64,000 nt of DNA, from positions 434,001 through 498,000 of the forward strand of contig NZ_JAKZFC010000002.1 in the NCBI RefSeq assembly GCF_022549215.1, in the 5' to 3' direction. Numbering within the stretch: the first letter of the stretch is position 1; each line of letters begins with the position of its first letter. Positions 1 through 64,000 of the stretch are shown here, in pieces. The notes beneath the pieces were generated by a model. That model was not told the origin of the DNA and ran no database searches. It saw only the letters and a list, made by a program, of their open reading frames with translations. Source of the DNA: Solibacillus palustris (GTDB lineage Bacteria; Bacillota; Bacilli; Bacillales_A; Planococcaceae). A program made the position numbers and the translations under genes.

Positions 1-44
1 TGTCTCTTACAATGGAATAGGTGAAAGATATAGGGGGGGTTTTT

Positions 45-881
45 TTGTACGCAGAAGAATATTATCAAATTTTTGAGCTATCGATGGAAGCACGTAAACA
101 GTATATTGAAAAACATCCATTAGTTATGAAGCATGTATTACAAAACGTAGGACATGATCAAGCTAATTTACGTGATCAATTGAATTATCGTTTATTTATT
201 CAATTATTATCAGAAAATGTATTATCTAAAACAACGATTCATGACTTTGTTGACGAACTTTCCTCTATTAAGGGGTTAGTTTTTAATATTGGAGAAAAGC
301 AAACGAACAGTGTATTTTTGCGTTCTTATGCAGCGTTATTTTTAGCTGCAATTGTGAATGCTGACCGTCAATTACAGTATTTAACAGATGAACAATTTGA
401 ATTGATAACACACAATGCGATTTCACTTTTGGCAAAAGAGCAAGATTTGCGCAGTTTTGTTAGTGCGGAGCATGGCTGGGCACATAGTATTGCAAACTGT
501 AGTGAATTATTGTGCGCTATCATTCAGCATCCAAAATTTCAAATTCGTCATACTGCGCAAATATTACAAGCAATTCGCACGAACATTTGGAAAGGATATG
601 TATTCCAAGATGATGAAGAAGAACGTTTCTGCAATATTATTGAAGCGTTATTATCAAAAGGTATAGATGAGGAGCTATTCATTGAGTGGATTGAACAATT
701 GTTTGATCGCTTGCAAATGGTTGCGTATGAGCAAGGTTATGATGCGATTTGGTTTAAAGCACGTACTAACCAATTAAACATTGCAAAAACACTTTACTTC
801 TATTTAAAATTTGCGAATCGAAATGACAAATTACGTGGGATTGTATCCATCTTTATTCAACGCTGGATTAAATTAAATTAG
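45..881 (+). CDS. DUF2785 family protein
   Basis: Soluble protein of about 278 residues that I assign to the DUF2785 family by its overall helical pattern and the central Arg-Ser-Tyr-Ala-Ala and Glu-His-Gly-Trp-Ala-His segments. Its function is unknown. The open frame reaches back to a GTG at 21, but a run of seven G (34-39) sits 5 nt before a TTG at 45, so I prefer the TTG start (Met-Tyr-Ala-Glu-Glu-Tyr). There is no signal peptide or membrane segment. No hairpin terminator follows; a 283-nt intergenic stretch separates it from aconitase. Family assignment is from recognition, and the start is inferred from the ribosome-binding site. Confidence 0.8.
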   Translation: MYAEEYYQIFELSMEARKQYIEKHPLVMKHVLQNVGHDQANLRDQLNYRLFIQLLSENVLSKTTIHDFVDELSSIKGLVFNIGEKQTNSVFLRSYAALFLAAIVNADRQLQYLTDEQFELITHNAISLLAKEQDLRSFVSAEHGWAHSIANCSELLCAIIQHPKFQIRHTAQILQAIRTNIWKGYVFQDDEEERFCNIIEALLSKGIDEELFIEWIEQLFDRLQMVAYEQGYDAIWFKARTNQLNIAKTLYFYLKFANRNDKLRGIVSIFIQRWIKLN

Positions 882-1035
882 ATTAATTTACGCTTACATC
901 AGTTTGTTAGGTGAGATTCAAGCTGATAATTATTTTTGTGAAATACTAATTGTCAAATCTGGTAAATGAAAATCCAAATAAATGCGCATAATTTCTAAAT
1001 AATATTGTAGAATAAATGTGTATTTCCGATAGGTC

Positions 1036-1050
1036 ATAAATAAAACTTAT
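1036..1050 (+). promoter_or_regulatory. CcpC-type dyad upstream of aconitase
   Basis: ATAA-N7-TTAT is present exactly (ATAA at 1036-1039, TTAT at 1047-1050). This is the published recognition pattern of CcpC, the citrate-responsive LysR-type regulator of citB in Bacillus subtilis. It lies about 115 nt before the aconitase start in a 283-nt intergenic region (882-1164) with no gene. The motif is short and the region AT-rich, so chance occurrence is possible. The position before citB is what makes it credible. Confidence 0.5.
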
Positions 1051-1164
1051 CGTAAAGGATAATAATAATGCAATTTACTTATGTATAGAGTTAAGTTATT
1101 ATAAGTGTTGGAGAAAAGAGCATTACAAACTTTTCAATTAATGAAAAACTAGGGGGAACACACA

Positions 1165-3858
1165 ATGGCAAACTTACACAACAGCCGCGCTTCATTTGAA
1201 GTAAATGGTAAGTCTTATGGCTACTACCGTTTAGCTGCTATTGAAGAAGCTGGTATCGCAAACGTATCACGCCTACCTTACTCAATCAAAGTATTATTAG
1301 AATCGGTATTACGTCAATATGACAACTATGTAATTAAAGAAGAGCATGTAAACGAATTAGCAAAATTCGGTTCACACAACAAAGAAGCTGAAGTTCCATT
1401 CAAGCCTTCTCGCGTTGTATTACAAGACTTCACTGGTGTACCAGTAGTAGTTGACTTAGCTTCATTACGTTCTGCAATGAAAGAAATGGGTGGAGACCCA
1501 GCTAAGATCAACCCTGCTATTCCAGTTGACCTAGTAATCGACCACTCAGTACAAGTTGACAAATACGGTAATGCAGCTGCATTACAAGCTAACATGGACT
1601 TAGAGTTCGAGCGTAACGCTGAGCGTTATAACTTCTTAAAATGGGCTCAAACTGCTTATGATAACTTCCGCGCTGTACCACCAGCAACTGGTATCGTACA
1701 CCAAGTTAACTTAGAGTACTTAGCTCCAATCGTTCACGTTAACGAAACAGAAGAAGGTTTAGTAGCATTCCCTGATTCAGTAGTAGGTACGGACTCTCAC
1801 ACAACTATGATCAACGGTATCGGTGTTCTAGGTTGGGGTGTAGGTGGTATCGAAGCTGAAGCTGGTATGTTAGGTCAACCATCTTACTTCCCAATTCCTG
1901 ATGTTATCGGTGTTAAATTAGTAGGCGAATTACCAAACGGTACTACAGCTACTGACTTAGCATTAAAAGTAACTCAAGTATTACGTCAACGCGGCGTAGT
2001 AAACAAATTTGTAGAGTTCTTCGGTCCTGGTGTACCAGGTTTACCATTAGCTGACCGTGCTACAATTTCAAACATGGCTCCAGAATACGGTGCTACTTGT
2101 GGTTTCTTCGCAATTGACGAAGAATCAGTAAACTACATGCGTTTAACTGGTCGTGATGAAGAGCACATCGCTGTTGTTGAAGCTTACTTAAAAGCTAACG
2201 GTATGTGGTTCGATCCAACATTAGAGCCAGTATACACTGACGTATTAGAAATCAACCTTGCGGATATCGAAGCGAACCTTTCTGGTCCAAAACGTCCACA
2301 AGATTTAATTCCTTTAACTGAAATGAAATCAGTTTACCGTTCTTCTGTAGTAGCTCCTCAAGGTACTCAAGGTTTTGGTTTAACTGAAGCTGAATATGAC
2401 AAAACTTCTACTGCTAACTTTGCAGAAGGTGCTGTTGAAATTCCAGCTGGTGCTGTAGCAATCGCTGCAATCACTTCTTGTACAAATACTTCTAACCCAT
2501 ACGTTTTATTAGCTGCTGGTTTAGTTGCTAAAAAAGCTGTTGAGTTAGGTATTAAACCTGCGAAATGGGTTAAAACTTCTTTAGCACCAGGTTCTAAAGT
2601 AGTAACTGGTTACTTAGAAGATTCTGGTTTACAAGAATACTTCGACGCAATCGGATTCAACACTGTTGGTTACGGTTGTACAACATGTATCGGTAACTCA
2701 GGTCCGTTATTACCAGAAATCGAAGAAGCGATCAAATCAAACGATTTATTCGTAACTTCAGTATTATCTGGTAACCGTAACTTCGAAGGCCGTGTACACC
2801 CATTAGTAAAAGCTAACTTCTTAGCTTCACCACCATTAGTTGTTGCTTACGCATTAGCTGGTACTGTAGATATCGACTTACAAAAAGACGCTATCGCTGT
2901 AACTCCAGAAGGCAAAGAAGTATTCTTCGCTGATATCTGGCCATCAACTGAAGAAGTTAACGAAGTATTAAACAAAGTTGTAACTCGTGAATTATTCCAA
3001 AAAGAATACGAAACAGTATTCACAGCAAACGAAGCTTGGAATGCAATCGAAACTTCAACTGAAAACTTATATACTTTCGATGACAAATCAACTTACATCC
3101 AAAACCCACCATTCTTCACTGGTTTATCAAAAGAGCCAGGTGCGATCCAAACTTTAGAAGGTATGCGTGTAATGGCTAAGTTCGGTGACTCTATCACTAC
3201 TGACCATATCTCTCCTGCAGGGGCAATCGGTAAAGATACACCAGCTGGTAAGTACTTAATCGAAAACGGCGTAGCTATCCGTGACTTCAACTCTTACGGT
3301 TCTCGTCGTGGTAACCACGAAGTTATGATGCGTGGTACATTCGCTAACATCCGTATCCGTAACCAAATCGCTCCAGGTACAGAAGGTGGTTTCACTACTT
3401 ACTGGCCAACAGGTGAAGTTGAGTACATTTACGATGCATGCATGAAGTACCAAGAAGCAGGCACTGGCTTAGTAGTATTAGCTGGTAACGACTACGGTAT
3501 GGGTTCATCTCGTGACTGGGCTGCTAAAGGTACATTCTTATTAGGCGTTAAAACTGTAATTGCACAATCTTATGAGCGTATTCACCGTTCTAACTTAGTA
3601 ATGATGGGCGTATTACCATTACAATACATGGCTGGCGAATCAGCTGATACTTTAGGATTAAAAGGTGACGAAACAATCTCTGTTAACTTAACTGATGATG
3701 TTAAACCACGTGATATCCTAACAGTTACTGCAACTTCTCCAGAAGGTAAAGTAACTGAGTTCAAAGCATTAGCTCGTTTTGACTCAGAAGTAGAAGTAGA
3801 CTACTACCGTCACGGTGGTATCTTACAAATGGTATTACGTGCGAAAGCTGCACAATAA
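1165..3858 (+). CDS. citB: aconitate hydratase (AcnA/CitB type)
   Basis: Cytoplasmic 4Fe-4S enzyme converting citrate to isocitrate in the TCA cycle; in Bacillus the apo-form also binds RNA. At 897 residues it has the normal length of the AcnA/IRP1 type. Cluster ligands are visible in SCTNTSNP near residue 438 and [12 protein letters not shown] near 503. The C-terminal swivel domain carries the SRDWAAKG active-site segment. The start has a strong AGGGGGAA ribosome-binding site and Met-Ala-Asn-Leu. Codon use is strongly biased toward favoured codons, as in a highly expressed gene. It stands alone, with a CcpC-like dyad upstream and a terminator at 3882-3916. Confidence 0.98.
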
Positions 3859-3881
3859 TTCATTAGCTAAATAGCTTTTAC

Positions 3882-3916
3882 AAGACAAAGTCAATTTCGG
3901 TTGGCTTTGTCTTTTT
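3882..3916 (+). terminator. intrinsic terminator of citB
   Basis: Stem AAGACAAAGTCAA pairs with TTGGCTTTGTCTT around a short loop, followed by a T run. Confidence 0.85.
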
Positions 3917-4043
3917 GCATTTCTACAATTTATTTCTTTTCTTTAAATCGATGTTAAAATTTGCTAAATAAACTAGCGAAATCACTAATATTCAGATAAT
4001 ATACAGAATGTAAGTATAATTTTCCTATCTGGAGGTATATAAA

Positions 4044-6173
4044 ATGAAAAAGCGAAAAATGTATTCGGCAACAGCATTGACGGCTACTACTGCAGTTTTA
4101 GTCGGAGTAACAGGGGTTTCAGCAGAGCAAACATTGTTTAATGACGTTCCAGCAAGTCATCCATATGGGGAAGCAATTTCAGCTTTAGCAGCACTTGGTG
4201 TTGTCAATGGCTTTGGTGATGGTACATTTAAACCAGATGCAGCCGTTACACGTGGACAAGCAGCAAAAATGATTGCAGGTGCTTTCCAATTAACTACTGA
4301 AAATGTAGATAAACTGAAATTCAAAGATGTTGAGCAGACAAGCCCATATTTTGGAGCGATTGTAGCACTTACTTCATTAGGTGTAATTAATGGCTATGAA
4401 GATGGAACATTCCGCCCTGGAGCTAACTTAACTCATGGACATATCAAATTAGTTATTGAAAGAGTTAGCACTACATATCCTATCGACACAGAGGTATTAT
4501 TTGAGCTTGCAAGTGTTACCTACGATGAAAAGAAAAATATTACACGCGGTGAGTTAGCTAGTATTTTAACAACGGCATTAAAAATTGTTGAAGAAGATAG
4601 TAAATATTATAAATTATCAGTGATGCATGTAAACGATACACATGGCCGTGTAGATGTTTTCCCTAAATTAATGACAGCGGTAAAAGAGCAGCGTACAAAA
4701 AATCCAGATGCGTTATTATTACATGGCGGAGACGCATTTAGTGGTACATTATATTTCAATGAATTTGAAGGACAAGCAGATATCCCGTTTTTAAATGCCA
4801 TGAAATTTGATGCGATGGTATTCGGAAATCATGAATTTGATTTAGGCTCTTCTCCAGAGGGACATAAAGCATTAGCAGATTTCGTGAAAGCGGCGAATTT
4901 CCCATTCATTTCAGCAAATACCGATTTCTCGAAAGATACCTTATTTACTGGTTTGTTCTCAGATTTAGTATCAAGTGAGCCAGAAAACGGCAAAATTTAT
5001 GCAGGTATGGTTAAAGAAATTAACGGCGAAAAAGTTGGTATTTTCGGTTTAACTACTGCTGAAACGAAAGATATCGCTTCACCAGGTAGTATTGCATTCG
5101 AAAATTACATTGAAGAAGCAAACAAAGCGGTTAAAGCATTCGAAGATAAAGGTGTAAACAAAATTATTGCGCTAACTCACATCGGCTTTGATGATAATGT
5201 TGCTTATGATAATGACCAAATGTTAGCGAAATCAGTACCTGGTATTGATATTATCGTTGGTGGTCACACACATACACAATTAGATAAGCCTGTCGTAGTA
5301 GATACAAATACAGTTGGTGAGAAAAAGGATGCAACATTAATCGTTCAAGCCTACCAATATTCGGATTACTTAGGAACGTTAAACGTGGCATTTGATGAAA
5401 ATGGCGTTGTTGTGAAACATAAAGGCCAGTTAATTAAAGTTGGTGATCTAGCTGAAGATCCAGCGGGTGTGAAATTACTTGCACCGTATAAAGAAAAAGT
5501 AGATGCAACACAAAACGCTGAGATTGGTGTTACATTAACACAAGCATTAGCAAATCCACGTAGCTCTGAAACAAGCACAGTGAGTGTTCGTAATAGTGAA
5601 ACCGCACTAGGTAATATTATCACAGACGGTATGTTAGCGAAGGCGAAAAAATCTACAGCCAAAAAGGTTGTTATGGCATTGCAAAATGGTGGTGGAATTC
5701 GTGTAGCTATTGATGAAGGTCCAATTACAACAGGTGAAGTGATTACTGTATTGCCATTCGGGAACACATTAGCATTAGCAGATGTAACAGGTGCTGAGTT
5801 AAGAGCGACATTTGAGCATGCTGTAAAAGACACACCAAAAGAAAGCGGTGGCTTCCTACACATTTCAGGAGCTAAATTTGAGTATGACTCTACGAAAGAG
5901 GTTGGTTCACGCGTAGTTTCATTGAAATACTTTGATGAATCTACTAATAGCTATGTAGATATTCAAGATAACCAAACGTATACGATTGCAACAAACGCAT
6001 TTACTGCTAAAGGTGGAGACGGTTTTGCTGATTTGAAAAAGGCTTATGCAGCAGGTCGTGTTACTGATTTAGGTTTATCTGATTGGGAAAACTTAAAAGA
6101 GCAGTTTTTATCGTTAAAAGAAATTCCATATGAGCTACAAGGCCGTATTGTTGACGTAGCAGCTACCAAATAA
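4044..6173 (+). CDS. SLH-anchored 5'-nucleotidase / metallophosphoesterase
   Basis: Exported cell-wall enzyme of 709 residues. A signal peptide (Lys-rich start, hydrophobic core, cut after about Val-Ser-Ala) leads into two clear S-layer-homology motifs (about residues 30-135) and a weaker third, which anchor the protein to the secondary wall polymer. The calcineurin-like domain begins near residue 193 (HVNDTHGR, then GGDAFSG, GNHEFD, and VGGHTHTQ), giving the usual metal ligands. The C-terminal 5'-nucleotidase domain holds NGGGIR and LPFGNTLA. It probably hydrolyses extracellular nucleotides to release phosphate and nucleosides. The ribosome-binding site is CTGGAGG. It is monocistronic with its own terminator. 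Confidence 0.93.
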   Translation: MKKRKMYSATALTATTAVLVGVTGVSAEQTLFNDVPASHPYGEAISALAALGVVNGFGDGTFKPDAAVTRGQAAKMIAGAFQLTTENVDKLKFKDVEQTSPYFGAIVALTSLGVINGYEDGTFRPGANLTHGHIKLVIERVSTTYPIDTEVLFELASVTYDEKKNITRGELASILTTALKIVEEDSKYYKLSVMHVNDTHGRVDVFPKLMTAVKEQRTKNPDALLLHGGDAFSGTLYFNEFEGQADIPFLNAMKFDAMVFGNHEFDLGSSPEGHKALADFVKAANFPFISANTDFSKDTLFTGLFSDLVSSEPENGKIYAGMVKEINGEKVGIFGLTTAETKDIASPGSIAFENYIEEANKAVKAFEDKGVNKIIALTHIGFDDNVAYDNDQMLAKSVPGIDIIVGGHTHTQLDKPVVVDTNTVGEKKDATLIVQAYQYSDYLGTLNVAFDENGVVVKHKGQLIKVGDLAEDPAGVKLLAPYKEKVDATQNAEIGVTLTQALANPRSSETSTVSVRNSETALGNIITDGMLAKAKKSTAKKVVMALQNGGGIRVAIDEGPITTGEVITVLPFGNTLALADVTGAELRATFEHAVKDTPKESGGFLHISGAKFEYDSTKEVGSRVVSLKYFDESTNSYVDIQDNQTYTIATNAFTAKGGDGFADLKKAYAAGRVTDLGLSDWENLKEQFLSLKEIPYELQGRIVDVAATK

Positions 6174-6191
6174 TAGAGAAACAAAGTACTA

Positions 6192-6233
6192 AACCCCAAA
6201 AGTTAGAGTGAAAACCAACTTTTGGGTTTTTTC
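6192..6233 (+). terminator. intrinsic terminator
   Basis: ACCCCAAAAGTT pairs with AACTTTTGGGTT across a loop of about 14 nt, followed by a run of T. It ends the nucleotidase transcript. Confidence 0.9.
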
Positions 6234-6364
6234 TATGGCTACATACAGTGAAATTTCAAGCTGGATGTATTAAACTTTATGAAACAAATAGGTGATAGAA
6301 ATAAATCGAATGTTGCATTCCGTTCATCAAAACTTATTTAGGAAAAAGATTTTCTTCTAGTTTC

Positions 6365-6382
6365 TTAACATCAATTTAACAT
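6365..6382 (+). promoter_or_regulatory. direct repeat, probable response-regulator box
   Basis: Two TTAACAT heptamers (6365-6371 and 6376-6382) repeat with an 11-nt period. That is the usual spacing for OmpR/PhoB-family operators, which bind as tandem dimers on one DNA face. It sits 40 nt before the response-regulator start, so autoregulation is likely. The same repeat with the same period occurs at 10671-10688. Confidence 0.55.
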
Positions 6383-6421
6383 CGTCTGAGTTAAACTAAT
6401 GATAATGGGGTGATTTTTAAT

Positions 6422-7105
6422 ATGAGGATTCTTGTTGCTGAAGATGAGTTAGATTTACAGGAAGCAATCGCTGAAGGACTTCGCATGGAAGGCTATGCAG
6501 TGGATACATGCAGTAATGGAGAAGAGGCTTATGAACTGGCTTTTGTTGAAAATTATGACTTAATAATTCTGGACTTAAATCTTCCACAACTAGACGGATT
6601 AAAAGTTTTAGAAAAAATAAGAGAAGAAAATAAAGAAATAAAGGTGTTAATCTTAAGTGCAAGGAGTCGTGTAAATGACAAAGTGCTTGGCTTAGATATG
6701 GGGGCAAATGATTATTTAACGAAACCATTTGACTTTGAAGAATTGGAAGCAAGAATACGAAATTTATTACGGCGGAAATTTGTGCAGGAAAATAGCATAT
6801 TGTCTTGCGGGGAAATCAATATGGATTTAACAAAACGCTCCGTATTTATAGGGGAACATGAATTGCTCTTAACTAAAAAAGAATTTGCATTGTTGGAATA
6901 CTTCCTGCTTCATCAAGAAAGAGTGCTAAGCCAAGAAGAATTAGTAGCCCATGTCTGGGATCAAAATGCCGATAGTTTTAGTGGTGTAATTCGCGTTCAT
7001 ATCGCTACATTAAGAAAAAAACTAAAAGCGTTATTAAAAAATGACCCGATACTCACCAAAGTCGGTGTAGGCTATTTTATTACGAAAAATGATGGTGATA
7101 CTTAA
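6422..7105 (+). CDS. OmpR-family response regulator
   Basis: Two-component DNA-binding regulator of 227 residues. The receiver domain spans about 1-115, with the acidic pair near residues 7-8, phospho-acceptor Asp51 in LIILDLNLP, and the conserved Lys in LTKPFDF. The C-terminal winged helix (about 130-225) carries LTKKEFALLEYFL and a VIRVHIATLRKKL recognition region. A GTG at 6410 is in frame, but the ATG at 6422 follows a GGGGTGA site at good distance. It overlaps the kinase gene by one base, so the two are translationally coupled. Its probable targets share the TTAACAT direct repeat. Confidence 0.93.
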   Translation: MRILVAEDELDLQEAIAEGLRMEGYAVDTCSNGEEAYELAFVENYDLIILDLNLPQLDGLKVLEKIREENKEIKVLILSARSRVNDKVLGLDMGANDYLTKPFDFEELEARIRNLLRRKFVQENSILSCGEINMDLTKRSVFIGEHELLLTKKEFALLEYFLLHQERVLSQEELVAHVWDQNADSFSGVIRVHIATLRKKLKALLKNDPILTKVGVGYFITKNDGDT

Positions 7106-8256
7106 TGTTGAAACAAATGCCTATTCGACTCCGGCTTACCGCGATAATGATAATATTATTAACGATTTGTTGTGTGGGGCTTACAATTATATTAAATTAT
7201 TCTGCTGGCATAATGGCAACAAAAATTGATACTGTTGCAATGATACCATCACAAGATACTTATGAAAGTAACGAAAATAAGAATATCCAAACATCGTCCA
7301 ATTTTGCAATGATGACTACACCATCTGTTGAGGCACAGCAAGCTAGAACAGAATTTCAGCTTGAAAGCGTCATTTACTTACTATTAATCATTGTTTGTGG
7401 AGGTGTTTTAACATATTACGTATCCGGTAAAGTGTTAAAACCACTGGATTTATTAAATCGTCAAATAAAAAATAGAACCGTCCATAATTTAGCGGAAACG
7501 ATGGACATTCCACCAACGAATGACGAAATCGCTGAGCTAACGCAGTCTTTTAATGAAATGACCGATAAGTTAAACGCAGCTTTTTTAATGCAAAGTCGTT
7601 TCACGGCAAATGCAGCTCATGAACTCCGAACACCACTTGCTGTATTAAAAACAAAGGTTGATGTATTTAATAAGAAAAACGTTCATACAACTGATGAATA
7701 TGGTGCTCTCATTGCCGTTTTTGAAAAACAAATTAAACGGTTATCCGAGTTGGTCATTGCGCTTTTAGAGATGACAAATATGAATGATGATTTTGAATAT
7801 GAAAAGAATTGCCTAAAAGATGTTTTACAAGATATTGTGTCCGAGCTTTCTCACATTGCAGAAGAAAAAGAGGTTCAATTATTTTTGGATTGCGATGAAA
7901 GCGTTATTTACGGAAATCCAAACTTACTATATCGCGCATTTTATAACATAGTCGAAAACGGAATTAAATACAATGTTGACGGTGGTAAAGTAATGATTCA
8001 TGTGAAATCAAATGACAAGCAAATAATAGTCACAATCAATGACACGGGTATTGGGATTCCAAATGAGTTGAAAAAAGTAGTATTCGAGCCGTTTTACCGT
8101 GTTGATACATCACGCTCTCGTGAAACGGGTGGTGTAGGATTAGGGCTATCCATTGTGCATAGCATCGTAATGAAGCACAAAGGAATGATTGTCGTAACGG
8201 ATAATGACAATGGTGGTACAAGTTTCGAACTTATATTTAGCAAAATTTTTTATTGA
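7105..8256 (+). CDS. sensor histidine kinase
   Basis: Membrane kinase partner of the preceding regulator, 383 residues. TM1 is about 12-34, a short extracytoplasmic loop follows (35-87), TM2 is about 88-107, then HAMP (about 108-160). The phospho-accepting His172 lies in NAAHELRTPLAV. The N box reads NIVENGIKYN and the G1 box DTGIGIP, followed by GGVGLGLSIV. The small, polar sensor loop with many Thr, Ser and Met gives no clue to the ligand. The stop of the regulator overlaps this ATG. A terminator follows at 8288-8322. Confidence 0.93.
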   Translation: MLKQMPIRLRLTAIMIILLTICCVGLTIILNYSAGIMATKIDTVAMIPSQDTYESNENKNIQTSSNFAMMTTPSVEAQQARTEFQLESVIYLLLIIVCGGVLTYYVSGKVLKPLDLLNRQIKNRTVHNLAETMDIPPTNDEIAELTQSFNEMTDKLNAAFLMQSRFTANAAHELRTPLAVLKTKVDVFNKKNVHTTDEYGALIAVFEKQIKRLSELVIALLEMTNMNDDFEYEKNCLKDVLQDIVSELSHIAEEKEVQLFLDCDESVIYGNPNLLYRAFYNIVENGIKYNVDGGKVMIHVKSNDKQIIVTINDTGIGIPNELKKVVFEPFYRVDTSRSRETGGVGLGLSIVHSIVMKHKGMIVVTDNDNGGTSFELIFSKIFY

Positions 8257-8287
8257 ACTATTAAGCACTCTGAATATTTTAAATTTA

Positions 8288-8322
8288 GGGCATTTCTTTT
8301 TAATGAGGAATGCTTTTTATTT
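8288..8322 (+). terminator. intrinsic terminator of the two-component operon
   Basis: GGCATTTC pairs imperfectly with GAGGAATGC, followed by TTTTTATTTTT. Confidence 0.75.
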
Positions 8323-8439
8323 TTGGATTGATAAATGTATAACAATAAAAAAACAAAAAAATACGATATAATTTTATTGATAATCGATAATTAATTTGCT
8401 AAAATCAAATTGTAAATAGATAAAAGAGGTGTTTATTAT

Positions 8440-8931
8440 ATGAAAAGAGGTTCAACATTATTTTTAAAGGTAGCAGTAATTTTCATTGGTATTCCTATAC
8501 TTGCTTTATGTATCTTTTTGTTGCCACAGATAGCGATGGTAGCATTTGAAGAAGCGAAAAAGGGATCAGAACTGGCATATGTAGTTTTTGGCATTTTATC
8601 TATTATGTATGTATCGACAATTCCGTTTTATTTTGCGTTGTATCAGACATTAGGAATTTTAAGTTATATCGACAAGAACCAAGCTTTCTCGGAATTATCT
8701 GTGCGAGCTCTAAAGAAAATCAAAAACTGTGCCATTACAATTACTGGCTTGTATATGGTAGGTTTACCATTGGTCTATATCATAGCGGAGTGGGATGACG
8801 CACCGGGTCTTTTATTAATCGGACTGGTCATTGTTGGTGCATCGATGGCTATTGCAGTTTTTGCTGCTGTTCTTCAAAAGCTATTAAAAGATGCTATAGC
8901 TATAAAAACAGAAAATGATTTAACGGTCTGA
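8440..8931 (+). CDS. DUF2975 membrane protein
   Basis: Integral membrane protein of 163 residues with four predicted spans (about 10-32, 45-68, 105-125, 130-152). It matches the DUF2975 family, known from the B. subtilis YoaS type. Function is not established. It is followed after 11 nt by a Cro-like regulator, the standard partner of this family, so the two form one unit. The site AAAAGAGGTG precedes the ATG. No catalytic residues are apparent. Confidence 0.85.
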   Translation: MKRGSTLFLKVAVIFIGIPILALCIFLLPQIAMVAFEEAKKGSELAYVVFGILSIMYVSTIPFYFALYQTLGILSYIDKNQAFSELSVRALKKIKNCAITITGLYMVGLPLVYIIAEWDDAPGLLLIGLVIVGASMAIAVFAAVLQKLLKDAIAIKTENDLTV

Positions 8932-8942
8932 GGTGAATAACA

Positions 8943-9155
8943 ATGACGATAATAATCAATATTGATGTGATGTTAGCAAAACGGAAAATGAGTGTAACAG
9001 AACTTACGGAAAAGGTTGGTATAACAATGGCGAACCTTTCTATTTTGAAAAATGGAAAGGCAAAAGCGATTCGATTTTCCACTTTAGAGGCCATTTGTAA
9101 GGCTTTAGAATGCCAGCCTGGAGATATATTAGAATACAAAGACGACGACAGTTAA
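8943..9155 (+). CDS. XRE/Cro-type regulator paired with DUF2975
   Basis: Seventy-residue single-domain helix-turn-helix protein of the YozG type. The HTH covers about residues 12-60, with MTVTEL-like helix 2 (SVTELTEKVGI) and recognition segment ITMANLSILKNG. The C-terminal CQPGDILEY is the usual end of this family. It probably controls its own DUF2975 operon. GAGGTG lies 8 nt before the start. The next gene begins 48 nt downstream and may be cotranscribed. Confidence 0.88.
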   Translation: MTIIINIDVMLAKRKMSVTELTEKVGITMANLSILKNGKAKAIRFSTLEAICKALECQPGDILEYKDDDS

Positions 9156-9203
9156 ACAATGTGGAAGAAACTTAATTTAACAATTATTGGGGGAGGTAAA
9201 ACT

Positions 9204-10451
9204 ATGGAAATCAACAAATTGATTATTGAAAATATTGATAATCCTCAAGAGTTGGAAAGAATGTATAGAAATGATCCAAAAGTATTTAAAAAGTCATTTT
9301 CACATGCATGGGAACAAAATCCTAATTCTCAGGTACTTAGTGTTTGGTATGAAAGATTGAATTTCAAGGAGTCTGCAAATACAGGGAGATCTTTCTTTCT
9401 TCAAAAAGGCTTCATATTCATGGGCATTTTAGCCATTCTGGCCGGAATGTGCACTAGGATCATTTTCCATTTTGTCGAACAGGAAACAATTGCTCCAATT
9501 AACATGTTTTTCGGAATAATTCCTTTTATTGCTGCTTATTTTGTACATAAAAATACTCCGAAAAAAAGTGTTATTTTTTTCATTGCAGCGTTATTACTAA
9601 TTACCGGGTTTTATATTAATTTGCTGCCATTAAATTATAAAGACAGTACTTTCCTTGCATACTTACATCTTCCCGTATTCTTTTGGGTATTGTTAGGGCT
9701 TGCATTTACAGGTAATGAATATACAAATAGTAGTACAAGATTAGCTTATATTAAATTTAATTTGGAATATTGTATTCTCTACGCCAGCATGGCTGTTAGC
9801 GGAATGGTCCTTGCTGCATTAACGCTGCAGTTATTTAGCTTTGTTGACTTGAATATAGAAGAGTTCTATTTTAGTAATATCGTTCTATTTGGTGCTGCCG
9901 CTCTTTCTATTGTGGCCGCATACCTAGTATCAATGAATCTTAAACTTGCTAGAAATATTACACCATATTTAGCTAAAATTTTTAGTCCTCTTGTCTTGCT
10001 CACGCTGTTGGTCTATATTATTACAGTTATTTGGGTTGGAAAAAATCCATTCTTGGACCGCGACTTTCTTTTAGCCTTTAATGGAATACTCTTGGGTGTA
10101 TTGGCCGTTACCATATTTTCCATTACCGAGAAAGACTCTGATGAGAAAAAGAACATTTCAGATTATATAAATTTTGCATTAATTGTTCTTGCACTTATCA
10201 TTGATAGTGTGGCATTGTCAGCCATCGTGTTCAGACTTTCTTCTTATGGGATTACACCTAATAGACTTGCTGTTTTAGGAGTAAACATACTAATCTGGAC
10301 AAATCTAATTTGGATTATGCTCTCCTATTTACGTTTTCTACAAAACAAATCGGGACCTTCAACTATCCAAGATGCAGTTACGAAATATTTGCCGATCTAT
10401 GGACTATGGGCAGCTATCGTAATATTTACTTTTCCTATAATCTTTAATTAG
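9204..10451 (+). CDS. polytopic membrane protein (DUF4153-like)
   Basis: A protein of 415 residues with a soluble N-terminal stretch of about 65 residues and then about ten hydrophobic spans. The pattern, with GKNPFLDRDFLLAFNG in a loop, resembles DUF4153-type membrane proteins; that assignment is tentative and function unknown. The open frame extends to 9159, but the ATG at 9204 follows GGGGGAGG at 8 nt and gives Met-Glu-Ile-Asn, so I use it. It may share a transcript with the DUF2975/XRE pair. A long inverted repeat at 10508-10551 follows. Confidence 0.75.
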   Translation: MEINKLIIENIDNPQELERMYRNDPKVFKKSFSHAWEQNPNSQVLSVWYERLNFKESANTGRSFFLQKGFIFMGILAILAGMCTRIIFHFVEQETIAPINMFFGIIPFIAAYFVHKNTPKKSVIFFIAALLLITGFYINLLPLNYKDSTFLAYLHLPVFFWVLLGLAFTGNEYTNSSTRLAYIKFNLEYCILYASMAVSGMVLAALTLQLFSFVDLNIEEFYFSNIVLFGAAALSIVAAYLVSMNLKLARNITPYLAKIFSPLVLLTLLVYIITVIWVGKNPFLDRDFLLAFNGILLGVLAVTIFSITEKDSDEKKNISDYINFALIVLALIIDSVALSAIVFRLSSYGITPNRLAVLGVNILIWTNLIWIMLSYLRFLQNKSGPSTIQDAVTKYLPIYGLWAAIVIFTFPIIFN

Positions 10452-10507
10452 AAAGGCTTTGTTAATGTTTCAATAAGCTACCTTCTATAACTAACGAAAC
10501 CTTTAGA

Positions 10508-10551
10508 GCCGAAATTATGCACCTTTTAATACATAGTTGCATAATTTTGGC
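10508..10551 (+). terminator. long inverted repeat, probable terminator
   Basis: GCCGAAATTATGCA (10508-10521) pairs with TGCATAATTTTGGC (10538-10551) around a 16-nt loop. The T run after it is weak (TTAATTTC), so termination is likely but not certain. Confidence 0.55.
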
Positions 10552-10670
10552 TTAATTTCATTCCTAAACTAAAAAATGTTGTAGCTGTATTTTTCTGATA
10601 ATATCCATTTTGTAATTTGCATATAGCAAATGATCCAACTTGCTTAAAGAAATTGGCCTCCAAAATTACC

Positions 10671-10688
10671 TTAACATGGATTTAACAT
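10671..10688 (+). promoter_or_regulatory. TTAACAT direct repeat, likely target of the upstream two-component system
   Basis: Two TTAACAT heptamers (10671-10677, 10682-10688) recur at an 11-nt period, the same sequence and spacing as before the response-regulator gene at 6365-6382. A TATACAAT-like -10 follows at 10696. An activator bound here would sit over the -35 region. Confidence 0.55.
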
Positions 10689-10772
10689 GGCTTGTTATAC
10701 AATGGAGACATCCAATGGAGAGGCTACTTAATTGCATTGGGTGAAGGTAAAACATTTTAGGAGGAATTTATT

Positions 10773-11261
10773 GTGAAGAAAAAATTAACAATTACATCGG
10801 TGATTCTAGGGTTAAGCGTGGTTGCTGGATCAGCTTATGCAGCGAGCAACTCAGATATGTGGGGCGCAGCAAAAACGAAAGTAACAGGTACAGAGCAAGC
10901 AGTTACAAGTTCAACTGTAACAATGAGTAAAGATGAAGCAATTAAAAAAGGCGAATACACGGACTACGCACAGATGGCAAAAGAAAAAGGCATTACAGTA
11001 GAAGAATTATTTGAACAGCTTGAAAAAGAAGGTAAGATGATGAAAGTGATTCCGTCAACAGAAGCTACGAAAACTGAAGAGGAAATTGAATCAGCTACGA
11101 CAAATGGATCAACAGAAATGGTTCAATCAAGTGAACCAATCAACTTAGAAGAAATGGCGAAAGAAAAAGGCATGACGGTAGAAAAACTAATCGAACAACT
11201 TGAAAAAGAAGGAAAAGTGACAAAAGCTGCGGAAACAACGGAGTCAATGTCAACAAAATAG
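10773..11261 (+). CDS. secreted protein with two KEKG(I/M)TVE repeats
   Basis: Exported protein of 162 residues, starting at GTG 10773 after TAGGAGGAA. The signal peptide (about 1-23, ending SAYAAS) has a clear hydrophobic core. Two copies of a helical unit of about 24 residues follow: MAKEKGITVEELFEQLEKEG near residue 67 and MAKEKGMTVEKLIEQLEKEG near 128, joined by Thr/Ser/Glu-rich linkers. The unit resembles short helical motifs seen in Bacillus secreted proteins, but I cannot name a function. The TTAACAT direct repeat upstream suggests control by the two-component system at 6.4 to 8.3 kb. Confidence 0.8.
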   Translation: MKKKLTITSVILGLSVVAGSAYAASNSDMWGAAKTKVTGTEQAVTSSTVTMSKDEAIKKGEYTDYAQMAKEKGITVEELFEQLEKEGKMMKVIPSTEATKTEEEIESATTNGSTEMVQSSEPINLEEMAKEKGMTVEKLIEQLEKEGKVTKAAETTESMSTK

Positions 11262-11427
11262 TGCAGCTTTGAAAAAGAGCATTGTTTACAACGTAAGCAT
11301 TAACGAGATTTCAAGTGGAAATAACTGATTGTCTAGATTTGTCGTTCGTAATAAGAACTTTATAAGTTCGAAATGGGTTGCAAATTAATTGTTGACAAAG
11401 AAATTAGGATTAAAGATAGTGTAAAAC

Positions 11428-11462
11428 AGCCCGAGCATAATTAAAAATATGCTCGGGCTTAT
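11428..11462. terminator. bidirectional terminator between convergent genes
   Basis: AGCCCGAGCATA (11428-11439) pairs perfectly with TATGCTCGGGCT around an A/T loop. It lies between the secreted repeat protein (+) and the DUF2653 gene (-). The rest of 11262-11540 shows no gene. Confidence 0.85.
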
Positions 11463-11540
11463 TTGTTCGATTTTATAATAATCAAATTTGAAATGGTATA
11501 GATTTTTTGAGTTTTCTCAGAAATAATAAGCTAATCGAAG

Positions 11541-11834
11541 TTAAAATTCAACGTTTGCAATCATACCTTCTTCATCATCGATATCTAATACGATACGCGC
11601 GGCCATTGAATCACGCCCTAGTTGTTCGTCGATATAAAGACGTAACGCAGTAATGAAATTTACCGTATTATAAACATCTAATTGTCCGTTGTAAAATGCT
11701 TCTGCTGAATAGCCCGCAACATCATCATACATCAACTCTACTTCGATTTCCTCCGGAGCTACGTTTTTAAATTTTGCATGGAATAAGCAAATCGCATTGA
11801 TTAAATCTTGTTCTAGTAACCTTAGTTTTTCCAC
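11541..11834 (-). CDS. DUF2653 (YxcD-like) protein
   Basis: Small soluble acidic protein of 97 residues matching the DUF2653/YxcD family (start LLEQDLINAICLFHA, then PEEIEVELMYDD). Function unknown. Its start lies inside the end of the upstream membrane-protein gene (13-nt overlap), so the two form a translationally coupled pair, a pairing that suggests joint action at the membrane. No catalytic motif is visible. Confidence 0.82.
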   Translation of the reverse strand: MEKLRLLEQDLINAICLFHAKFKNVAPEEIEVELMYDDVAGYSAEAFYNGQLDVYNTVNFITALRLYIDEQLGRDSMAARIVLDIDDEEGMIANVEF

Positions 11835-12283
11835 GTATCCGTTACCTCTTTTTGATCTTTTTTACGTTTAATAAGCTGGTAAATTTTCACTAAGAAGAAG
11901 ATGATCGCAGCTATTGCAGCTACGTTAACAAGTAAGCCTAAAATACTACCAAGCATACCCATACCGCTAAATAGGCTACCGAATAAAAGACCAGCTAAAC
12001 CACCAAGCATTAAGCCTTTCATTAAGCCACCTTTGTTTGAAGAAGCCGCTTTTGTATCTTTTTGCTTTGTTGTGTTGTTATTTTGTTTTGCTGTTGTTGG
12101 GCTTGTTGCACCATCGTTATTTTTTTGGATGTTAGTATTGTTGTTATTACTGTTGAAGCCTTTCTTTCCTGATTTGTACGATTTCGCTTCAACTGTTTGT
12201 GCATCGTCAGCGAATAGAAGAGTAGATCCAACACTTGAGAATACAAGTGTAAATGCTAACAATACTGCTGAAAATTTCTTCAT
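11822..12283 (-). CDS. small secreted/membrane protein with Gly-rich span
   Basis: A protein of 153 residues: N-terminal signal sequence (about 1-25), a low-complexity Asn/Gln/Thr/Lys linker (about 35-85), then a glycine-rich hydrophobic region (GGLMKGLMLGGLAGLLFG) and a final TM helix with a basic tail. The layout resembles the N-terminal part of Tim44-like membrane proteins, but that is only a resemblance. It is the first gene of a two-gene operon with DUF2653. The site GGAGGAAAAA precedes the ATG. Confidence 0.75.
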   Translation of the reverse strand: MKKFSAVLLAFTLVFSSVGSTLLFADDAQTVEAKSYKSGKKGFNSNNNNTNIQKNNDGATSPTTAKQNNNTTKQKDTKAASSNKGGLMKGLMLGGLAGLLFGSLFSGMGMLGSILGLLVNVAAIAAIIFFLVKIYQLIKRKKDQKEVTDTWKN

Positions 12284-12538
12284 GTTTTTCCTCCAATAAT
12301 CTTTATGTCTTATACTCTTTTAGTATAGCAAATAGGGACACCAATAGAAAATAAAAACTCTGCTATTCCTTTCGTGCTAGCATTGCTTCTTTCATGACAA
12401 ATGCTTGTAAAATCACAAAAATATGTTGAGAAAGGCTTTACGAAATTGTATGATGATTAGTAAATTTAAACGCAATTCAGAATTTACATCATTTTGTAAT
12501 AAAGAAAAGCGGAAATTGAATTCTTGGAGGAACGAAAA

Positions 12539-13522
12539 ATGAGTAAAATTCGTATTGGGATTGTTGGCTACGGTAATTTAGGTCGTGGAGTGGAAGCGGC
12601 AATTAGTCAAAATGATGACATGGAATTGGTTGCTGTCTTTACACGTCGTAATCCAGCTTCAGTAACAATTAAAACAGCAAATGTACCGGTTTATTTAGTG
12701 GATGATGCACTAAACTATAAAGAACAAATTGATGTTATGATTTTATGTGGTGGTTCGGCAACGGATTTACCAGAGCAAGTACCACATTTTGCACAGTGGT
12801 TTAATACAATTGATAGCTTTGATACGCATGCCAAGATCCCTGCGTTCTTTGATGCAGTAGATGAGGTCGCACAAAAAGCAAATACGGTGTCAATTATTTC
12901 AGTTGGCTGGGATCCAGGATTATTTTCATTAAATCGTTTATTAGGTGAAGCGGTTCTTCCTGTAGGCAATACATATACATTCTGGGGAGATGGTTTAAGC
13001 CAAGGTCACTCAGATGCAGTTCGTCGTATAGAAGGCGTGAAAAAAGCTGTGCAGTATACTTTACCGATTAAAGCGGCAGTTGACCGTGTACGTAACGGTG
13101 ATAATCCAGAACTTTCAACGCGTGAAAAGCATGCTCGTGAATGCTATGTTGTGATAGAACAAGGCGCAAACGCAGCAGCAATCGAAAAAGAAATCAAAGA
13201 CATGCCTAACTATTTTGCTGATTATGATACAACTGTCAACTTCATTACAGAAGATGAATTTGTAACGAATCACCAAGGCATGCCGCATGGTGGCTTTGTC
13301 ATTCGTTCAGGCGAGTCAGGCGAAAATGATAAGCAAATTTTAGAATTCTCATTAAAATTAGAGTCTAATCCAATGTTTACTTCAAGTGTGTTAGTTGCGT
13401 ATGCACGTGCAGCGCATAATTTAGCACAAAAAGGGGACAAAGGAGCGAAGACGGTATTTGATATTCCGTTTGGCTTACTATCAGCAAAGTCAGCAGCGGA
13501 TTTACGAAAAGAATTGCTATAA
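12539..13522 (+). CDS. ddh: meso-diaminopimelate D-dehydrogenase
   Basis: NADPH-dependent enzyme making meso-2,6-diaminopimelate in one step from tetrahydrodipicolinate and ammonia, a short cut in lysine synthesis. The Rossmann motif is IGIVGYGNLGRGVE at residues 5-18. Internal matches to the family include SVGWDPGLFSLNRL and WGDGLSQGHSDA. The 327-residue length is typical. An in-frame TTG at 12524 exists, but the ATG at 12539 follows TTGGAGG. Biochemical work on this enzyme used Bacillus sphaericus, which supports a Lysinibacillus-like host. It stands alone. Confidence 0.95.
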   Translation: MSKIRIGIVGYGNLGRGVEAAISQNDDMELVAVFTRRNPASVTIKTANVPVYLVDDALNYKEQIDVMILCGGSATDLPEQVPHFAQWFNTIDSFDTHAKIPAFFDAVDEVAQKANTVSIISVGWDPGLFSLNRLLGEAVLPVGNTYTFWGDGLSQGHSDAVRRIEGVKKAVQYTLPIKAAVDRVRNGDNPELSTREKHARECYVVIEQGANAAAIEKEIKDMPNYFADYDTTVNFITEDEFVTNHQGMPHGGFVIRSGESGENDKQILEFSLKLESNPMFTSSVLVAYARAAHNLAQKGDKGAKTVFDIPFGLLSAKSAADLRKELL

Positions 13523-13539
13523 GATATAAAAGTTACGGG

Positions 13540-13569
13540 CTGTCCAAAAAGTTATAACTTTTTGGACAG
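13540..13569. repeat. perfect 30-bp palindrome after ddh
   Basis: CTGTCCAAAAAGTTA is followed directly by its exact reverse complement, giving 15-bp arms with no loop. It may act as the ddh terminator, although no T run follows. It abuts the structured element at 13595-13749. Confidence 0.7.
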
Positions 13570-13594
13570 TGCATACCTCGTGTAATAATAATCC

Positions 13595-13749
13595 GCTTGA
13601 GGCGGTGCTTCTGCGGTGGTCAGAAGGAAAGATCGAATGCTAAAAGCGTCACATCCTGTGACAACGCATTCATGACTAGCTTCGTGCTAGCCTCCATCCT
13701 CGGCGCAAAGGGAATGTCCCAGAAATACTTCTCGGACACTCCCTTTTTT
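13595..13749. repeat. structured non-coding element with three hairpins
   Basis: GC-richer than its surroundings and with no credible gene. It holds GCGTCACATCCTGTGACAACGC (hairpin about 13646-13667), a TAGC-TTCGT-GCTA hairpin (13677-13689) and a final strong hairpin in which AAAGGGAATGTCC pairs with GGACACTCCCTTT, followed by T6 (13707-13749). Long translations through it are composition artefacts. It looks like a dispersed repeat or small RNA gene ending in a terminator. I cannot tell which from one copy. Confidence 0.5.
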
Positions 13750-13853
13750 GATCAAAAATATCTAGAAAGTCTTTTCTTTCTTAACATGGGCACGTATGAT
13801 AGAAAAAGATATTTAATTATATTGATATTAAGTAAGAAGAAGGGACGGTTAGT

Positions 13854-14117
13854 ATGCAAGATAAGCGTTTTAAAATCGCTCATAAAGAAGCACTTATTGG
13901 TGTTGTATTAGTGATAATGAACTTTGCGATTTGGTATGGATTTGCTTATGGACTAGGTTCGGGTGACCCGACTGAATATAAATATGTATTCGGATTCCCG
14001 GCATGGTTTTTCTATAGCTGTATAGCAGGAACTATTTTTATGATCATTTGCATTTGGCTAGCAATGAAGCTTTTCTTCAAAGACATTCCATTAGATGAGG
14101 AGGAAGAAAAGCGATGA
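13854..14117 (+). CDS. yhdT: YhdT family membrane protein
   Basis: An 87-residue protein with two TM helices (about 14-34 and 52-74) and a charged tail ending in Glu-Glu-Glu-Lys-Arg. It matches the YhdT/DUF997 family. It sits directly before panF with a 4-nt ATGA overlap, the same order as yhdT-panF in Escherichia coli, so it probably assists the pantothenate symporter. Its role is not defined. AAGAAGGGACGG precedes the ATG. Confidence 0.88.
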   Translation: MQDKRFKIAHKEALIGVVLVIMNFAIWYGFAYGLGSGDPTEYKYVFGFPAWFFYSCIAGTIFMIICIWLAMKLFFKDIPLDEEEEKR

Positions 14118-15562
14118 TTCATTGGGCAGTAATTGTGCCACTATTTGTATTTTTAGTAATCATTTTTGGGATTGGTATCTGGGCAAATCGTCAGGTTGTT
14201 AATTCGAATTCGTTTTTACAAGAATACTTTTTAGGTGGACGTGAAATGGGTGGCTTCCTCTTAGCGATGACGATGATGGCGACATATGGTAGTGCATCAA
14301 GCTTCATCGGTGGCCCGGGGGTTGCCTATAACACAGGGCTTGGCTGGGTGTTACTTGCGATGGCACAACTTCCAGCAGGTTATTTTGTATTAATGGTACT
14401 TGGGAAAAAGTTTGCGATTGTTGCGCGTCGCATTGAGGCGATTACGTTAATCGACTTTTTAAAGAAGCGCTATGACAGCCATACGATTATCATTTTGTCA
14501 GCAATTAGTATTATTATTTTCTTATTTGCGTCGATGATGGCGCAATGGGTTGGTGGTGCTCGATTAATTGAGTCATTAACTGGCCTTTCCTATACGACAG
14601 CACTTCTTATTTTTGCGGCATCCGTATTAATTTATGTTGTTATTGGTGGATTCCGTGCAGTTGCATTAACGGACGCACTGCAAGGGTCAATTATGATTAT
14701 TGGTACGGTTATCTTACTCGTTGCCACAGTAATTGCTGGTGGCGGTGTAGATAATATTATGCAAAGTTTAGTAACAGAAAATCCAAATTTAGTTTCGCCT
14801 TTTGGAGCAGATCAAAGCTTAACGCCATTATATGTATCTACATTTTGGATTTTAATCGGTCTAGGGGTGATTGGTTTACCGCAAATTGCCGTTCGTGCGA
14901 TGAGCTATAAAGATTCAAAAAGCTTACACCGTGCAATTATAATTGGTACTATCGGGATTGGTACCATTATGTTCGGTATGCATTTAATTGGTGTATTTGC
15001 CCGTCCGGTAATGCCAGGTATTGAAATTGGCGATAAAGTAATGCCGCTATTAACACTTGAAGTATTACCACCGGTGTTAGCAGGAGTTGTGTTAGCTGCT
15101 CCAATGGCGGCTATTATGTCAACGGTTAATGCATTACTGATTTTAGTAAGTTCAACTGTTGTAAAAGATATTTATTTAAATTATATCAATCCAAAAGCAA
15201 CGGACAAGCAAATTAAAACACGTAGCTTTTGGGTAACAACAATTATTGGTATTACGGTTGTATTATTTGCAGTGAATCCACCGGAACTACTAATTATGCT
15301 CAATTTATTCGCGTTTGGTGGTTTAGAATCAGCATTTTTATGGAGTGTTGTCTTCGGATTATACTGGAAAAAAGCGAACAAATACGGTGCAATTAGTTCA
15401 ATGATTGTTGGTATAGGTTTATATATTTATATTTCGGAATTCCAAACGAACTTATTTGGCATGCACTCAGTAACGATTCCAATATTGGCTTCACTCATTG
15501 CCTTCGTTGTCGTTAGCTTAATTGCAAATAAGGTGAAAAAAATTGAGGATTATCATTTTTAG
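14114..15562 (+). CDS. panF: sodium/pantothenate symporter
   Basis: Sodium:solute symporter family protein of 482 residues with about 13 TM helices. It takes up pantothenate, the precursor of coenzyme A. Family landmarks include YFLGGREMGGF near residue 37, TYGSASSFIGGPGVAY near 56, and ALTDALQGSIM near 182. The upstream yhdT overlap supports PanF over other members of this family. The operon ends at a strong terminator (15576-15613). Confidence 0.92.
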   Translation: MIHWAVIVPLFVFLVIIFGIGIWANRQVVNSNSFLQEYFLGGREMGGFLLAMTMMATYGSASSFIGGPGVAYNTGLGWVLLAMAQLPAGYFVLMVLGKKFAIVARRIEAITLIDFLKKRYDSHTIIILSAISIIIFLFASMMAQWVGGARLIESLTGLSYTTALLIFAASVLIYVVIGGFRAVALTDALQGSIMIIGTVILLVATVIAGGGVDNIMQSLVTENPNLVSPFGADQSLTPLYVSTFWILIGLGVIGLPQIAVRAMSYKDSKSLHRAIIIGTIGIGTIMFGMHLIGVFARPVMPGIEIGDKVMPLLTLEVLPPVLAGVVLAAPMAAIMSTVNALLILVSSTVVKDIYLNYINPKATDKQIKTRSFWVTTIIGITVVLFAVNPPELLIMLNLFAFGGLESAFLWSVVFGLYWKKANKYGAISSMIVGIGLYIYISEFQTNLFGMHSVTIPILASLIAFVVVSLIANKVKKIEDYHF

Positions 15563-15575
15563 TTGAAGATATGAT

Positions 15576-15613
15576 AAAGGGACTGCAAAGTGGAAAATTT
15601 GCAGTCCCTTTAT
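15576..15613 (+). terminator. intrinsic terminator of yhdT-panF
   Basis: AAAGGGACTGCAAA pairs perfectly with TTTGCAGTCCCTTT around an 8-nt loop. The region after it (15614-15683) has no FMN riboswitch before ribA. Confidence 0.93.
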
Positions 15614-15683
15614 TTGACGTTTGGTACTTATTATATTAAACTAGGTTACATAAAGTAACTTATTATAGGATAATGGTGATTAA

Positions 15684-16418
15684 ATGAAAAATACTATTGA
15701 TATTTTAAAGGATAAAATTCACTTTGTCGTGCAAAACGATTCACACAATCTAGCGTTAGTTGGCCCTGTAAAGCTTCCTATTAAACAAGGTGATTTTGAA
15801 GCAACGTTCAATTGGTATTCATGGTTAACTGTTAATAACGATAAAACAAAGGAACAATTGATTGATGAACTATCATCAATGAATCTAGCATTTGGTCAAC
15901 AGTCATCAGTGTTAGTATATGGAGATTTTGAAAATAGTGATAATGCTTTAATTCGTATGCACAGTATTTGTCATACGGGTGATATTTTTGGTTCGCAGCG
16001 CTGTGACTGCGGCTATCAATTACATGAATCGATGAAAATGATTGCCAGTCATGGTTGTGGCGCAATTTTCTATTTAGCAGATCATGAAGGGCGAGGCATT
16101 GGTTTATTTTCAAAATCATTAGCGTATCTATTGCAAGAAGATAACTTCGATACTGTACAAGCCAATCATGCATTAGGCTTTGAAGATGATACACGCTCAT
16201 ACGAGGATGCATTGAAAATTTTAGAAAGCTTACGTTCTAAACCTGTAACTCTAATTACTAACAACCCGAAAAAACTTGCAGCCTTGCAAGCGCATGGTCT
16301 TTCAGCAAATGGACATATTCCACTTTGGGGTGGCTTAACGGAAACGAATGCTCATTATTTACAAACGAAAGTTGAAAAATCTGGCCATTTAGGTAAAGTT
16401 GAAAAGTTAATGGTGTAA
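15684..16418 (+). CDS. ribA: GTP cyclohydrolase II, stand-alone
   Basis: Opens GTP to 2,5-diamino-6-ribosylamino-4-pyrimidinone 5'-phosphate. The zinc-binding cysteines are in HSICHTGDIFGSQRCDCG (about residues 95-112), the GTP-binding and catalytic segment DHEGRGIGLFSK is near 133, and TNNPKK near 193. Riboflavin operons of Firmicutes usually carry a fused RibBA; here the RibB half is absent and 95 N-terminal residues are not RibB. The gene is 12 nt before ribD. No RFN riboswitch is seen upstream, so this unit is probably not under FMN control. Confidence 0.92.
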   Translation: MKNTIDILKDKIHFVVQNDSHNLALVGPVKLPIKQGDFEATFNWYSWLTVNNDKTKEQLIDELSSMNLAFGQQSSVLVYGDFENSDNALIRMHSICHTGDIFGSQRCDCGYQLHESMKMIASHGCGAIFYLADHEGRGIGLFSKSLAYLLQEDNFDTVQANHALGFEDDTRSYEDALKILESLRSKPVTLITNNPKKLAALQAHGLSANGHIPLWGGLTETNAHYLQTKVEKSGHLGKVEKLMV

Positions 16419-16430
16419 GGAGTTACTATA

Positions 16431-17546
16431 ATGATGAAAACAGATCGTGATTATATGCAATTAGCGCTTGATTTAGCAGCAAGCGCAAAAGGAAATACCA
16501 ATCCGAATCCACTCGTTGGCGCGGTGCTTGTAAAAGATGGGGTTATTATCGGAACAGGGCTACACCGTAAAGCTGGTGAGCCTCATGCTGAAGTTCATGC
16601 TTTTAAAATGGCGGGCGAGCAGGCAGAAGGGGCAACGCTTTATGTAACACTTGAACCGTGCTCACATTTTGGTAAAACACCCCCTTGTGCAAATCTAGTA
16701 AAAGAATCTAAAGTTGCGCGTGTTATAGTTGCTATGCAAGACCCAAACCCGTCAGTAGCAGGACGTGGTATTCAGTTATTACGAGATGCGGGCATTGAAG
16801 TGGAAGTAGGCTTATTAGAACAGCAAGCAAGAAAAGTAAACGAACGTTTCATACACAATATGGTAACGGAGCGTCCGTTTGTTGTATCTAAATTTGCGAT
16901 GACGTTAGACGGTAAAATTGCGGCACATAACGGACATTCTCAGTGGATTACGTCAGAAGCAGCTCGTGCCGATGTGCATGAATTACGCCACGAAGTAGAC
17001 GGCATTTTAGTAGGGGTTAATACGGTGTTAAAAGACAATCCACAATTAACGACACGTCTAAAGAATCGGAATGGTCGCAATCCTGTTCGTGTTGTACTAG
17101 ACAGTGCTTTGCAAACGCCGTTAGAAGCACAAATTGCTATGACAACAGAAGCACGAACGGTTATTGTAACGTCATTTGATGCATCAAATGAAAAAAAGGT
17201 TGCACTTGAAAAACAAGGCGTAGTGATCCTGCAAGTTTCTAAAACGGAAAATGGGCTAGATTTGGACGCGGTATTAAAAGCGTTATATTCATTCGGCATT
17301 ACGCATTTACTAGTAGAAGGTGGTGGCGCGGTCAATGCTTCATTTTTACGTAGTGGCTTGATTGATCAATATATCGTATATGTAGCGCCAAAAGTTTTAG
17401 GTGGTGCGCGTTCGATTCCACCGTTTACTGGTGAGGATGTCGATTCAATTGATTTAGCAGCACAATTACAATTTGAAGAAGTGACACAAATTGGTCCTGA
17501 TTTACGCATTATTGCATATCCAAAACAGGTGAACGAAAATGCATAA
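16431..17546 (+). CDS. ribD: RibD, bifunctional deaminase/reductase
   Basis: Second and third steps of the flavin pathway. The N-terminal deaminase (about 1-145) has the zinc site HAEVHAF near residue 51 and PCSHFGKTPPCANL near 76. The C-terminal NADPH reductase (about 148-365) shows KFAMTLDGKIA and LLVEGGGAVNASFL. The length, 371 residues, is normal. The start is ATG-ATG after AAGGAG. The next gene begins inside its last codons (8-nt overlap), which means tight coupling to the monooxygenase. Confidence 0.94.
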   Translation: MMKTDRDYMQLALDLAASAKGNTNPNPLVGAVLVKDGVIIGTGLHRKAGEPHAEVHAFKMAGEQAEGATLYVTLEPCSHFGKTPPCANLVKESKVARVIVAMQDPNPSVAGRGIQLLRDAGIEVEVGLLEQQARKVNERFIHNMVTERPFVVSKFAMTLDGKIAAHNGHSQWITSEAARADVHELRHEVDGILVGVNTVLKDNPQLTTRLKNRNGRNPVRVVLDSALQTPLEAQIAMTTEARTVIVTSFDASNEKKVALEKQGVVILQVSKTENGLDLDAVLKALYSFGITHLLVEGGGAVNASFLRSGLIDQYIVYVAPKVLGGARSIPPFTGEDVDSIDLAAQLQFEEVTQIGPDLRIIAYPKQVNENA

Positions 17547-18615
17547 AAAGGTAGATGTATGTATTGTTGGAGGTGGGCCAGGCGGTGCCTTACTAGCAAA
17601 TTTACTCGCAAAGCAAAACGTCTCGGTACTATTAGTAGAACGAACAAATAATTTTGCGAAAACTTTTCGTGGCGAGCATCTTAATGAAGAGGGCGAGAGC
17701 GTATTAAAGCAGCATGGCATTTATGAACGTATCGAACAGCTTGGGCTACTTAAAATGGAGACGTTAGAATATTGGCATCAAGGTGAATGTATTAAAACAA
17801 TATTGCCGGATGAAAAAGTTGGTCATTTAGGTATTCATGTGCCCCAAGCTCATTTGCTACAAGCCATTTTAGAACAAGCAAAACATTACCCCTTATTTGA
17901 TTATGTACTTAATACAACAGTAAAAGAACTTATTCAAAATGAGCAAGGGCAATATACTGCGGTGCGTGCCGTACAAAATGGTAAAGAATTATTAATCGAA
18001 TCACAACTGATTATCGGTGCAGATGGACGTTATTCGAGCATTCGAAAGTTAGCAAATATAGATACGACTGTTCGTAGCCATGGCTATGATTTATTGTGGG
18101 CACGAATTCCAGCACCTGCAAATTGGAGCCCTTCGATAAAAATGGCACTTGTAAATGGAATGCAAATTTCGTTATTTACACAGGCAGAAGGATTTGTACA
18201 AATTGGTTGGAATATCGAAAAGGGAAGTTTCTCAACATTGCGTAAGGAACCGTTCACGCCGTTTATAGAAAAGCTTTGTTCGGCATTTCCGCAATTAGCG
18301 GCATCCGTAAAAGAACATATCCAATCATGGCAAGATTTCGTGCCCCTTGACGTATTTAGTAGTATGGCAGAGCAGTGGGGGAAAAATGGCGTCGTGTTAA
18401 TTGGTGACGCAGTGCATACAATGACGCCAACAGGAGCCTATGGTTTAAATAGTGCGCTAATGGATGCGCATCTTTTAGCTGAAGTGTTGCTGCAAAATGA
18501 ACAGTTTGATTTTGTGAGCTGTGCAACAAAGCGTAAGCATGAGATTGAAAGAATACAAGCAACACAAATAGAAAAGGAACAAAAGTTTAGTGAGGCTTTT
18601 GTTGTTTTAAGTTAG
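17539..18615 (+). CDS. FAD-dependent monooxygenase
   Basis: Flavoprotein hydroxylase of 358 residues of the PHBH/UbiH-like class. FAD-binding motifs: VDVCIVGGGPGGALLANLLA at residues 5-24, GADGRYSSIR near 158, and LIGDAVHTMTPTGAYGLNSA near 290. The substrate cannot be read from the sequence. Its position, overlapping ribD by 8 nt and followed by a HAD phosphatase, suggests that it acts on a flavin precursor or related pyrimidine; this is inference. A simple halogenase or polyketide hydroxylase role is the alternative. Confidence 0.88.
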   Translation: MHKKVDVCIVGGGPGGALLANLLAKQNVSVLLVERTNNFAKTFRGEHLNEEGESVLKQHGIYERIEQLGLLKMETLEYWHQGECIKTILPDEKVGHLGIHVPQAHLLQAILEQAKHYPLFDYVLNTTVKELIQNEQGQYTAVRAVQNGKELLIESQLIIGADGRYSSIRKLANIDTTVRSHGYDLLWARIPAPANWSPSIKMALVNGMQISLFTQAEGFVQIGWNIEKGSFSTLRKEPFTPFIEKLCSAFPQLAASVKEHIQSWQDFVPLDVFSSMAEQWGKNGVVLIGDAVHTMTPTGAYGLNSALMDAHLLAEVLLQNEQFDFVSCATKRKHEIERIQATQIEKEQKFSEAFVVLS

Positions 18616-18624
18616 GTGAGAGCT

Positions 18625-19185
18625 ATGAAATTTGGTTTTGACATTGATGATACACTGATTGATTTACGTCGATATGCATTTCATTTATATAATAAAAAAT
18701 TAAAGATGGCTGTTGATGAGGATGTTTTCGATCAAATTCCTACCGTCGAAATTCATGGGGCATTTGGTATGACAAGTGAAGAAGGAAGTCAAATGTGGAA
18801 AGATTCCATGCAGGAAATCTATTTTACGGATTGTCCAAGTTATCAAGATGCGAAAGAAGTGTTAAACGCTTTAGCAGATGCAGGACATGAAATTTACTAC
18901 GTTACGTCACGTCCGAAAGAATATTGTCAGCAAACACGTGAATGGGTGAAAGCGCAAGGATTTCCTGTAGCAGATGAACGATTTTATTGTGGGATGCAAG
19001 ATCACGAAAAAATAGATATTATTAAAAGTTTAGAATTGGATGTCTACGTCGATGATAAGCCAGCTGTGTTAAACACATTGGCGAATACAACTACGAAAAT
19101 TATCGTAAAAAATCAGTCATACAATCAAGAAGTTGATTATATCCGTTTAACAAATTGGCATGAATTTCACGCATTATTAAAATAG
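18625..19185 (+). CDS. HAD-family hydrolase, 5'(3')-nucleotidase-like
   Basis: Soluble phosphatase of 186 residues. HAD motif I is FGFDIDDTLIDL at residues 3-14, motif II includes YVTSRP near 93, and motif IV VYVDDKP near 135. It resembles the NT5C type of cytosolic nucleotidase. The ATG at 18625 follows TAGGTGAG; an in-frame GTG at 18616 is less suitable. HAD enzymes supply the dephosphorylation step between RibD and lumazine synthase in Bacillus, so its place after ribD may be meaningful. That is inference from context. Confidence 0.85.
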   Translation: MKFGFDIDDTLIDLRRYAFHLYNKKLKMAVDEDVFDQIPTVEIHGAFGMTSEEGSQMWKDSMQEIYFTDCPSYQDAKEVLNALADAGHEIYYVTSRPKEYCQQTREWVKAQGFPVADERFYCGMQDHEKIDIIKSLELDVYVDDKPAVLNTLANTTTKIIVKNQSYNQEVDYIRLTNWHEFHALLK

Positions 19186-19260
19186 TTTGAATTTTTTTCT
19201 TTCAACAGCCGAATTATATGGTATTGTTAATTATATAGAATCAACTGCTGGAGGAAAAAC

Positions 19261-19869
19261 ATGAACATTAACATCGGTGATCCGCAAAAATACGAAGCGA
19301 GCATTCAATATAACGGAATTATATTATTGGCATCATACCTACAACGACTTTATGTATATGAAACAATTCAAGTGAAAATTAACAATGCGACAGATGAAAA
19401 ACTGAAAAAAGTAAAAGGTATGTTTGAACATTCGGAAATGATGGTTAAAATCTTTGAAGAAACAAAAAGTTTAATGGACGGCCAACGCGACAAATTAAAA
19501 AGCTTCGCGGGTGAGGTGTCCTTATTAATGCAAGATTACATTAAAGATGAACCTGATTTTAACGAACGTTTAGCAATTGTTGGTTCGACGCTTTACGGTG
19601 AACAAATGATGAACTTTGGTATCATTAAATTGGGTCACATTTTCAAGCAAAATGTTGGTAAAGACTTCCCAGCTCGTGCGAAATTCTATGAGGATCGTAC
19701 GAAAGCTGTAGATCTAATGGTACATTTAGTTGCTCAAGGCGATACAATTGAAGAAGGTATGCAAGACTTGATTGATAAGTGGTACGTAGGCATTGCTGCT
19801 CAAAAGGGTGGTATTTTAACAGATATCCGTAAAATTAATGAAATGCTTGATTTTAAACTTAATCAATAG
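19261..19869 (+). CDS. conserved hypothetical protein
   Basis: A soluble, mostly helical protein of 202 residues that I do not recognise. It has an ASYLQRLYVYETIQVK helix near residue 24, a charged middle and a C-terminal helix. There are no TM spans, signal peptide or metal motif. The start is clear (TGGAGGAAAAAC before ATG). It is 75 nt after the HAD gene without an intervening terminator, so it may be the last gene of the ribA cluster transcript. A terminator follows immediately. Confidence 0.75.
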   Translation: MNINIGDPQKYEASIQYNGIILLASYLQRLYVYETIQVKINNATDEKLKKVKGMFEHSEMMVKIFEETKSLMDGQRDKLKSFAGEVSLLMQDYIKDEPDFNERLAIVGSTLYGEQMMNFGIIKLGHIFKQNVGKDFPARAKFYEDRTKAVDLMVHLVAQGDTIEEGMQDLIDKWYVGIAAQKGGILTDIRKINEMLDFKLNQ

Positions 19870-19871
19870 CA

Positions 19872-19914
19872 AAAAAAGCATGGTTACGGGAAGTCCGGTA
19901 TCCATGCTTTTATC
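19872..19914. terminator. terminator between convergent genes
   Basis: AAAAGCATGG pairs with CCATGCTTTT around a loop of about 19 nt, with A and T runs on both sides, so it can serve both strands. Confidence 0.8.
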
Positions 19915-19919
19915 GTCAA

Positions 19920-20306
19920 TTAACGTTCGAAAAATACTTTGTCGACGTTTAATTTTGATTTGAATTCATTGATTGCGTAAGTTTCGTAAATTTCACGTTC
20001 TACTGCATCTTCAATTTCATACACTTCAATTTTGTGAATCTCATTACGGTGATTTTTCACTGGCGATACATTGTCTTCAAAGTGTTTTTTAATACGTTGA
20101 CGGATTTTACGCGCTTTCCCTACGAATAATAACTCGTTTTTCTCGTTATAGAAGAAGAAAAGGCCGCCATTATCGCGTGTAATTTTGTGGAAATCAATAA
20201 ATCCGAAATATGGTTTAATTTCAACTTCGCCTGGCTTAATTACTTGCTCTCGTTGGCGAATTACTAAATCTGGTTTTGGCATTTCAATTTTAATCAATAC
20301 ATTCAC
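19920..20306 (-). CDS. GIY-YIG nuclease-domain protein
   Basis: A protein of 128 residues with a UvrC-like GIY-YIG fold. The GIY strand is changed to GLFFFYNEKNELLFVGKA (about residues 47-64) and is followed by RKIRQRIKKHF and a C-terminal helix with the conserved acidic residue and Asn (YAINEFKSKLN). It probably cuts or binds branched DNA, but no partner is evident. The start is GTG after TAGGGACG. No UvrC helix-hairpin-helix domain is present. Confidence 0.82.
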   Translation of the reverse strand: MNVLIKIEMPKPDLVIRQREQVIKPGEVEIKPYFGFIDFHKITRDNGGLFFFYNEKNELLFVGKARKIRQRIKKHFEDNVSPVKNHRNEIHKIEVYEIEDAVEREIYETYAINEFKSKLNVDKVFFER

Positions 20307-20658
20307 GTCCCTACATTATGGTAAAGGTTCATTTTACATGATTCTCATTAAAATAGCTATGATTATAGTGAGAAATACTAATTTTAGTTCATAATTGGAA
20401 AAAGGGCGGGTACTTTTTTCAATCTATTAGACATATTATCCGACACTATTAATGAATAATATAATAAATTACTTCGCTCAAATCCTACAAAAAACATTAT
20501 TCAACACACTTTACAGTAAATAAAATGCCAAATTCAAAATGCAAAGTCAAACGAATTACGAGAACTTATCGCAAAGTGTGCTGTATTTTTACATTTCTAC
20601 TTTCTTTTTTTGTGAATTTTGATTATTGTAAATTTATTGTGAATGAAAGAGAGAAGGA
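20307..20658. other. intergenic region, nothing specific seen
   Basis: A 352-nt AT-rich gap between divergent genes. It must hold both promoters. I see no hairpin, repeat, riboswitch or reading frame worth naming. Confidence 0.6.
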
Positions 20659-21537
20659 ATGAAAATGCAAAAATATAAAGGTGAGCTGTTGATGCTCATT
20701 ACAGCAATTATGTGGGGTAGTGGCTTTGTTGGGATGGCTAAGGGACTGGAGCATTGGTCAGTATTCCAACTAATGGCTGGGCGTTTCTTTTTAGCCTCGG
20801 TAATTCTAAGTTTAGTTTTTTATAAGAAGCTTAAATTAATCAATAAAACGGTGCTATGGAAGGGTAGCCTATTAGGCGCTATTTTATTTTTAGCATTTAC
20901 GCTTCAAACATGGGGGCTAGAATATACTACAGCTTCAAAAAATGCGTTCTTAACGGCTATTAATGTTATCATTGTACCAATAATTGCTTACATAATTTAT
21001 AAACGTCGAATTGATCGATTTGAATTTATCGCTGCAGGTGTTGCGATTGTCGGAATTGGTTTCTTATCATTACAAGATTCTCTAACAATTAATATCGGAG
21101 ACTTCTTATCGATTTTATGTGCAATTGCGTTTGCATTTGATATTTTTTATACAAATGTATTCGTTAAATCAGAAGACGCGCTTGCGTTGACGATTGTACA
21201 ATTTTATTCTGCTACGGTTTGTAGTGTAATTGGTGTAATTGTTTTACAGGATTACCCTACAACTTATACAACAGAAGGAATTGGAATTATTGTTTATTTA
21301 GCGGTATTTTGTACAGGTGTTGCTTATGTGTGTCAAAACTTAGGTATGCAGTATGCAAATCCCACAAAATCGGCCATTATTTTATCGACAGAAGCATTAT
21401 TTGGCACGATGTTTTCTGTATTATTATTAAATGAATTATTAACTGGACGTATGATTTTTGGCTGTATTTTAATTTTCTTCGCGATTTTATTTGCTGAAGT
21501 GAAGCCATCATTCAAACGAAAGAAAATATTTAGTTAA
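20659..21537 (+). CDS. DMT-superfamily (EamA) transporter
   Basis: Integral membrane protein of 292 residues with ten predicted TM helices in two tandem EamA domains (about 5-135 and 150-285). The N-terminal MWGSGFVGMAKG and the C-terminal STEALFGTMFSVLLLNE are typical of the family. It probably exports a small metabolite or drug; the substrate cannot be read. It is monocistronic, with two close ATG codons at the start after GAGAAGGAATG. Confidence 0.9.
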   Translation: MKMQKYKGELLMLITAIMWGSGFVGMAKGLEHWSVFQLMAGRFFLASVILSLVFYKKLKLINKTVLWKGSLLGAILFLAFTLQTWGLEYTTASKNAFLTAINVIIVPIIAYIIYKRRIDRFEFIAAGVAIVGIGFLSLQDSLTINIGDFLSILCAIAFAFDIFYTNVFVKSEDALALTIVQFYSATVCSVIGVIVLQDYPTTYTTEGIGIIVYLAVFCTGVAYVCQNLGMQYANPTKSAIILSTEALFGTMFSVLLLNELLTGRMIFGCILIFFAILFAEVKPSFKRKKIFS

Positions 21538-21643
21538 ATCCATGCTGTATTATGATTTGTAAAATTTATAGTACAGTTTTTTGTTTATTGTTAGGTGTTT
21601 TAGGTAAAAGATAAGTTGACTACATGTGGGGAGGTATAAATAA

Positions 21644-22378
21644 ATGTTACATTACAAACGCGAAGGCTCAGGAAAAGTAGTTGTATTAATTCATGGTTTT
21701 TTAGGTGGTATTTCAATTTTTGACAAAATATTTGAACCATTAACAAAACAATTTGATGTTATTGCCATCGACTTACCTGGGCACGGAAAAAGTGACGCTC
21801 CAGAAGGAGATTATACGATGTATCGTTATGCCGAAGATGTTTTAGATGTATTAAATCATGAACAAGTTGAAAATGCCTATTGGATTGGGCATTCCATGGG
21901 TGGGTATATCACATTGGCTGTATTAGAAAAACAATTTACGAATATTGAAAAAGTCGTCTTATTATATTCATCGGACGCACCGGATACTCCAGAAGCGCTT
22001 GAAAAGCGTACAAAACAACAACACGAAATTTTGCAAAATGGTGTTGGTGCATTTGTTGAAGGCATTATTCATAATTTTTTGGCTCCTGATGCAAAAACAG
22101 AAGACATTTTATATGCGAAAGAAGTAGCTCATGAAGCGAAAGTGGAGGGACTGGTTGCAGCTTTAGGCGCAATGAAATCTCGTTCGAATCAACAAGATTT
22201 AGTCGATGCAACAACAACACCGATTCTGGTGATTGAAGGTGAGCAAGACAAAGCTGTTACACCTATTGAAACCTCGAATCCAAATGTAACAAAGGTGTAT
22301 ACGAATACAGGACACTTGGGCATGCTTGAGGATGCGCAAACAGTGATACGTGAAGTGACAAAGTTTTTAAAACAATAA
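21644..22378 (+). CDS. alpha/beta hydrolase (MenH-like)
   Basis: Soluble hydrolase of 244 residues. The oxyanion segment is IHGFLGG near residue 17. The nucleophile elbow GHSMGG is near 82-87 with Ser84, the acid lies in VIEGEQDKAVTP, and the catalytic His in NTGHLGMLEDA near 225. It resembles MenH (SHCHC synthase) and related esterases. No menaquinone gene is adjacent, so the role is uncertain. GGGGAGG precedes the ATG. A perfect terminator follows. Confidence 0.88.
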   Translation: MLHYKREGSGKVVVLIHGFLGGISIFDKIFEPLTKQFDVIAIDLPGHGKSDAPEGDYTMYRYAEDVLDVLNHEQVENAYWIGHSMGGYITLAVLEKQFTNIEKVVLLYSSDAPDTPEALEKRTKQQHEILQNGVGAFVEGIIHNFLAPDAKTEDILYAKEVAHEAKVEGLVAALGAMKSRSNQQDLVDATTTPILVIEGEQDKAVTPIETSNPNVTKVYTNTGHLGMLEDAQTVIREVTKFLKQ

Positions 22379-22420
22379 AAAAACCGGAATGCCTATAATA
22401 AATCGGCATTCCGGTTTTTT
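22377..22420. terminator. bidirectional terminator
   Basis: AAAAAACCGGAATGCC pairs with GGCATTCCGGTTTTTT around a 12-nt loop, between convergent genes. Confidence 0.95.
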
Positions 22421-22438
22421 AATTTGACTAGGTAAAGT

Positions 22439-23269
22439 TTATGAGAAATATTTGCGAATCATCAGCGTTATCCAATTGAATTGGTTATTATTTTGAAGAT
22501 TGTGTATTAAGCCATAAATTATAGCTACCCTTGGGTTTGAAGCTTGTAATTCCTCTATTAATAGTGTGACAGATTCTTGCTCAAGTTGATTTACTGTCAC
22601 TTCCTGTAGCCGTTGGAGTTCTTCGGTTAGCTGATTTATAGACAAAGGAATTTCATTATTGCTTGTAAAATCACTTTGTTGTAAAAAAATTAATTGGCTT
22701 TGGGTTGCAATGATTGTTGTTTTTTCTACTAATGTGTCAGCAAGTTTTGAAAAATCAACCTGATTCATTACTAATTTTCCATCAAAAACAATTTGTAAAT
22801 AAGCTTGAACCATTCCATTAATTACAACTATAAGATCATAAAGTTTTTCTCGAATTTCTTCACCGTAAATTTCTATAAGCAATTTTGCCAAGTTTTCATT
22901 TGATAAATTTACGAAATACTGAATACGTTCGATTAATTCTTCACTAATAGTTTTGATTTTTTCTTTCATGAGAATTTGTGCAAATCCTGTATATTGTGAG
23001 AGTATTTTAAACGTTTGCTTAAAATATAAATGTAGCTTTTGGGACGGGTCTATTTCAGAATTGACTGCTTGGTCAACTCCTTTGATAATATTGTTCAAAA
23101 AATGTTCAATAATTGAATAAACGAGTTCTTCTTTCGATTTGAAAGATAAATAAAAGGCCCCTTTTGAAATACCGCAATGCTCTGTTATTTGTTGTACTGA
23201 TGTCGCCTCGATTCCTTTTTCTGAAAATAGGGTAATAGCTGCATCAAGTATTAGTTGCTTTCTTGTCAT
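22439..23269 (-). CDS. TetR-family repressor of the adjacent RND pump
   Basis: A regulator of 276 residues, longer than most TetR proteins. The N-terminal HTH covers about 1-50 (LILDAAITLFSEKGIEATSV, then GISKGAFYLSFKSKEEL). The long ligand-binding region is mostly helical. It is divergent from the RND transporter gene, the YerO-YerP (SwrC) arrangement of B. subtilis. A palindrome lies inside the pump promoter, so repression there is the simple reading. Confidence 0.9.
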   Translation of the reverse strand: MTRKQLILDAAITLFSEKGIEATSVQQITEHCGISKGAFYLSFKSKEELVYSIIEHFLNNIIKGVDQAVNSEIDPSQKLHLYFKQTFKILSQYTGFAQILMKEKIKTISEELIERIQYFVNLSNENLAKLLIEIYGEEIREKLYDLIVVINGMVQAYLQIVFDGKLVMNQVDFSKLADTLVEKTTIIATQSQLIFLQQSDFTSNNEIPLSINQLTEELQRLQEVTVNQLEQESVTLLIEELQASNPRVAIIYGLIHNLQNNNQFNWITLMIRKYFS

Positions 23270-23291
23270 AATAATTTACCGCCCCTTTCGT

Positions 23292-23320
23292 TTGACATGT
23301 GACCGGCTAGTCATTATTAT
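23292..23320 (+). promoter_or_regulatory. RND pump promoter with operator in the spacer
   Basis: TTGACA (23292-23297), a 17-nt spacer and TATTAT (23315-23320) form a near-consensus SigA promoter. The imperfect palindrome TGACCGGCTAGTCA (23300-23313) fills the spacer, so a bound TetR dimer would exclude RNA polymerase. Confidence 0.75.
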
Positions 23321-23362
23321 AGAATGGTGGTTACATATAGTCAAGAAAGGTAAGGTGAAACC

Positions 23363-26300
23363 GTGAAGGGCTTAGTTAATTTCGTATTAAAAAATAAGCT
23401 AGCAGTATGGTTGTTAACAATCATCATTGTTTTCTCTGGTATTTATTCGGCTTCTCGAATGAAAATGGAGTCAATTCCAGATATTTCAATTCCGTACTTA
23501 ATTGTAATGGGTGTGTATCCTGGTGCGACACCAGAACAGGTTATGAATGAGCTTTCAATTCCTTATGAAAAGGCAGTTGAAAGTTTAGAAGATGTAAAAG
23601 CGGTGTATTCTACATCAAGTTCAAATGTTTCACAAATTCAAGTGGAATATGAATATGGCGTGGATATGGATGAAAAGAAACGCCAACTAGAATCGGCATT
23701 AGATAATGTTACGATTCCTGAAAGCGCACAAGAACCTTCAATTATGGCAATCAGTATGAATATGATGCCAGTCATTGCGTTATCTGTTAGTAGTTCAGAG
23801 GAAGACATCACAGAGTTAACTTCAACAGTAGAGGACATAATTTTACCGAAGTTAAACAAAATTGATGGTGTTGCTTCTGCGACTGTAACAGGTCAACATA
23901 TTGAACAAGTTGCGTTCACATATGATGAAGAAAAAATGAAAGCATTGGGCTTGACTGAAGATTCAGTGAAGCAAATGATTCAAGCAAGTGATTTAGCGGT
24001 TTCATTAGGTTTATATGAATTTGAAGATGGTGAGCAAGCGGTAGCGATAGATGGTAAGTTTAAAACAGAGGAAGACTTAAAAGAAATGTTAATCCCTGTG
24101 ACGCCATCTGAAACAAACCCAGTACCATTTGTAAAACTTGGGGATATCGCAACGATTGAAAAAGTAGGTAAAGTTCAGTCGGTGTCTCGTACAAATGGTA
24201 AAGATGCAATTTCAATTCAAGTGGTTAAAGGTCAAGATGCCAACACGGTAACAGTTGTAAACGCTGTGAAAAAGTTAATCGAGGAAGAGCAAGATTTAAT
24301 TTCAGGATTAAAAATTGATATTTCGTTAGACCAAGGAAAGCCAATAGAAGATTCAGTATTTACGATGATTGAAAAAGCGGTATTCGGTGGATTAATCGCG
24401 GTATTAATTATCCTATTATTCCTACGTGACTTCAAATCTACTATTATTTCTATTATTTCTATTCCAGTATCAGTATTCATGGCATTACTGTTACTGCATT
24501 GGATGGATATTACATTAAATATTATGACGCTAGGTGCGATTACGGTAGCGATAGGTCGTGTCATCGATGACTCAATCGTAGTGGTTGAAAACATTTACCG
24601 TCGTATGCATTTAAAAGATGAAAAATTAAAAGGCCGTGCATTAATTCGTGAAGCAACGATTGAAATGTTCAAGCCAATTTTATCTTCAACATTAGTAACA
24701 ATTGCCGTATTCGCACCGTTAATGTTTGTTGGTGGTATGGTGGGCGAATTATTTATTCCATTCGCATTAACAATGTCATTTGCATTAATCGCTTCATTAA
24801 TCGTAGCGATCACAATTGTACCAGCACTTTCTCATACATTATTCCGTAAAAAAATCTACGGTGAAAAATCAGAAAGTCAGCACAAAGAAGTTGGAAAACT
24901 AGCTACAACATATCGTAACTTCCTAGAAAAATGTTTAAATCATAAATGGATTACTTCAATCATTGCGATTGTCATGTTAGTTGGTTCTTTAGCGTTAACG
25001 CCATTAATCGGCTTCAGCTTCATGGGATCTCAAGAAGAGAAGGTCATGTATTTAACTTACACACCAGCAACTGGTGAGTTAATCGACGATACGTTAGCGA
25101 ATATTGAAGTTGTTGAAAAAGAATTAATGAAACGTGATGATGTTGATATTTTACAATTATCTGTAAACACGGAAACAACAACAGATGCATCGGCTATGAT
25201 GACAGGTGGCGCAGCTGGTGGTGGATTAATGTACTTAATCTTTGATCCAGACATGGAGGATTTCCCTGCTGCGAAAAAAGAAGTAGAAGAGTATATTTTT
25301 AACATTGGTCAAACTGGCGAATGGAAAACGCAAAACTTCGCAATGGGTATGTCTTCAAACGAAGTAAGCTACACATTGTATAGTGAAGATTTAGATAAGC
25401 TAAATGATGCGGTGAAACAAGTTGAAGGCGTATTAGTCGATATCGAAGGTTTAGAAGATATTAAATCGAACGCGTCAAATCCATATGTAGAGCATGTGTT
25501 AAAAGTAGAGCAAGAGAACGTATTACAATATGGTCTAACAACAGCTCAAATTTTAATGGCATTACAAACAAATAATTCAAAAGAAGTATTAACTACAGTT
25601 GAATCGGATGGTAATGATATTGATGTAATCGTTCAGCGTGAAGCTAAATCAGCTTCGGCGAACATCGATGAGTTACTAAAAACACCAATTCAAACGATGA
25701 CAGGTCAAACAATGACAATTGGTGACTTAGTAGAAGTTGAAGAAGGTACAACATTAAATTCACTTTCTCGTCAAAAAGGTGAATACTTTGCAACGGTGTC
25801 TGCAACAATAACAGACAAAGATATTTCAAAAGCTACATCTAGTGCAGATGAAAAAATTGAAGACTTAGACTTACCTAAGGGTGTAACAACTGGGGTCGGT
25901 GGTGTTGCAGCAGATATGGCTGAAACATTCACTCAATTAGGTGTAGCAATGCTCGCTGCAATTGCGATTGTATACTTCATCTTAGTTGTAACATTCGGTG
26001 AAGGTTTAGCGCCGTTTGCAATTCTATTCTCATTACCATTCGCGGTAATTGGTTCTTGGGTAGGATTATGGGCAACGGATCAAACGATTTCGGTGTCTGT
26101 AATGATGGGCTTACTGATGTTAATTGGTATCGTTGTAACAAACGCCATCGTATTAGTAGACCGCATTATCCATATGGAACGTGATGGTATGAACATGCGT
26201 GAAGCCATTTTAGAAGCTGGAGCAACACGTTTACGTCCAATCTTAATGACAGCAATTGCGACAATTGGTGCGATGTTACCAATGGCATTTGGTGGCGGCG

Positions 26301-26449
26301 GTGGCGGTCTGATTTCAAAAGACTTAGCAATTACGGTAATCGGTGGTTTATTATCATCTACATTATTAACATTAGTCGTTGTTCCTATCGTTTATGAAGT
26401 TCTTTCAAAACTGATGAAGAAAAATCGTAAAGATATGGAAGAGAATTAA
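23363..26449 (+). CDS. swrC: RND-family efflux transporter (SwrC/YerP-like)
   Basis: A membrane exporter of 1028 residues with the RND layout: TM1 (about 10-30), a large outer loop, TM2-6 (about 330-500), a second loop, and TM8-12 (about 850-1015). Motifs include PGATPEQVMNELSIPYEKAV near residue 53 and GRVIDDSIVVVENIYRRM near 395, where the acidic pair drives proton exchange. B. subtilis SwrC confers surfactin and acriflavine resistance; the same role here is inference. The GTG start follows AAGGTGAAA. It is divergent from a TetR gene. Confidence 0.93.
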   Translation: MKGLVNFVLKNKLAVWLLTIIIVFSGIYSASRMKMESIPDISIPYLIVMGVYPGATPEQVMNELSIPYEKAVESLEDVKAVYSTSSSNVSQIQVEYEYGVDMDEKKRQLESALDNVTIPESAQEPSIMAISMNMMPVIALSVSSSEEDITELTSTVEDIILPKLNKIDGVASATVTGQHIEQVAFTYDEEKMKALGLTEDSVKQMIQASDLAVSLGLYEFEDGEQAVAIDGKFKTEEDLKEMLIPVTPSETNPVPFVKLGDIATIEKVGKVQSVSRTNGKDAISIQVVKGQDANTVTVVNAVKKLIEEEQDLISGLKIDISLDQGKPIEDSVFTMIEKAVFGGLIAVLIILLFLRDFKSTIISIISIPVSVFMALLLLHWMDITLNIMTLGAITVAIGRVIDDSIVVVENIYRRMHLKDEKLKGRALIREATIEMFKPILSSTLVTIAVFAPLMFVGGMVGELFIPFALTMSFALIASLIVAITIVPALSHTLFRKKIYGEKSESQHKEVGKLATTYRNFLEKCLNHKWITSIIAIVMLVGSLALTPLIGFSFMGSQEEKVMYLTYTPATGELIDDTLANIEVVEKELMKRDDVDILQLSVNTETTTDASAMMTGGAAGGGLMYLIFDPDMEDFPAAKKEVEEYIFNIGQTGEWKTQNFAMGMSSNEVSYTLYSEDLDKLNDAVKQVEGVLVDIEGLEDIKSNASNPYVEHVLKVEQENVLQYGLTTAQILMALQTNNSKEVLTTVESDGNDIDVIVQREAKSASANIDELLKTPIQTMTGQTMTIGDLVEVEEGTTLNSLSRQKGEYFATVSATITDKDISKATSSADEKIEDLDLPKGVTTGVGGVAADMAETFTQLGVAMLAAIAIVYFILVVTFGEGLAPFAILFSLPFAVIGSWVGLWATDQTISVSVMMGLLMLIGIVVTNAIVLVDRIIHMERDGMNMREAILEAGATRLRPILMTAIATIGAMLPMAFGGGGGGLISKDLAITVIGGLLSSTLLTLVVVPIVYEVLSKLMKKNRKDMEEN

Positions 26450-26459
26450 TAAAATATTT

Positions 26460-26498
26460 GAAGCCTGTATGGAGAAAGCTTCCGTACAGGCTTTTTTA
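26460..26498 (+). terminator. intrinsic terminator of the RND gene
   Basis: AAGCCTGTA pairs with TACAGGCTT around a 15-nt loop, followed by T6. Confidence 0.88.
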
Positions 26499-26601
26499 GC
26501 ACTAAAATTAAGAATGGAAGCGAATAAGTGGTGAAACTCTACGGAGCGTTTGTTGTAGCACAAGTGATTTAGATATAAAGTAAGTATATGGAGGGATGTT
26601 G

Positions 26602-27186
26602 ATGAATAAGGAAAAGATTGGGCAACTTATTATGACATTGCGAAAGCAAAAAGGATTGACGCAAAAGGAATTAGCAGATGCGTTATATTTATCCGACCGA
26701 ACAATTTCGAAATGGGAACGTGGTCAAGGTTGCCCAGATATTACATTACTAGCCCATTTATCAACCATCCTCGAAGTAAATATCGAAACACTACTAGATG
26801 GTGAAATACAATCGAATGACTTTGTAGGAGGAAATATGAAAAAATCTACTTATTATGTTTGTCCAAGCTGTATGAATATCGGACTTTCAACAGGAAATTT
26901 TGAAGTCGCTTGCTGTGGGCGAAAATTAGAAGCGCTAGAGGCTGTTAAAGCGACGGATGAACAAAAATTATCGGTGGAAGAAATTGATATGCAATGGTCG
27001 ATTACTGTCGAACACCCGATGACAAAAGAACATTATGTTTCATTTGTGGCATTTGCAACGGGCGATCATATTCAGCTGTACAAACAATTCCCTGAATGGG
27101 CATTGCAGGTCAATATTCCGAAGAAAAAACACGGGATATTATTGTGGTTTGATACGCGAGATGGGTTGCTTTATCAGTATATTTAA
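26602..27186 (+). CDS. XRE regulator with C-terminal zinc-ribbon-like domain
   Basis: A protein of 194 residues. The HTH_3 domain (about 1-65) reads TLRKQKGLTQKELADAL, then LSDRTISKWERGQGCPD. A Cys-rich segment follows (CPSCMN near residue 88, then ACCGRK), and the C-terminal part reads like a desulfoferrodoxin-like or ribbon-type domain with His residues (HPMTKEHYVSFV). A metal-sensing repressor is plausible but not shown. ATG 26596 is in frame but too close to GGAGGG; ATG 26602 is better placed. Confidence 0.8.
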   Translation: MNKEKIGQLIMTLRKQKGLTQKELADALYLSDRTISKWERGQGCPDITLLAHLSTILEVNIETLLDGEIQSNDFVGGNMKKSTYYVCPSCMNIGLSTGNFEVACCGRKLEALEAVKATDEQKLSVEEIDMQWSITVEHPMTKEHYVSFVAFATGDHIQLYKQFPEWALQVNIPKKKHGILLWFDTRDGLLYQYI

Positions 27187-27236
27187 CTTTTTCAGCGGGT
27201 ATCCAAACACAATTACGCCAAGGTATTATTGATTTA

Positions 27237-27275
27237 GAAAAAGCAGTGTCCAAAAAAATTGGATGCTGCTTTTTA
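27237..27275 (+). terminator. intrinsic terminator
   Basis: AAAAGCAGTGTCCAA pairs with TTGGATGCTGCTTTT around a short A-rich loop, followed by T. The remaining 27276-27450 contains only the next promoter region. Confidence 0.85.
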
Positions 27276-27450
27276 TTGTACTTGAATTGTTTTTAATAAT
27301 GGAAAATTAGTCGTCTACGTTCTTGCAAACTTGCGTGAACGTTTTGAATTTATGGGTAATTATAGCAAATGCTAAACTTTTTATTCCTAAATTATGTATA
27401 ATGGAAGTGTAAACAAATGTTTTACGAAAAAGAGGTAGGAGGATGAAAGA

Positions 27451-29682
27451 ATGGTAACTTTTAAAAAGGCGAGTGTATTATTATCTGCAACCGCGCTATC
27501 TGTTGGCTTATTAGCACCAATGGCAAGTGCTTCAACGTTTGGAAATGAGCGTATGGAGACATTGCCAATTCAAGTCGCACAAACGAATACAACGGTAACA
27601 AAAAATGATTTAATGAAGCGTTTTCGAGAGCTATTTCCAAGTGAGTTTCAAAATGTAACCGAAAAAGATTTTCGTATGGGGTCAGGCTTCTCACGTCCTA
27701 AAGACACTACGGAGCGTTATGAACTTAATTTCTCAAAGAACATTGATAATCAATATGTATATGGAAGCTTTATATTCGTTGGAGAAACGTTAGAGTTAGA
27801 ACAATTTCATTATCAACCAATAACTTCAAAGGATGTATTGTTCCCAGCAAAATATTCAAAAGATGAAGCGCAAAAAGTAGCGGACAAGTATATGGAAAGG
27901 TTCGACAAAGGTGGAGATTATGAGCTTGTACCAAATGAATATAATTATTATTCATCATCTATTTTAACGCAACCCGTTCAATACTCGTTTACGTATATGA
28001 AGAAAAAGTCTGGTGTAACGATTTCAGACCAATCTATTAGTATAGGTGTATTAGGGGATGGGACAGTAACATCTTATTATAAAACAACACAAAATGGCAC
28101 AGGTAATTTTACGTATGATGATCCGTCCAAGAAACAAAGTGAATCAGTCATTGCCGGCCGTTTACGAGATGCATTAAAAGCGCAGTTGTCATACCAGATT
28201 GAAACGGATTATTCAACAGGGGATTACACAGTAAAGCTTGTTTATCAACCGAATAGCCAGGTGACATCAGGTGTACATGCTCTAACGGGTGAATGGCTAA
28301 CAACGGAAGGGCTATCCTCAACGTTATCAAATCAAGCGATTACACCGATTGTGACGGGAGCATTAGCGGCAAAACAGCCGAACTTAACATCCGAGCAGGC
28401 AAAAGCGATGGCGCAGAAGTTGCTTGCAACAGATCAAAAAGGTGTTAAATTATCGATTGAGTCCATTGAAGAGACAACAACCGAGACTGGTAAGGCAGTA
28501 TATAATATTCAATATATGTATCAATATAGAAATGGTGGGACAGGCACTGTATTAACAATTGATAAAGTAACAGGGGAAATTATTAATTATAGTGATATTA
28601 AAAATAGCATCGAAGTACAAGAGGATGACAGTAATACAAAAGGAGAATTAACACGACAACAGGCATTAGAAAAGGCGATTGCATATGTAAAAGAATGGGT
28701 ACCTTCTTATGCAAATCAGTATGCATTACCAGTAGATGAGGGCTTTTATGAGAATTATAATGACAGTTATTATCTTACGTTCCCACGTATTGTAAATGGT
28801 TTAACGGTAGTAGGAGACCAAATCTCAGTAAGTGTCGATGCAAAAACAGGGGATTTATTAAGTTTGTATGTGAACGCGTATGATGATATCGAGTGGCCAG
28901 CAGCGACAGATATTTTGACACAACAAGATGCAACAAAATTGTTGAAAAATCAGTTAAAGCTGAAGTTACAATATGTAAACCATCCAAAAGTGGAAAATGA
29001 GCAGCATTATAGCTTAGCCTATCAACCGGTCTTCAAAGAAGGCTCAAATGCTGTCATTGATGCAAAAACAGGGGAATGGTTAGATGCTTATGGTATGGCT
29101 AGTTCAGATAAGCCGACAATCGAGCATCCAACAGCTGCGGAAGAATTAAATTATTTAATTCATGCAGGTATTTTAGAGATAGATAAAACATTCAATCCAG
29201 ATGCGCCCGTTACAAAAGAGGAAGCGCTAAAAGTTTTACTGAAATCTGTAACATATATGTATTATAACTCTAGATATAATGAGTTTGAAACGACGAATCA
29301 ATCGTTTACGGATATTGCGCCAGATCATGCTTTATATCCATTTGTAACACGTGCATTGAAAATGGGCATGCTTGACGCGTCTACTAAAACGTTTAATGCG
29401 GCTGCATCCCTTTCAAATCAAGAACTAGCAAAATGGGTAATTGGTTCACTGAAGCTAAATAAACCAGCACAACTTAGTGATATATATGAGTTAAATTACA
29501 GTGATGCTGCACAAGTAGATAAGGAACTACGTGGCTATGTTGCATTAGCGTATGCAATGGGATTACTTGAAGCGGAAAATAATCAGCTGAAGCCAAAAAG
29601 TGAAGTAACGTATGCACAATTAGCACAAGTGACAATTCGTTTAGCCCATAAGATGAACGAATATCAGATTGACAACTATTAA
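27451..29682 (+). CDS. SLH surface protein with YcdB/YcdC repeats
   Basis: Exported protein of 743 residues. The signal peptide is about 1-28 (core ALSVGLLAPMASAS). The middle (about 45-560) holds repeated YcdB/YcdC-PepSY-like units, each ending in a phrase such as VDAKTGDLLSLY or DAKTGEWLDAY. The C-terminal part (about 565-740) has S-layer-homology motifs (for example AEELNYLIHAGILEIDKTF) that attach it to the wall. It may shield or regulate extracellular proteases, as PepSY proteins do; this is inference. The start follows GTAGGAGGATG. Confidence 0.85.
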   Translation: MVTFKKASVLLSATALSVGLLAPMASASTFGNERMETLPIQVAQTNTTVTKNDLMKRFRELFPSEFQNVTEKDFRMGSGFSRPKDTTERYELNFSKNIDNQYVYGSFIFVGETLELEQFHYQPITSKDVLFPAKYSKDEAQKVADKYMERFDKGGDYELVPNEYNYYSSSILTQPVQYSFTYMKKKSGVTISDQSISIGVLGDGTVTSYYKTTQNGTGNFTYDDPSKKQSESVIAGRLRDALKAQLSYQIETDYSTGDYTVKLVYQPNSQVTSGVHALTGEWLTTEGLSSTLSNQAITPIVTGALAAKQPNLTSEQAKAMAQKLLATDQKGVKLSIESIEETTTETGKAVYNIQYMYQYRNGGTGTVLTIDKVTGEIINYSDIKNSIEVQEDDSNTKGELTRQQALEKAIAYVKEWVPSYANQYALPVDEGFYENYNDSYYLTFPRIVNGLTVVGDQISVSVDAKTGDLLSLYVNAYDDIEWPAATDILTQQDATKLLKNQLKLKLQYVNHPKVENEQHYSLAYQPVFKEGSNAVIDAKTGEWLDAYGMASSDKPTIEHPTAAEELNYLIHAGILEIDKTFNPDAPVTKEEALKVLLKSVTYMYYNSRYNEFETTNQSFTDIAPDHALYPFVTRALKMGMLDASTKTFNAAASLSNQELAKWVIGSLKLNKPAQLSDIYELNYSDAAQVDKELRGYVALAYAMGLLEAENNQLKPKSEVTYAQLAQVTIRLAHKMNEYQIDNY

Positions 29683-29711
29683 TAAGTGCATGGGCGAGCA
29701 AAGCGCCCAAT

Positions 29712-29761
29712 AAATGTAATAATTCCCATGCTATCCAAATGGCAAGGGGATTATTACATTT
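29712..29761 (+). terminator. long hairpin after the SLH gene
   Basis: AAATGTAATAATTCCC (29712-29727) pairs with GGGGATTATTACATTT (29746-29761) with one G-T pair. It marks the last core-type gene before mobile DNA begins at about 29762. Confidence 0.75.
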
Positions 29762-30327
29762 GTAAGTGACAAATACAACACACCTTCTACTAAATCAACT
29801 GACATGAGACAATCATGACAGTAATTTAGTTGCGGTTTTTTTACGAAACAATCAGAACTTCGCCTTTTATGGCAGTCTCGTATTGAAGCTTTTCAAACGA
29901 GTGGCGAATAGTAAGCCCCAAATATAAAAAATAACGCACCTTTTAGGTAAGTAAGACGAATAGCCATCTATCTGAAATTTATTTCGGATAGATGACTATT
30001 TTGCACATGTGGCTTGGATATTTTTCGACTAAGTCATGTAATTATTTGGAATCTTGGATTGATGATGGATCGGTAAATTCGGCAGCTCTGTCAATAAAGT
30101 CACTAGGTATTGATAGAAGTCGTTACCATTAGCTTTTGATGTTTCAGTAACAGCAAAACTTAACCGATCGCATTTGCTTTAGCACCAGCTTCACTAGCAG
30201 AGAAAAGCCAGTTTTTTAAGCCGTTCACACTATGACGAGTTGCATTTTCAGCTGGATTATTATCAATATCAATCCGACCATCGAACAGAAAAGTTTTTAA
30301 CTCAAGTACACGATTTAATGTGTATTC
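29762..30327. mobile_element. nested IS66-family relics
   Basis: GTAAGTGACAAATAC at 29762 and GTAAGCCCCAAATAT at 29911 both read like IS66 inverted-repeat ends pointing right. Between them, 29842-29910 (+) encodes LLWQSRIEAFQTSGE, the N-terminus of an IS66 TnpA-type helper. After the second end, the minus strand encodes the C-terminal part of TnpC. The layout fits an IS66 left-end stub truncated by the right end of a second IS66. Neither copy can be active. Boundaries are my estimates. Confidence 0.65.
29996..30327 (-). pseudogene. IS66 transposase (TnpC) C-terminal fragment
   Basis: Reading from 30327 downwards the frame gives FDGRIDIDNNPAENATRHSV and GLKNWLFSASEAGAKANAIG, then a stop with a frameshift, then AVTETSKANGNDFYQYLVTL and LLTELPNLP. 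The DNNPAE and NWLF segments are diagnostic of the IS66 DDE domain. A TAG replaces what should be Trp near the end (MT-stop-SKNIQATCAK). Only about 105 of some 500 residues remain. Confidence 0.85.
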
Positions 30328-30495
30328 GGAGCTTATGGAGACCCAAAGTATGACGTATCATTGGCTATACGCTCAAAACCCAATGCTTTTGAAATTGAAA
30401 TAGATTAAGAAATTTTTTTTGTAGGTTACGGGGAAAAGATTATTGATGAAAACGTATATGATTATTTTGTAAATGGATTATTTGAATTCTTTTAA
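30328..30495 (+). pseudogene. phosphotransferase (APH family) C-terminal relic
   Basis: An uninterrupted reading phase without a start gives GAYGDPKYDVSLAIRSKPNA, then an in-frame TAA, then EIFFVGYGEKIIDENVYDYF and NGLFEFF before a final stop. The GDPxYD phrase is the usual segment after the metal-binding loop of aminoglycoside or fructosamine-kinase-like phosphotransferases. It is cut on the left by the IS66 relic and is followed directly by the first R1 repeat. Confidence 0.6.
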
Positions 30496-30504
30496 TTTTT
30501 TGTT

Positions 30505-30642
30505 CTTCAACTATTGGGGGCTTTAGTTAAACAAGATCATCATTTCGATGGTCTATTTTTACGTCTAAGACATCAAAAAGGCTTCGGTGATCCATTATGA
30601 AATGTTACACTTAAACTAACGGGCAGTATAGTTGAAGAAAGG
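30505..30642 (+). repeat. R1 dispersed element, long variant (first copy)
   Basis: Starts CTTCAACTATTGGGGGC, ends AACTAACGGGCAGTATAGTT with GAAG. Between the two hairpin units is a terminator-like hairpin (GATCATCATTTCGATGGTC plus T run) and a tail ending in GAAATGTTACAC. The copy at 31951-32082 is the same long variant. It is the first R1 element in the window; I saw none to the left. Confidence 0.85.
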
Positions 30643-30697
30643 ACATAACATTAAATCGAAAAATAAAAAAATTAAAGACAGACAGGAGTTAGATACG

Positions 30698-31045
30698 ATG
30701 ATAAAAGGTTTCGGAGGAATATTTTGGAGAACTAAGAATATTGATGTTGTAAAAAAATGGTACGGTGAAGTGTTGAAGATTGATTTAGAAATTTGGAATG
30801 GGACTGTGATTAAACCCCAATTAGGAAATGAGACTATCTTTTCTTTCTTTACCGAGGATGACAGCTATTTTCCAACAGAACAACAAGTGATGTTAAATTT
30901 CCAAGTACATGATCTAAACGAGACTATTAAGCATCTTGAACAAATTGGTGTACCACTTGAAAAGGAAAAAGAGATTAGTGAATTTGGAACGTTTATTTGG
31001 ATTAAAGATCCTGAAGGTCGACTGATCGAGCTGTGGGAGAAATAA
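30698..31045 (+). CDS. VOC-family (glyoxalase/bleomycin-resistance fold) protein
   Basis: A protein of 115 residues made of two beta-alpha-beta-beta-beta modules. The start segment IKGFGGIFWRTKNIDVVKKW and the end FGTFIWIKDPEGRLIELWEK are typical, with the C-terminal Glu as a probable metal ligand. Substrate unknown; detoxification or antibiotic binding is common in the family. The open frame extends to 30632, but ATG 30698 follows GACAGGAG. It is flanked on both sides by R1 repeats. Confidence 0.85.
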   Translation: MIKGFGGIFWRTKNIDVVKKWYGEVLKIDLEIWNGTVIKPQLGNETIFSFFTEDDSYFPTEQQVMLNFQVHDLNETIKHLEQIGVPLEKEKEISEFGTFIWIKDPEGRLIELWEK

Positions 31046-31198
31046 CGGGATGTGAACATTTGTTATTAAGCTAACGATGGCAATACTTGAAGAACATTGC
31101 GATTTTGGAACAAAATTTTTTGTATAATATAAAGTACGTTCTTCAATTATTGTGCTGAAGTAGTTTACTTAACGGATAAGGCATTGTGAAAGAATGTA

Positions 31199-31290
31199 CT
31201 TAAACTAACGGGGGCTTTACTTGAAGATCTTTGAGTTGCATATGCAGCTCTTTTTTTATTATTGAACTAAAGAGGCAGGTTAGTTCAATT
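31199..31290 (+). repeat. R1 dispersed element, full bipartite copy
   Basis: CTTAAACTAACGGGGGCTTT, the terminator palindrome GAGTTGCATATGCAGCTC with a T run, then TTGAACTAAAGAGGCAGGTT and AGTTCAA. A degenerate unit (31139-31175) precedes it. It separates the VOC and GNAT genes and fills most of the 31046-31380 gap. Confidence 0.88.
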
Positions 31291-31380
31291 AGAAATTACT
31301 GGAATAATAATCTGATTGTTGTTAATGTTAAGATATCTATAGTTAATAACTATAGGAAAATCGAAAGAGGTGTGTGGATT

Positions 31381-31926
31381 ATGTTAGTACATAAGGTTGA
31401 TAATGAAGTTTCTTTGAGATTATTTAATAAAGATGATTCAGAAGAGTTCTATGATTTAACGATTAATTCAAAGGCTTATTTAAAAGAGTGGCTTGGTTGG
31501 CTCGATTATACAAAGAGTATAGAAGATACTGCACAAAATATTCAATCAAGATGTAATGAGCTTGTTGAAAATGGGGGATATCCACAATCATTTGCAATTA
31601 TATATAATGGGGAAATTGCTGGCACAATCGGATTTAATGAAATAAATAAGGCTAACAAATTAGGTGTTGTGGGATATTGGTTGGGTGAAAAATTTCAAGG
31701 GAAAGGTATAATGTCTAAAGCATTCAAAGCAGTAATTGATTACGGATTTAATGACCTTAAACTAAATCGAATTGAAGTTAGAATCGCAGTTGAAAATAAA
31801 AAAAGTAGAGCGCTTCCTGAAAGGTTCGGTTTCAAAAAGGAAGGGGAAATAAGACAAGCAGAGTGGTTATATGACCATTATGTAGACCACGTTATTTACG
31901 GGGTCTTGGCAATTGAATGGAAATAA
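31381..31926 (+). CDS. GNAT acetyltransferase, RimJ/RimL-like
   Basis: Acetyl-CoA-dependent N-acetyltransferase of 181 residues. The cofactor loop appears as GEKFQGKGIMSKAFKAV (about 105-121), preceded by the strand LGVVGYWL. NRIEVRIAVENKKSRALPER is the usual motif-B region of RimL-type enzymes that modify ribosomal proteins or small amines. ATG 31381 follows GAAAGAGGTGTG; the longer upstream frame runs through the R1 repeat and is not coding. Confidence 0.88.
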   Translation: MLVHKVDNEVSLRLFNKDDSEEFYDLTINSKAYLKEWLGWLDYTKSIEDTAQNIQSRCNELVENGGYPQSFAIIYNGEIAGTIGFNEINKANKLGVVGYWLGEKFQGKGIMSKAFKAVIDYGFNDLKLNRIEVRIAVENKKSRALPERFGFKKEGEIRQAEWLYDHYVDHVIYGVLAIEWK

Positions 31927-31950
31927 GCTATTCAAATGTTAAACACCCTA

Positions 31951-32082
31951 CTTCAACTAACGGGAGCTTAGTTAAACAAGACCATCATTTCGATGGTCTA
32001 TTTTTATGTCTAAAACATCAATTAGGCTTCGGTGATCCATTGTGAAATGTTACACTTAAACTAACGGGTAGGTTAGTTTAAG
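31951..32082 (+). repeat. R1 dispersed element, long variant
   Basis: Same layout as 30505-30642: CTTCAACTAACGGGAGC, internal hairpin GACCATCATTTCGATGGTC, and closing AAACTAACGGGTAGGTTAGT. The two long copies differ at a few scattered positions. Confidence 0.88.
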
Positions 32083-32137
32083 ATTCGCTTTCCGGAATAA
32101 TCAATCTTTAATTTGAAAATAGTAGTGATAAACAGGT

Positions 32138-32188
32138 AAAACCTCGAATTTTGAGCAAAAATATGCTCAAGATACGAGGTTTGTTTTT
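32138..32188. terminator. hairpin terminator
   Basis: AAACCTCG and TTGAGCA pair with GCTCAA and CGAGGTTT in a two-part stem, followed by GTTTTT. It stands between R1 and the next gene. Confidence 0.7.
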
Positions 32189-32328
32189 ACCTAGAAATTA
32201 AAAATTGTCTACCGGTTTTTTATATAAGTTTGCATTTTAGTTGAAGAAATATTTATTTTACAAATAGACATAAAAGAACATACATTCGTGTTATAGTTTA
32301 TTTGATAATACTAACAAGGGGGATAATT

Positions 32329-33366
32329 GTGAAATTAAAAAACATTAACATTCAAGAACGAATGAAACATTACAATGTGCAAGGTTTAAGTATTACATTG
32401 ATTGAGGGCGGTGAAATTAGTGGAACAGATAATCACGGTTTATTAGAAGTGGAAAGCAATAGAAAGGCAAATGAAGATTCTATTTTTAGTGCGTGTTCAA
32501 TTAGTAAGTTCTTAACAGGAATACTTGTAATGAAGCTAGTAGAGGATGGACTTCTTGATTTAGATGATGATGTGAATGGAAATCTTAAATCGTGGAAAGT
32601 ACCAGAAAATGATTTTACTAAAAATAAAAAAGTGACATTGAGGAATTTACTAAGTCATCAATCTGGAATTAAAGACCCTGAAGGTAGTTTTCCTGAACTG
32701 ATCTCGAAAATGGGTGTTACTTCGATGGTTGAATTATTAGAGGGGAAAACCCTTTATTGTAAAACTCCTATTGACGTCAAGTGTGAACCAGAAAGTGAAT
32801 TCCATTATTCGGATGCAGGTTTTTGTATTATTCAACAACTTATAGAAGATGTTACGAAAAAACCATTTCATCAAGTTATGAATGAGGAAATATTTGAACC
32901 ATTAGGAATGGCAAATAGCTATTTCAATACAACAATGTTGGAAGTAGATAGACAAAATTTTTCTGGTGGTCACAACAAAAACGGTGAATTAGTAGATGGA
33001 AAATTTCCTATATATCCTTATCCAGCGGCTTCTGGATTATGGACAACTTCTTTGAATTTAGCTGAATTAGTTCTTGAGTTAATGAATGCTGTAAAAGGTG
33101 AAAGCAAGGTTGGTATTTCGGAAAGTTTAGCAAAAGAAATGATAACCTCACAAAGAGGTAAAAGTTGGACTGGATTAGGTTTGTTTCTTGAAGGCTCAGA
33201 AAAAGAACTAGAAATTACATCACTTGGTTGGGGAGTGGGTTTTCAATGTATGATGGTGGCGTATCCGTATTTAGAAAAAGGTGCAGTCATAATGACGAAT
33301 GCAGAATTAGGTGTTCATCAAATGGAAGGTATTATAGGAGAAATATACAAATCACTTTTATCTTAA
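32329..33366 (+). CDS. serine hydrolase (class C beta-lactamase-like)
   Basis: A protein of 345 residues of the penicillin-binding/beta-lactamase fold. The Ser-x-x-Lys motif is SISK near residue 57, HQSGI near 109 marks the family, and the Tyr motif appears as HYSDAGFCIIQQL near 162. There is no signal peptide, so it is probably a cytoplasmic esterase or peptidase and not a lactamase. The GTG start at 32329 follows AAGGGGGA. A GNAT gene follows after 22 nt, probably in the same transcript. Confidence 0.87.
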   Translation: MKLKNINIQERMKHYNVQGLSITLIEGGEISGTDNHGLLEVESNRKANEDSIFSACSISKFLTGILVMKLVEDGLLDLDDDVNGNLKSWKVPENDFTKNKKVTLRNLLSHQSGIKDPEGSFPELISKMGVTSMVELLEGKTLYCKTPIDVKCEPESEFHYSDAGFCIIQQLIEDVTKKPFHQVMNEEIFEPLGMANSYFNTTMLEVDRQNFSGGHNKNGELVDGKFPIYPYPAASGLWTTSLNLAELVLELMNAVKGESKVGISESLAKEMITSQRGKSWTGLGLFLEGSEKELEITSLGWGVGFQCMMVAYPYLEKGAVIMTNAELGVHQMEGIIGEIYKSLLS

Positions 33367-33388
33367 AAAGTGTTAAGGGAGGAGAAAT

Positions 33389-33802
33389 ATGCAGATAGCC
33401 TTGGCAAATCCAACTCATATATCTGAAGTTGTATCGTTCTTCAACGAAAATTTAGAACGCAATAACAGTGCGGTCTATTCTGAAGAGTTTTTTTGTCCTT
33501 TTGGAGTTAAAGCAGCCATAAGAAGAAATCAAATGATAGTGGCAACAGTAGAAGGGCAAGTGGTAGGGGCTTTTCGGTTTTACCGAAAAAAAACTCAAAA
33601 CAGAATATCTTTATACCAATTTGCGATTAGTGAAATTTATCGCGGTCAAGGGTTATTAAAAAAGATGTTAAAAACGATAAATGATTTACCTATCATTTCA
33701 TTATGTCCGACTGATTCCGATTTTAATGATTATTATGATAAATCAGGATGGTATTTACAAGAACAAAATGAGGAATTTAATGTATGGATTTTTAATGACT
33801 GA
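33389..33802 (+). CDS. small GNAT-fold acetyltransferase
   Basis: A protein of 137 residues. The acetyl-CoA loop reads SEIYRGQGLLKKMLKTI near residue 84, and the beta strand before it is RISLYQFAI. Shorter than typical GNATs and with a reduced C-terminal part (SGWYLQEQNEEFNVWIF). The start follows AAGGGAGGAG. It is probably cotranscribed with the hydrolase gene. The substrate cannot be read. Confidence 0.78.
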   Translation: MQIALANPTHISEVVSFFNENLERNNSAVYSEEFFCPFGVKAAIRRNQMIVATVEGQVVGAFRFYRKKTQNRISLYQFAISEIYRGQGLLKKMLKTINDLPIISLCPTDSDFNDYYDKSGWYLQEQNEEFNVWIFND

Positions 33803-33849
33803 ACACGTTTTTCCTTTTACCTAATAAGTAATATAGTCATTATCTCAAG

Positions 33850-34148
33850 GATACATGGCTGGATTTATCAGAAGATAATCCATACAGCCAATTTTTAATT
33901 ACGGTAATGGCTGGTGTTAACCAATTAGAACGAGATCTTATCCGTATGCGCCAACGTGAAGGGATTGATCTAGCTAAGAAAGAAGGTAAGTTTAAAGGCC
34001 GTTTAAAGAAATATCATAAAAACCACGCAGGATTAAATATGCAGTAAAGCTTTATAAAGAGGGAGATATGACTGTAAATCAAATTTGTGAAATTACAAAT
34101 GTGTCTAGGGCCTCATTATATAGAAAGCTATCGGAAAGGAACAGTTGA
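33850..34148 (+). pseudogene. serine recombinase (resolvase/invertase) C-terminal relic
   Basis: The frame gives DTWLDLSEDNPYSQFLITVM, then AGVNQLERDLIRMRQREGID and LAKKEGKFKGRLKKYHKNHA, typical of the E-helix and linker of small serine recombinases. A one-base shift near 34042 then leads into VKLYKEGDMTVNQICEITNV and SRASLYRKL, the DNA-binding HTH. The catalytic N-terminal domain is missing. It proves that a site-specific recombinase once sat here. Confidence 0.85.
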
Positions 34149-34211
34149 TGAGTTATACCAAAAATCGGAAATATATAATAGAAAATAAATTTTATAAAGA
34201 GGTGGAATTAT

Positions 34212-35174
34212 ATGCCTAAAATTGACAATATGTTAGCAATTCTATGGATGCTTCGTTCAGGTGAAAAAATTACTGCAAAACAAATTTCAGAAAAGTTAGA
34301 GATGAATATAAGGACTGTGTATCGTTATATTGATACAATTTCAACAAGTGGCGTACCTATAATTTCAGAACCAGGACATAACGGTGGATACACTTTATTG
34401 AATACTTTTATTGAGGCTCCTCTTTTTTTTGATTTTGAGGAGCAAACTTCACTTTATCATGCTGCTGTTTTTGCAGAAGAAGCTGGATATTATGGTGGCG
34501 AAGCACTAAATAGGGCTATTTCAAAGCTAAGCAAATATTCAAATCAAGAGCAGGAAACAAAGATAAACCAACATTTAACTAGTCTTGAAGTAATAAGCCG
34601 ATTAAGTTCACTCTCTATGGAACCTTTTTTGAAGGAGTTGGAGCAGGCCGTAGCTGACAGGTACTCAGTAAAAATTCTTTACCATAAAAGTGGCGAAAAG
34701 CAATTAAATTATAGATTGGTCGATCCGTACAGAATTATCTATTGGAATAACAAGTGGTATGTGATTGGATTTTGTCATCTTAGGAATGATATCCGTAGTT
34801 TTAGAGTAGACCGAATTGAAAGTCTAACGCTAACCGAAAATAAGTTTAACCGGCCAGAAAATTTTTCAGCACGTGACTTTTTTATAAAAAATCTTCTTCC
34901 AACTATAGAAGATAAGGAAGGGATTATTTCTTTGGTTATTAATGGGGATAAAAGTGTATTGGCTGATATTTGCCAACATTGGTTTTTAGGACATTATTTA
35001 CAAGAACGGACTTCAAATCAAGCAGTTTTTCTTCTTGAAAAAGATATGATACATACATATGTACCTTATTTACTTTTACCGTACAATAAATCTATTAAAG
35101 TTATTGAGCCAATAAGTCTTAAGAAAAGACTTATTGAAGTTCTGTCGGAACTAATAAAATTTCATCAAGTATGA
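34212..35174 (+). CDS. HTH-WYL transcriptional regulator
   Basis: A protein of 320 residues of the YafY/YobV type. The N-terminal HTH_11 (about 1-60) has KITAKQISEKLEMNIRTVYR. The WYL domain (about 140-225) reads RLVDPYRIIYWNNKWYVIGF. A C-terminal WCX-like extension completes it. Such proteins sense a small ligand or nucleic acid. The next gene (DJ-1/PfpI) follows after its terminator and is a likely target. AAAGAGGTGG precedes the ATG. Confidence 0.88.
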   Translation: MPKIDNMLAILWMLRSGEKITAKQISEKLEMNIRTVYRYIDTISTSGVPIISEPGHNGGYTLLNTFIEAPLFFDFEEQTSLYHAAVFAEEAGYYGGEALNRAISKLSKYSNQEQETKINQHLTSLEVISRLSSLSMEPFLKELEQAVADRYSVKILYHKSGEKQLNYRLVDPYRIIYWNNKWYVIGFCHLRNDIRSFRVDRIESLTLTENKFNRPENFSARDFFIKNLLPTIEDKEGIISLVINGDKSVLADICQHWFLGHYLQERTSNQAVFLLEKDMIHTYVPYLLLPYNKSIKVIEPISLKKRLIEVLSELIKFHQV

Positions 35175-35212
35175 TAACTTCCCTGACGTTAACTGTCAGG
35201 GAAGTTATTTTA
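35172..35212 (+). terminator. intrinsic terminator of the WYL gene
   Basis: ATAACTTCCCTGAC (35174-35187) pairs perfectly with GTCAGGGAAGTTAT (35195-35208), overlapping the stop codon and followed by T. Confidence 0.92.
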
Positions 35213-35249
35213 TAATAGTCTATATCAATTGTGATTGGAGTGTTATTGG

Positions 35250-35882
35250 ATGCAAACAAAAAAAGTTTATCTTTATGTTTTTAATACAATGTCAGACTGG
35301 GAATATGGATATTTAATTGCTGAACTAAACTCAGGAAGATATTTCAAAAAAGATTTAGCACCTTTAAAAGTAATTACAGTAGGAGCTAATAAAGAAATGA
35401 TTACTACTATGGGAGGACTGAGCATAAAACCAGATATTTCCCTTGATGAATGTATTCTTGAGAGTAAAGATCTTTTAATTTTACCAGGAGGGACTACTTG
35501 GAGTGAAGAAATTCATCAACCTATCTTGGAGAGAATTGGCCAAGCTTTAAAGCTTGGCACTATTGTTGCTGCAATTTGTGGTGCAACTGATGCCCTCGCG
35601 AATATGGGATACTTGGATACTAGAAAGCATACAAGTAATAACTTAGAATATACTAAAATGGTATGTCCTAACTATAAAGGAGAAAAGTTCTATGAGTTGG
35701 GATCTGCGGTATCTGATGCGAATTTAGTTACTGCATCAGGAATAGCTCCTCTGGAATTTGCAATGGAGGTACTGAAAAAAATAGATGTATTTACACCAGA
35801 TGCATTACATTCATGGTATAATCTAAATAAGACTCATAAACCTGAATACTTCTTCCAGTTAATGAATTCAATAAATAAATGA
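35250..35882 (+). CDS. DJ-1/PfpI family protein
   Basis: A protein of 210 residues with a class I glutamine-amidotransferase-like fold. The catalytic nucleophile is Cys110 in AAICGATDALANMG, and LLILPGGTTWSEEI near 75 supplies the Glu side. Members include chaperones, deglycases and proteases; the exact role cannot be read. ATG 35250 follows TTGGAGTG. It is downstream of a WYL regulator in the same orientation and has its own terminator. Confidence 0.88.
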   Translation: MQTKKVYLYVFNTMSDWEYGYLIAELNSGRYFKKDLAPLKVITVGANKEMITTMGGLSIKPDISLDECILESKDLLILPGGTTWSEEIHQPILERIGQALKLGTIVAAICGATDALANMGYLDTRKHTSNNLEYTKMVCPNYKGEKFYELGSAVSDANLVTASGIAPLEFAMEVLKKIDVFTPDALHSWYNLNKTHKPEYFFQLMNSINK

Positions 35883-35890
35883 AATAAATA

Positions 35891-35938
35891 AAAAGCTCAA
35901 TTTCTCTATTTTGATTTGCAGAGAAGTTGGGCTTTTTA
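35891..35938 (+). terminator. intrinsic terminator
   Basis: AAAAGCTCAATTTCTCT pairs with AGAGAAGTTGGGCTTTT (with G-T pairs), followed by T. Confidence 0.82.
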
Positions 35939-35989
35939 ATTTGGAATACCCTTATCGTTGTAAATCCGCATTTTCCTGACGCTACCCCT

Positions 35990-36240
35990 AATTGATCTTG
36001 AAAGTCATAAGATAGAATATATTCAGTATAAAACAGGTTATTTATAACGTTCAAATTACCTATACAATAGATGTGGAATTATTCCCTCACTCAAAAATCA
36101 AACCCACGAATTTTGAAAACTCGTGGGTTTCTTTTCTTTTTTAAAATCGATGTTTATAGCATACGTTTAATCAAACTTTATTCTAAAGCTACATTTTGAA
36201 CTAACGGGGGCTTTACTTGAAGATCATTGAGTTGCAAATG
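35990..36240 (+). pseudogene. 3'-end relic of a second cupin cassette, with its terminator and R1 head
   Basis: This stretch aligns almost end to end with 49190-49450: the last part of the cupin coding region (ATTGATCTTG, then AGATAGAATATATTCAG and TTCAAATTACCTATACAATAG), the shared spacer, the hairpin at 36100-36137, the sequence ATCAAACTTTATTCTAAAGC, and the start of R1. About 20 bases are deleted in the coding part and the rest of the gene is gone. So a paralogous cupin cassette once stood here. Confidence 0.8.
36100..36137 (+). terminator. terminator of the lost cupin gene
   Basis: AAACCCACGA pairs with TCGTGGGTTT, followed by a C/T-rich tail. The homologous hairpin after the intact cupin gene (49317-49350) carries compensating and non-compensating changes. 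Confidence 0.85.
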
Positions 36241-36288
36241 CAGCTCTTTTTTCTTATTCAACTAACGAGGCAGTTTACTTCAAGAAGG
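36196..36288 (+). repeat. R1 dispersed element, full bipartite copy
   Basis: TTGAACTAACGGGGGCTTTA, palindrome GAGTTGCAAATGCAGCTC plus T run, then TTCAACTAACGAGGCAGTTT and ACTTCAAGAAGG. It lies 58 nt before the methyltransferase start. Confidence 0.88.
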
Positions 36289-36345
36289 AGTTATATTCTA
36301 TTTCGTAGAATTAATAGTTAAAAGTATATAAAGGAAGTGGAATTA

Positions 36346-37101
36346 ATGGACGTAAATACCGATTTTTTGAACATCAATAAGGAAAGCTGGGAGAAATCAG
36401 CAGAACGTTTTTTTGGAAGAACTGCTCTTCCAGAATATGGTCCCTTTTCTTTGAGCGAAGAACAACTTAAATTATTTGGTAATATTTCAAATCAAAAGGT
36501 ATTAGATATTGGGTGTGGTAGTGGGCACTCGTTACAATATATGGGTAACCATGGAGCAAATGAACTGTGGGGATTAGACCTTTCAACAAAACAAGTAGAA
36601 ACAGCTAATAAATTGCTGCGTAATCAACAAGTCAAAGTATCATTATTTGAGTCTCCAATGGAGGAAAATCCAGGATTACCAAGCAATTACTTCGATATTG
36701 CTTATTCTATTTATGCATTAGGGTGGACTGTTGATTTACAACGTACATTGTTAAATATCCATAACTATTTAAAGCCAGGTGGGATTTTTATCTTTAGTTG
36801 GGAACACCCTATTCACGACCGTTTGAAATATGAACAGTCATCGTTTACCTTCAATAAATCTTACAATGTAGAAGGTCCCGAATACAACGAAGCGTGGCAT
36901 AATAATGTTGTAATATATCATAGAAAATTAAGTACATATATTAATACTTTAATCGAATCTGGTTTCACAATTGAAAAAGTCATAGACGATGTTATGCTAC
37001 CTGAAGACGAATCTTCGGATAATCCTTCAAGATGGTACTCAACTCAAAAAGCAGAATTAGTACCTGCAACTTTTATAATAAAAGCATCCAAAAAGCATTA
37101 A
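36346..37101 (+). CDS. class I SAM-dependent methyltransferase
   Basis: A soluble protein of 251 residues. SAM motif I is KVLDIGCGSGHSLQYMG near residue 50, motif II is near ELWGLDLSTKQVE, and motif III is LKPGGIFIFSWEHP near 143. Substrate unknown; small-molecule methyltransferases of this type are frequent in accessory DNA. ATG 36346 follows AAAGGAAGTGG. Flanked by R1 copies on both sides, so it is a single-gene unit. Confidence 0.9.
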   Translation: MDVNTDFLNINKESWEKSAERFFGRTALPEYGPFSLSEEQLKLFGNISNQKVLDIGCGSGHSLQYMGNHGANELWGLDLSTKQVETANKLLRNQQVKVSLFESPMEENPGLPSNYFDIAYSIYALGWTVDLQRTLLNIHNYLKPGGIFIFSWEHPIHDRLKYEQSSFTFNKSYNVEGPEYNEAWHNNVVIYHRKLSTYINTLIESGFTIEKVIDDVMLPEDESSDNPSRWYSTQKAELVPATFIIKASKKH

Positions 37102-37133
37102 AAAAATTATCCCTATATATTTATTCAACTAAC

Positions 37134-37216
37134 AGGGCTTTACTTGAAGATCATTGAGGTGCATATGTACCTCATTTTTTCTTATTGAATTAACGGGGCA
37201 GTTTAGTGCAACAAGG
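37134..37216 (+). repeat. R1 dispersed element, full bipartite copy
   Basis: TTCAACTAACAGGGCTTTAC, palindrome GAGGTGCATATGTACCTC (both arms changed together relative to other copies, so pairing is kept), then TTGAATTAACGGGGCAGTTT and AGTGCAACAAGG. Confidence 0.88.
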
Positions 37217-37318
37217 GGTACCTTCAAAATTTTGGGGATTTACAACGCTAAGTTAAGAAATGTGACCAAAATAACTTATGCTAAACTTTAGTAAATTTTT
37301 TAAGAAAGAAGGAACATA

Positions 37319-37759
37319 ATGAATTATATTAAATCTTTACGACAACACATTGGTACAAGACCAATAATTGCACCAGGGTCTGCAATTATTGTTTTGAATG
37401 AAAAGAATGAAATATTATTACAATTACGTTCAGATACAAATGATTGGGGGCTTCCTGGTGGCGGAATGGAAATTGGAGATAGTTTTGAAGAAACCGCTCA
37501 AAAAGAATTATTTGAAGAAACAGGATTAATCGCTCAAGAATTGATATTAGTTGGATTAGCATCTGGAAAAGAATTATATTATAAGTTCCCTCATGGGGAT
37601 GAAATTTACAATGCAACTGCGATTTATAAAACTACAAGTGTAACTGGTACTATTAAGAAAAATGAAGAAAGCAACGCATTAAAATATTTCTCTTTAGACA
37701 AACTTCCTAATCTAAATTATACAACTTTAAAGTTACTTGAAAAGGTTGGCTACATTTAA
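37319..37759 (+). CDS. NUDIX hydrolase
   Basis: A protein of 146 residues. The NUDIX box starts GGGMEIGDSFEETAQKELFE and closes EETGL (about residues 47-69), with all catalytic Glu and Arg-position features except that Lys replaces the usual Arg before ELFEETG. It probably hydrolyses a nucleoside diphosphate derivative. AAAGAAGGA precedes the ATG. It is a single gene after an R1 element, with a long strong hairpin (37935-37980) further downstream. Confidence 0.9.
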   Translation: MNYIKSLRQHIGTRPIIAPGSAIIVLNEKNEILLQLRSDTNDWGLPGGGMEIGDSFEETAQKELFEETGLIAQELILVGLASGKELYYKFPHGDEIYNATAIYKTTSVTGTIKKNEESNALKYFSLDKLPNLNYTTLKLLEKVGYI

Positions 37760-37934
37760 AGTGATTAATCTGAAACAGTTATTTCTTTAATTTAATGGCC
37801 TGCTATAATAATTAGTCATAACAGTATCTTTATGAAACTTAGAAAATAATCTATAGAATGAACTGTATTAATATAAATATTAGTACTTACTAATTACTCA
37901 ATAACGTTCCCAAATGTAAGCTAGGGAACATTTC

Positions 37935-37980
37935 CAACAGCGACAAACACTAATTTAACAGTGTTTGTCGCTGTTTTTTA
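37935..37980. terminator. strong intrinsic terminator
   Basis: AACAGCGACAAACACT pairs perfectly with AGTGTTTGTCGCTGTT, followed by T6. A second dyad, TGTTCGAT / ATCGAACA (about 38026-38060), lies beyond it. I see no convincing gene in 37760-38226. Confidence 0.9.
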
Positions 37981-38226
37981 AAGAGAATAACGCTTTGAGA
38001 CTGTGCGAAAAATTATATTTAAACAGGACTGTTCGATTCACTTGTTCTGAATGGATCGAACATATAAATAGAATCTCAATGAAATGTTACCAAAGGACGA
38101 TTTGGGGTCTTTTTGTTTTTTTGTATAGAAATGGTAAATGTGATTATGTAATAATTAATTAACATACATGAATTTCCAAATGCTAAAAATGCATTTTAAA
38201 TTTCTATCTTGAAAGGAGACGAAAAT

Positions 38227-38676
38227 ATGAGAAAAAATATAGGGATAATTAGTTATATGTTAATACTAGTTCTTTTTTTACTATCTATGGGATTAACAAA
38301 TTCAATAGCTGCTGAGAATGAAACCAAAGACAATAATATAACTTGGGATTTAAATAATATTGAAACTTCTGCAAGTACAGAGGAATTTGTAATAACTGAA
38401 TATGTCGATGAGCTGAAATTGGATAAAATTAAACAAAGTACAACTTCAGAATCAAAACGGTTAAAAGCAAAAATTGAATATCGTCTTTTAAAATTGGATT
38501 ATAAAGGTTCGTTTATAGATACGGGAATTTATAATATTTTGGAAGGTTCAAAGGGGAAAAATAAATCTGACGGCAATCTATACGGTTCCATTAGTCCAGG
38601 TACTTATAAAATTAATATCACCAATTTAAATGATGAGGATATACAAGTTCATTCTGAAAGAATTTTGGTTGATTAA
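38227..38676 (+). CDS. small secreted protein of unknown function
   Basis: An exported protein of 149 residues. The signal peptide is about 1-27 (core ISYMLILVLFLLSMGL, cut after SIAA). The mature part is acidic near the N-terminus and then beta-rich (GLYNIL- and GSISPGTYKINIT-like strands). I do not recognise a family. It precedes an ABC exporter pair by 115 nt, so it could be exported with, or act beside, that system. Its stop codon lies inside a short R1 half-element. AAAGGAGAC precedes ATG. Confidence 0.72.
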   Translation: MRKNIGIISYMLILVLFLLSMGLTNSIAAENETKDNNITWDLNNIETSASTEEFVITEYVDELKLDKIKQSTTSESKRLKAKIEYRLLKLDYKGSFIDTGIYNILEGSKGKNKSDGNLYGSISPGTYKINITNLNDEDIQVHSERILVD

Positions 38677-38703
38677 ACTGACAGAGTGCGTTAGTGCAAC
38701 AAG
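38674..38703 (+). repeat. R1 half-element overlapping a stop codon
   Basis: TTAAACTGACAGAGTGCGTT followed by AGTGCAACAAGG is a single degenerate hairpin unit of R1. The TAA of the upstream gene is part of the unit. Confidence 0.7.
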
Positions 38704-38790
38704 GATTTATAAAATAAACTTAATAAACGTTCCCAAATCAAAGATGAACTGCAGAGTATTGATTTAAATTAGATTAAAAAGAGGGATAGA

Positions 38791-40554
38791 ATGATAAATA
38801 AAAGTTCAATAGAAGTAAGTTTGTTTAAGGTTTATATTTGGGTTGTTTCCTTTTTAAAGCCATATTTAATGAAGGTTTTCCTATTAATCATTTGCGGAGT
38901 AGTAATCTCTGTAAGTGAACTAATAATTCCCAAAATGTTTGGATATTTTATTGACGATGTTTTAAAAAATAAGAATATAAATTTATTTGTTTATTGCCTA
39001 TGTGCAATTTTTTTAGTATTACTACTAAAATTAATCGCTACAGCTTCAAAAGAATATTTGCAACGTTACATCCAAGAAAATAGTGTGAGAGATTTGCAGT
39101 GGAGTATTGTAACAAAATTACGAGTTCTTGGTGCCAGTTATCTTGAGAAAAACTCTACAGGGACAATACTTGCGTTAGTAAACACTGAAGTTGCAGCTTT
39201 ACAAGAGCTATATAGAAGATATTTCCCTGAAATGATACAACATGTTTTATTTGTTACTATCTCTATTTATCTCATGTTAGATATTAGTCTTTATTTAAGT
39301 ATTTCAATAATACCTTGTATATCTCTGTACTATTTATTTGGCCCAAGGATTGAAAAGAAGGCTTCTAATATTGGACAAAAACTAGCAGATAGTCAAGTGA
39401 ATTTAGGACAAAAGTATTATGAAAGTGTCTCTTTACTCAAAGAACTGAATGTGTTTAATAGCTTTGAATGGGATTTAAATAAAACATTAAAAGAGGTAAA
39501 GAACAACACAAATTTATATTCGAAGCGGTATTGGTATGCATATTTAAGAGGATCGATTCGACGTTTTACTTATTATTTTGGAGCGATTATTCTTATAATA
39601 TTTGGATGTTTTTTAATAAGTGAAGAAACTATAACAGCAGGTGAGTTTGTTTCATTTTTACTACTATATTTAGCTACGATGCATAAATTAACATCAGTAA
39701 TTACTCTTTTAACGGAACAAAAGATGCTCATGTTTCAAGCGAGTAAACTTTATGAATTTGCCCACTTTGAACCAACAATTACTGAAAAGGAAGGTGCTAT
39801 ACATTTAAATAAGGTAGAAGGAAATATTAATTTCGAAAATGTATCCTTTAGTTATACTCCTAATAATCCTATATTAAAAAATTTAAGTTTTAATATTAAG
39901 TCTGGGGAAAAAATAGCATTTGTTGGAGAGTCAGGATGTGGAAAATCTACAATTGCAAAGTTAATGATACGTTTTTATGACAGTAATAATGGGGAAATTT
40001 CCATAGATAGCAATCTTATTAACTCACTGAGTTTGGAGACGATTAGACGATCAATTGGAATTGTCTTTCAAGATGTTTATATTTTTGGATCTACTATAAA
40101 AGAGAATATTTTATTTGGAAATCCAAGCGCAACAGAAGAAGAGTTAATTGAGGCATCAAAGGCAGCTTATTTACATGACTATATTATGGAATTACCGGAT
40201 CAATATAATACGAAAGTTGATGAAAAAGGGGATACATTATCAGGTGGACTCAAACAACGAGTGGGCTTGGCAAGACTGTTTCTAATGAATCCATCTATAG
40301 TAATTATGGATGAACCAACCTCTGCTTTAGATAATATAACTGAAAAACATATACAAAAATCTTTAGATCGTTTTCTAATAGATAAGACCGTAATAACCAT
40401 TGCTCACAGATTAAGTACTATTCGAGATTATGATCGAATATACGTACTTGATAATGGCATAATTGCAGAATCTGGTCCACATGAGCAGTTACTAGCAAAG
40501 AATGGGCTTTATAAGAAATTTATTATACAAACGAAAGAAGCTGGGCTCGTATGA
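38791..40554 (+). CDS. ABC exporter subunit 1 (TM-NBD half transporter)
   Basis: A protein of 587 residues with six TM helices (about 20-325) fused to an ATPase (about 340-585). Walker A is GESGCGKSTIAK near residue 379, the signature LSGGLKQR is near 484, and Walker B VIMDEPTSALD near 504. It overlaps the next half-transporter by four bases (ATGA), so the two form a heterodimeric exporter. Substrate unknown; peptides, lipids or drugs are typical. Not followed or preceded by a precursor-peptide gene that I can recognise. Confidence 0.92.
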   Translation: MINKSSIEVSLFKVYIWVVSFLKPYLMKVFLLIICGVVISVSELIIPKMFGYFIDDVLKNKNINLFVYCLCAIFLVLLLKLIATASKEYLQRYIQENSVRDLQWSIVTKLRVLGASYLEKNSTGTILALVNTEVAALQELYRRYFPEMIQHVLFVTISIYLMLDISLYLSISIIPCISLYYLFGPRIEKKASNIGQKLADSQVNLGQKYYESVSLLKELNVFNSFEWDLNKTLKEVKNNTNLYSKRYWYAYLRGSIRRFTYYFGAIILIIFGCFLISEETITAGEFVSFLLLYLATMHKLTSVITLLTEQKMLMFQASKLYEFAHFEPTITEKEGAIHLNKVEGNINFENVSFSYTPNNPILKNLSFNIKSGEKIAFVGESGCGKSTIAKLMIRFYDSNNGEISIDSNLINSLSLETIRRSIGIVFQDVYIFGSTIKENILFGNPSATEEELIEASKAAYLHDYIMELPDQYNTKVDEKGDTLSGGLKQRVGLARLFLMNPSIVIMDEPTSALDNITEKHIQKSLDRFLIDKTVITIAHRLSTIRDYDRIYVLDNGIIAESGPHEQLLAKNGLYKKFIIQTKEAGLV

Positions 40555-42287
40555 AGAATATGCATTGGATTTGGAATTATATTAAAAATCAAAAGTTCTT
40601 CTATTTCACTTCTATTATTTTATTAATCATTGAATCCATAAGCTTTGTTTATTCAATCACCTTGCAACAATATATTATTGATCAAATAATTATGGGATCA
40701 AATTTTGGTGAAATTTTAAAATATGTTCTATTAATTGCATTATGCTATTTAATATTCATAGTGTTATTTGTTGTTAATCCATATATTCAAAGTAAAATTC
40801 ATGGTCGTATTAAATATCAATTAGTTGAGCAAGGCTTATCAACTTTATATAGTACGCCAATAAATATAATTCAGAAAGAAAGAAATGCTCGATATGTACA
40901 TTTTTTTACAAATGAAATACCAATTGTAGCAAGATTAATAGGTGAAGATATTACGGATATTATAAAGCACTTAGTAAGTACCATTATTATATGTGTTTTA
41001 TTTTTAAAGGCTTCTCCTATCCTTTTCTTTTCTATTCTTATTTTATCTCTTTTCTATATTAAAACTGGAAAAAAGTTATCCAATGAGCAAAAAAAAGTTT
41101 CGAAAGATATTCAAAATAAAAAATCTTCACTACTAATTGTATTGGAAGAATGCATAACATCTACTCGTGATGTGATCGCAAATAATCGTGGGGATTGGGA
41201 AAAAGCAAGATATCAAAACCGTTTTATTCAATATTTTAAATGTATAATGATGGAAGGGAAGTTAAAGATAAAAATGGTGTTTTCATTAGAATCTATAACT
41301 TCCATTGCACAGCTAATTGTAATTGGTTATGGGGGATACCTTGTATTTAAGGGGGGAATGTCAATTGGATTATTAGTTGTGATCTACCAACTGACATTAG
41401 AACTGCTCCACTCGTTTGTAAAAGTATACAATTTAGTATTTTCATTTTCAGGTAAGATGGCTTCAGTTGAAAATATTAGCAATTGGTTTAGTACAAAACC
41501 AAAGCGAACAGATAATACTAAAACAATTTCCTCAATTGAGTCATTAACAACTAATAATATCTCTTTTCGTTATAATTTAGGGGGAAAATTCATATTAAAA
41601 AATTTTTCTATAGATATACCAATCGGTAAGAAAATAGCTTTTGTTGGACTTAGTGGTAGTGGGAAATCAACTATTGGAAGTTTACTTGAAAGCTTATATG
41701 AGGTTGAAGAGGGAAGTATAATGGCAAATAATATCAATATTAATGATATTTCTAATGATACATGGAAATCGAAAGTTAGTATTGTTTTTCAAGATCCATA
41801 CATATTTCCAGGTACTATAAGAGATAACTTATTACTGGGGTATAATCGAATTACTGATAATCAAATAATAAATTTAGCCAAAGCAATGTGTATTGATAAT
41901 TTTATCCAGAAATTGCCGGATAAGTATGATAGTTCACTAGGGGAGCGTGGAATAACTATTTCAGGCGGTGAAAAACAAAGGTTAGCATTAGTTCGTGCCT
42001 TAATTAGAGATCCAGAGGTATTAATTTTAGACGAGTCTACATCGGCATTAGATGTAAATACAGAAAAAATCATTCATAAAAATCTTGCAATAATTAGAGA
42101 TAATAAAACTACAATTATTATTGCTCATCGACTCTCTACTATTAAAGATTCAGACATTATATTTGTTATCGATAAGGGGGAAATTGTAGAACAAGGTTGT
42201 CATTCAGAGTTATTAAATAATAAATCATTATATTATGAATTAGTGATGAATGAAATGAAAGATAATAATTCTTTAATATATCAATAA
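40551..42287 (+). CDS. ABC exporter subunit 2 (TM-NBD half transporter)
   Basis: Partner of the preceding protein, 578 residues. The TM domain is about 1-310 and the ATPase about 330-570, with Walker A GLSGSGKSTIGS, signature ISGGEKQRLAL and Walker B VLILDESTSALD. Both subunits keep the catalytic Glu, so I see no obviously dead site. The C-terminal tail is short and polar. A weak hairpin (about 42296-42333) with T7 may end the transcript, followed by R1/R2 repeats. Confidence 0.92.
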   Translation: MKNMHWIWNYIKNQKFFYFTSIILLIIESISFVYSITLQQYIIDQIIMGSNFGEILKYVLLIALCYLIFIVLFVVNPYIQSKIHGRIKYQLVEQGLSTLYSTPINIIQKERNARYVHFFTNEIPIVARLIGEDITDIIKHLVSTIIICVLFLKASPILFFSILILSLFYIKTGKKLSNEQKKVSKDIQNKKSSLLIVLEECITSTRDVIANNRGDWEKARYQNRFIQYFKCIMMEGKLKIKMVFSLESITSIAQLIVIGYGGYLVFKGGMSIGLLVVIYQLTLELLHSFVKVYNLVFSFSGKMASVENISNWFSTKPKRTDNTKTISSIESLTTNNISFRYNLGGKFILKNFSIDIPIGKKIAFVGLSGSGKSTIGSLLESLYEVEEGSIMANNININDISNDTWKSKVSIVFQDPYIFPGTIRDNLLLGYNRITDNQIINLAKAMCIDNFIQKLPDKYDSSLGERGITISGGEKQRLALVRALIRDPEVLILDESTSALDVNTEKIIHKNLAIIRDNKTTIIIAHRLSTIKDSDIIFVIDKGEIVEQGCHSELLNNKSLYYELVMNEMKDNNSLIYQ

Positions 42288-42373
42288 AAAAATTATAGGC
42301 CTTAGAATTTTACGTGAGCTAGGTCTTTTTTTGAAAGTCTAGGGTATAATCTGCATTTTTAATCGTTGCTAAA

Positions 42374-42571
42374 CTTCAACTAACATGGGCTTTAAATGAA
42401 ATATGATCTTTAACAATCGGACGCGTTTATACAGAAACGCGTCTTTTTTAATTGAAAAATCAATTAATAAACATCCTTATCCAACTAACGGGTGCTTCTT
42501 TGAAGTTCATTGAGTTGCTTACGCGGCTCTTTTTTCTTTATGGAATTAACGGTGCAGTTTAGTTAAACAAG
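42374..42571 (+). repeat. R1/R2 hybrid followed by full R1 copy
   Basis: 42374-42450: an R1 head (CTTCAACTAACATGGGCTTT) runs into an R2 part (TAACAATCGGACGCGTTT) whose AGACGCGTTT-type arms form a terminator (ACGCGTTTATACAGAAACGCGT plus T6 in pieces). 42480-42571: a full R1 copy with GAGTTGCTTACGCGGCTC and closing AATTAACGGTGCAGTTTAGT. The mixed copy shows that the two families exchange parts. Confidence 0.8.
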
Positions 42572-42614
42572 ATGATAAAATAATGTTAGTACAAGCAAAC
42601 AATCGAGGTAAATT

Positions 42615-43184
42615 ATGAAATTAACATTGGCTACAAACGAAGAAATCAATATCCTACATTCAAAATATAAAAGATTTAACACTTACCTTCTTGAAAAGCC
42701 AAGTGAGTTATACAATCATATCGGTATTATGGACGTATTCAATCGTATTCTTACTGAAGAAGAGGCATCTGAGTTATTGGGAGAAAATCATAATTTAAAG
42801 TATGGTGCAAATTTCTTGGATACTTTTACGCAACTTTTTCATCTAAAAGAGAGTGAAGTGTATGTACACATTTATAAAAAAGGATTGAGTAAAGAAGCAT
42901 TCAAATATAAATTAAGTTGCTTAAATCGGTCGGAGGCGAATCTCTTTCGAAAATTGTTTTCCCACAGTAAGGGTATTTATAAAATAGGAGATGTGGAAGC
43001 CCTTGTCTTTTTAACGAAACTCTCAGTAACTGAACTATACTTCGCAGATTTTTTCTTTCCTTCTCTGGATTCAGTAATAATAGGGAATTATGATTTGTCG
43101 TTCCCTATTTATTCTAAGACGATAACCGGTTTTAATAAATGCAAAGAAATTATTGAAGAAAACAGCTTATTTATACGACAATAG
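42615..43184 (+). CDS. hypothetical protein, single-gene unit
   Basis: A soluble protein of 189 residues that I do not recognise. No signal peptide or TM span. The N-terminal part is helical and charged; LTKLSVTELYFADFFFP near residue 135 is a hydrophobic stretch too short and polar to be a clear membrane helix. ATG follows CGAGGTAAATT. It directly follows an R1 copy (gap 43 nt) and faces a convergent DUF3888 gene. Confidence 0.7.
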   Translation: MKLTLATNEEINILHSKYKRFNTYLLEKPSELYNHIGIMDVFNRILTEEEASELLGENHNLKYGANFLDTFTQLFHLKESEVYVHIYKKGLSKEAFKYKLSCLNRSEANLFRKLFSHSKGIYKIGDVEALVFLTKLSVTELYFADFFFPSLDSVIIGNYDLSFPIYSKTITGFNKCKEIIEENSLFIRQ

Positions 43185-43238
43185 GAAATGAACAATGATA
43201 GAAGTATGGATTTCTTGTTTCACTAACGTGAAGCCTAT

Positions 43239-43664
43239 TTATAATTCTGGAGGATATTTATACGTCTTTAGGTGCGTGTGATTTATCAATTTAACCTCAG
43301 GTCTAGAAGATATTTCATAAGTCATTCGATCCTTCCCTAATGAAATATTATGACCGCCATCAGTTGGTTCAATTTCAAAAGTAATTTGCAAATCAAAGCC
43401 TCGGAAATGATTTCTTTTAGTTTCAATCAATTCAATTTTCCACGGAGTTACATGTGGTGAAACATCCTTAAAAATCTTCGGATAATAATAGTTAGTCAAA
43501 TCTTTTTCGATATAAGGGGTAAGCATTAACATTAGCATATCCTGTAATCTAAGCTCTTCAGAGTCCTGAGTTGGTCCAACTGATGAAACGATTGTTGTTT
43601 GAATAGGAGTAATAAGAACAAGGGATAGTATAAAAACGATTAACATCCTTTTCATTTTTTTCAA
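43239..43664 (-). CDS. DUF3888 secreted protein
   Basis: An exported protein of 141 residues: signal peptide about 1-25 (core MLIVFILSLVLITPI), then the DUF3888 domain (LRLQDMLMLMLTPYIEKDLT, then a beta-rich half). Function unknown; related proteins are common, often multicopy, in Bacillus. The start is TTG after GAGGTG, with ATG 9 nt further in as the alternative. It is transcribed opposite to most genes here. Confidence 0.82.
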   Translation of the reverse strand: MKKMKRMLIVFILSLVLITPIQTTIVSSVGPTQDSEELRLQDMLMLMLTPYIEKDLTNYYYPKIFKDVSPHVTPWKIELIETKRNHFRGFDLQITFEIEPTDGGHNISLGKDRMTYEISSRPEVKLINHTHLKTYKYPPEL

Positions 43665-43730
43665 TACACCTCTTTAGGACTTCATCTAATTAATTGTATT
43701 GTTACCTTATCAGAATAAAGTATGTGCTTT

Positions 43731-43760
43731 TTCAACTAACGAGGGCTTACATTATACACT
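43731..43760 (+). repeat. R1 half-element
   Basis: TTCAACTAACGAGGGCTTAC followed by degenerate sequence; only the left unit is recognisable. Confidence 0.65.
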
Positions 43761-43806
43761 TGGTATAGTGATGAAAAGGGGGCTTATAATAATTCCCTTT
43801 TACATC

Positions 43807-43848
43807 AAAAGTGCCGAAACACTTATAAATCAACGTTTCGGCACTTTG
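43807..43848. terminator. terminator of the copper-amine-oxidase-domain gene
   Basis: AAAGTGCCGAAAC pairs with GTTTCGGCACTTT around a 14-nt loop. It serves the minus-strand gene ending at 43902. Confidence 0.9.
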
Positions 43849-43901
43849 TGTTATGCATATTTCATGGGGAAATATCACTTTTGGGATAGCCCCTTCCCAT
43901 C

Positions 43902-44810
43902 TTATTTTAAGTATTCTTCAACAAATTCAACTGGGACATATGTTTTATTTGCTTCTAACAATACAGGTGCTACAGGAAGTGGACGTAATGCTTTGTTAAA
44001 ACCAAATATTTTTTCTCCGCGTGTAATAGTGTAAGTTAAATTTCCTTTTGATAGAATGGCACCTTTACTTATCGGCTCAACTTTATATCCTAGTTTTTCA
44101 GCAATCAAGCGTAACGGAACCATCTTTGTTCTATCTACCTCATAAAAATCAGCCGCGATTATGGCTTCAATTTCTGCTGCAATGGTATTTTCAGTATCAT
44201 CAAGAATGATCACCTTTGAAGGTGTTGTTTGAGCAGGGACACTTTCTGTTGAGGTTGTATAAAAAACAACTAAGTGCTTCTCTGCTAAATCTTTAGCTGT
44301 AACTTTCTCCCCCTTGGCGTTTAGAAGCTCAGTTTTTTCACTTATGTTTAATTTTAAAATATCATAAGTATTTGTTAAGTTTTCATAGAAGTAATCAACT
44401 TCAACTAATCCAGCTTCCTCTGTTTCGACAATGACAACGTCAGGATTGAATTTTGGTGGATAAATTAATGTTTGCGGCTTGTTTGCAAATGTATAAGCTA
44501 CTATTTTATCCCCCTTTTTAAGTTCTGCTTTCTTACCTGTATTACCGAACACTAGTGTATCTTTTGATATCTCTAAAATGTTCGTTTGATCACCATCTTT
44601 TACAGTGTAAAATTTAATATTTTCACCATTTTTGATATTCTCAACTGTTCCGTGCGTATTGTTGAAAATGTGAACAGGATCGATTTGAATTTGAGGAACG
44701 TTTTGTTCTGTTTTTGTAGGATTTTCATTTGCCGAAGCGACTGGTACTACTACACTTCCAAATAATAAAGCTGTCATTGCTGCTGCAGGTGCATATTTTT
44801 TCATGTTCAT
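43902..44810 (-). CDS. secreted protein with copper-amine-oxidase N-terminal-like domain
   Basis: An exported protein of 302 residues. Signal peptide about 1-30 (APAAAMTALLFGSVVVPVAS). The middle has repeated beta units (VENIKNGENIKFYTVKDGDQ). The C-terminal part (about 210-300) matches the Cu_amine_oxidN1 wall domain, with VPLRLIAEKLGYKVEP and TYVPVEFVEEYL. Despite the name it is not an oxidase. A longer frame starts at 44837, but ATG 44810 follows AAGGAGAG. It is probably a cell-surface protein. Confidence 0.85.
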   Translation of the reverse strand: MNMKKYAPAAAMTALLFGSVVVPVASANENPTKTEQNVPQIQIDPVHIFNNTHGTVENIKNGENIKFYTVKDGDQTNILEISKDTLVFGNTGKKAELKKGDKIVAYTFANKPQTLIYPPKFNPDVVIVETEEAGLVEVDYFYENLTNTYDILKLNISEKTELLNAKGEKVTAKDLAEKHLVVFYTTSTESVPAQTTPSKVIILDDTENTIAAEIEAIIAADFYEVDRTKMVPLRLIAEKLGYKVEPISKGAILSKGNLTYTITRGEKIFGFNKALRPLPVAPVLLEANKTYVPVEFVEEYLK

Positions 44811-44980
44811 AAAATCTCTCCTTAATATGTGGTTCACAGTAGTAGTAGCTTTAAATTGGTAAAAGTTTCATCAAATACAGGAAATATATAGTAAAACCCA
44901 CCAGAAAACCTACACTACTCACCATCTATTTTTACTTAATTTTTTTACTGGTGCTTTACCAAAAATTGCTACGATTTTTT

Positions 44981-45105
44981 TTATCGTTTTCCTGTGTCTT
45001 TTAATTCTTCACGGAAAAATTCTGCTACTAAAAAAGGTGACTTTACTTTTCCAACAGTAACAATATCACCTGGTTGAATGTTTAATTCACGTAGATATTT
45101 AGGAT
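44981..45105 (-). pseudogene. C-terminal remnant of an unidentified gene
   Basis: The minus strand encodes NPKYLRELNIQPGDIVTVGK followed by VKSPFLVAEFFREELKDTGK and a stop. The upstream part is missing and an R1 half-element starts directly at the break (45111). I do not recognise the family. Codon use looks genuine, so it is a remnant and not a chance frame. Confidence 0.55.
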
Positions 45106-45110
45106 TTTTA

Positions 45111-45127
45111 TTCAACTAACGGGGCAG
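45111..45127 (+). repeat. R1 half-element at a recombination junction
   Basis: TTCAACTAACGGGGCAG is the exact start of the right R1 unit. To its left is a truncated gene, to its right a truncated integrase: both neighbours are broken at the repeat. Confidence 0.8.
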
Positions 45128-45244
45128 GAACGTTTAGGTCACGCTAATGCGAAAATCACGTTAGAAACGTATGCTCATCTCGTTCCAAATGAAGATAACG
45201 ATTTAGCGGATATTTTTGAAAAAGCACTGGAAAAAATCTCGTGA
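45128..45244 (+). pseudogene. tyrosine recombinase (phage-type integrase) C-terminal relic
   Basis: Thirty-eight codons starting at the R1 junction: ERLGHANAKITLETYAHLVP, NEDNDLADIFEKALEKIS, stop. The LGH motif and the nucleophile Tyr in LETYAHL are diagnostic. All upstream catalytic residues are missing. Confidence 0.88.
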
Positions 45245-45269
45245 GCATTTTGTGAGCTTTCAAAAATAA

Positions 45270-45294
45270 TGGTCTCGACAAGTCTCGAACTTGC
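45270..45294 (-). other. tRNA 3'-end-like relic, probable old attachment site
   Basis: Read on the minus strand, GCAAG-TTCGAGA-CTTGT forms a T-arm with the TTCGA loop, followed by CGAGACC as acceptor strand and A. No anticodon arm or 5' half is found, so it is not a gene. Its position 26 nt after the integrase stop is where an att site derived from a tRNA 3' end is expected. Confidence 0.5.
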
Positions 45295-45482
45295 GACCCC
45301 ACCTTGTCGAATTTATCTGGCTAAATAAACCGAGTTAAATTCAATTAAGTAAAATAATCCTGATTTAATAAGTATTTTGGGACAGGCAAAAACATTTCAG
45401 TTAAATAAAATCAGAACCTACAATTTGATTAATATTAGTCTTAAATGTAAGTTCCATTTGAGTGTAATAATATAAATTTTAG

Positions 45483-46427
45483 TCAGGTATACTGATTTAA
45501 AATATTATTTAACTTTTCCTTCATACATTCAATTAATTCAGATGGACTTTTAATAAAAGCTTCTTCACCAAAAGTAATAATATAATTACAAAAAAAGTAA
45601 ATATCACTTTTTGAGATATTACCTTTCAAAATTCCAGTACCATCATCTCTTTTAGACAACTCTATATTTGCCCATTTTTCCGATTTATACATTTCCACTC
45701 CCTTGTTAGTTAGTTCCACATTTAATTGGTATGTATATTCTTTAGTATTAATAAGGTTAAAACGATTTTTTAAATAAATATTTGATAAATCTATAGGGCG
45801 ACTATTTTCATCACGTTCTACGGATTTAATACGATCACATCTAAAGACTCGATAATCCTTATTTAAAAAACTATAAGATGGACAATACCACTTTCCTCCA
45901 TTTGCATAAATACCAATTGGCTGAATACTTCTATTAGTTATTTCCCCATTTTTTTCATATTTTATTATAAGTACTTCCTGTTCCATTGATGCCTCCAATA
46001 ATCGCTTTAAAAACGGGATGTTTTCTTGTTGGGAAACAGATACAAAATCAATTCGATTTTTCATTTTATCAATCGCATCTCTTATATCTCCAGAAAGATT
46101 TAAATAAAATTTCTTTTTAATAGATTCATACTCAGTATCGAAAGGAAGGGAAATGTAGTGTCTTAAAGCATGAATCGCAAAAAAAATAGAGATAGCTTCA
46201 TCTTCACTAAAAGCAATTGGAGGGAGAATTCTTTCATTTAGGACTTGATAACCACCATGAGGGCCTGCTTCAGAATATAATGGGACACCCATCTCACTTA
46301 ATTCTTGCAAATCTCTCAAAATGGTTCTTTTTGAAACCCCAAATTCATGAGCTAATTCCCTAACGGTAAATCTTTTCTTTCGATTAACCATCATTATCAT
46401 TTCATTTAATCTTTTTGCCTTAGACAT
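45483..46427 (-). CDS. HTH-WYL transcriptional regulator (YobV-like)
   Basis: A protein of 314 residues. The N-terminal HTH_11 has RFTVRELAHEFGVSKRTILR near residue 19; the WYL domain reads SIQPIGIYANGGKWYCPSYS near 163. The open frame extends upstream, but ATG 46427 follows TTGGAGG. It is divergent from a DinB-family gene, and the palindrome at 46449-46465 lies between them, so it probably controls both its own gene and the DinB gene. Confidence 0.88.
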   Translation of the reverse strand: MSKAKRLNEMIMMVNRKKRFTVRELAHEFGVSKRTILRDLQELSEMGVPLYSEAGPHGGYQVLNERILPPIAFSEDEAISIFFAIHALRHYISLPFDTEYESIKKKFYLNLSGDIRDAIDKMKNRIDFVSVSQQENIPFLKRLLEASMEQEVLIIKYEKNGEITNRSIQPIGIYANGGKWYCPSYSFLNKDYRVFRCDRIKSVERDENSRPIDLSNIYLKNRFNLINTKEYTYQLNVELTNKGVEMYKSEKWANIELSKRDDGTGILKGNISKSDIYFFCNYIITFGEEAFIKSPSELIECMKEKLNNILNQYT

Positions 46428-46448
46428 GCATACCTCCAAAAAATAACA

Positions 46449-46465
46449 GTGACATAAGTTGTCAC
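46449..46465. promoter_or_regulatory. palindromic operator GTGACA-N5-TGTCAC
   Basis: A perfect 6-bp inverted repeat with a 5-nt spacer just upstream of the WYL gene start, followed on the plus side by an AT-rich TATAATATATAAT stretch that can serve as -10. It is a good candidate for the WYL-protein binding site. A related dyad occurs at 52054-52075. Confidence 0.6.
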
Positions 46466-46614
46466 CATTATAATATATAATCACAAATAGATAAAGAATA
46501 AGGAGGATATGATTATAATTAGAAATTTCTAGCAAATACTACGGGAGTAACTGGAAAAATGTTATTGCAGCTGTCTTAGAATTATCAATTGAATGGATTA
46601 TGGAGGAATTAAAT

Positions 46615-47118
46615 ATGAATGTAACAATTTTAGATTTTATTAAAGAATGGAATTCGGAAGCAATGCTAACTCAAAAAGTGTTGGATGGTTTAACGGATAA
46701 TTCATTAAATCAAAAAGTTTATCCAGAAGGTCGTACTTTGGGAAGGATTGCGTGGCATTTAACGACTAATATCCCAGAATATTTAGCAGATTTCGGGTTG
46801 AAGATAGATAGTTTTGAAAATGGTGAGAGCGTCCCTACATCGGCAAAGGAAATCGCTGAAACCTTTAAGAAAATAAGTTCTTATGCAGCCGAAGTTATTG
46901 AACAACAATGGACAGATGATTCTCTGAAACAAGTGCAAAATGCATTTGGAAGGGAAGAATCGAATGCTCGAATTTTAATGGGACTAATTAAGCACATTGT
47001 TCATCATCGTGGACAAGTTACTATTCTTATGCGTCAAGCAGGAATAAAACCTTTTGGGGTTTATGGTCCGCCAAAAGAAGATTGGATTCATTTTGGGGTG
47101 GAAAATCCACCACTTTAA
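46615..47118 (+). CDS. DinB-family protein
   Basis: A protein of 167 residues with the four-helix DinB/YfiT bundle. The metal-binding histidines are in RIAWHLT near residue 47 and KHIVHHRGQVTILMRQAG near 132. Members include thiol transferases (bacillithiol-dependent) and damage-inducible proteins. ATG 46615 follows TGGAGGAATT. Divergent from the WYL regulator, its probable repressor. Confidence 0.9.
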   Translation: MNVTILDFIKEWNSEAMLTQKVLDGLTDNSLNQKVYPEGRTLGRIAWHLTTNIPEYLADFGLKIDSFENGESVPTSAKEIAETFKKISSYAAEVIEQQWTDDSLKQVQNAFGREESNARILMGLIKHIVHHRGQVTILMRQAGIKPFGVYGPPKEDWIHFGVENPPL

Positions 47119-47159
47119 TAATATTGTGCTAATGGAGCTTTTCACTAATAAGGTTTCTT

Positions 47160-47187
47160 CAGCAATCGGGCCAGATTGTGAAATAAC
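47160..47187 (+). repeat. R2 half-element
   Basis: CAGCAATCGGGCCAGATTGT followed by GAAATAAC: the right half of the R2 family (compare GGGCCAGATTGTGGAATAAC at 59764). The remainder of 47119-47364 holds no gene. Confidence 0.7.
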
Positions 47188-47364
47188 ACTTCTTAATAAA
47201 AATTAGGTCCGCTAACCACTTCACCATTTCTTTAAAAACAATATTTATACTCATTTCAGCCTTATTACCGATAGCATATTAAACGATTATCCTTTATGGT
47301 TAATAGGTCGTAAGATAAACTATCAGGTATATCCTGCAAATATATGAAATGATAGGTGGAAACA

Positions 47365-48306
47365 ATGAATTATCAAGTTTTATTATATTACCATTACACG
47401 AAGATTGAAGATCCAGCTGCGTTTTCAGCAATGCACTTAGCAATGTGTAAAGAAATCGGTTTAAAAGGTCGTATTTTAGTAGCTAATGAGGGCATTAACG
47501 GTACTGTTTCAGGTACGATTGAGCAAACAGAGCAATACATGGCAAACATGCAAGCAGACTCATTATTTGAAGGCATTGTCTTCAAAATTGATGCGGCAGA
47601 TGACCATGCATTCAAAAAAATGCACGTACGCCCACGTCCTGAGTTAGTAAACTTAGGCTTAGAAGAAGACGTAAATCCGCATGAATTAACAGGTCGCTAC
47701 CTGTCACCAGAACAATTCCTTGCTGAAATGCAAGATGAGAATACAATAGTATTAGATGTGCGTAACACGTATGAATACGATGTCGGCCATTTTCGTGGCG
47801 CGATTCGACCAGATGTAGAAAACTTCCGTGATACACCGGAATGGGTACGTGAAAACCGCGAGCTATTTGAAGGGAAAAATGTTTTAACATATTGCACGGG
47901 TGGGATTCGTTGTGAGAAGTTTTCAGGATGGATGAAACGTGAAGGCTTTGGCGATGTCGGTCAATTACATGGCGGTGTTGCAACGTACGGAAAAGACCCT
48001 GTTGCGAAAGGCCAATTATGGGACGGTCAAATGTACGTATTTGATGAGCGTTTAACGGTGCCAATCAATCAAGTAGAGCGTGTGATTATCGGTCGTGATC
48101 ACTATGACGGTGAACCTTGTGAACGTTACATTAACTGTGCAAACCCTGAATGTAACAAGCAAATCATAGCATCTGAAGAAAATGAAGCAAAGCATTTAGG
48201 GGGCTGTACAATCGAATGTACAAAGCATGCACGCAATCGCTACATCGTGCGTCACAATTTAACAGAAGAGCAAGTAGCTCAAACAATTAAGGCGTTACAA
48301 GCATAA
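47365..48306 (+). CDS. trhO: tRNA uridine(34) hydroxylase (rhodanese-like)
   Basis: Installs 5-hydroxyuridine at the tRNA wobble position in an oxygen-dependent reaction. A protein of 313 residues with an acylphosphatase-like N-terminal domain (about 1-90), a rhodanese domain (about 110-215) with active-site [10 protein letters not shown] near residue 176, and a Cys-rich C-terminal part (CANPECN, GGCTIEC). ATG 47365 follows ATAGGTGG. Codon choice is like the core genes of the left half and unlike its neighbours, so it is a housekeeping island inside the accessory region. Confidence 0.93.
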
Positions 48307-48382
48307 GCATGAAAAGCTCTAAACATAAAAAACGACATTAAATATCTTTTATAACCTCAACCAACTATATAGAGGTACTTAA

Positions 48383-48460
48383 ACCACTCTATGTAAGTGT
48401 TCAAACTATCCATTTCAAAATTGGACTAGTCTGCTCGCTTACATAGGGTGTTTTTTCTTT
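48383..48460 (+). terminator. long hairpin terminator after trhO
   Basis: ACCACTCTATGTAAG (48383-48397) pairs with CTTACATAGGGTG (48438-48450), followed by TTTTTTCTTT. The loop of about 40 nt is unusually large. Confidence 0.7.
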
Positions 48461-48503
48461 TGTAAGGGAAAAGTAAATGACTAAATCATAGGGTGAAGAG
48501 GGG

Positions 48504-48596
48504 AAATGGCCAGATTGTGAAACATCAAATGTAAAGAAAATTGTAAATTGTGAAGGTTTTCACTTAAACTAACGGTGCAGATTAGTTCAATAAGGG
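48504..48596 (+). repeat. R2 half-element followed by single-unit R1
   Basis: GGCCAGATTGTGAAACATC (R2 right half) is followed 40 nt later by a single R1 hairpin unit, CTTAAACTAACGGTGCAGAT then TAGTTCAATAAGGG (48563-48596). The gap 48461-48729 has no gene. Confidence 0.75.
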
Positions 48597-48729
48597 ATTA
48601 GAAAAAATAATATGTTTTACCAATTTTCAAAGGCGAAAATGATTTTAGAAAAAGATTGATAATTCATCCGTTAGTATGATTTAAAGTAGGAATAACCAAT
48701 TTAAAATATTATAAATGAGGTGATTATAT

Positions 48730-49287
48730 ATGTTAGATTTAAAAGAATTAATGAAATCGGAAACTAAATTTAAAAAGATTTGGGAAAGTCCTTGTAAAAA
48801 TCATCGTGTTCTGTATTTTCAAATAAATAATGATGACAATGGAATTGAAGCACATTTTCATCCTTATGGAGAAGATCATGCATTAATTTTAGAAGGAGAA
48901 CTGACTTATGATGTTTCATTTAAAGAGCAGATAGTAGCTAAAAAAAGTGACATTGTCTTTGGATGGACAAACTATGTGCATGGTTATCATAATTTCAACG
49001 ATAAACCTTTACATATTTTAGTTTTTGCCACACCCGAAAATAATTTATCATTGTATAATCAAAGTGAACTGCCAACCCAAGATAATGAAAAAATTAGAAA
49101 GATTGAAAAGTTAACAAAAGCAGAAAACCTCGCTTCAAATAGAGTGATTTTTTCTTCAGTGCCTCCAAATGATTTTTCTAAAACTCTTATAATTGATCTT
49201 GTAAGTCAAAAGATTGAATATACTCAGCATGGAATGGGGAATTATGACAGTAATTTGTATGTAACATTCAAATTACCTATACAGTAG
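48730..49287 (+). CDS. cupin-domain protein
   Basis: A protein of 185 residues. The cupin motif 1 is HFHPYGEDHALILEGEL (about 45-61) and motif 2 is VHGYHNF near 88, giving a plausible metal-binding His/Glu set. A C-terminal extension of about 80 residues has no recognised fold. Function unknown. ATGAGGTGATT precedes the start. Its 3' end, terminator and following R1 head are duplicated at 35990-36240. Confidence 0.82.
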   Translation: MLDLKELMKSETKFKKIWESPCKNHRVLYFQINNDDNGIEAHFHPYGEDHALILEGELTYDVSFKEQIVAKKSDIVFGWTNYVHGYHNFNDKPLHILVFATPENNLSLYNQSELPTQDNEKIRKIEKLTKAENLASNRVIFSSVPPNDFSKTLIIDLVSQKIEYTQHGMGNYDSNLYVTFKLPIQ

Positions 49288-49316
49288 ATTTGAAATTATC
49301 CCCTCACGCAAAAACC

Positions 49317-49350
49317 AAACCCAAGAATTTTGAAAACTCCTGGGTTTCTT
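49317..49350 (+). terminator. terminator of the cupin gene
   Basis: AAACCCAAGA pairs imperfectly with TCCTGGGTTT, followed by CTTTTATTTT. Homologous to 36100-36137. Confidence 0.75.
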
Positions 49351-49410
49351 TTATTTTAAAATCGGAGTTTATAGCATACTTTTAATCAAACTTTATTCTA
49401 AAGCTACAAT

Positions 49411-49450
49411 TTGAAATAACGGGGGCTATACTTGAAGATTATTGAGTTGC
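49411..49450 (+). repeat. R1 half-element
   Basis: TTGAAATAACGGGGGCTATA, CTTGAAGATTATTGAGTTGC; only the left half remains before the next gene. Confidence 0.78.
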
Positions 49451-49491
49451 GTATATTAAATTTAAAAATACTACATACGAGGGAGAAAGTT

Positions 49492-50019
49492 ATGATTGTT
49501 TATACTGTACAAAAACTAACAACCTACAAATTAATGCGAGAACAGGGATACTTAACAGGGAATTTTAAATACGCTATGTGCCCAGAAGCCTATAAGTGGA
49601 TGATGGATCAAATGGAAAAGCGGCTTCCTAATTATAAAAGCGAGGTACCGCCAATATGGGTATGGGAACGACGGGTTAATCGCAATGAACAGGGACTTTT
49701 TAAAAAGGGAACAAAAGGAGTCATTTTAAAATTAGATATCCCGAAAGAGAACATTCTTTGGTCTCCGTTTGAAGAGTGGCATTCTATATTAAACAAAGGT
49801 CCAATTACCTTTGATGAAATGGAATTTAATGAGTTTGATAAACGTGGATACTTATTACATGAGATAAAAGAAACATGGGAGAGGTTATTTGATATGGATT
49901 GGCTTGCGAGCCGTCCTAAAGAATGGGCAGGCAATTTTGATGATGAGTGGATGCAAGGTGTTACTCCAAAAATTACAATGGATCAGATTGTCAAACTAGA
50001 ACGATTTATAGCTAAATAA
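49492..50019 (+). CDS. DUF3841 protein
   Basis: A soluble, Trp-rich protein of 175 residues. The start VYTVQKLTTYKLMREQGYLT and the block PPIWVWERR match DUF3841. Function unknown. ATG 49492 follows GAGGGAG; the longer frame starting at 49432 would run through R1 sequence. Single-gene unit between an R1 half and an R2 copy. Confidence 0.82.
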   Translation: MIVYTVQKLTTYKLMREQGYLTGNFKYAMCPEAYKWMMDQMEKRLPNYKSEVPPIWVWERRVNRNEQGLFKKGTKGVILKLDIPKENILWSPFEEWHSILNKGPITFDEMEFNEFDKRGYLLHEIKETWERLFDMDWLASRPKEWAGNFDDEWMQGVTPKITMDQIVKLERFIAK

Positions 50020-50051
50020 CATTTTTTTTATATTGGTGAGGTAATTAGAAT

Positions 50052-50073
50052 CAACAATCGGGCGCTATTGTTG
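50052..50073. repeat. R2 hairpin unit
   Basis: CAACAATCGGGCGCTATTGT plus TG: near-perfect CAACAATxG / CxATTGTTG dyad. The surrounding gap 50020-50479 has no gene. Confidence 0.72.
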
Positions 50074-50358
50074 TAGATTTTTATTTATGAAAGGTTACCA
50101 ACCATGTTTGAGGATATAAATAAGTGAAAGCCAGGGGATTTTTCCTTGACTTTATCTATTGTCAAATTAAATAGATTAATTAGCAGTATTCTAAAAAAAT
50201 TTGATTAACTTTGCGGAAAAAATAAATAATTACATTATTTGGTAATGTAAAAGTTTTTTTGGACAAAAGGATTTAGAACATTTATACTGTTTTTTGTTCC
50301 TTTATATCGAATAAATGGTATTAAAGTGTTTTTCATTGGTACAAAGAATAAAGAAATT

Positions 50359-50411
50359 AAATGAAATAGCTCTTATTTCATCAGTCGGTGGGATGGGCTA
50401 TTTCATTTTTG
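50359..50411 (+). terminator. hairpin with long loop
   Basis: AAATGAAATAGC (50359-50370) pairs exactly with GCTATTTCATTT (50397-50408), followed by TTT. No gene ends just before it, so it may end a leader transcript or an earlier gene. Confidence 0.55.
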
Positions 50412-50479
50412 GGAAAATAATTTAATTGTTTAATTTGCGGCAAAATATTTATTTTATAGGAAGGAAGTATTGTTTTGAT

Positions 50480-51787
50480 ATGAAAAGTTTTAAATTAAAG
50501 CTAATTATAGTGTTATCTATCGTATTAGTCACATTCTTTATTGGAATAAGTATGTATACTTCCTATACAAAGATTGAAGATACAGTGGAAGAGGCGATTG
50601 CTAACCAAAATCTTGAAGCTGCCAAATCCATTGCAAAGGCGATTGATCTGGAAACGTATGAGCGATTTTTAAAAGAACGGAATCGTGATGAAGATTATTG
50701 GACAATACGACATTATTTGAATGATGCCCGAGAAAAACTAGGTGTATTATACGTCTATACTATGGAAATAGACAATCCTACTACATCGAAAGTTTTAATT
50801 GTAGGTTATCCTGAAAACAAGGATAATCCAAATGATTTTCTAATAGGTGAAGCTTGTACAGTACCGGAAGCCCAAGTGAAATTAGCGTATGAGGAAGGAA
50901 AGCAATTTGTAACAGAGATACTAGAAGATACGAAATATGGTCATCATTATATAACGGTTGGGACTCCTATTATGAATGGAGAAGGGGAAATCATTAGCTA
51001 CCTTAGCATTGATATTAGTACGGATACACTTGACGGGATTAAAGAAACAGTTATTAATAGTAATATTGTTCTATTAGTACTCAGTGGACTTTTTGTTATT
51101 ATTGTTATTATTTCTTTCTTCCTTTTACAAAAGTGGTATCAAAAAGAAGTTGGAACTACTGAGTATACATATCAAAAGGAAATTAAAACGTTAATTGCTT
51201 CTGTCTCATCATTAAGGCACGATTATATTAATCATATCCAAGTTTTACATGGATTTCTGCATTTAGGTGAAGTAGATCAAGCGACAAAGTATGTCGATTC
51301 TTTGTCTAAAGACATACAGGCAATTGAATCCATTAAATTGAATCTTGATCACCCGGGATTAGCGATATTACTGCAAACAAAAAAATTAACATGTCAAAAT
51401 CAACAAATTGATATACAGATAACCGTTGATGATAATCCATTTGATAACATAAAAACGATTGATTTAATCAATATATTATCGAACATAATTGATAATGCGA
51501 TAGAAGCGACAATGGAGTTGCCAGAGGAACAACGTAATATTACAGTTAGCTGTAAAGCAGACGAGTTATATTATACGTTCTCGATTACGAACGCTGGGCG
51601 AAAGCTACCTGACATAAATCAAATTTTTAAACAAGGCTACTCAACGAAAAAAGTAGAGAAAGGAAGAGTTAGAGGACAAGGTTTGTTTATTGTTAAAGAA
51701 ACAATTAATAAATACAATGGAACGATTACACTTGATACAATAAACGAAAAAGAGACAATAGCGATTGTAAAAATCCCTACTAAGTAA
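50480..51787 (+). CDS. orphan sensor histidine kinase, Spo0B/GHKL type
   Basis: Membrane kinase of 435 residues. TM1 is about 7-27, an extracytoplasmic sensor domain (about 28-190), TM2 about 192-216. The phospho-acceptor His lies in ASVSSLRHDYINHIQVLHGF (about 256), the DcuS/CitA-type motif. The ATPase shows NIIDNAIEAT and GRVRGQGLFIVKE. These kinases usually sense di- or tricarboxylates with an adjacent regulator, but none is present here. The ATG at 50480 lies rather far (14 nt) from AGGAAGG. Confidence 0.88.
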   Translation: MKSFKLKLIIVLSIVLVTFFIGISMYTSYTKIEDTVEEAIANQNLEAAKSIAKAIDLETYERFLKERNRDEDYWTIRHYLNDAREKLGVLYVYTMEIDNPTTSKVLIVGYPENKDNPNDFLIGEACTVPEAQVKLAYEEGKQFVTEILEDTKYGHHYITVGTPIMNGEGEIISYLSIDISTDTLDGIKETVINSNIVLLVLSGLFVIIVIISFFLLQKWYQKEVGTTEYTYQKEIKTLIASVSSLRHDYINHIQVLHGFLHLGEVDQATKYVDSLSKDIQAIESIKLNLDHPGLAILLQTKKLTCQNQQIDIQITVDDNPFDNIKTIDLINILSNIIDNAIEATMELPEEQRNITVSCKADELYYTFSITNAGRKLPDINQIFKQGYSTKKVEKGRVRGQGLFIVKETINKYNGTITLDTINEKETIAIVKIPTK

Positions 51788-51889
51788 ATAGTAAAAGGTT
51801 GTGGTACAAATTGAAATGACGTGCCATAGCCTTTCTTAGTGGAAAAGAAAGTATAAGTTTTTTAAGTGGTGTCTAGAGCAAGTCGTCCA

Positions 51890-51985
51890 TAAGCCCGAAA
51901 TATAAAAATAGCGCACTGTTACGGTACGCACGACGAATAGCCAGCTAGTTGAAAAATTTTTCCGGCTAATTGTATATTCAGCTGC
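51890..51985. mobile_element. solo IS66 end relic
   Basis: TAAGCCCGAAATATAAAAAT, then GCGCACTGTTACGGTACGCA, then a hairpin near AGCTAGTTGAAAAATTTTTC. This aligns with the IS66 end at 29911-30000 (TAAGCCCCAAATATAAAAAA, GACGAATAGCCA, hairpin). No transposase coding sequence remains beyond a few codons. Confidence 0.65.
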
Positions 51986-52034
51986 TTTCGATAAAAAACT
52001 GATTATTGCTAAAATTATTAAATTAAAATACAAT

Positions 52035-52075
52035 TATAATAGTTATACAGGTGACATAAGTGAGATAACTTGTGT
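52035..52075 (+). promoter_or_regulatory. -10 box and operator-like dyad before a hydrolase gene
   Basis: TATAAT (52035-52040) is followed by ACATAAGT-GAGATA-ACTTGTGT (52054-52075), an inverted repeat with one mismatch. GTGACATAAG also occurs in the WYL operator at 46449. I find no good -35 at 17 nt. A repressor bound here would cover the transcription start. Confidence 0.45.
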
Positions 52076-52113
52076 TGGTGTCCTTAATGGTTAAAAACAG
52101 TAATGTTGCACAG

Positions 52114-52147
52114 TGCCTCCAATCATATTGGGGGCATTTTTTATTTT
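52114..52147 (+). terminator. leader terminator in front of a gene (possible attenuator)
   Basis: TGCCTCCAAT-CAT-ATTGGGGGCA is a very strong hairpin followed by TTTTTTATTTT. It ends only 4 nt before the AAGGAGGG ribosome-binding site of the hydrolase gene and lies about 70 nt after the TATAAT box, so transcripts must read through it. Confidence 0.8.
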
Positions 52148-52165
52148 CTAAGGAGGGTGAAAAAA

Positions 52166-53206
52166 TTGATATTAAAGAACGAGAATGATTACACAAACTT
52201 ATTTGAAGATGTACGTACTCATGTAATGGAAAGTGCTGAAAAGTTAGGTGCTAGTGGTGGTGCCATTTTTATTATCCGTAACGACAAAATCGTAACAGAG
52301 TCGTATTTTGGTAAACAGTCTAATGCAAAGCACGCTCGAGATGTTCAAGTAGACACTCAATTCCACATTGCCTCTGTAAGAAAGGCTTATATCGGTTTTG
52401 CTGCGGCTTACGCTATATACAATGGCTACTTTTCTATTGATGATCCAGTTAAACAGTTTGTAGAAGATTCACATCTGTCCGCGTATGAAGAGGTAACCAT
52501 TCGTCACTTATTAACTCACACACATGGGCTAAAAATTATTGATGTTAATAAACTAGTAAGTGAATATAAACCTGGTGAATCATGGGCATATAGAGGTCCA
52601 AGTATTGATCTGTTGACAATGATTATCCAAAAAACAACGGGACTGTCTGTTGCTGAAATTATTAAATCGCAAGTTATTGAACCACTAGGCTTTCAATCGA
52701 CAGAATGGATTAGGATGAGTAAGCCTCATTCAAAAATTGCAGACGTTATTCGAGATGCAGATAACCCTTTTTGGACTGAGACGGATGTAGTAGATGGTTC
52801 TGGAATGAATATGTATGTGTCTGCAAAAGAGCTTGCTTTATTGGGTTACATTCATTTAACAGAAGGGAAATGGGAAGGAAAACAGATTATTCCTAGAGAA
52901 ATCATTCAAATGGCTACATCCATTCAAACTCCTAACCCAACACTTCCTATTCAGAAGAACGGATTTTTATGGTTTGTAAAAGACACAAACCATAGTTTTA
53001 ACCAGATAGGCGATACAGTCCCAAAAGGTTCCTATCAATTACTCGGCTACACCAATGTAGCTCTGCTCGTCATTCCAGAGGAAAACGTAGTAGCAGTAAG
53101 AATGCTCAACCGTTATGGTTCATCTGAAGGATACGATTATCTAAGCGACATTCAATCTTTTGGAGATACTGTTTATAAATGTTCTATAAAATCAACAATA
53201 CAATAA
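52166..53206 (+). CDS. serine hydrolase (class C beta-lactamase-like)
   Basis: A protein of 346 residues of the beta-lactamase/esterase fold. The Ser-x-x-Lys motif is SVRK near residue 71 (in HIASVRKAYIGFAAA), LLTHTHGL is near 117, and YRGPSIDLLTMII near 145 corresponds to the Tyr motif. There is no signal peptide. The start is TTG 52166 after AAGGAGGG; a GTG at 52157 would overlap the site. A leader terminator and operator-like dyad precede it. It differs from the 32.3 kb hydrolase and is not a recent duplicate. Confidence 0.87.
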   Translation: MILKNENDYTNLFEDVRTHVMESAEKLGASGGAIFIIRNDKIVTESYFGKQSNAKHARDVQVDTQFHIASVRKAYIGFAAAYAIYNGYFSIDDPVKQFVEDSHLSAYEEVTIRHLLTHTHGLKIIDVNKLVSEYKPGESWAYRGPSIDLLTMIIQKTTGLSVAEIIKSQVIEPLGFQSTEWIRMSKPHSKIADVIRDADNPFWTETDVVDGSGMNMYVSAKELALLGYIHLTEGKWEGKQIIPREIIQMATSIQTPNPTLPIQKNGFLWFVKDTNHSFNQIGDTVPKGSYQLLGYTNVALLVIPEENVVAVRMLNRYGSSEGYDYLSDIQSFGDTVYKCSIKSTIQ

Positions 53207-53255
53207 CATAAATGTTTGAAAGGTGTTGCAGAGCTACTCAAATGCATATGTTATT

Positions 53256-53312
53256 CCACAATCGGGCGCGATTGTTGAATAAGTGATTCTTTTCTTCTTC
53301 AACTAAACCAGC
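53256..53312 (+). repeat. R2 unit joined to R1 start
   Basis: CCACAATCGGGCGCGATTGT then TGAATAAG, then CTTCTTCAACTAAACCAGCC: an R2 hairpin followed by the first bases of an R1 unit. Confidence 0.72.
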
Positions 53313-53440
53313 CAATAGTTTGTCAATATTTATTAATGAAAACTAAAAATAATTCATGTTATACTAAATTTGTGCATGCCAAATAACCTTTCAAATTTCT
53401 TTGTTTGGAAAGGTTTAGGCTCTTTGGTTTATTTTTTTAA

Positions 53441-54669
53441 CTAGGCTAAATCTCGGAAATCTGAGTTGCTTTTTAATAGTGCATAAATCCAATGTAAAAG
53501 TTTATTTGCACATGCTATCACAGCTACCTTAAAGGGCTTTCCTTCTTCACGTTTCTTATCATAAAATTCTCGTAACCTCTTATTTCGAGGAATGAGTTCA
53601 TCTGTCGTTTTCTTCTTGCGACAATCACGAATAGCACATTAATAGCACATTTAACGGCCATATATAAGGCGTGTCGTAGTCTACTAGAGCCTCTTTTTGT
53701 AATCCGATTCAAAGTGCCTTTGAATGTACCAGATTCAAAAACACTCGGATCAATTCCTGCAAATGCAACTAGTTTTTTAGGGTGATTAAACCGATCAATT
53801 TCCCCAATCTCAGAAATAATCGTTGCCGCGATTTTTTCGCCGATACCGGGGATGGATTGGAGAATCTTATATTCTTCAATACTTTTCGCTAAAGCATCTA
53901 TCTCTTCTTCAAGATTGGATAGATGTTTTTTGTATTCAAGAAGCATTTTAATATACATATCTATGCTTAAGGTAAGACTATTGTATAAGGTTTTCTGGAA
54001 TGGGTTGCGAACTGCGGCAGCCTTCAATTTTTCTGATTGACTGTTTGCCCATTGTTGAGAGCGACTTTTACATAACTCTTTTATTTTTTTCGCGATTGTT
54101 TCTTCACTGTTTGCCAATACTTCTTCTGAAGTAGGAAATGCTCGTAATAAAAGTAAGGAAACGTCAGAATACAAATCACCAAAAACCCCACAGTATTCAG
54201 GAAATACTTGATCTAAAACGGATTGGAATTGTAGTTTAGTTTGTACATACATGCCTGTAATATTTTCATGTTGTCTTGTAAGGTTGCGTAAATTTAAGAG
54301 CTGGATTCCTCGTTGTTTATAAGGCTCTAGGTCCTGTTTATAAAACATCTCGCAGAGATGACGAGCATCAATGATATCAGTTTTTACTTTACGTAAACTT
54401 GAACTCTTTGCTCGATAAGAAATGAGTGGATTTACCATGATTAATAAATATCCTCTGTCTTCGAAATACTGGACAACTGGTGTATGATAGTGGCCTGTAG
54501 ATTCCAAAACAATAGGGGGTCTTTCTCCAGAAACCTCTTCTATTTCTCGAATAAACTCTAAAAGAATTGTCAGCCCTTCGAGTGTATGTGCTACTTTAAA
54601 GCTTTTTTTGTACGGTTGCTTTTTATCCAAAAATGCTTGTACCTGACTTTCACCTTTTGCCACATCCAT
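53441..54669 (-). pseudogene. IS110-family transposase, frameshifted by an 11-bp duplication
   Basis: DEDD recombinase of the bridge-RNA-guided IS110 family. It starts at DVAKGESQVQAFLDK, with ESTGHYH and TDIIDARHL as further catalytic residues, and a Transposase_20 domain IPGIGEKIAATIISEIGEID. AATAGCACATT occurs twice in tandem (53630-53640, 53641-53651); this shifts the frame near the C-terminal end. Removing one copy restores RLREFYDKKREEGKPFKVAV and ends at 53441. The first few N-terminal residues and the non-coding left end are also lost at 54669. Confidence 0.88.
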
Positions 54670-54947
54670 TAGTCATCGCACGGTTATTGAAAGATGGACG
54701 CTTTAGCTATCCACGAATATTAAAAGAAGTAGAAGCTGAACTACGGATTGGTTCTACTCTTAGATTAAAGTTAATGGAAGATCTAGCAAGTATTAAAAAT
54801 CGAATCATTCGTTGGCTCGATCGATATTTTCCTGAATTCACTCAAGTCTTTCCTTCTTTCGGAAAAATGGCACTTACTGCATTAGAAAGAACACCAATGC
54901 CACAGGACATTCAAGGGAAAACCGCGGAAGACAGAGATCCATTGTAA
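54669..54947 (+). pseudogene. internal fragment of a second IS110-family transposase
   Basis: Opposite in orientation to the first and abutting it base to base. It reads LVIARLLKDGRFSYPRILKE and later RWLDRYFPEFTQVFPSFGKM, the central region of a different IS110 subgroup, and loses homology after PMPQDI near 54910. No start or catalytic C-terminal domain remains. The two fragments together record at least two rearrangements. Confidence 0.8.
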
Positions 54948-55251
54948 ATCAAAATAATGGATAAAAAAGCTAATGATTTCCATTAGTTTTAGCGAAGCGT
55001 ACGCTTTAATTGGTAATATAATCTATAAATTCAAGACTCTGTTTATCGGAGGGAAGAAAAATATTTTTCTTAAATCACGAAGTGATGGAAACCGTTGAAA
55101 TCTCAATGTTTATAGAGGGAGTTTAGTTCAATTAGGTTTTATAAAAAGGGAATAAAAGAAGTTTTGTCGAAATTATAAAAACTATTTTTTATAGGAATGT
55201 TTGTCAATTTTAACACTTTCCATAGAAAGAGAACAAAAGGGGTATTACTAA
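54948..55251. other. intergenic region with a small hairpin and R1 tail
   Basis: CTAATG / CATTAG hairpin at about 54968-54984 and an R1 right-half tail (GGAGTTTAGTTCAATTAGG, 55118-55136). Otherwise nothing recognised. Confidence 0.55.
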
Positions 55252-56127
55252 ATGAATAACAACTTTATTGAAAACATTCAATCTTTTTATTCTGATCTTT
55301 CCATTGAAGACTTTTACCTTAATGAAATTGGACAGAATAATGATGTGTTAATTGTAAACAAATCTTTGGTCTTTAGATTTCCAAAATATAGAAATGGGAT
55401 AATTCAATTAAGAAGAGAGACGGAAATTTTGAAATACATTAAAGGGATAGTCTCCACTCCTATTCCGAATCCAATTTATCAGTCTTTTGAAGAATTAGAA
55501 CCAGGTAAGGTCTTCACCGGCTATAAACTAATAGATGGTGTTCCTTTGTGGAAGGAAAGTTTAACAGGTGTTAAGAGTGTTGAGTTGGTTAAAGGGTTGG
55601 CAAAACAACTTGTCTCTTTTCTTGTAGAACTCCATTCTATTTCAGGAGAAAAAGCAAGTCGAGATTTGAAACTAAAGGTTCGTGACCCTCGTGAAGAGAT
55701 GTATAATCTGTATGATAAAATTCAAAATAAATTATTTCATTTTATCAGAAAAGACGCCCAAAAGGAAATATCGCAATTTTTTGAAAAGTCCCTAAAAGGG
55801 AAGGCATTCTCAAATATAGATATAACACTTATACACGGAGATTTTGGAGCAGCTAATATTTTGTGGAATCCAGAAAAAAGTATGATTTCAGGGATAATAG
55901 ACTTTGGTGGTTCGGGTTTAGGAGATCCGGCGTATGACTTTGCTGGAATACTCTCTAGCTATGGTGAAGATTTTTTTGATATTTGTATTAACCTATATCC
56001 TAACGGTAATGAAATATCTGAACGAGTTAAATTTTATAAAAGTACATTTGCTTTACAAGAAGCATTGCACGGGATTGAGAATGAAGATAGACAGGCTTTT
56101 GAAGATGGAATAAAAGATTATAGATAG
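55252..56127 (+). CDS. APH-family small-molecule phosphotransferase
   Basis: An antibiotic- or metabolite-kinase-like protein of 291 residues. The catalytic loop is LIHGDFGAANILWN near residue 194 and the metal-binding motif IIDFGGSGLGDPAYDFAGIL near 215. The N-lobe has VFRFPKYRNG with a candidate Lys. It could phosphorylate aminoglycosides or macrolides; resistance is not shown. ATG follows AAAAGGGG. R1 follows 8 nt after the stop, so it is a clear one-gene cassette-like unit. Confidence 0.88.
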   Translation: MNNNFIENIQSFYSDLSIEDFYLNEIGQNNDVLIVNKSLVFRFPKYRNGIIQLRRETEILKYIKGIVSTPIPNPIYQSFEELEPGKVFTGYKLIDGVPLWKESLTGVKSVELVKGLAKQLVSFLVELHSISGEKASRDLKLKVRDPREEMYNLYDKIQNKLFHFIRKDAQKEISQFFEKSLKGKAFSNIDITLIHGDFGAANILWNPEKSMISGIIDFGGSGLGDPAYDFAGILSSYGEDFFDICINLYPNGNEISERVKFYKSTFALQEALHGIENEDRQAFEDGIKDYR

Positions 56128-56134
56128 ATTGCTT

Positions 56135-56228
56135 GTTCAACTAACGGGGGCTTTACTTGAAGTTCATTGAGTTGCATATGCAGCTCTTTTTTCTTATTGA
56201 ACTAACGGAGCAATTTAGTTGAAGAAGG
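56135..56228 (+). repeat. R1 dispersed element, full bipartite copy
   Basis: TTCAACTAACGGGGGCTTTA, CTTGAAGTTCATT, palindrome GAGTTGCATATGCAGCTC with T6, then TTGAACTAACGGAGCAATTT and AGTTGAAGAAGG. This is close to the consensus. Confidence 0.92.
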
Positions 56229-56247
56229 AAAAAAACTTTTTCATGGG

Positions 56248-56709
56248 GTGATTAGAATTAGAGGCATAACTTTTGAAATTCCAAATGGTTATGGGAAATA
56301 TTTGTTTGAAATTTTAAATGATATAGAAATTAATGGATTGACTTGGCGGATTGGGGGTGGTGAATCTTATATAAAAGAAAATGGGGAACCACTATTTCCA
56401 TCTCTGTGTACAGTAAATGGGGAAACCTTACACGAGATAATTTCAAATGAAGAGTATTATCTTATATTCGTCGATTTAAAGGCATTTCCAAATAAGTTAG
56501 ATGTAAAAGAAATTTCGACTTATCAAGAATTTGTTAAAAGTGAATGTCAATTCGTACTCTTATTAATCGATTCATCATATGTAACGATTTATTCAAAAGA
56601 CCAAAACATAATTCAGCAATTGTTTTCTAAGGGAGTGAGTGCTGGTTATGAAAATATAGAGTATATTACAGATGAAAATGATAGAAATAAAACGTTGATA
56701 GCTTTTTAA
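56248..56709 (+). CDS. DUF2691 protein
   Basis: A soluble protein of 153 residues matching DUF2691 (start IRIRGITFEIPNGYGKYLFE). Function unknown. GTG at 56248 is the only good start; its ribosome-binding site (TCATGGGG) is weak. Single gene between two full R1 copies. Confidence 0.78.
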   Translation: MIRIRGITFEIPNGYGKYLFEILNDIEINGLTWRIGGGESYIKENGEPLFPSLCTVNGETLHEIISNEEYYLIFVDLKAFPNKLDVKEISTYQEFVKSECQFVLLLIDSSYVTIYSKDQNIIQQLFSKGVSAGYENIEYITDENDRNKTLIAF

Positions 56710-56755
56710 AATCCAATCGCACTTTTCAATTATGTAAATATTCGGAAATATTGTA

Positions 56756-56848
56756 CTTCAACTAACGGGGGCTTTAGCGGAAGATCATTGATTTTCAATG
56801 CAGCTCTTTTTTCTTGTTCAACTAACGAAGCAGTTTAGTTGAACAAGG
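56756..56848 (+). repeat. R1 dispersed element, full bipartite copy
   Basis: CTTCAACTAACGGGGGCTTT, an altered centre (GATTTTCAATGCAGCTC, pairing reduced), T6, then TTCAACTAACGAAGCAGTTT and AGTTGAACAAGGG. Confidence 0.9.
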
Positions 56849-56884
56849 GTCTTTGTTTTTTATGTTGACAAGGAGGTGAAATAT

Positions 56885-57322
56885 TTGAAAAGGGACTGTG
56901 TGTTTATAAGATTCAGTATAGTAGCTGATGTATGGCCAATTGAGGCATTTACAACTGAAATTGGAATCAATCCAACAGAAGCCTATAAAATTGGAGATAA
57001 TTATATTCGTGGGACAAGACAAAGTAAGCGATTTGAAACAGTATGGAGCTTGGAATCTGGAGAAATGAAGTTACATTATGAAATAAATATGGATAGTGAA
57101 TTTGAATCTCTGATTGCTCCGTTAAGACCACATATCAAATTAATTAATGAATACAAGGAAAAATATCAACTGACTTGTATTTTTTTCGTCCATTATAATT
57201 TTTATAACGCTCAAACACCGGGAAGGCGTTTAGATCCAAGCATAATCGCTTTTGCACATAGTATCGGTGCTATAATCGACATTTATATTGATAACGAAAC
57301 GGACTGGGATGACGAGGAATGA
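56885..57322 (+). CDS. DUF4279 protein
   Basis: A soluble protein of 145 residues matching DUF4279 (RFSIVADVWPIEAFTTEIGI at the start, FAHSIGAIIDIYID near the end). The domain is often found in immunity-type or accessory proteins; its function is unknown. TTG 56885 is placed 8 nt after AAGGAGG; a GTG at 56876 overlaps the site. One-gene unit flanked by R1. Confidence 0.82.
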   Translation: MKRDCVFIRFSIVADVWPIEAFTTEIGINPTEAYKIGDNYIRGTRQSKRFETVWSLESGEMKLHYEINMDSEFESLIAPLRPHIKLINEYKEKYQLTCIFFVHYNFYNAQTPGRRLDPSIIAFAHSIGAIIDIYIDNETDWDDEE

Positions 57323-57360
57323 TTTTGATGAAGTGTGTAATTAGTTTGTGAAGTATTGTA

Positions 57361-57454
57361 CTTAAAGTAACGAGTGCTTTAGTGAAAATCCGTTGAGCTG
57401 CTTAAGCAGCTCTTTTTTCTTATTCAACTAACGGGGTAGGGTAGTGAAGTAAGG
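57361..57454 (+). repeat. R1 dispersed element, full bipartite copy
   Basis: CTTAAAGTAACGAGTGCTTT, palindrome GAGCTGCTTAAGCAGCTC (perfect, all pairs kept with different bases) with T6, then TTCAACTAACGGGGTAGGGT and AGTGAAGTAAGG. Confidence 0.9.
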
Positions 57455-57516
57455 CTATGCTATAATAAAAATGTGAAAAGATGTTTTTTGAACTCAAATT
57501 CTAGGAGTGAAATAAA

Positions 57517-58278
57517 ATGCCGTTGACTTTTGCTCATCCAGCAGCAGTTTTACCTTTTTCAAGAAATAGTGAATATGTTAATTTCCTTGCATTGGTATTA
57601 GGTAGCATGTCACCTGATTTTGAGTATTTCCTACGAGGAAAGCCATATGGTGAGATTGGTCATACATTCTTTGGATTTATAGCTTTTAATCTTCCTATCT
57701 TAGTAGTCGTTTATTTTATTTATCAAACATGTATACATAGGACCTTATTTAGTCATTTGCCATCTGTATTGCAAGATACATATAATCAAAAAACAAGTTC
57801 ACCTAGTTTGTTTAAAATATTTGTATTTTTGTATTCTGCATTATTTGGAATGCTAACTCATATAGTCTGGGATTCGTTCACTCATTTTGGAGGATTTATG
57901 GTGACAAATTTATCAATCCTTTCTTATACTGTTCATATTTTTGATTTTAATATCCCAATCTTTAAGTTTCTTCAGCACGGTAGCACAATAGTTGGTATTA
58001 CTGTGATCATAGTATATATGTACTTTCGAACAGCAAGGAATAGATATAATAGTAATGAGACTACAAGACCCAAACAAAAATTCAAGTATTGGGGTAAAAT
58101 AGCATTGTTAACTGCACTTTTGTTTTGTTTATGGTATTTCATTGATAGAGTTTCGATTGAATTTTATGGCATTATTGTTGTTCGAATAATAGATTCAGCT
58201 TTGATTAGTTTGTTAGTTGTTTCATTATATTTTAATCACTTTAATAGAGAAAAGACAGGAGATCTTTTATTAAAGTAA
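57517..58278 (+). CDS. DUF4184 membrane protein
   Basis: A membrane protein of 253 residues with about six spans. The N-terminal PLTFAHPAAVLPF with conserved His and LGSMSPDFEYFLRG, then LTHIVWDSFTH, match DUF4184, which resembles metal-dependent membrane hydrolases (YdjM type). The role is unknown. ATTCTAGGAGTG precedes the ATG. Its last codons run into the next R1 element. Confidence 0.87.
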   Translation: MPLTFAHPAAVLPFSRNSEYVNFLALVLGSMSPDFEYFLRGKPYGEIGHTFFGFIAFNLPILVVVYFIYQTCIHRTLFSHLPSVLQDTYNQKTSSPSLFKIFVFLYSALFGMLTHIVWDSFTHFGGFMVTNLSILSYTVHIFDFNIPIFKFLQHGSTIVGITVIIVYMYFRTARNRYNSNETTRPKQKFKYWGKIALLTALLFCLWYFIDRVSIEFYGIIVVRIIDSALISLLVVSLYFNHFNREKTGDLLLK

Positions 58279-58358
58279 TGGGTGCTTTAGCAAAACAAGT
58301 GGCTGCCTTTAGGGGTAGCTTTTTCTTCTGGAACTAATGTGGCAGTTTAGTTCAATAA
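58268..58358 (+). repeat. R1 dispersed element overlapping a stop codon
   Basis: TTAAAGTAATGGGTGCTTTA, GTGGCTGCCTTTAGGGGTAG with T run as the central hairpin, then GGAACTAATGTGGCAGTTTA and GTTCAA. The TAA of the DUF4184 gene lies inside the left unit. Confidence 0.82.
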
Positions 58359-58377
58359 AAATAATTTTAAAATACCC

Positions 58378-58409
58378 TTTACCCTGTACCTTAGTACAGG
58401 GTTTATAAT
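58378..58409 (+). promoter_or_regulatory. MerR-type promoter and operator
   Basis: TTTACC (58378-58383) and TATAAT (58404-58409) are separated by a 20-nt spacer, too long for normal SigA use but standard for MerR activation by DNA untwisting. The spacer contains the perfect dyad ACCCTGTAC-CTTA-GTACAGGGT (58381-58402). Confidence 0.88.
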
Positions 58410-58427
58410 TTATATGGAGGGATTCAT

Positions 58428-58829
58428 TTGAGATATAGAATTAGTGAACTTGCTGAAAAGTGTAATGTAAATAAAGAAACAATTAGATACTACGAAAAGA
58501 AAGGTTTACTTTCTGAACCATCCCGAACAGATTCAGGATATAGGGTTTATTCAGATGATACTGTTAATCGCATAAATTTTATCAAACGAATGCAAGACTT
58601 AGGATTTTCTTTAGCAGAAATTAATAAATTACTTGGAGTTGTTGATAAAGATAATGAAAGATGTAGGGATATGTATGACTTTGTAAGTCAAAAAATTGAT
58701 GATGTACAAGACAAAATTAGAGATTTAAAACGAATTGAAAACATGCTAATAAAATTAAAAGAATGTTGTCCTGATGAAAAATCCCTACATGAATGTCCTA
58801 TTATTGAAACATTAATGAATCGTAATTAA
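58428..58829 (+). CDS. merR: mercury-responsive MerR regulator
   Basis: A protein of 133 residues. The winged HTH (about 1-70) starts YRISELAEKCNVNKETIRYY. The dimer helix follows. Cys79, Cys114 and Cys123 are exactly the three Hg(II) ligands described for Bacillus MerR, and an extra Cys113 is adjacent. The start is TTG after TGGAGGGATT. It autoregulates from the dyad promoter just upstream and is cotranscribed with the metallochaperone gene. No merA, merB or merT follows. Confidence 0.92.
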   Translation: MRYRISELAEKCNVNKETIRYYEKKGLLSEPSRTDSGYRVYSDDTVNRINFIKRMQDLGFSLAEINKLLGVVDKDNERCRDMYDFVSQKIDDVQDKIRDLKRIENMLIKLKECCPDEKSLHECPIIETLMNRN

Positions 58830-58842
58830 AGGTGGGAAAACG

Positions 58843-59304
58843 ATGGATTGTTGTAGTAGTAAGGTTAATAAAGTAAAAATAGAAAATGATGGTATTTGTC
58901 CAACTTGTAATAATAAAGCAAAAAACGTAAAGTTGATTACACTAAAGTCATTACTTAAACCGACCGCATTAGAAACTTTAAATGCAAATGTAAATCACTA
59001 TTTCTGTTCAAGCAAAGAGTGTGATGTAGTTTATTTTGATACTGATAATAAGAAGTATTTTACATCTGATACAAAGGTTGCTTTACATCAAAAAGATGAC
59101 TACGTAACGACACCTATTTGCTATTGCTTTGACTGGACAAAAGAGAAACTTGAGAATTATGTAAAACAAGAACTTTTCCCTAATCCAATTGAACATATTC
59201 GAGAAAATATAAAGGAAAACCGATGTGGTTGTGAGGTAAACAATCCACAAGGGAGTTGCTGTTTGGGTAATGTTACAAAGTATATAAAAAGTATTAAAAG
59301 TTAA
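58843..59304 (+). CDS. CopZ-type Fe-S/zinc metallochaperone
   Basis: A Cys-rich protein of 153 residues resembling the N-terminal domain of Archaeoglobus CopZ. Clusters: CC at 3-4, CPTC near 20, CSSKEC near 55, CYCFDW near 89, and RCGCEVNNPQGSCCLGNV near 126-143. Such proteins bind a [2Fe-2S] cluster and zinc and help deliver copper. Here it lies 13 nt after merR under a MerR promoter, so mercury or another soft metal is the likely inducer. AAAGGTGGG precedes ATG. Confidence 0.85.
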   Translation: MDCCSSKVNKVKIENDGICPTCNNKAKNVKLITLKSLLKPTALETLNANVNHYFCSSKECDVVYFDTDNKKYFTSDTKVALHQKDDYVTTPICYCFDWTKEKLENYVKQELFPNPIEHIRENIKENRCGCEVNNPQGSCCLGNVTKYIKSIKS

Positions 59305-59385
59305 TTTGAATCTTTAACTCCCCATGAAAGAACATAATAATCTTTTATTCTTTGTGGTGAAGTGGTGATTTTTGCGCTTCATGGA

Positions 59386-59452
59386 TGGCTAACGGGTGCT
59401 TTCGTATTATATAGTTCAGCCAGAACTTTCTGGTTGAACTTTTTTTATTTAG
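59386..59452 (+). repeat. R1-like fragment with terminator
   Basis: GGCTAACGGGTGCTTT, then AGTTCAGCCAGA pairing with TCTGGTTGAACT, followed by T7. It ends the merR operon. Confidence 0.7.
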
Positions 59453-59459
59453 ATTTATT

Positions 59460-59686
59460 CTAGCAGTAGCCAGGGTAGAACGTACGGGGGCGTGGGACAT
59501 TGATCCCGTCGACTAAACTGTTCACCCCCTACTTGTAGAAATATGTTTGAGGCTGGTTGGGACTAAGATCTCGTATAACAAGCGAAGCTATAATACTACT
59601 TGGAGGAATAGGGGTTACTGGTGAATACGTTAGAGGAGGAGAAAAAATGAACCCAGTAGTGGGTATTGATGTAGCCAAAGAAGAAA
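59460..59686 (+). mobile_element. IS110 left-end relic with bridge-RNA region and first codons
   Basis: About 185 nt of structured, GC-richer non-coding DNA (a GGGGGCGTGGGAC arm facing GTTCACCCCC around an inner GGGAC/GTC pairing) lead to AGAGGAGGA and ATG at 59647, encoding MNPVVGIDVAKEES, the universal N-terminus of IS110 recombinases. It breaks off after 14 codons at an R1 fragment. In the IS110 group this left non-coding end encodes the bridge RNA. It is a copy different from the 53.4 kb transposase. Confidence 0.72.
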
Positions 59687-59784
59687 GTGTGGTTTAGTTC
59701 AATAACGAACTTCAACAATCGGGCGCAATTCCAGAATTCAAATTGCGCTCTATCTTCAAGTAAAGGGCCAGATTGTGGAATAAC
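59687..59784 (+). repeat. R1 tail followed by full R2 element
   Basis: GTGTGGTTTAGTTCAATAAC (R1 right tail) then the only full-length R2 copy (59710-59784): TTCAACAATCGGGC, a terminator-like hairpin in which GCGCAATT pairs with AATTGCGC and is followed by TCTATCTT, then GGGCCAGATTGTGGAATAAC. The layout parallels R1: outer hairpin unit, central terminator, outer hairpin unit. Confidence 0.8.
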
Positions 59785-59949
59785 AGTTTATTAGAATTAA
59801 GTAAAAAAGTAATCCCTCTTTTCTCAAGGCGATATGTAAAGTAAGCGACTAGGGGACTTCTCTATTCCTTCTAACTTCCAACATTTATCTATTTGCCGAT
59901 ATTTACCAATGATCTTCCAACCTTAAACTTCGATAGGAATAACACAAAA

Positions 59950-59985
59950 AAAGTTAACTAGTAAGAACTAGTTAACTTTACATAA
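59950..59985. terminator. perfect hairpin, probable terminator of the coat gene
   Basis: AAAGTTAACTAGT-AAGA-ACTAGTTAACTTT with an A run on the left, so it ends transcripts from the minus-strand gene whose stop is at 60035. Confidence 0.85.
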
Positions 59986-60034
59986 TATGAATGAAATAAC
60001 ACACTCTTCGGATAGTTAAAAATCGCCTGAAGTT

Positions 60035-60397
60035 TTAAAATAATAAGTTATTCCAAAAGGAGTTACTTCTCTTGCGTCGGTGATTTCGCGAAGTACGACG
60101 TATCCTGCTCGTGCGTCGATGTTTTCGCGAAGTACGACGTACGCTGCTCGTGCGTCGGTGATTTCGCGAAGTACGACGTATCCTGCTCGTGCGTCGATGT
60201 TTTCGCGAAGTACGACGTACGCTGCTCGTGCGTCGGTGATTTCGCGAAGTACAATGTACCCTGCTCGTGCGCCGTTGTTTTCGCGAAGTACGACGTACCC
60301 TGCTCGTGCGACGTTCGTTACTAATAGGATCTTGGTGCATAAAGTGACCTAACCCTAAGTTGTTGGCCCTTTCTGCTGCATTTTGTATAAATGACAT
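60035..60397 (-). CDS. CotG-like Arg/Ser-Thr repeat spore-coat protein
   Basis: A protein of 120 residues. After a 35-residue lead, the rest is a tandem array with a 13-residue period (39 bp in DNA): RRTSRKHRRTSRI alternating with RRTSRNHRRTSSV, about six units, then a short basic tail. B. subtilis CotG has the same build, 13-residue basic Ser repeats, and is divergent from cotH; here too CotH is divergent. The Thr-Ser in each unit are candidate CotH phosphorylation sites. ATG 60397 follows GGAGGG. Shadow frames on both strands are caused by the repeats. Confidence 0.85.
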   Translation of the reverse strand: MSFIQNAAERANNLGLGHFMHQDPISNERRTSRVRRTSRKQRRTSRVHCTSRNHRRTSSVRRTSRKHRRTSRIRRTSRNHRRTSSVRRTSRKHRRTSRIRRTSRNHRRKRSNSFWNNLLF

Positions 60398-60576
60398 ATT
60401 CAACCCTCCTTCATCTTTTTTAGAGAAAAAAGGTAGATTCCATTCTCAAAAAGAAATAAACCCATGCCTCTGCACTTTTTTCCCTTATAGTAATTTATGA
60501 AGTTGAATTAAAGATGTTTGAGTCAATCGCATATTGTTTTATACGAATAATTTAAAAATGAAAGGAAAGATTTCGC

Positions 60577-61668
60577 GTGGATAAAGATAGAATAATACCT
60601 GAATATCAGCTTTTTATTCATCCTTTAGATTTAAGTGAACTTCGGAAAGATATATGGTGTGATGATCCTATCCCTGCCAAGCTAACGATTAATAAAAGAA
60701 AGTATGATATTGATATCGCCTACCGTGGCTCACATATCCGAGGTTTTCGAAAGAAGTCGTATCACATTTCGTTTAATAAACCCAGTACTTATAGAAATAC
60801 CAAAGAAATTCATATCAACGCAGAATATAAAGATCCTTCTCTCTTAAGAAATAAACTATCGCTAGATTTTTTCAATGAAATAGGATGCTTATCGCCAAAA
60901 TCCCAATTTATAAATATGAAATTGAATGGGAAAAATGAGGGGGTATATTTGGAATTAGAATCAGTGGATGAGCATTTCCTAAAGAATCGACAACTACCGC
61001 AAGGACCAATATTCTATGCGGTTGATGGCGATGCTAACTTTTCATTGATGAGTGACCTTGATAAAGAAGTAAAGAAATCACTTAATGTTGGCTATGAACT
61101 AAAATATGGGACGGAACAAGATGAATTTCATTTGCAAAAAATGATTATTGAAATTAATACTATTCCAAAAGATGAATTTGAGAATGAAATTGTAAAATAT
61201 CTCAACGTTGATCAATATCTTATTTGGTTAGCAGGCGTTGTTTTCACCCAAAATTTTGATGGTTTTGTTCATAATTATGCATTGTACCAGAATAGCGAAA
61301 CTAGGCTATTCGAAATCATCCCGTGGGATTACGATGCAACATGGGGAAGGGATGTAAACGGGAAAGTGATGGAGGAGGACTATTTAAGAATCGAAGGATT
61401 TAATACGCTTACCGCAAGAATTCTCGACGTAAAAACATTTCGACATCAATACAAAAATTTGCTAATAGTTATTTTAAACAACCAATTTAATGTAGACTAT
61501 TTGAAACCGAAAATACAAGGTATGCATGATTTAATAAGGCCTTATATTGAAAAAGATCCTTATAAAAAAGACGATATCCATTTATTTGATAAGGAACCAG
61601 AGTATATATTGGATTTTATTGAAGCACGGGCTAAATATATAAAAAGGAAATTAGATTCATTAGATTAA
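60577..61668 (+). CDS. cotH: spore-coat protein kinase CotH
   Basis: Secretory-type atypical kinase that phosphorylates basic Ser-rich coat proteins (CotB, CotG) in Bacillus. A protein of 363 residues with a typical CotH core: RGSHIRGFRKKSYHISFNKP near residue 50, YLELESVDEHFL near 129, QNFDGFVHNYALY near 226 and the metal-binding IPWDYDATWGRD near 247. The start is GTG 60577. Divergent from the CotG-like gene across 179 nt; I could not assign SigK or SigE boxes with confidence. A terminator follows. Confidence 0.92.
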   Translation: MDKDRIIPEYQLFIHPLDLSELRKDIWCDDPIPAKLTINKRKYDIDIAYRGSHIRGFRKKSYHISFNKPSTYRNTKEIHINAEYKDPSLLRNKLSLDFFNEIGCLSPKSQFINMKLNGKNEGVYLELESVDEHFLKNRQLPQGPIFYAVDGDANFSLMSDLDKEVKKSLNVGYELKYGTEQDEFHLQKMIIEINTIPKDEFENEIVKYLNVDQYLIWLAGVVFTQNFDGFVHNYALYQNSETRLFEIIPWDYDATWGRDVNGKVMEEDYLRIEGFNTLTARILDVKTFRHQYKNLLIVILNNQFNVDYLKPKIQGMHDLIRPYIEKDPYKKDDIHLFDKEPEYILDFIEARAKYIKRKLDSLD

Positions 61669-61688
61669 GTTGTTGCATCATCTTACAA

Positions 61689-61724
61689 AACCCTCTTTCC
61701 ATGAGGTAAGGGGGTTGCCTTTTG
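61689..61724 (+). terminator. intrinsic terminator of cotH
   Basis: AACCCTCTT pairs with AAGGGGGTT (one G-T pair) around 10 nt, followed by GCCTTTT. Confidence 0.75.
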
Positions 61725-61761
61725 AAGGGGTTCGAGAATTATACACCACGGTAGTTCAAAA

Positions 61762-61950
61762 ATAAGGTTAATAGAATTATTAAACTTAGAGAACTTAGTC
61801 GCAGATGTAATTGTTCAATTTTTAACAAAAGAAGATTTAGTATCAAAGAAAACTAAGCAAGAATTACATCAGTATTTTGAGGAATTAAAGTACTCAATTA
61901 ATACTTCTCAATCCACCCATAATGTGCAACAATCGGGCGCGATTGTTTAA
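61762..61950 (+). pseudogene. C-terminal remnant of an unidentified gene
   Basis: An open phase without a start: RLIELLNLENLVADVIVQFL, TKEDLVSKKTKQELHQYFEE, then STHNVQQSGAIV and a stop. The last eight codons are R2 sequence, so the original gene was cut and its frame closed by the repeat. Family not recognised. Confidence 0.45.
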
Positions 61951-62061
61951 TAAGCGTCTCTGTTCTTATTCAACTAACGGGGGGCTTTACTTGAAGATCA
62001 TTGAGTTGCATATGCATCTCTTTTTTCTTATTAAACTAACGAAGCAGTTTAGTTGAACAAG
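61927..62061 (+). repeat. R2 unit joined to full R1 copy
   Basis: CAACAATCGGGCGCGATTGT (R2), 15 nt, then R1: TTCAACTAACGGGGGGCTTT, GAGTTGCATATGCATCTC with T6, and TTAAACTAACGAAGCAGTTT, AGTTGAACAAG. Confidence 0.9.
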
Positions 62062-62192
62062 TAGGAATAGAAGATTATTTTAAGCAGATATACCAAAGCG
62101 GAATTTTAAATTTTATCACTATATTGAATGGAAATCTGAAAAAAGTGAAGTAAGTGAGGTGTGAACTAAATATGTGTATGAGTAAAGAAATA

Positions 62193-62223
62193 AAAATAGG
62201 GTCACTCGGCGAATAGTGACCCT
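62193..62223 (-). terminator. terminator of the YjcZ gene
   Basis: AGGGTCACT pairs with AGTGACCCT around CGGCGAAT; on the minus strand a T run (ATTTTTAT) follows. A second dyad, CTAGCTAT / ATAGCTAG (62251-62284), lies closer to the gene. Confidence 0.8.
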
Positions 62224-62298
62224 AAACCAAGAAATAAGAATGGAGGTGCCTAGCTATTATCATTCATTGACAATCATAGCTAGTAACAGATGTTTTTG

Positions 62299-62418
62299 TT
62301 AATACGATCCATGCATGAAACTAGCACCGACAATAATTAGAAGAATGAACAGTACTACGATTAAAGCGAATGGGTTTCGTTCGCGACGTTCTTCGCGAAA
62401 TTCTCCGCCATATTCCAT
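62299..62418 (-). CDS. YjcZ-family sporulation micro-protein
   Basis: A protein of 39 residues: an acidic/basic head MEYGGEFREERRERNP, then the hydrophobic FALIVVLFILLIIVGAS, which is the hallmark of the YjcZ/YtrH-like small sporulation proteins, then FMHGSY. It is a single TM peptide. AAGAAGGGG lies 7 nt before the ATG. It is shorter than most gene-finder limits. It fits the coat/sporulation group around it. Confidence 0.88.
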   Translation of the reverse strand: MEYGGEFREERRERNPFALIVVLFILLIIVGASFMHGSY

Positions 62419-62452
62419 AAAAAACCCCTTCTTTCTATACCCTGCAATAGTT

Positions 62453-62932
62453 ATGTATTTTGTTTATCGTTATAATAAAAAATTGGCGAATCAAATAAAT
62501 AGTAAAGCAGTCATGGCGGCTGCAAAAGATAATATTTCGGATGCTTGGGTAAGTATAGGAACAGCAATAGGTATATTTGGATCTCAACTAAATATGCCTT
62601 GGCTAGATACTATAACTGCGATTATTGTAGGTTTATTAATTTGTAAAACAGCTTGGGATATTTTTAAAGAAGCTTCTCATGAGCTTTCAGATGGATTTGA
62701 TGTAGATAAAATTGAACTTTATCGGAATGTAATCACAAAAGTAGATGGAATTAAGGGGATTAAAGAAATTAGAGGGAGAAACTACAGTAGTAATGAAGTA
62801 ATAGATGTTGTAATCCTTGTTAATTCTACGTTAGGTATTAAAGAAGCTCATGATATTGCTACCCATGGTGAAAAAGTCATGATGAAAGATTATGGTGTCT
62901 ATGATGTTCATGTTCATGTAGAGCCAAATTAA
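62453..62932 (+). pseudogene. cation diffusion facilitator, 3' fragment
   Basis: The C-terminal 160 residues of a CDF metal exporter: NSKAVMAAAKDNISDAWVSI carries the TM5 Asp pair, TITAIIVGLLICKTAWDIFK is TM6, and the cytoplasmic ferredoxin-like domain ends YDVHVHVEPN. TM1-4, with the other half of the transport site, are missing; sequence upstream belongs to the YjcZ gene on the other strand. An ATG at 62453 exists but no ribosome-binding site, so it is not expected to work. Confidence 0.82.
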
Positions 62933-62985
62933 TTAATATATATAATGAAACTATAACATAAGTTTTCATCCACTTTTAACAGATA

Positions 62986-63030
62986 CAAAAAAAAGGATTC
63001 CTTGAACGGCGTGAACCGTCTCGGAATCCT
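62986..63030 (-). terminator. intrinsic terminator of the repeat-protein gene
   Basis: AGGATTCC pairs with GGAATCCT around a 21-nt loop; on the minus strand a run of eight T follows. Its strength supports the gene being real. Confidence 0.9.
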
Positions 63031-63041
63031 CCTGTTCCAAT

Positions 63042-63365
63042 TTATCTAGGAAAACCGGGAAACATTGGGTTTCCGAAACCGGGGAACATTGGGTTTCCAA
63101 ATCCGGGAAACATTTGGTTTCCGAAACCGGGGAACATTGGGTTTCCAAATCCGGGAAACATTTGGTTTCCGAAACCGGGGAACATTGGGTTTCCAAATCC
63201 GGGAAACATTTGGTTTCCGAAACCGGGAAACATTGGGTTTCCAAAACGAGGAAACATTGGGTTTCCAAAACGAGGAAACCTTTCGTTTTCAAAACGAGGG
63301 AAAAATTGGGGTCTAAAACCGGGTAACCTTTGCTGTTCTATATTAAAACGCATCGGATTAAACAC
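63042..63365 (-). CDS. FPGFGN octapeptide-repeat protein, probable coat component
   Basis: A protein of 107 residues. The first 30 residues are basic and aromatic (FNPMRFNIEQQRLPGFRP), followed by about nine copies of an 8-residue unit, MFPGFGNP alternating with MFPGFGNQ, ending FPGFPR. The DNA repeats with a 48-bp period made of two 24-bp halves. It has no signal peptide and contains no Cys. GTG 63365 follows ATGGAGG. I do not know the family; the neighbours (CotG-like, CotH, YjcZ) suggest a spore-surface polymer. Plus-strand frames here are shadows. Confidence 0.75.
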   Translation of the reverse strand: MFNPMRFNIEQQRLPGFRPQFFPRFENERFPRFGNPMFPRFGNPMFPGFGNQMFPGFGNPMFPGFGNQMFPGFGNPMFPGFGNQMFPGFGNPMFPGFGNPMFPGFPR

Positions 63366-63606
63366 TTTTTACCTCCATTCTTAGGTTATAGTGTAGGCTA
63401 TGTTTAATTAATGGAGTGGCTTAGACTAAGACCTATATTTGAAATCTATATATGGAACTATTTAGGATTGTTCCGCAAATCCCCACTTATATAGCTACTC
63501 ACCAATTATGCATCTAGAAATAAGTATTCATTACCATATCTGTTGTTTTGAAACTAAAATGTATTGTTAAATCTAATTTACTTAAGGGCAATGAAAATGG
63601 CCGATA

Positions 63607-63817
63607 TTAGTCAATGAGATTTATAGAGAGGTCTTTCAATAGGTTACTAAACTTATAGGAAGTCTCTTTTTTTATGTTCTTTGTCATGTGTGCGTATATG
63701 TCCATTGTCGTATTAATATCGGAGTGTCCGAGCCATTATTGTATCTCCTTGATGCGTACATTGGCCTCAATTAGTAATGAAGTATGTGTATGTCTGAAAG
63801 AGCGCGAAGTTATTTGT
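63607..63817 (-). pseudogene. tyrosine recombinase C-terminal relic
   Basis: The minus strand reads SFRHTHTSLLIEANVRIKEI, Q, stop, then WLGHSDINTTMDIYAHMTKN and a tail to a stop at 63607. HTH, LGH and the nucleophile Tyr of DIYAHM are the integrase motifs. An in-frame TAA and loss of the N-terminal two thirds disable it. It differs from the 45.1 kb relic. Confidence 0.85.
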
Positions 63818-63832
63818 TTTTCTATGGAATGT

Positions 63833-63894
63833 TTTCACTATGCATATGCAGCACTTTTTTCTTTATTGAACTAATGGAGCAGGTTAGTTGAATA
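63833..63894 (+). repeat. R1 right part
   Basis: CTATGCATATGCAGCAC with T6, then TTGAACTAATGGAGCAGGTT and AGTTGAA. The left unit is missing where the integrase relic begins. Confidence 0.82.
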
Positions 63895-63949
63895 TTAAAT
63901 CAAATGTTTTAGAACCTTTTTACAGTCATACACTTAAATAAAAAGGAAG

Positions 63950-64000
63950 TGTACAAACTGAAAAAAGGTAGAATCACAGTAATGGGGACCACTGTAATTT
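63950..64000 (+). CDS. possible start of a gene cut by the window edge
   Basis: GTG at 63950 directly after AAAAAGGAA opens a frame VYKLKKGRITVMGTTVI that runs off the end. A CTG nine bases later would be better spaced. Too short to assign. Confidence 0.2.

Follow-up and report, generated by a model that had tools for sequence, protein, structure and literature searches.

Gene modules and repeats in the window

The window, i.e. the whole stretch of 64,000 nucleotides analysed here, carries in its right half genes that are separated by copies of a repeat, R1. All array features described in this section lie on the + strand. A full R1 copy is composed of an A core (ACTAACGGGKGCTTTASTT), an intrinsic-terminator module of about 60 bp and a B core (ACTAACGGGGCAGKTTAGTT), with both cores, each about 28 bp long, in direct orientation. 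Each core has two inverted arms of about 10 nt (TTNAACTAAC / GTTAGTTNAA) around a spacer, which comprises 6 nt in A and 7 nt in B. Spacers of 6 and 7 nt are an unusual pair for partners in one double-strand exchange, which counts against the explanation preferred below.

The junction between backbone and array is formed by the first core (A type, 30506–30531), and a second core (30611–30636) closes a long-filler, terminator-type module. The following gene module (30632–31045), named VOC-like in the preliminary description, has no Pfam match at E ≤0.001; the TTG start listed for this ORF lies inside the core and the true start is probably located downstream. A full R1 (31199–31290; A core 31200–31225, terminator hairpin, B core 31262–31288) precedes a GNAT acetyltransferase gene module (31381–31926), whose ATG at 31381 was taken directly from the sequence; the ORF as listed is longer and begins within R1. 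The next R1 (31952–32081) again has a long filler and is a twin of 30506–30636 (91% identical over 116 nt). It is followed by genes for a beta-lactamase-family serine hydrolase and a GNAT protein (32302–33802), a WYL regulator and a DJ-1/PfpI protein (34172–35877), a full R1 (36196–36288; A 36196–36221, B 36257–36283), a SAM methyltransferase gene module (36337–37101), a full R1 with an A-core spacer shortened by one base (37124–37216) and a NUDIX hydrolase gene module (37319–37759).

Further to the right, a full R1 (42480–42572), a single A-type core (43731–43750), a single B-type core with a degenerate right arm (45111–45134), a gene block for a UPF0176/rhodanese protein (47151–48502), a single B core (48564–48590) and a single A core with a partial terminator (49411–49436) were found. 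The region from 49.5 to 56.1 kb holds a DUF3841 gene, a histidine kinase, a beta-lactamase-family protein, IS110 and an APH gene, and a core search at the strict cut (≥79% of the maximum score) found no core there; the earlier statement that almost every intergenic space carries R1 is thus overstated. The APH-family phosphotransferase gene module (55252–56127) is followed by a full R1 (56136–56228; A 56136–56161, B 56197–56223), a DUF2691 gene module (56248–56709), a full R1 (56757–56848), a DUF4279 gene module (56876–57322), a full R1 (57362–57454), a DUF4184 gene module (57517–58278) and a diverged full R1 (58270–58360). A gene module for a MerR regulator and a CopZ-type zinc-binding protein (58428–59304), a single A core whose left flank ATGGATGGC is also found elsewhere (59384–59407), a CotH kinase-like gene (60577–61668), a full R1 (61969–62062) and a single B core with a partial terminator (63866–63892) complete the array within the window.

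Copies are present at the R1 positions of the preliminary description, as revealed by alignment, the R1 model and the core finder. Nine window copies of about 93 nt show a mean column identity of 83% when aligned and score 69–111 bits against the R1 model built from them. The copies at 30505 and 31951 score lower (28.7 and 25.7 bits) because of their longer filler, and the copy at 63833 is partial (41 bits). The sites described as halves are real, but several of them are single cores, R1 being two separate core sites plus a terminator. An Rfam search of the window yielded nothing at R1 above the gathering score, the only hit being a Bacillaceae-1 RNA at 13624–13690.

Distribution and orientation of cores

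At the strict cut, 27 + strand cores were found from 30.5 kb on, none in the left 30.4 kb and one on the − strand, in agreement with the earlier observation that R1 is missing from the left 30 kb. A looser cut (score 14) gave 37 cores on the right and 4 on the left, plus 16 − strand matches, of which 9 are + strand cores read backwards. Since shuffled windows contain on average 8.8 and at most 15 such cores per strand over the whole window, the matches on the left are at chance level. The sequence TTCAACTAA occurs 93 times when one mismatch is allowed, compared to 41 (sd 6.9) expected. The genome contains at least 79 R1 matches at E ≤0.01, a count based on scoring 150 of 1429 first-look candidates; most of these matches lie in clusters on one strand. 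The repeats of the proposed 34-kb array are real and restricted to the right half of the window, but this array is a piece of a larger system. Copies are not spread evenly and without regard to gene gain or loss; they are clustered and mark the borders of homologous blocks.

Array loci totalling 1.89 Mb contain 721 B cores on the array strand and 10 on the opposite one; the corresponding numbers of A cores are 577 and 18. Three kinds of modules are bounded by these cores: single-gene cassettes, which mostly run from B to A (median 724 bp), intrinsic terminators of about 60 bp and a recombinase gene, the latter two both running from A to B. At its start each module carries the right half of a core, and at its end the left half of one. 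A-to-B intervals have a median length of 62 bp, and a hairpin with a T-run is present in 192 of 264 short A-to-B fillers, compared to 7–12 in shuffled sequences. The suggestion that R1 represents portable terminators is half right only: the terminator, enclosed by an A core and a B core, behaves like a module that can be exchanged.

Comparison with a second genome of the species

The backbone is collinear with the same-species genome G140 up to position 30525, inside the first core of the window, where G140 has an identical left half followed by a different filler. Beyond this position six window blocks match four G140 array stretches. The WYL–DJ-1/PfpI block is found in another G140 array stretch (96%), as are the UPF0176/rhodanese block (97.5%) and the segment 55169–56223, which comprises the APH gene and its terminator (96.7%); the block 37121–37920 with the NUDIX gene lies 13 kb past the same border in G140 (93.5%), and the core at 43731 closes a further common block (43229–43737, 96%). 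None of the 33 cores of the window's genome (G000) with a homologous flank of at least 100 nt in G140 kept both neighbours. Because long flanks hide a gene that is kept together with its 60-bp terminator, linkage was recounted with flanks of at least 40 nt, and both neighbours were kept at 7 of 38 cores, some of these cases being a gene with its own terminator. Thus, gene-cassette content differs between strains in this one same-species pair.

Homology breakpoints at cores

Breakpoints were collected from homologous blocks of at least 92% identity, with multi-copy blocks excluded. Pairs of full R1 sites alone gave just 16 breakpoint links, and therefore single cores were used (a first version of cassette pairing between full sites had given 6 pairs). 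A core was located no more than 25 nt away at both loci for 78 of the 262 left block ends and for 105 of the 262 right ones, compared to 0 of 524 random positions. Two observations count against the explanation preferred below: about half of the ends are near a core at neither locus (left 141/262, right 122/262), and cores crossed by homology, with 40 nt on either side, amount to 22 of the 240 cores touched by blocks. Single cores of 20–28 bp also serve as breakpoints, and one and the same left flank can continue into a gene, a terminator or a recombinase module.

Where only the left flank of a B core is common to two loci, identity drops to background after ACTAAC (63 links, including those adjacent to the recombinase), and where only the right flank is common, identity climbs at the right edge of the spacer (31 links). 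At core B, identity switches inside the spacer. This statement does not draw on left-end breakpoints at A cores, which are partly an artefact of R1 similarity past the B crossover.

An Xer-like recombinase encoded within the arrays

Genomes with arrays encode an Xer-like tyrosine recombinase; its gene is part of the arrays, with an A core on one side and a B core on the other. The preliminary description had noted that no integron integrase is visible. This holds for the window, which contains only a 32%-identical remnant, but an intact gene of the cassette recombinase is present elsewhere on the same contig (C12:7274-8110). The remnant at the window end (63649–63825, − strand) was rejected as a relic of the cassette enzyme, its 32% identity extending over residues 221–278. 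The recombinases form a single clade in the tree (support 100/99), separate from host Xer proteins, and their catalytic residues align with those of XerD. The best named model is NF040815 (222.1 bits, cut-off 220), and the nearest solved chains are the XerC-like 4a8e and XerD 1a0p. In 17 of 30 intact rows (two of which, L079 and G018, are one locus) an A core flanks one end of the gene and a B core the other, both no more than 260 nt away, and a recombinase gene placed between cores was found across many genera.

Exact B cores occur in 18 of 19 recombinase-bearing and 18 of 102 recombinase-free genomes of the family (n = 121; Fisher p about 1e-10). As evidence against a strict link, exact B cores are also found in genomes without a recombinase match at E ≤1e-38 (59 in G098, 14 in G103, 8 in G069), G140 has 44 R1 matches and no recombinase match, and G119 carries the recombinase and lacks an exact core. 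Recombinases of 62–68% identity are encoded in 13 genomes, of which two contain exact cores, one each. Core letters vary with the recombinase clade. Unit C (AACAATCGGGCNNGATTGTT) was considered as target of these 62–68% identical enzymes and was unsupported by the family-wide pattern count. The association of enzyme and site suggests that the cassette recombinase carries out the recombination of the modules.

A conserved B core is located about 77 nt from the recombinase start, and the sequence past this core is variable. A first screen for insertions gave 243 events, nearly all false, the common flank being a multicopy terminator; a unique-flank filter was too strict and left 0 events. Flanks of 220 nt yielded four insertions that keep one core, in a screen which began from cores and hence is blind to core-less sites. 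Three of the four are at the recombinase-proximal core, and all 4 pairs gained modules. The recombinase-proximal core may act as an attI-like entry point.

Comparison with known recombination systems

We consider it very probable that site-specific recombination assembled the right half of the window as one portion of a chromosomal array whose modules can be exchanged, with the dedicated Xer-like recombinase most likely acting on the cores. Module anatomy, strand bias, breakpoints at cores, rarely kept linkage and co-occurrence with the recombinase are established from the sequences compared. In the most likely scenario, the arms are bound by the recombinase in double-stranded form and strands are exchanged within the spacer; modules would be inserted, excised and reshuffled in consequence, presumably via a circular module intermediate. 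The core next to the recombinase promoter would serve as entry site, and terminator modules between genes probably insulate adjoining cassettes. The earlier proposal of recombination sites for gene capture in an integron-like array is well supported by the core breakpoints, the rarely kept intraspecies linkage and the dedicated recombinase embedded in the array.

A true integron or CALIN, with R1 as an attC site that folds from a single strand and is recombined by an IntI encoded elsewhere, is improbable. Integrons resemble the present system in their arrays of single, mostly co-oriented and functionally unrelated genes, a tyrosine recombinase within the array, a putative entry core adjoining its promoter and array content that shifts within species; furthermore, the outer boxes of R1 end in CTAAC...GTTAG and the layout is two-box, hairpin, two-box. 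However, no protein of the genome reaches the 265 bits required by TIGR02249. With 89.4 bits, the cassette recombinase stays below this value, and it aligns to the IntI model on either side of a gap at about positions 180–234, which we take to be the extra domain of IntI, much like other host tyrosine recombinases. Many breakpoints lie at single cores without a partner site. Arm covariation, local or nested, is absent in 264 A–B pairs (16 tests, of which 15 gave z from −1.8 to 2.1 and the remaining one −4.8, against pairing), so the core arms are probably double-stranded protein sites and not a folded attC. Unlike in integrons, the recombinase gene is itself a two-core module, which may lie in an array or on a plasmid, and terminators form modules of their own. 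PMC9024848 describes integrons as extremely rare in Firmicutes, with one complete integron and a few CALIN.

Movement of the modules by host XerC/XerD, as for the pdif modules of Acinetobacter, is very improbable. Neighbouring pdif sites alternate in inverted orientation, whereas the cores described here are two kinds of direct repeats in long arrays with terminator modules and a dedicated recombinase. Core size and arm/spacer layout are dif-like, and G098 and G140 are rich in cores without the dedicated enzyme. Tyrosine recombinases of about 30–36% identity, presumably XerC/XerD-like, are present in 41 of 41 genomes, yet cores are patchy and track the dedicated recombinase. The latter belongs to the same protein family as XerA, XerC and XerD but forms a separate, well-supported clade that is patchy and linked to the cassette cores. 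According to PMC12907356, pdif modules are bounded by sites of about 28 bp whose two inverted arms enclose a central region of 6 bp; the cores likewise bound modules and, judged by arm and spacer frequencies, agree with a layout of two inverted arms of about 11 bp around a spacer of 6–8 bp.

Homologous recombination or natural transformation between dispersed repeats, with R1 being passive, is hardly credible: the window copies are alike enough (83% mean column identity) to serve as short homology and gene order is scrambled, but single cores of 20–28 bp are also breakpoints, core-B switches sit in the spacer, the strand bias is strict and the recombinase lies between cores in many genera. A MITE/REP-type repeat or transposase-inserted terminator would fit the palindromic ends, the intergenic multicopy occurrence and the IS110 transposase within the window, but this reading, also raised earlier, is very improbable, as sequences to the left and right of a core vary independently of each other and the exchange involves genes, not the repeat alone.

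A proposed cassette platform and similar cores on resistance plasmids

On balance we favour the view that the site-specific system stands beside integrons and pdif modules as a third, independent natural platform for gene cassettes, widespread in chromosomes and plasmids of Bacillales, in which an own Xer-derived recombinase would act on double-stranded cores, genes, terminators and recombinase would be interchangeable, and which may have supplied resistance genes to staphylococcal plasmids. No description of such a cassette system was found in a search of the open-licence literature of PubMed Central. Spore-forming bacteria would then own a gene-swapping system that is integron-like in action and not an integron. 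One recombinase, one core of about 28 bp and predictable junctions would be a candidate answer to how Firmicutes assemble repertoires of single adaptive genes, and modular terminators would be an unusual means of insulating acquired genes.

On pC194, catA has a B core on one side and an A core on the other, and on pKKS627, dfrK is enclosed by two B cores, the cores being similar to array cores in both plasmids. If the view is correct, it would suggest where two long-known Gram-positive resistance genes came from and would account for the core letters contained in the cat primers of cloning papers.

Repeat units and their cores

The repeats (R1) listed in the preliminary description exist, and they are restricted to the right half of the window, where they occur far above chance. 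With a strict core call (at least 79% of the maximum core score), the + strand has 27 cores past 30.4 kb and none before it, while the − strand of the window holds one. Each unit starts with core A, continues with a hairpin plus T-run and ends with core B. Core A reads TTNAACTAAC-GGGKGC-TTTASTTNAA and core B TTNAACTAAC-GGGGCAG-KTTAGTTNAA; the two are in direct orientation and are distinguished by their spacer and right arm. In several A cores the left flank ATGGATGGC is found directly before or at CTAACGG (window 59375-59390, array loci L011 at 8685 and L012 at 10273), perhaps as the end of a shared module.

The intervals from A to B have a median length of 62 bp, and a hairpin followed by a T-run is present in 192 of 264 such fillers of 40-130 bp, compared with 7-12 in five shuffles. 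B-to-A intervals (median 724 bp) contain an ORF on the + strand in 262 of the 320 cases of 300-1500 bp. The array loci, limited to sequences that hold a complete R1 and oriented by their dominant strand, sum to 1.89 Mb; their array strand bears 721 B and 577 A cores, the other strand 10 B and 18 A cores.

Distribution of R1 in the genome and in relatives

A covariance model of R1 was applied to the genome (3.99 Mb in 42 contigs, with the window at C12:434001-498000), for which 150 of 1429 candidates were scored. This yielded 79 matches at E ≤ 0.01, the weakest of them near chance. Nearly all fall into about a dozen clusters, each confined to a single strand and several located at contig ends. 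Among 41 genomes (our own and 40 relatives) R1 was detected at E ≤ 0.001 in seven (72, 93, 97, 42, 6, 1 and 1 matches); no match reached this threshold in the other 34. The copies listed for G009 and G140, both complete genomes, change from the + to the − strand at about 1.8-2.1 Mb, a pattern expected of copies oriented with replication around a terminus whose position is inferred.

A tyrosine recombinase encoded within the arrays

A phage-integrase family search of the genome gave 18 matches. The gene for an intact recombinase of 279 aa lies inside an array (contig C12:7274-8110) and is antiparallel to the cores; a recombinase fragment is located at C12:23013-23495. The 279-aa protein scores 222 bits against NF040815 (XerA-like) and stays far under the IntI cut-off. 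Its R, K, HxxR, H and Y positions, the catalytic residues of tyrosine recombinases, align with XerD.

All five of the 41 genomes with at least six R1 carry close homologues (best one 83-100% identity, some broken), and none was found in the two genomes with one R1 each. Relatives of 51-67% are present in three genomes without R1, and the best match in the remaining genomes is about 36% or lower. Of 121 family genomes, 36 contain the exact core B pattern and 37 a recombinase match at E ≤ 1e-38. The recombinase clade of at least 80% identity occurs in 19 genomes, in some as fragments only, and 18 of these have cores, versus 18 of the 102 without the clade (Fisher p ~1e-10, with species not independent). 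Relatives of 62-68% are found in 13 genomes, two of which have one core each; cores are present in 16 of the other 89, 12 of them with 1-4 cores. The exceptions with many cores but no recombinase match at E ≤ 1e-38, namely G098 (59), G140 (15), G103 (14) and G069 (8), may be arrays from which the enzyme has disappeared.

A scan of named genomes revealed 77 recombinase loci in Psychrobacillus, Lysinibacillus, Sporosarcina, Paenisporosarcina, Viridibacillus, Neobacillus, Peribacillus and others, of which the 48 with a near-full match were examined. In the main clade (36 loci) all 131 R1 sites with a score >25 are opposite to the recombinase strand and 0 on the same strand; in the 61-65% group (12 loci) 23 share the recombinase strand and two are opposite. 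In the majority of main-clade loci the recombinase gene is flanked by an A core plus the gene's own terminator and by a B core about 77 nt from the gene start; the sequence is conserved as far as this recombinase-proximal B core, which is missing from L082 and L087, and variable past it. The core finder placed an A core at one end and a B core at the other within 260 nt in 17 of 30 intact recombinase rows, among which L079 and G018 are one locus. At L077, near 5490, a foreign sequence that may resemble a group II intron end takes the place of the recombinase's usual 3′ terminator and A core.

In a tree of 54 rows, with some long outside branches, the 42 recombinases of these groups cluster as a single clade (support 100/99), separate from the host Xer proteins. 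The letters of the cores vary by recombinase clade: in the 60-65% group the B right arm is of GATAG type in 13 of 30 cores, versus 16 of 247 elsewhere, and core A has the spacer-side G in 7 of 8, versus 7 of 212.

Homology breakpoints and insertions at cores

After removal of multi-copy blocks and of ends at contig borders from 378 homologous blocks (≥92% identity, ≥150 nt), 262 left and 262 right ends were compared; the resulting links are not independent events. Block ends lie within 25 nt of a core at both loci for 78 left and 105 right ends, at one locus only for 43 and 35, and at neither for 141 and 122, while 0 of 524 random points were near a core at both loci. At core B the per-base identity switches inside the spacer, whose variable positions −6 and −5 show background identity from both sides, as expected if strand exchange borders the spacer. 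The switch at core A is less sharp because similar terminators lengthen the match. With recombinase-adjacent pairs excluded, a homologous flank of at least 150 nt is shared by 146 core pairs on the left only, 101 on the right only and 3 on both sides; 13 of 106 A and 9 of 134 B cores touched by blocks are crossed (40 nt each side). In 17 links a common left flank leads to a core typed as A at one site and as B at the other; reading by eye leaves 14 (one duplicate locus and two mis-typed cores removed), and in two of the 14 the recombinase module is the alternative.

G140, labelled as the same species, was compared over about 340 kb around its arrays. Window positions 6804-30525 align with it collinearly as six pieces (92.7-97.7% identity), and G140 has an extra 9.3 kb between 27208 and 27347. 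Homology ends in the core at 30506-30531, after which G140 has a different filler. Counterparts of six blocks of the window are found in four array stretches of G140, in one case 13 kb past this border. Linkage across cores is rarely kept, but not absent: of the 33 cores in the window's genome that have at least 100 nt of homologous flank in G140, 0 retain both flanks, and 7 of 38 (four A, three B) do so when 40 nt suffice. Two of these A cores belong to genes retained with their terminator, and the left side of the three B cores is the common terminator or close to it. A screen that began from cores found insertions with one core retained in four pairs, three of them at the recombinase-proximal core (495 bp with cores BAB, 2146 bp and 2509 bp).

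Relation to other cassette systems

Arm positions of the array cores show no covariation, either within a core or between cores. This makes a folded attC-type site less likely and favours recognition of the arms by protein as double-stranded DNA. We class the system with the tyrosine-recombinase gene-cassette systems. Pdif modules differ from it in one defining feature, the alternating inverted orientation of their sites. The array works like an integron, but two defining features were looked for and not found, an IntI-type integrase with the extra domain and the conserved pairing of an attC folded as a single strand. On one reading, this tyrosine-recombinase system is an independent third gene-cassette platform.

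Cores on plasmids

The recombinase also occurs on plasmids, at 95% in Sporosarcina psychrophila (H1), and at E ≤ 1 cores were matched in 83 plasmid records, among which the weakest hits may reflect chance. In locus coordinates, catA of pC194 (1001-1651) is flanked by a B core at position 935 and an A core at 1807. The dfrK gene of pKKS627 (2919-3410) has a B core on either side (2845 and 3411), and on the same plasmid a MazG-domain gene is enclosed by a B core (3788) and an A core (4257). The count in reversed controls was 0. The cassette recombinase may have placed these genes there. Cat-named primers of three articles hold core letters as well (PMC4403831, PMC2440758, PMC3675131). A B and an A core also flank a gene in a plasmid record of Klebsiella grimontii, labelled Gram-negative (L177).

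Further elements of the window

A second palindromic core family (AACAATCGGGCNNGATTGTT) is located at 53254-53283 and 61925-61954 and also at 47158, 50050 and 59711; it frequently adjoins A/B cores, and its exact pattern is present in 24 of 121 family genomes. Tandem repeats with 39-bp and 24-bp units occupy 60027-60338 and 63003-63354. A Bacillaceae-1 RNA was identified at 13624-13690 (+ strand, 70.9 bits). The last core is adjoined by a broken remnant of a different tyrosine recombinase (63649-63825, − strand; 32% identity to the cassette enzyme). An IS110-family transposase gene is found at 53524-54669 (− strand); in G009, a 1.8-kb repeat has copies with about 99% identity to the 265 nt beside this gene (54667-54931).
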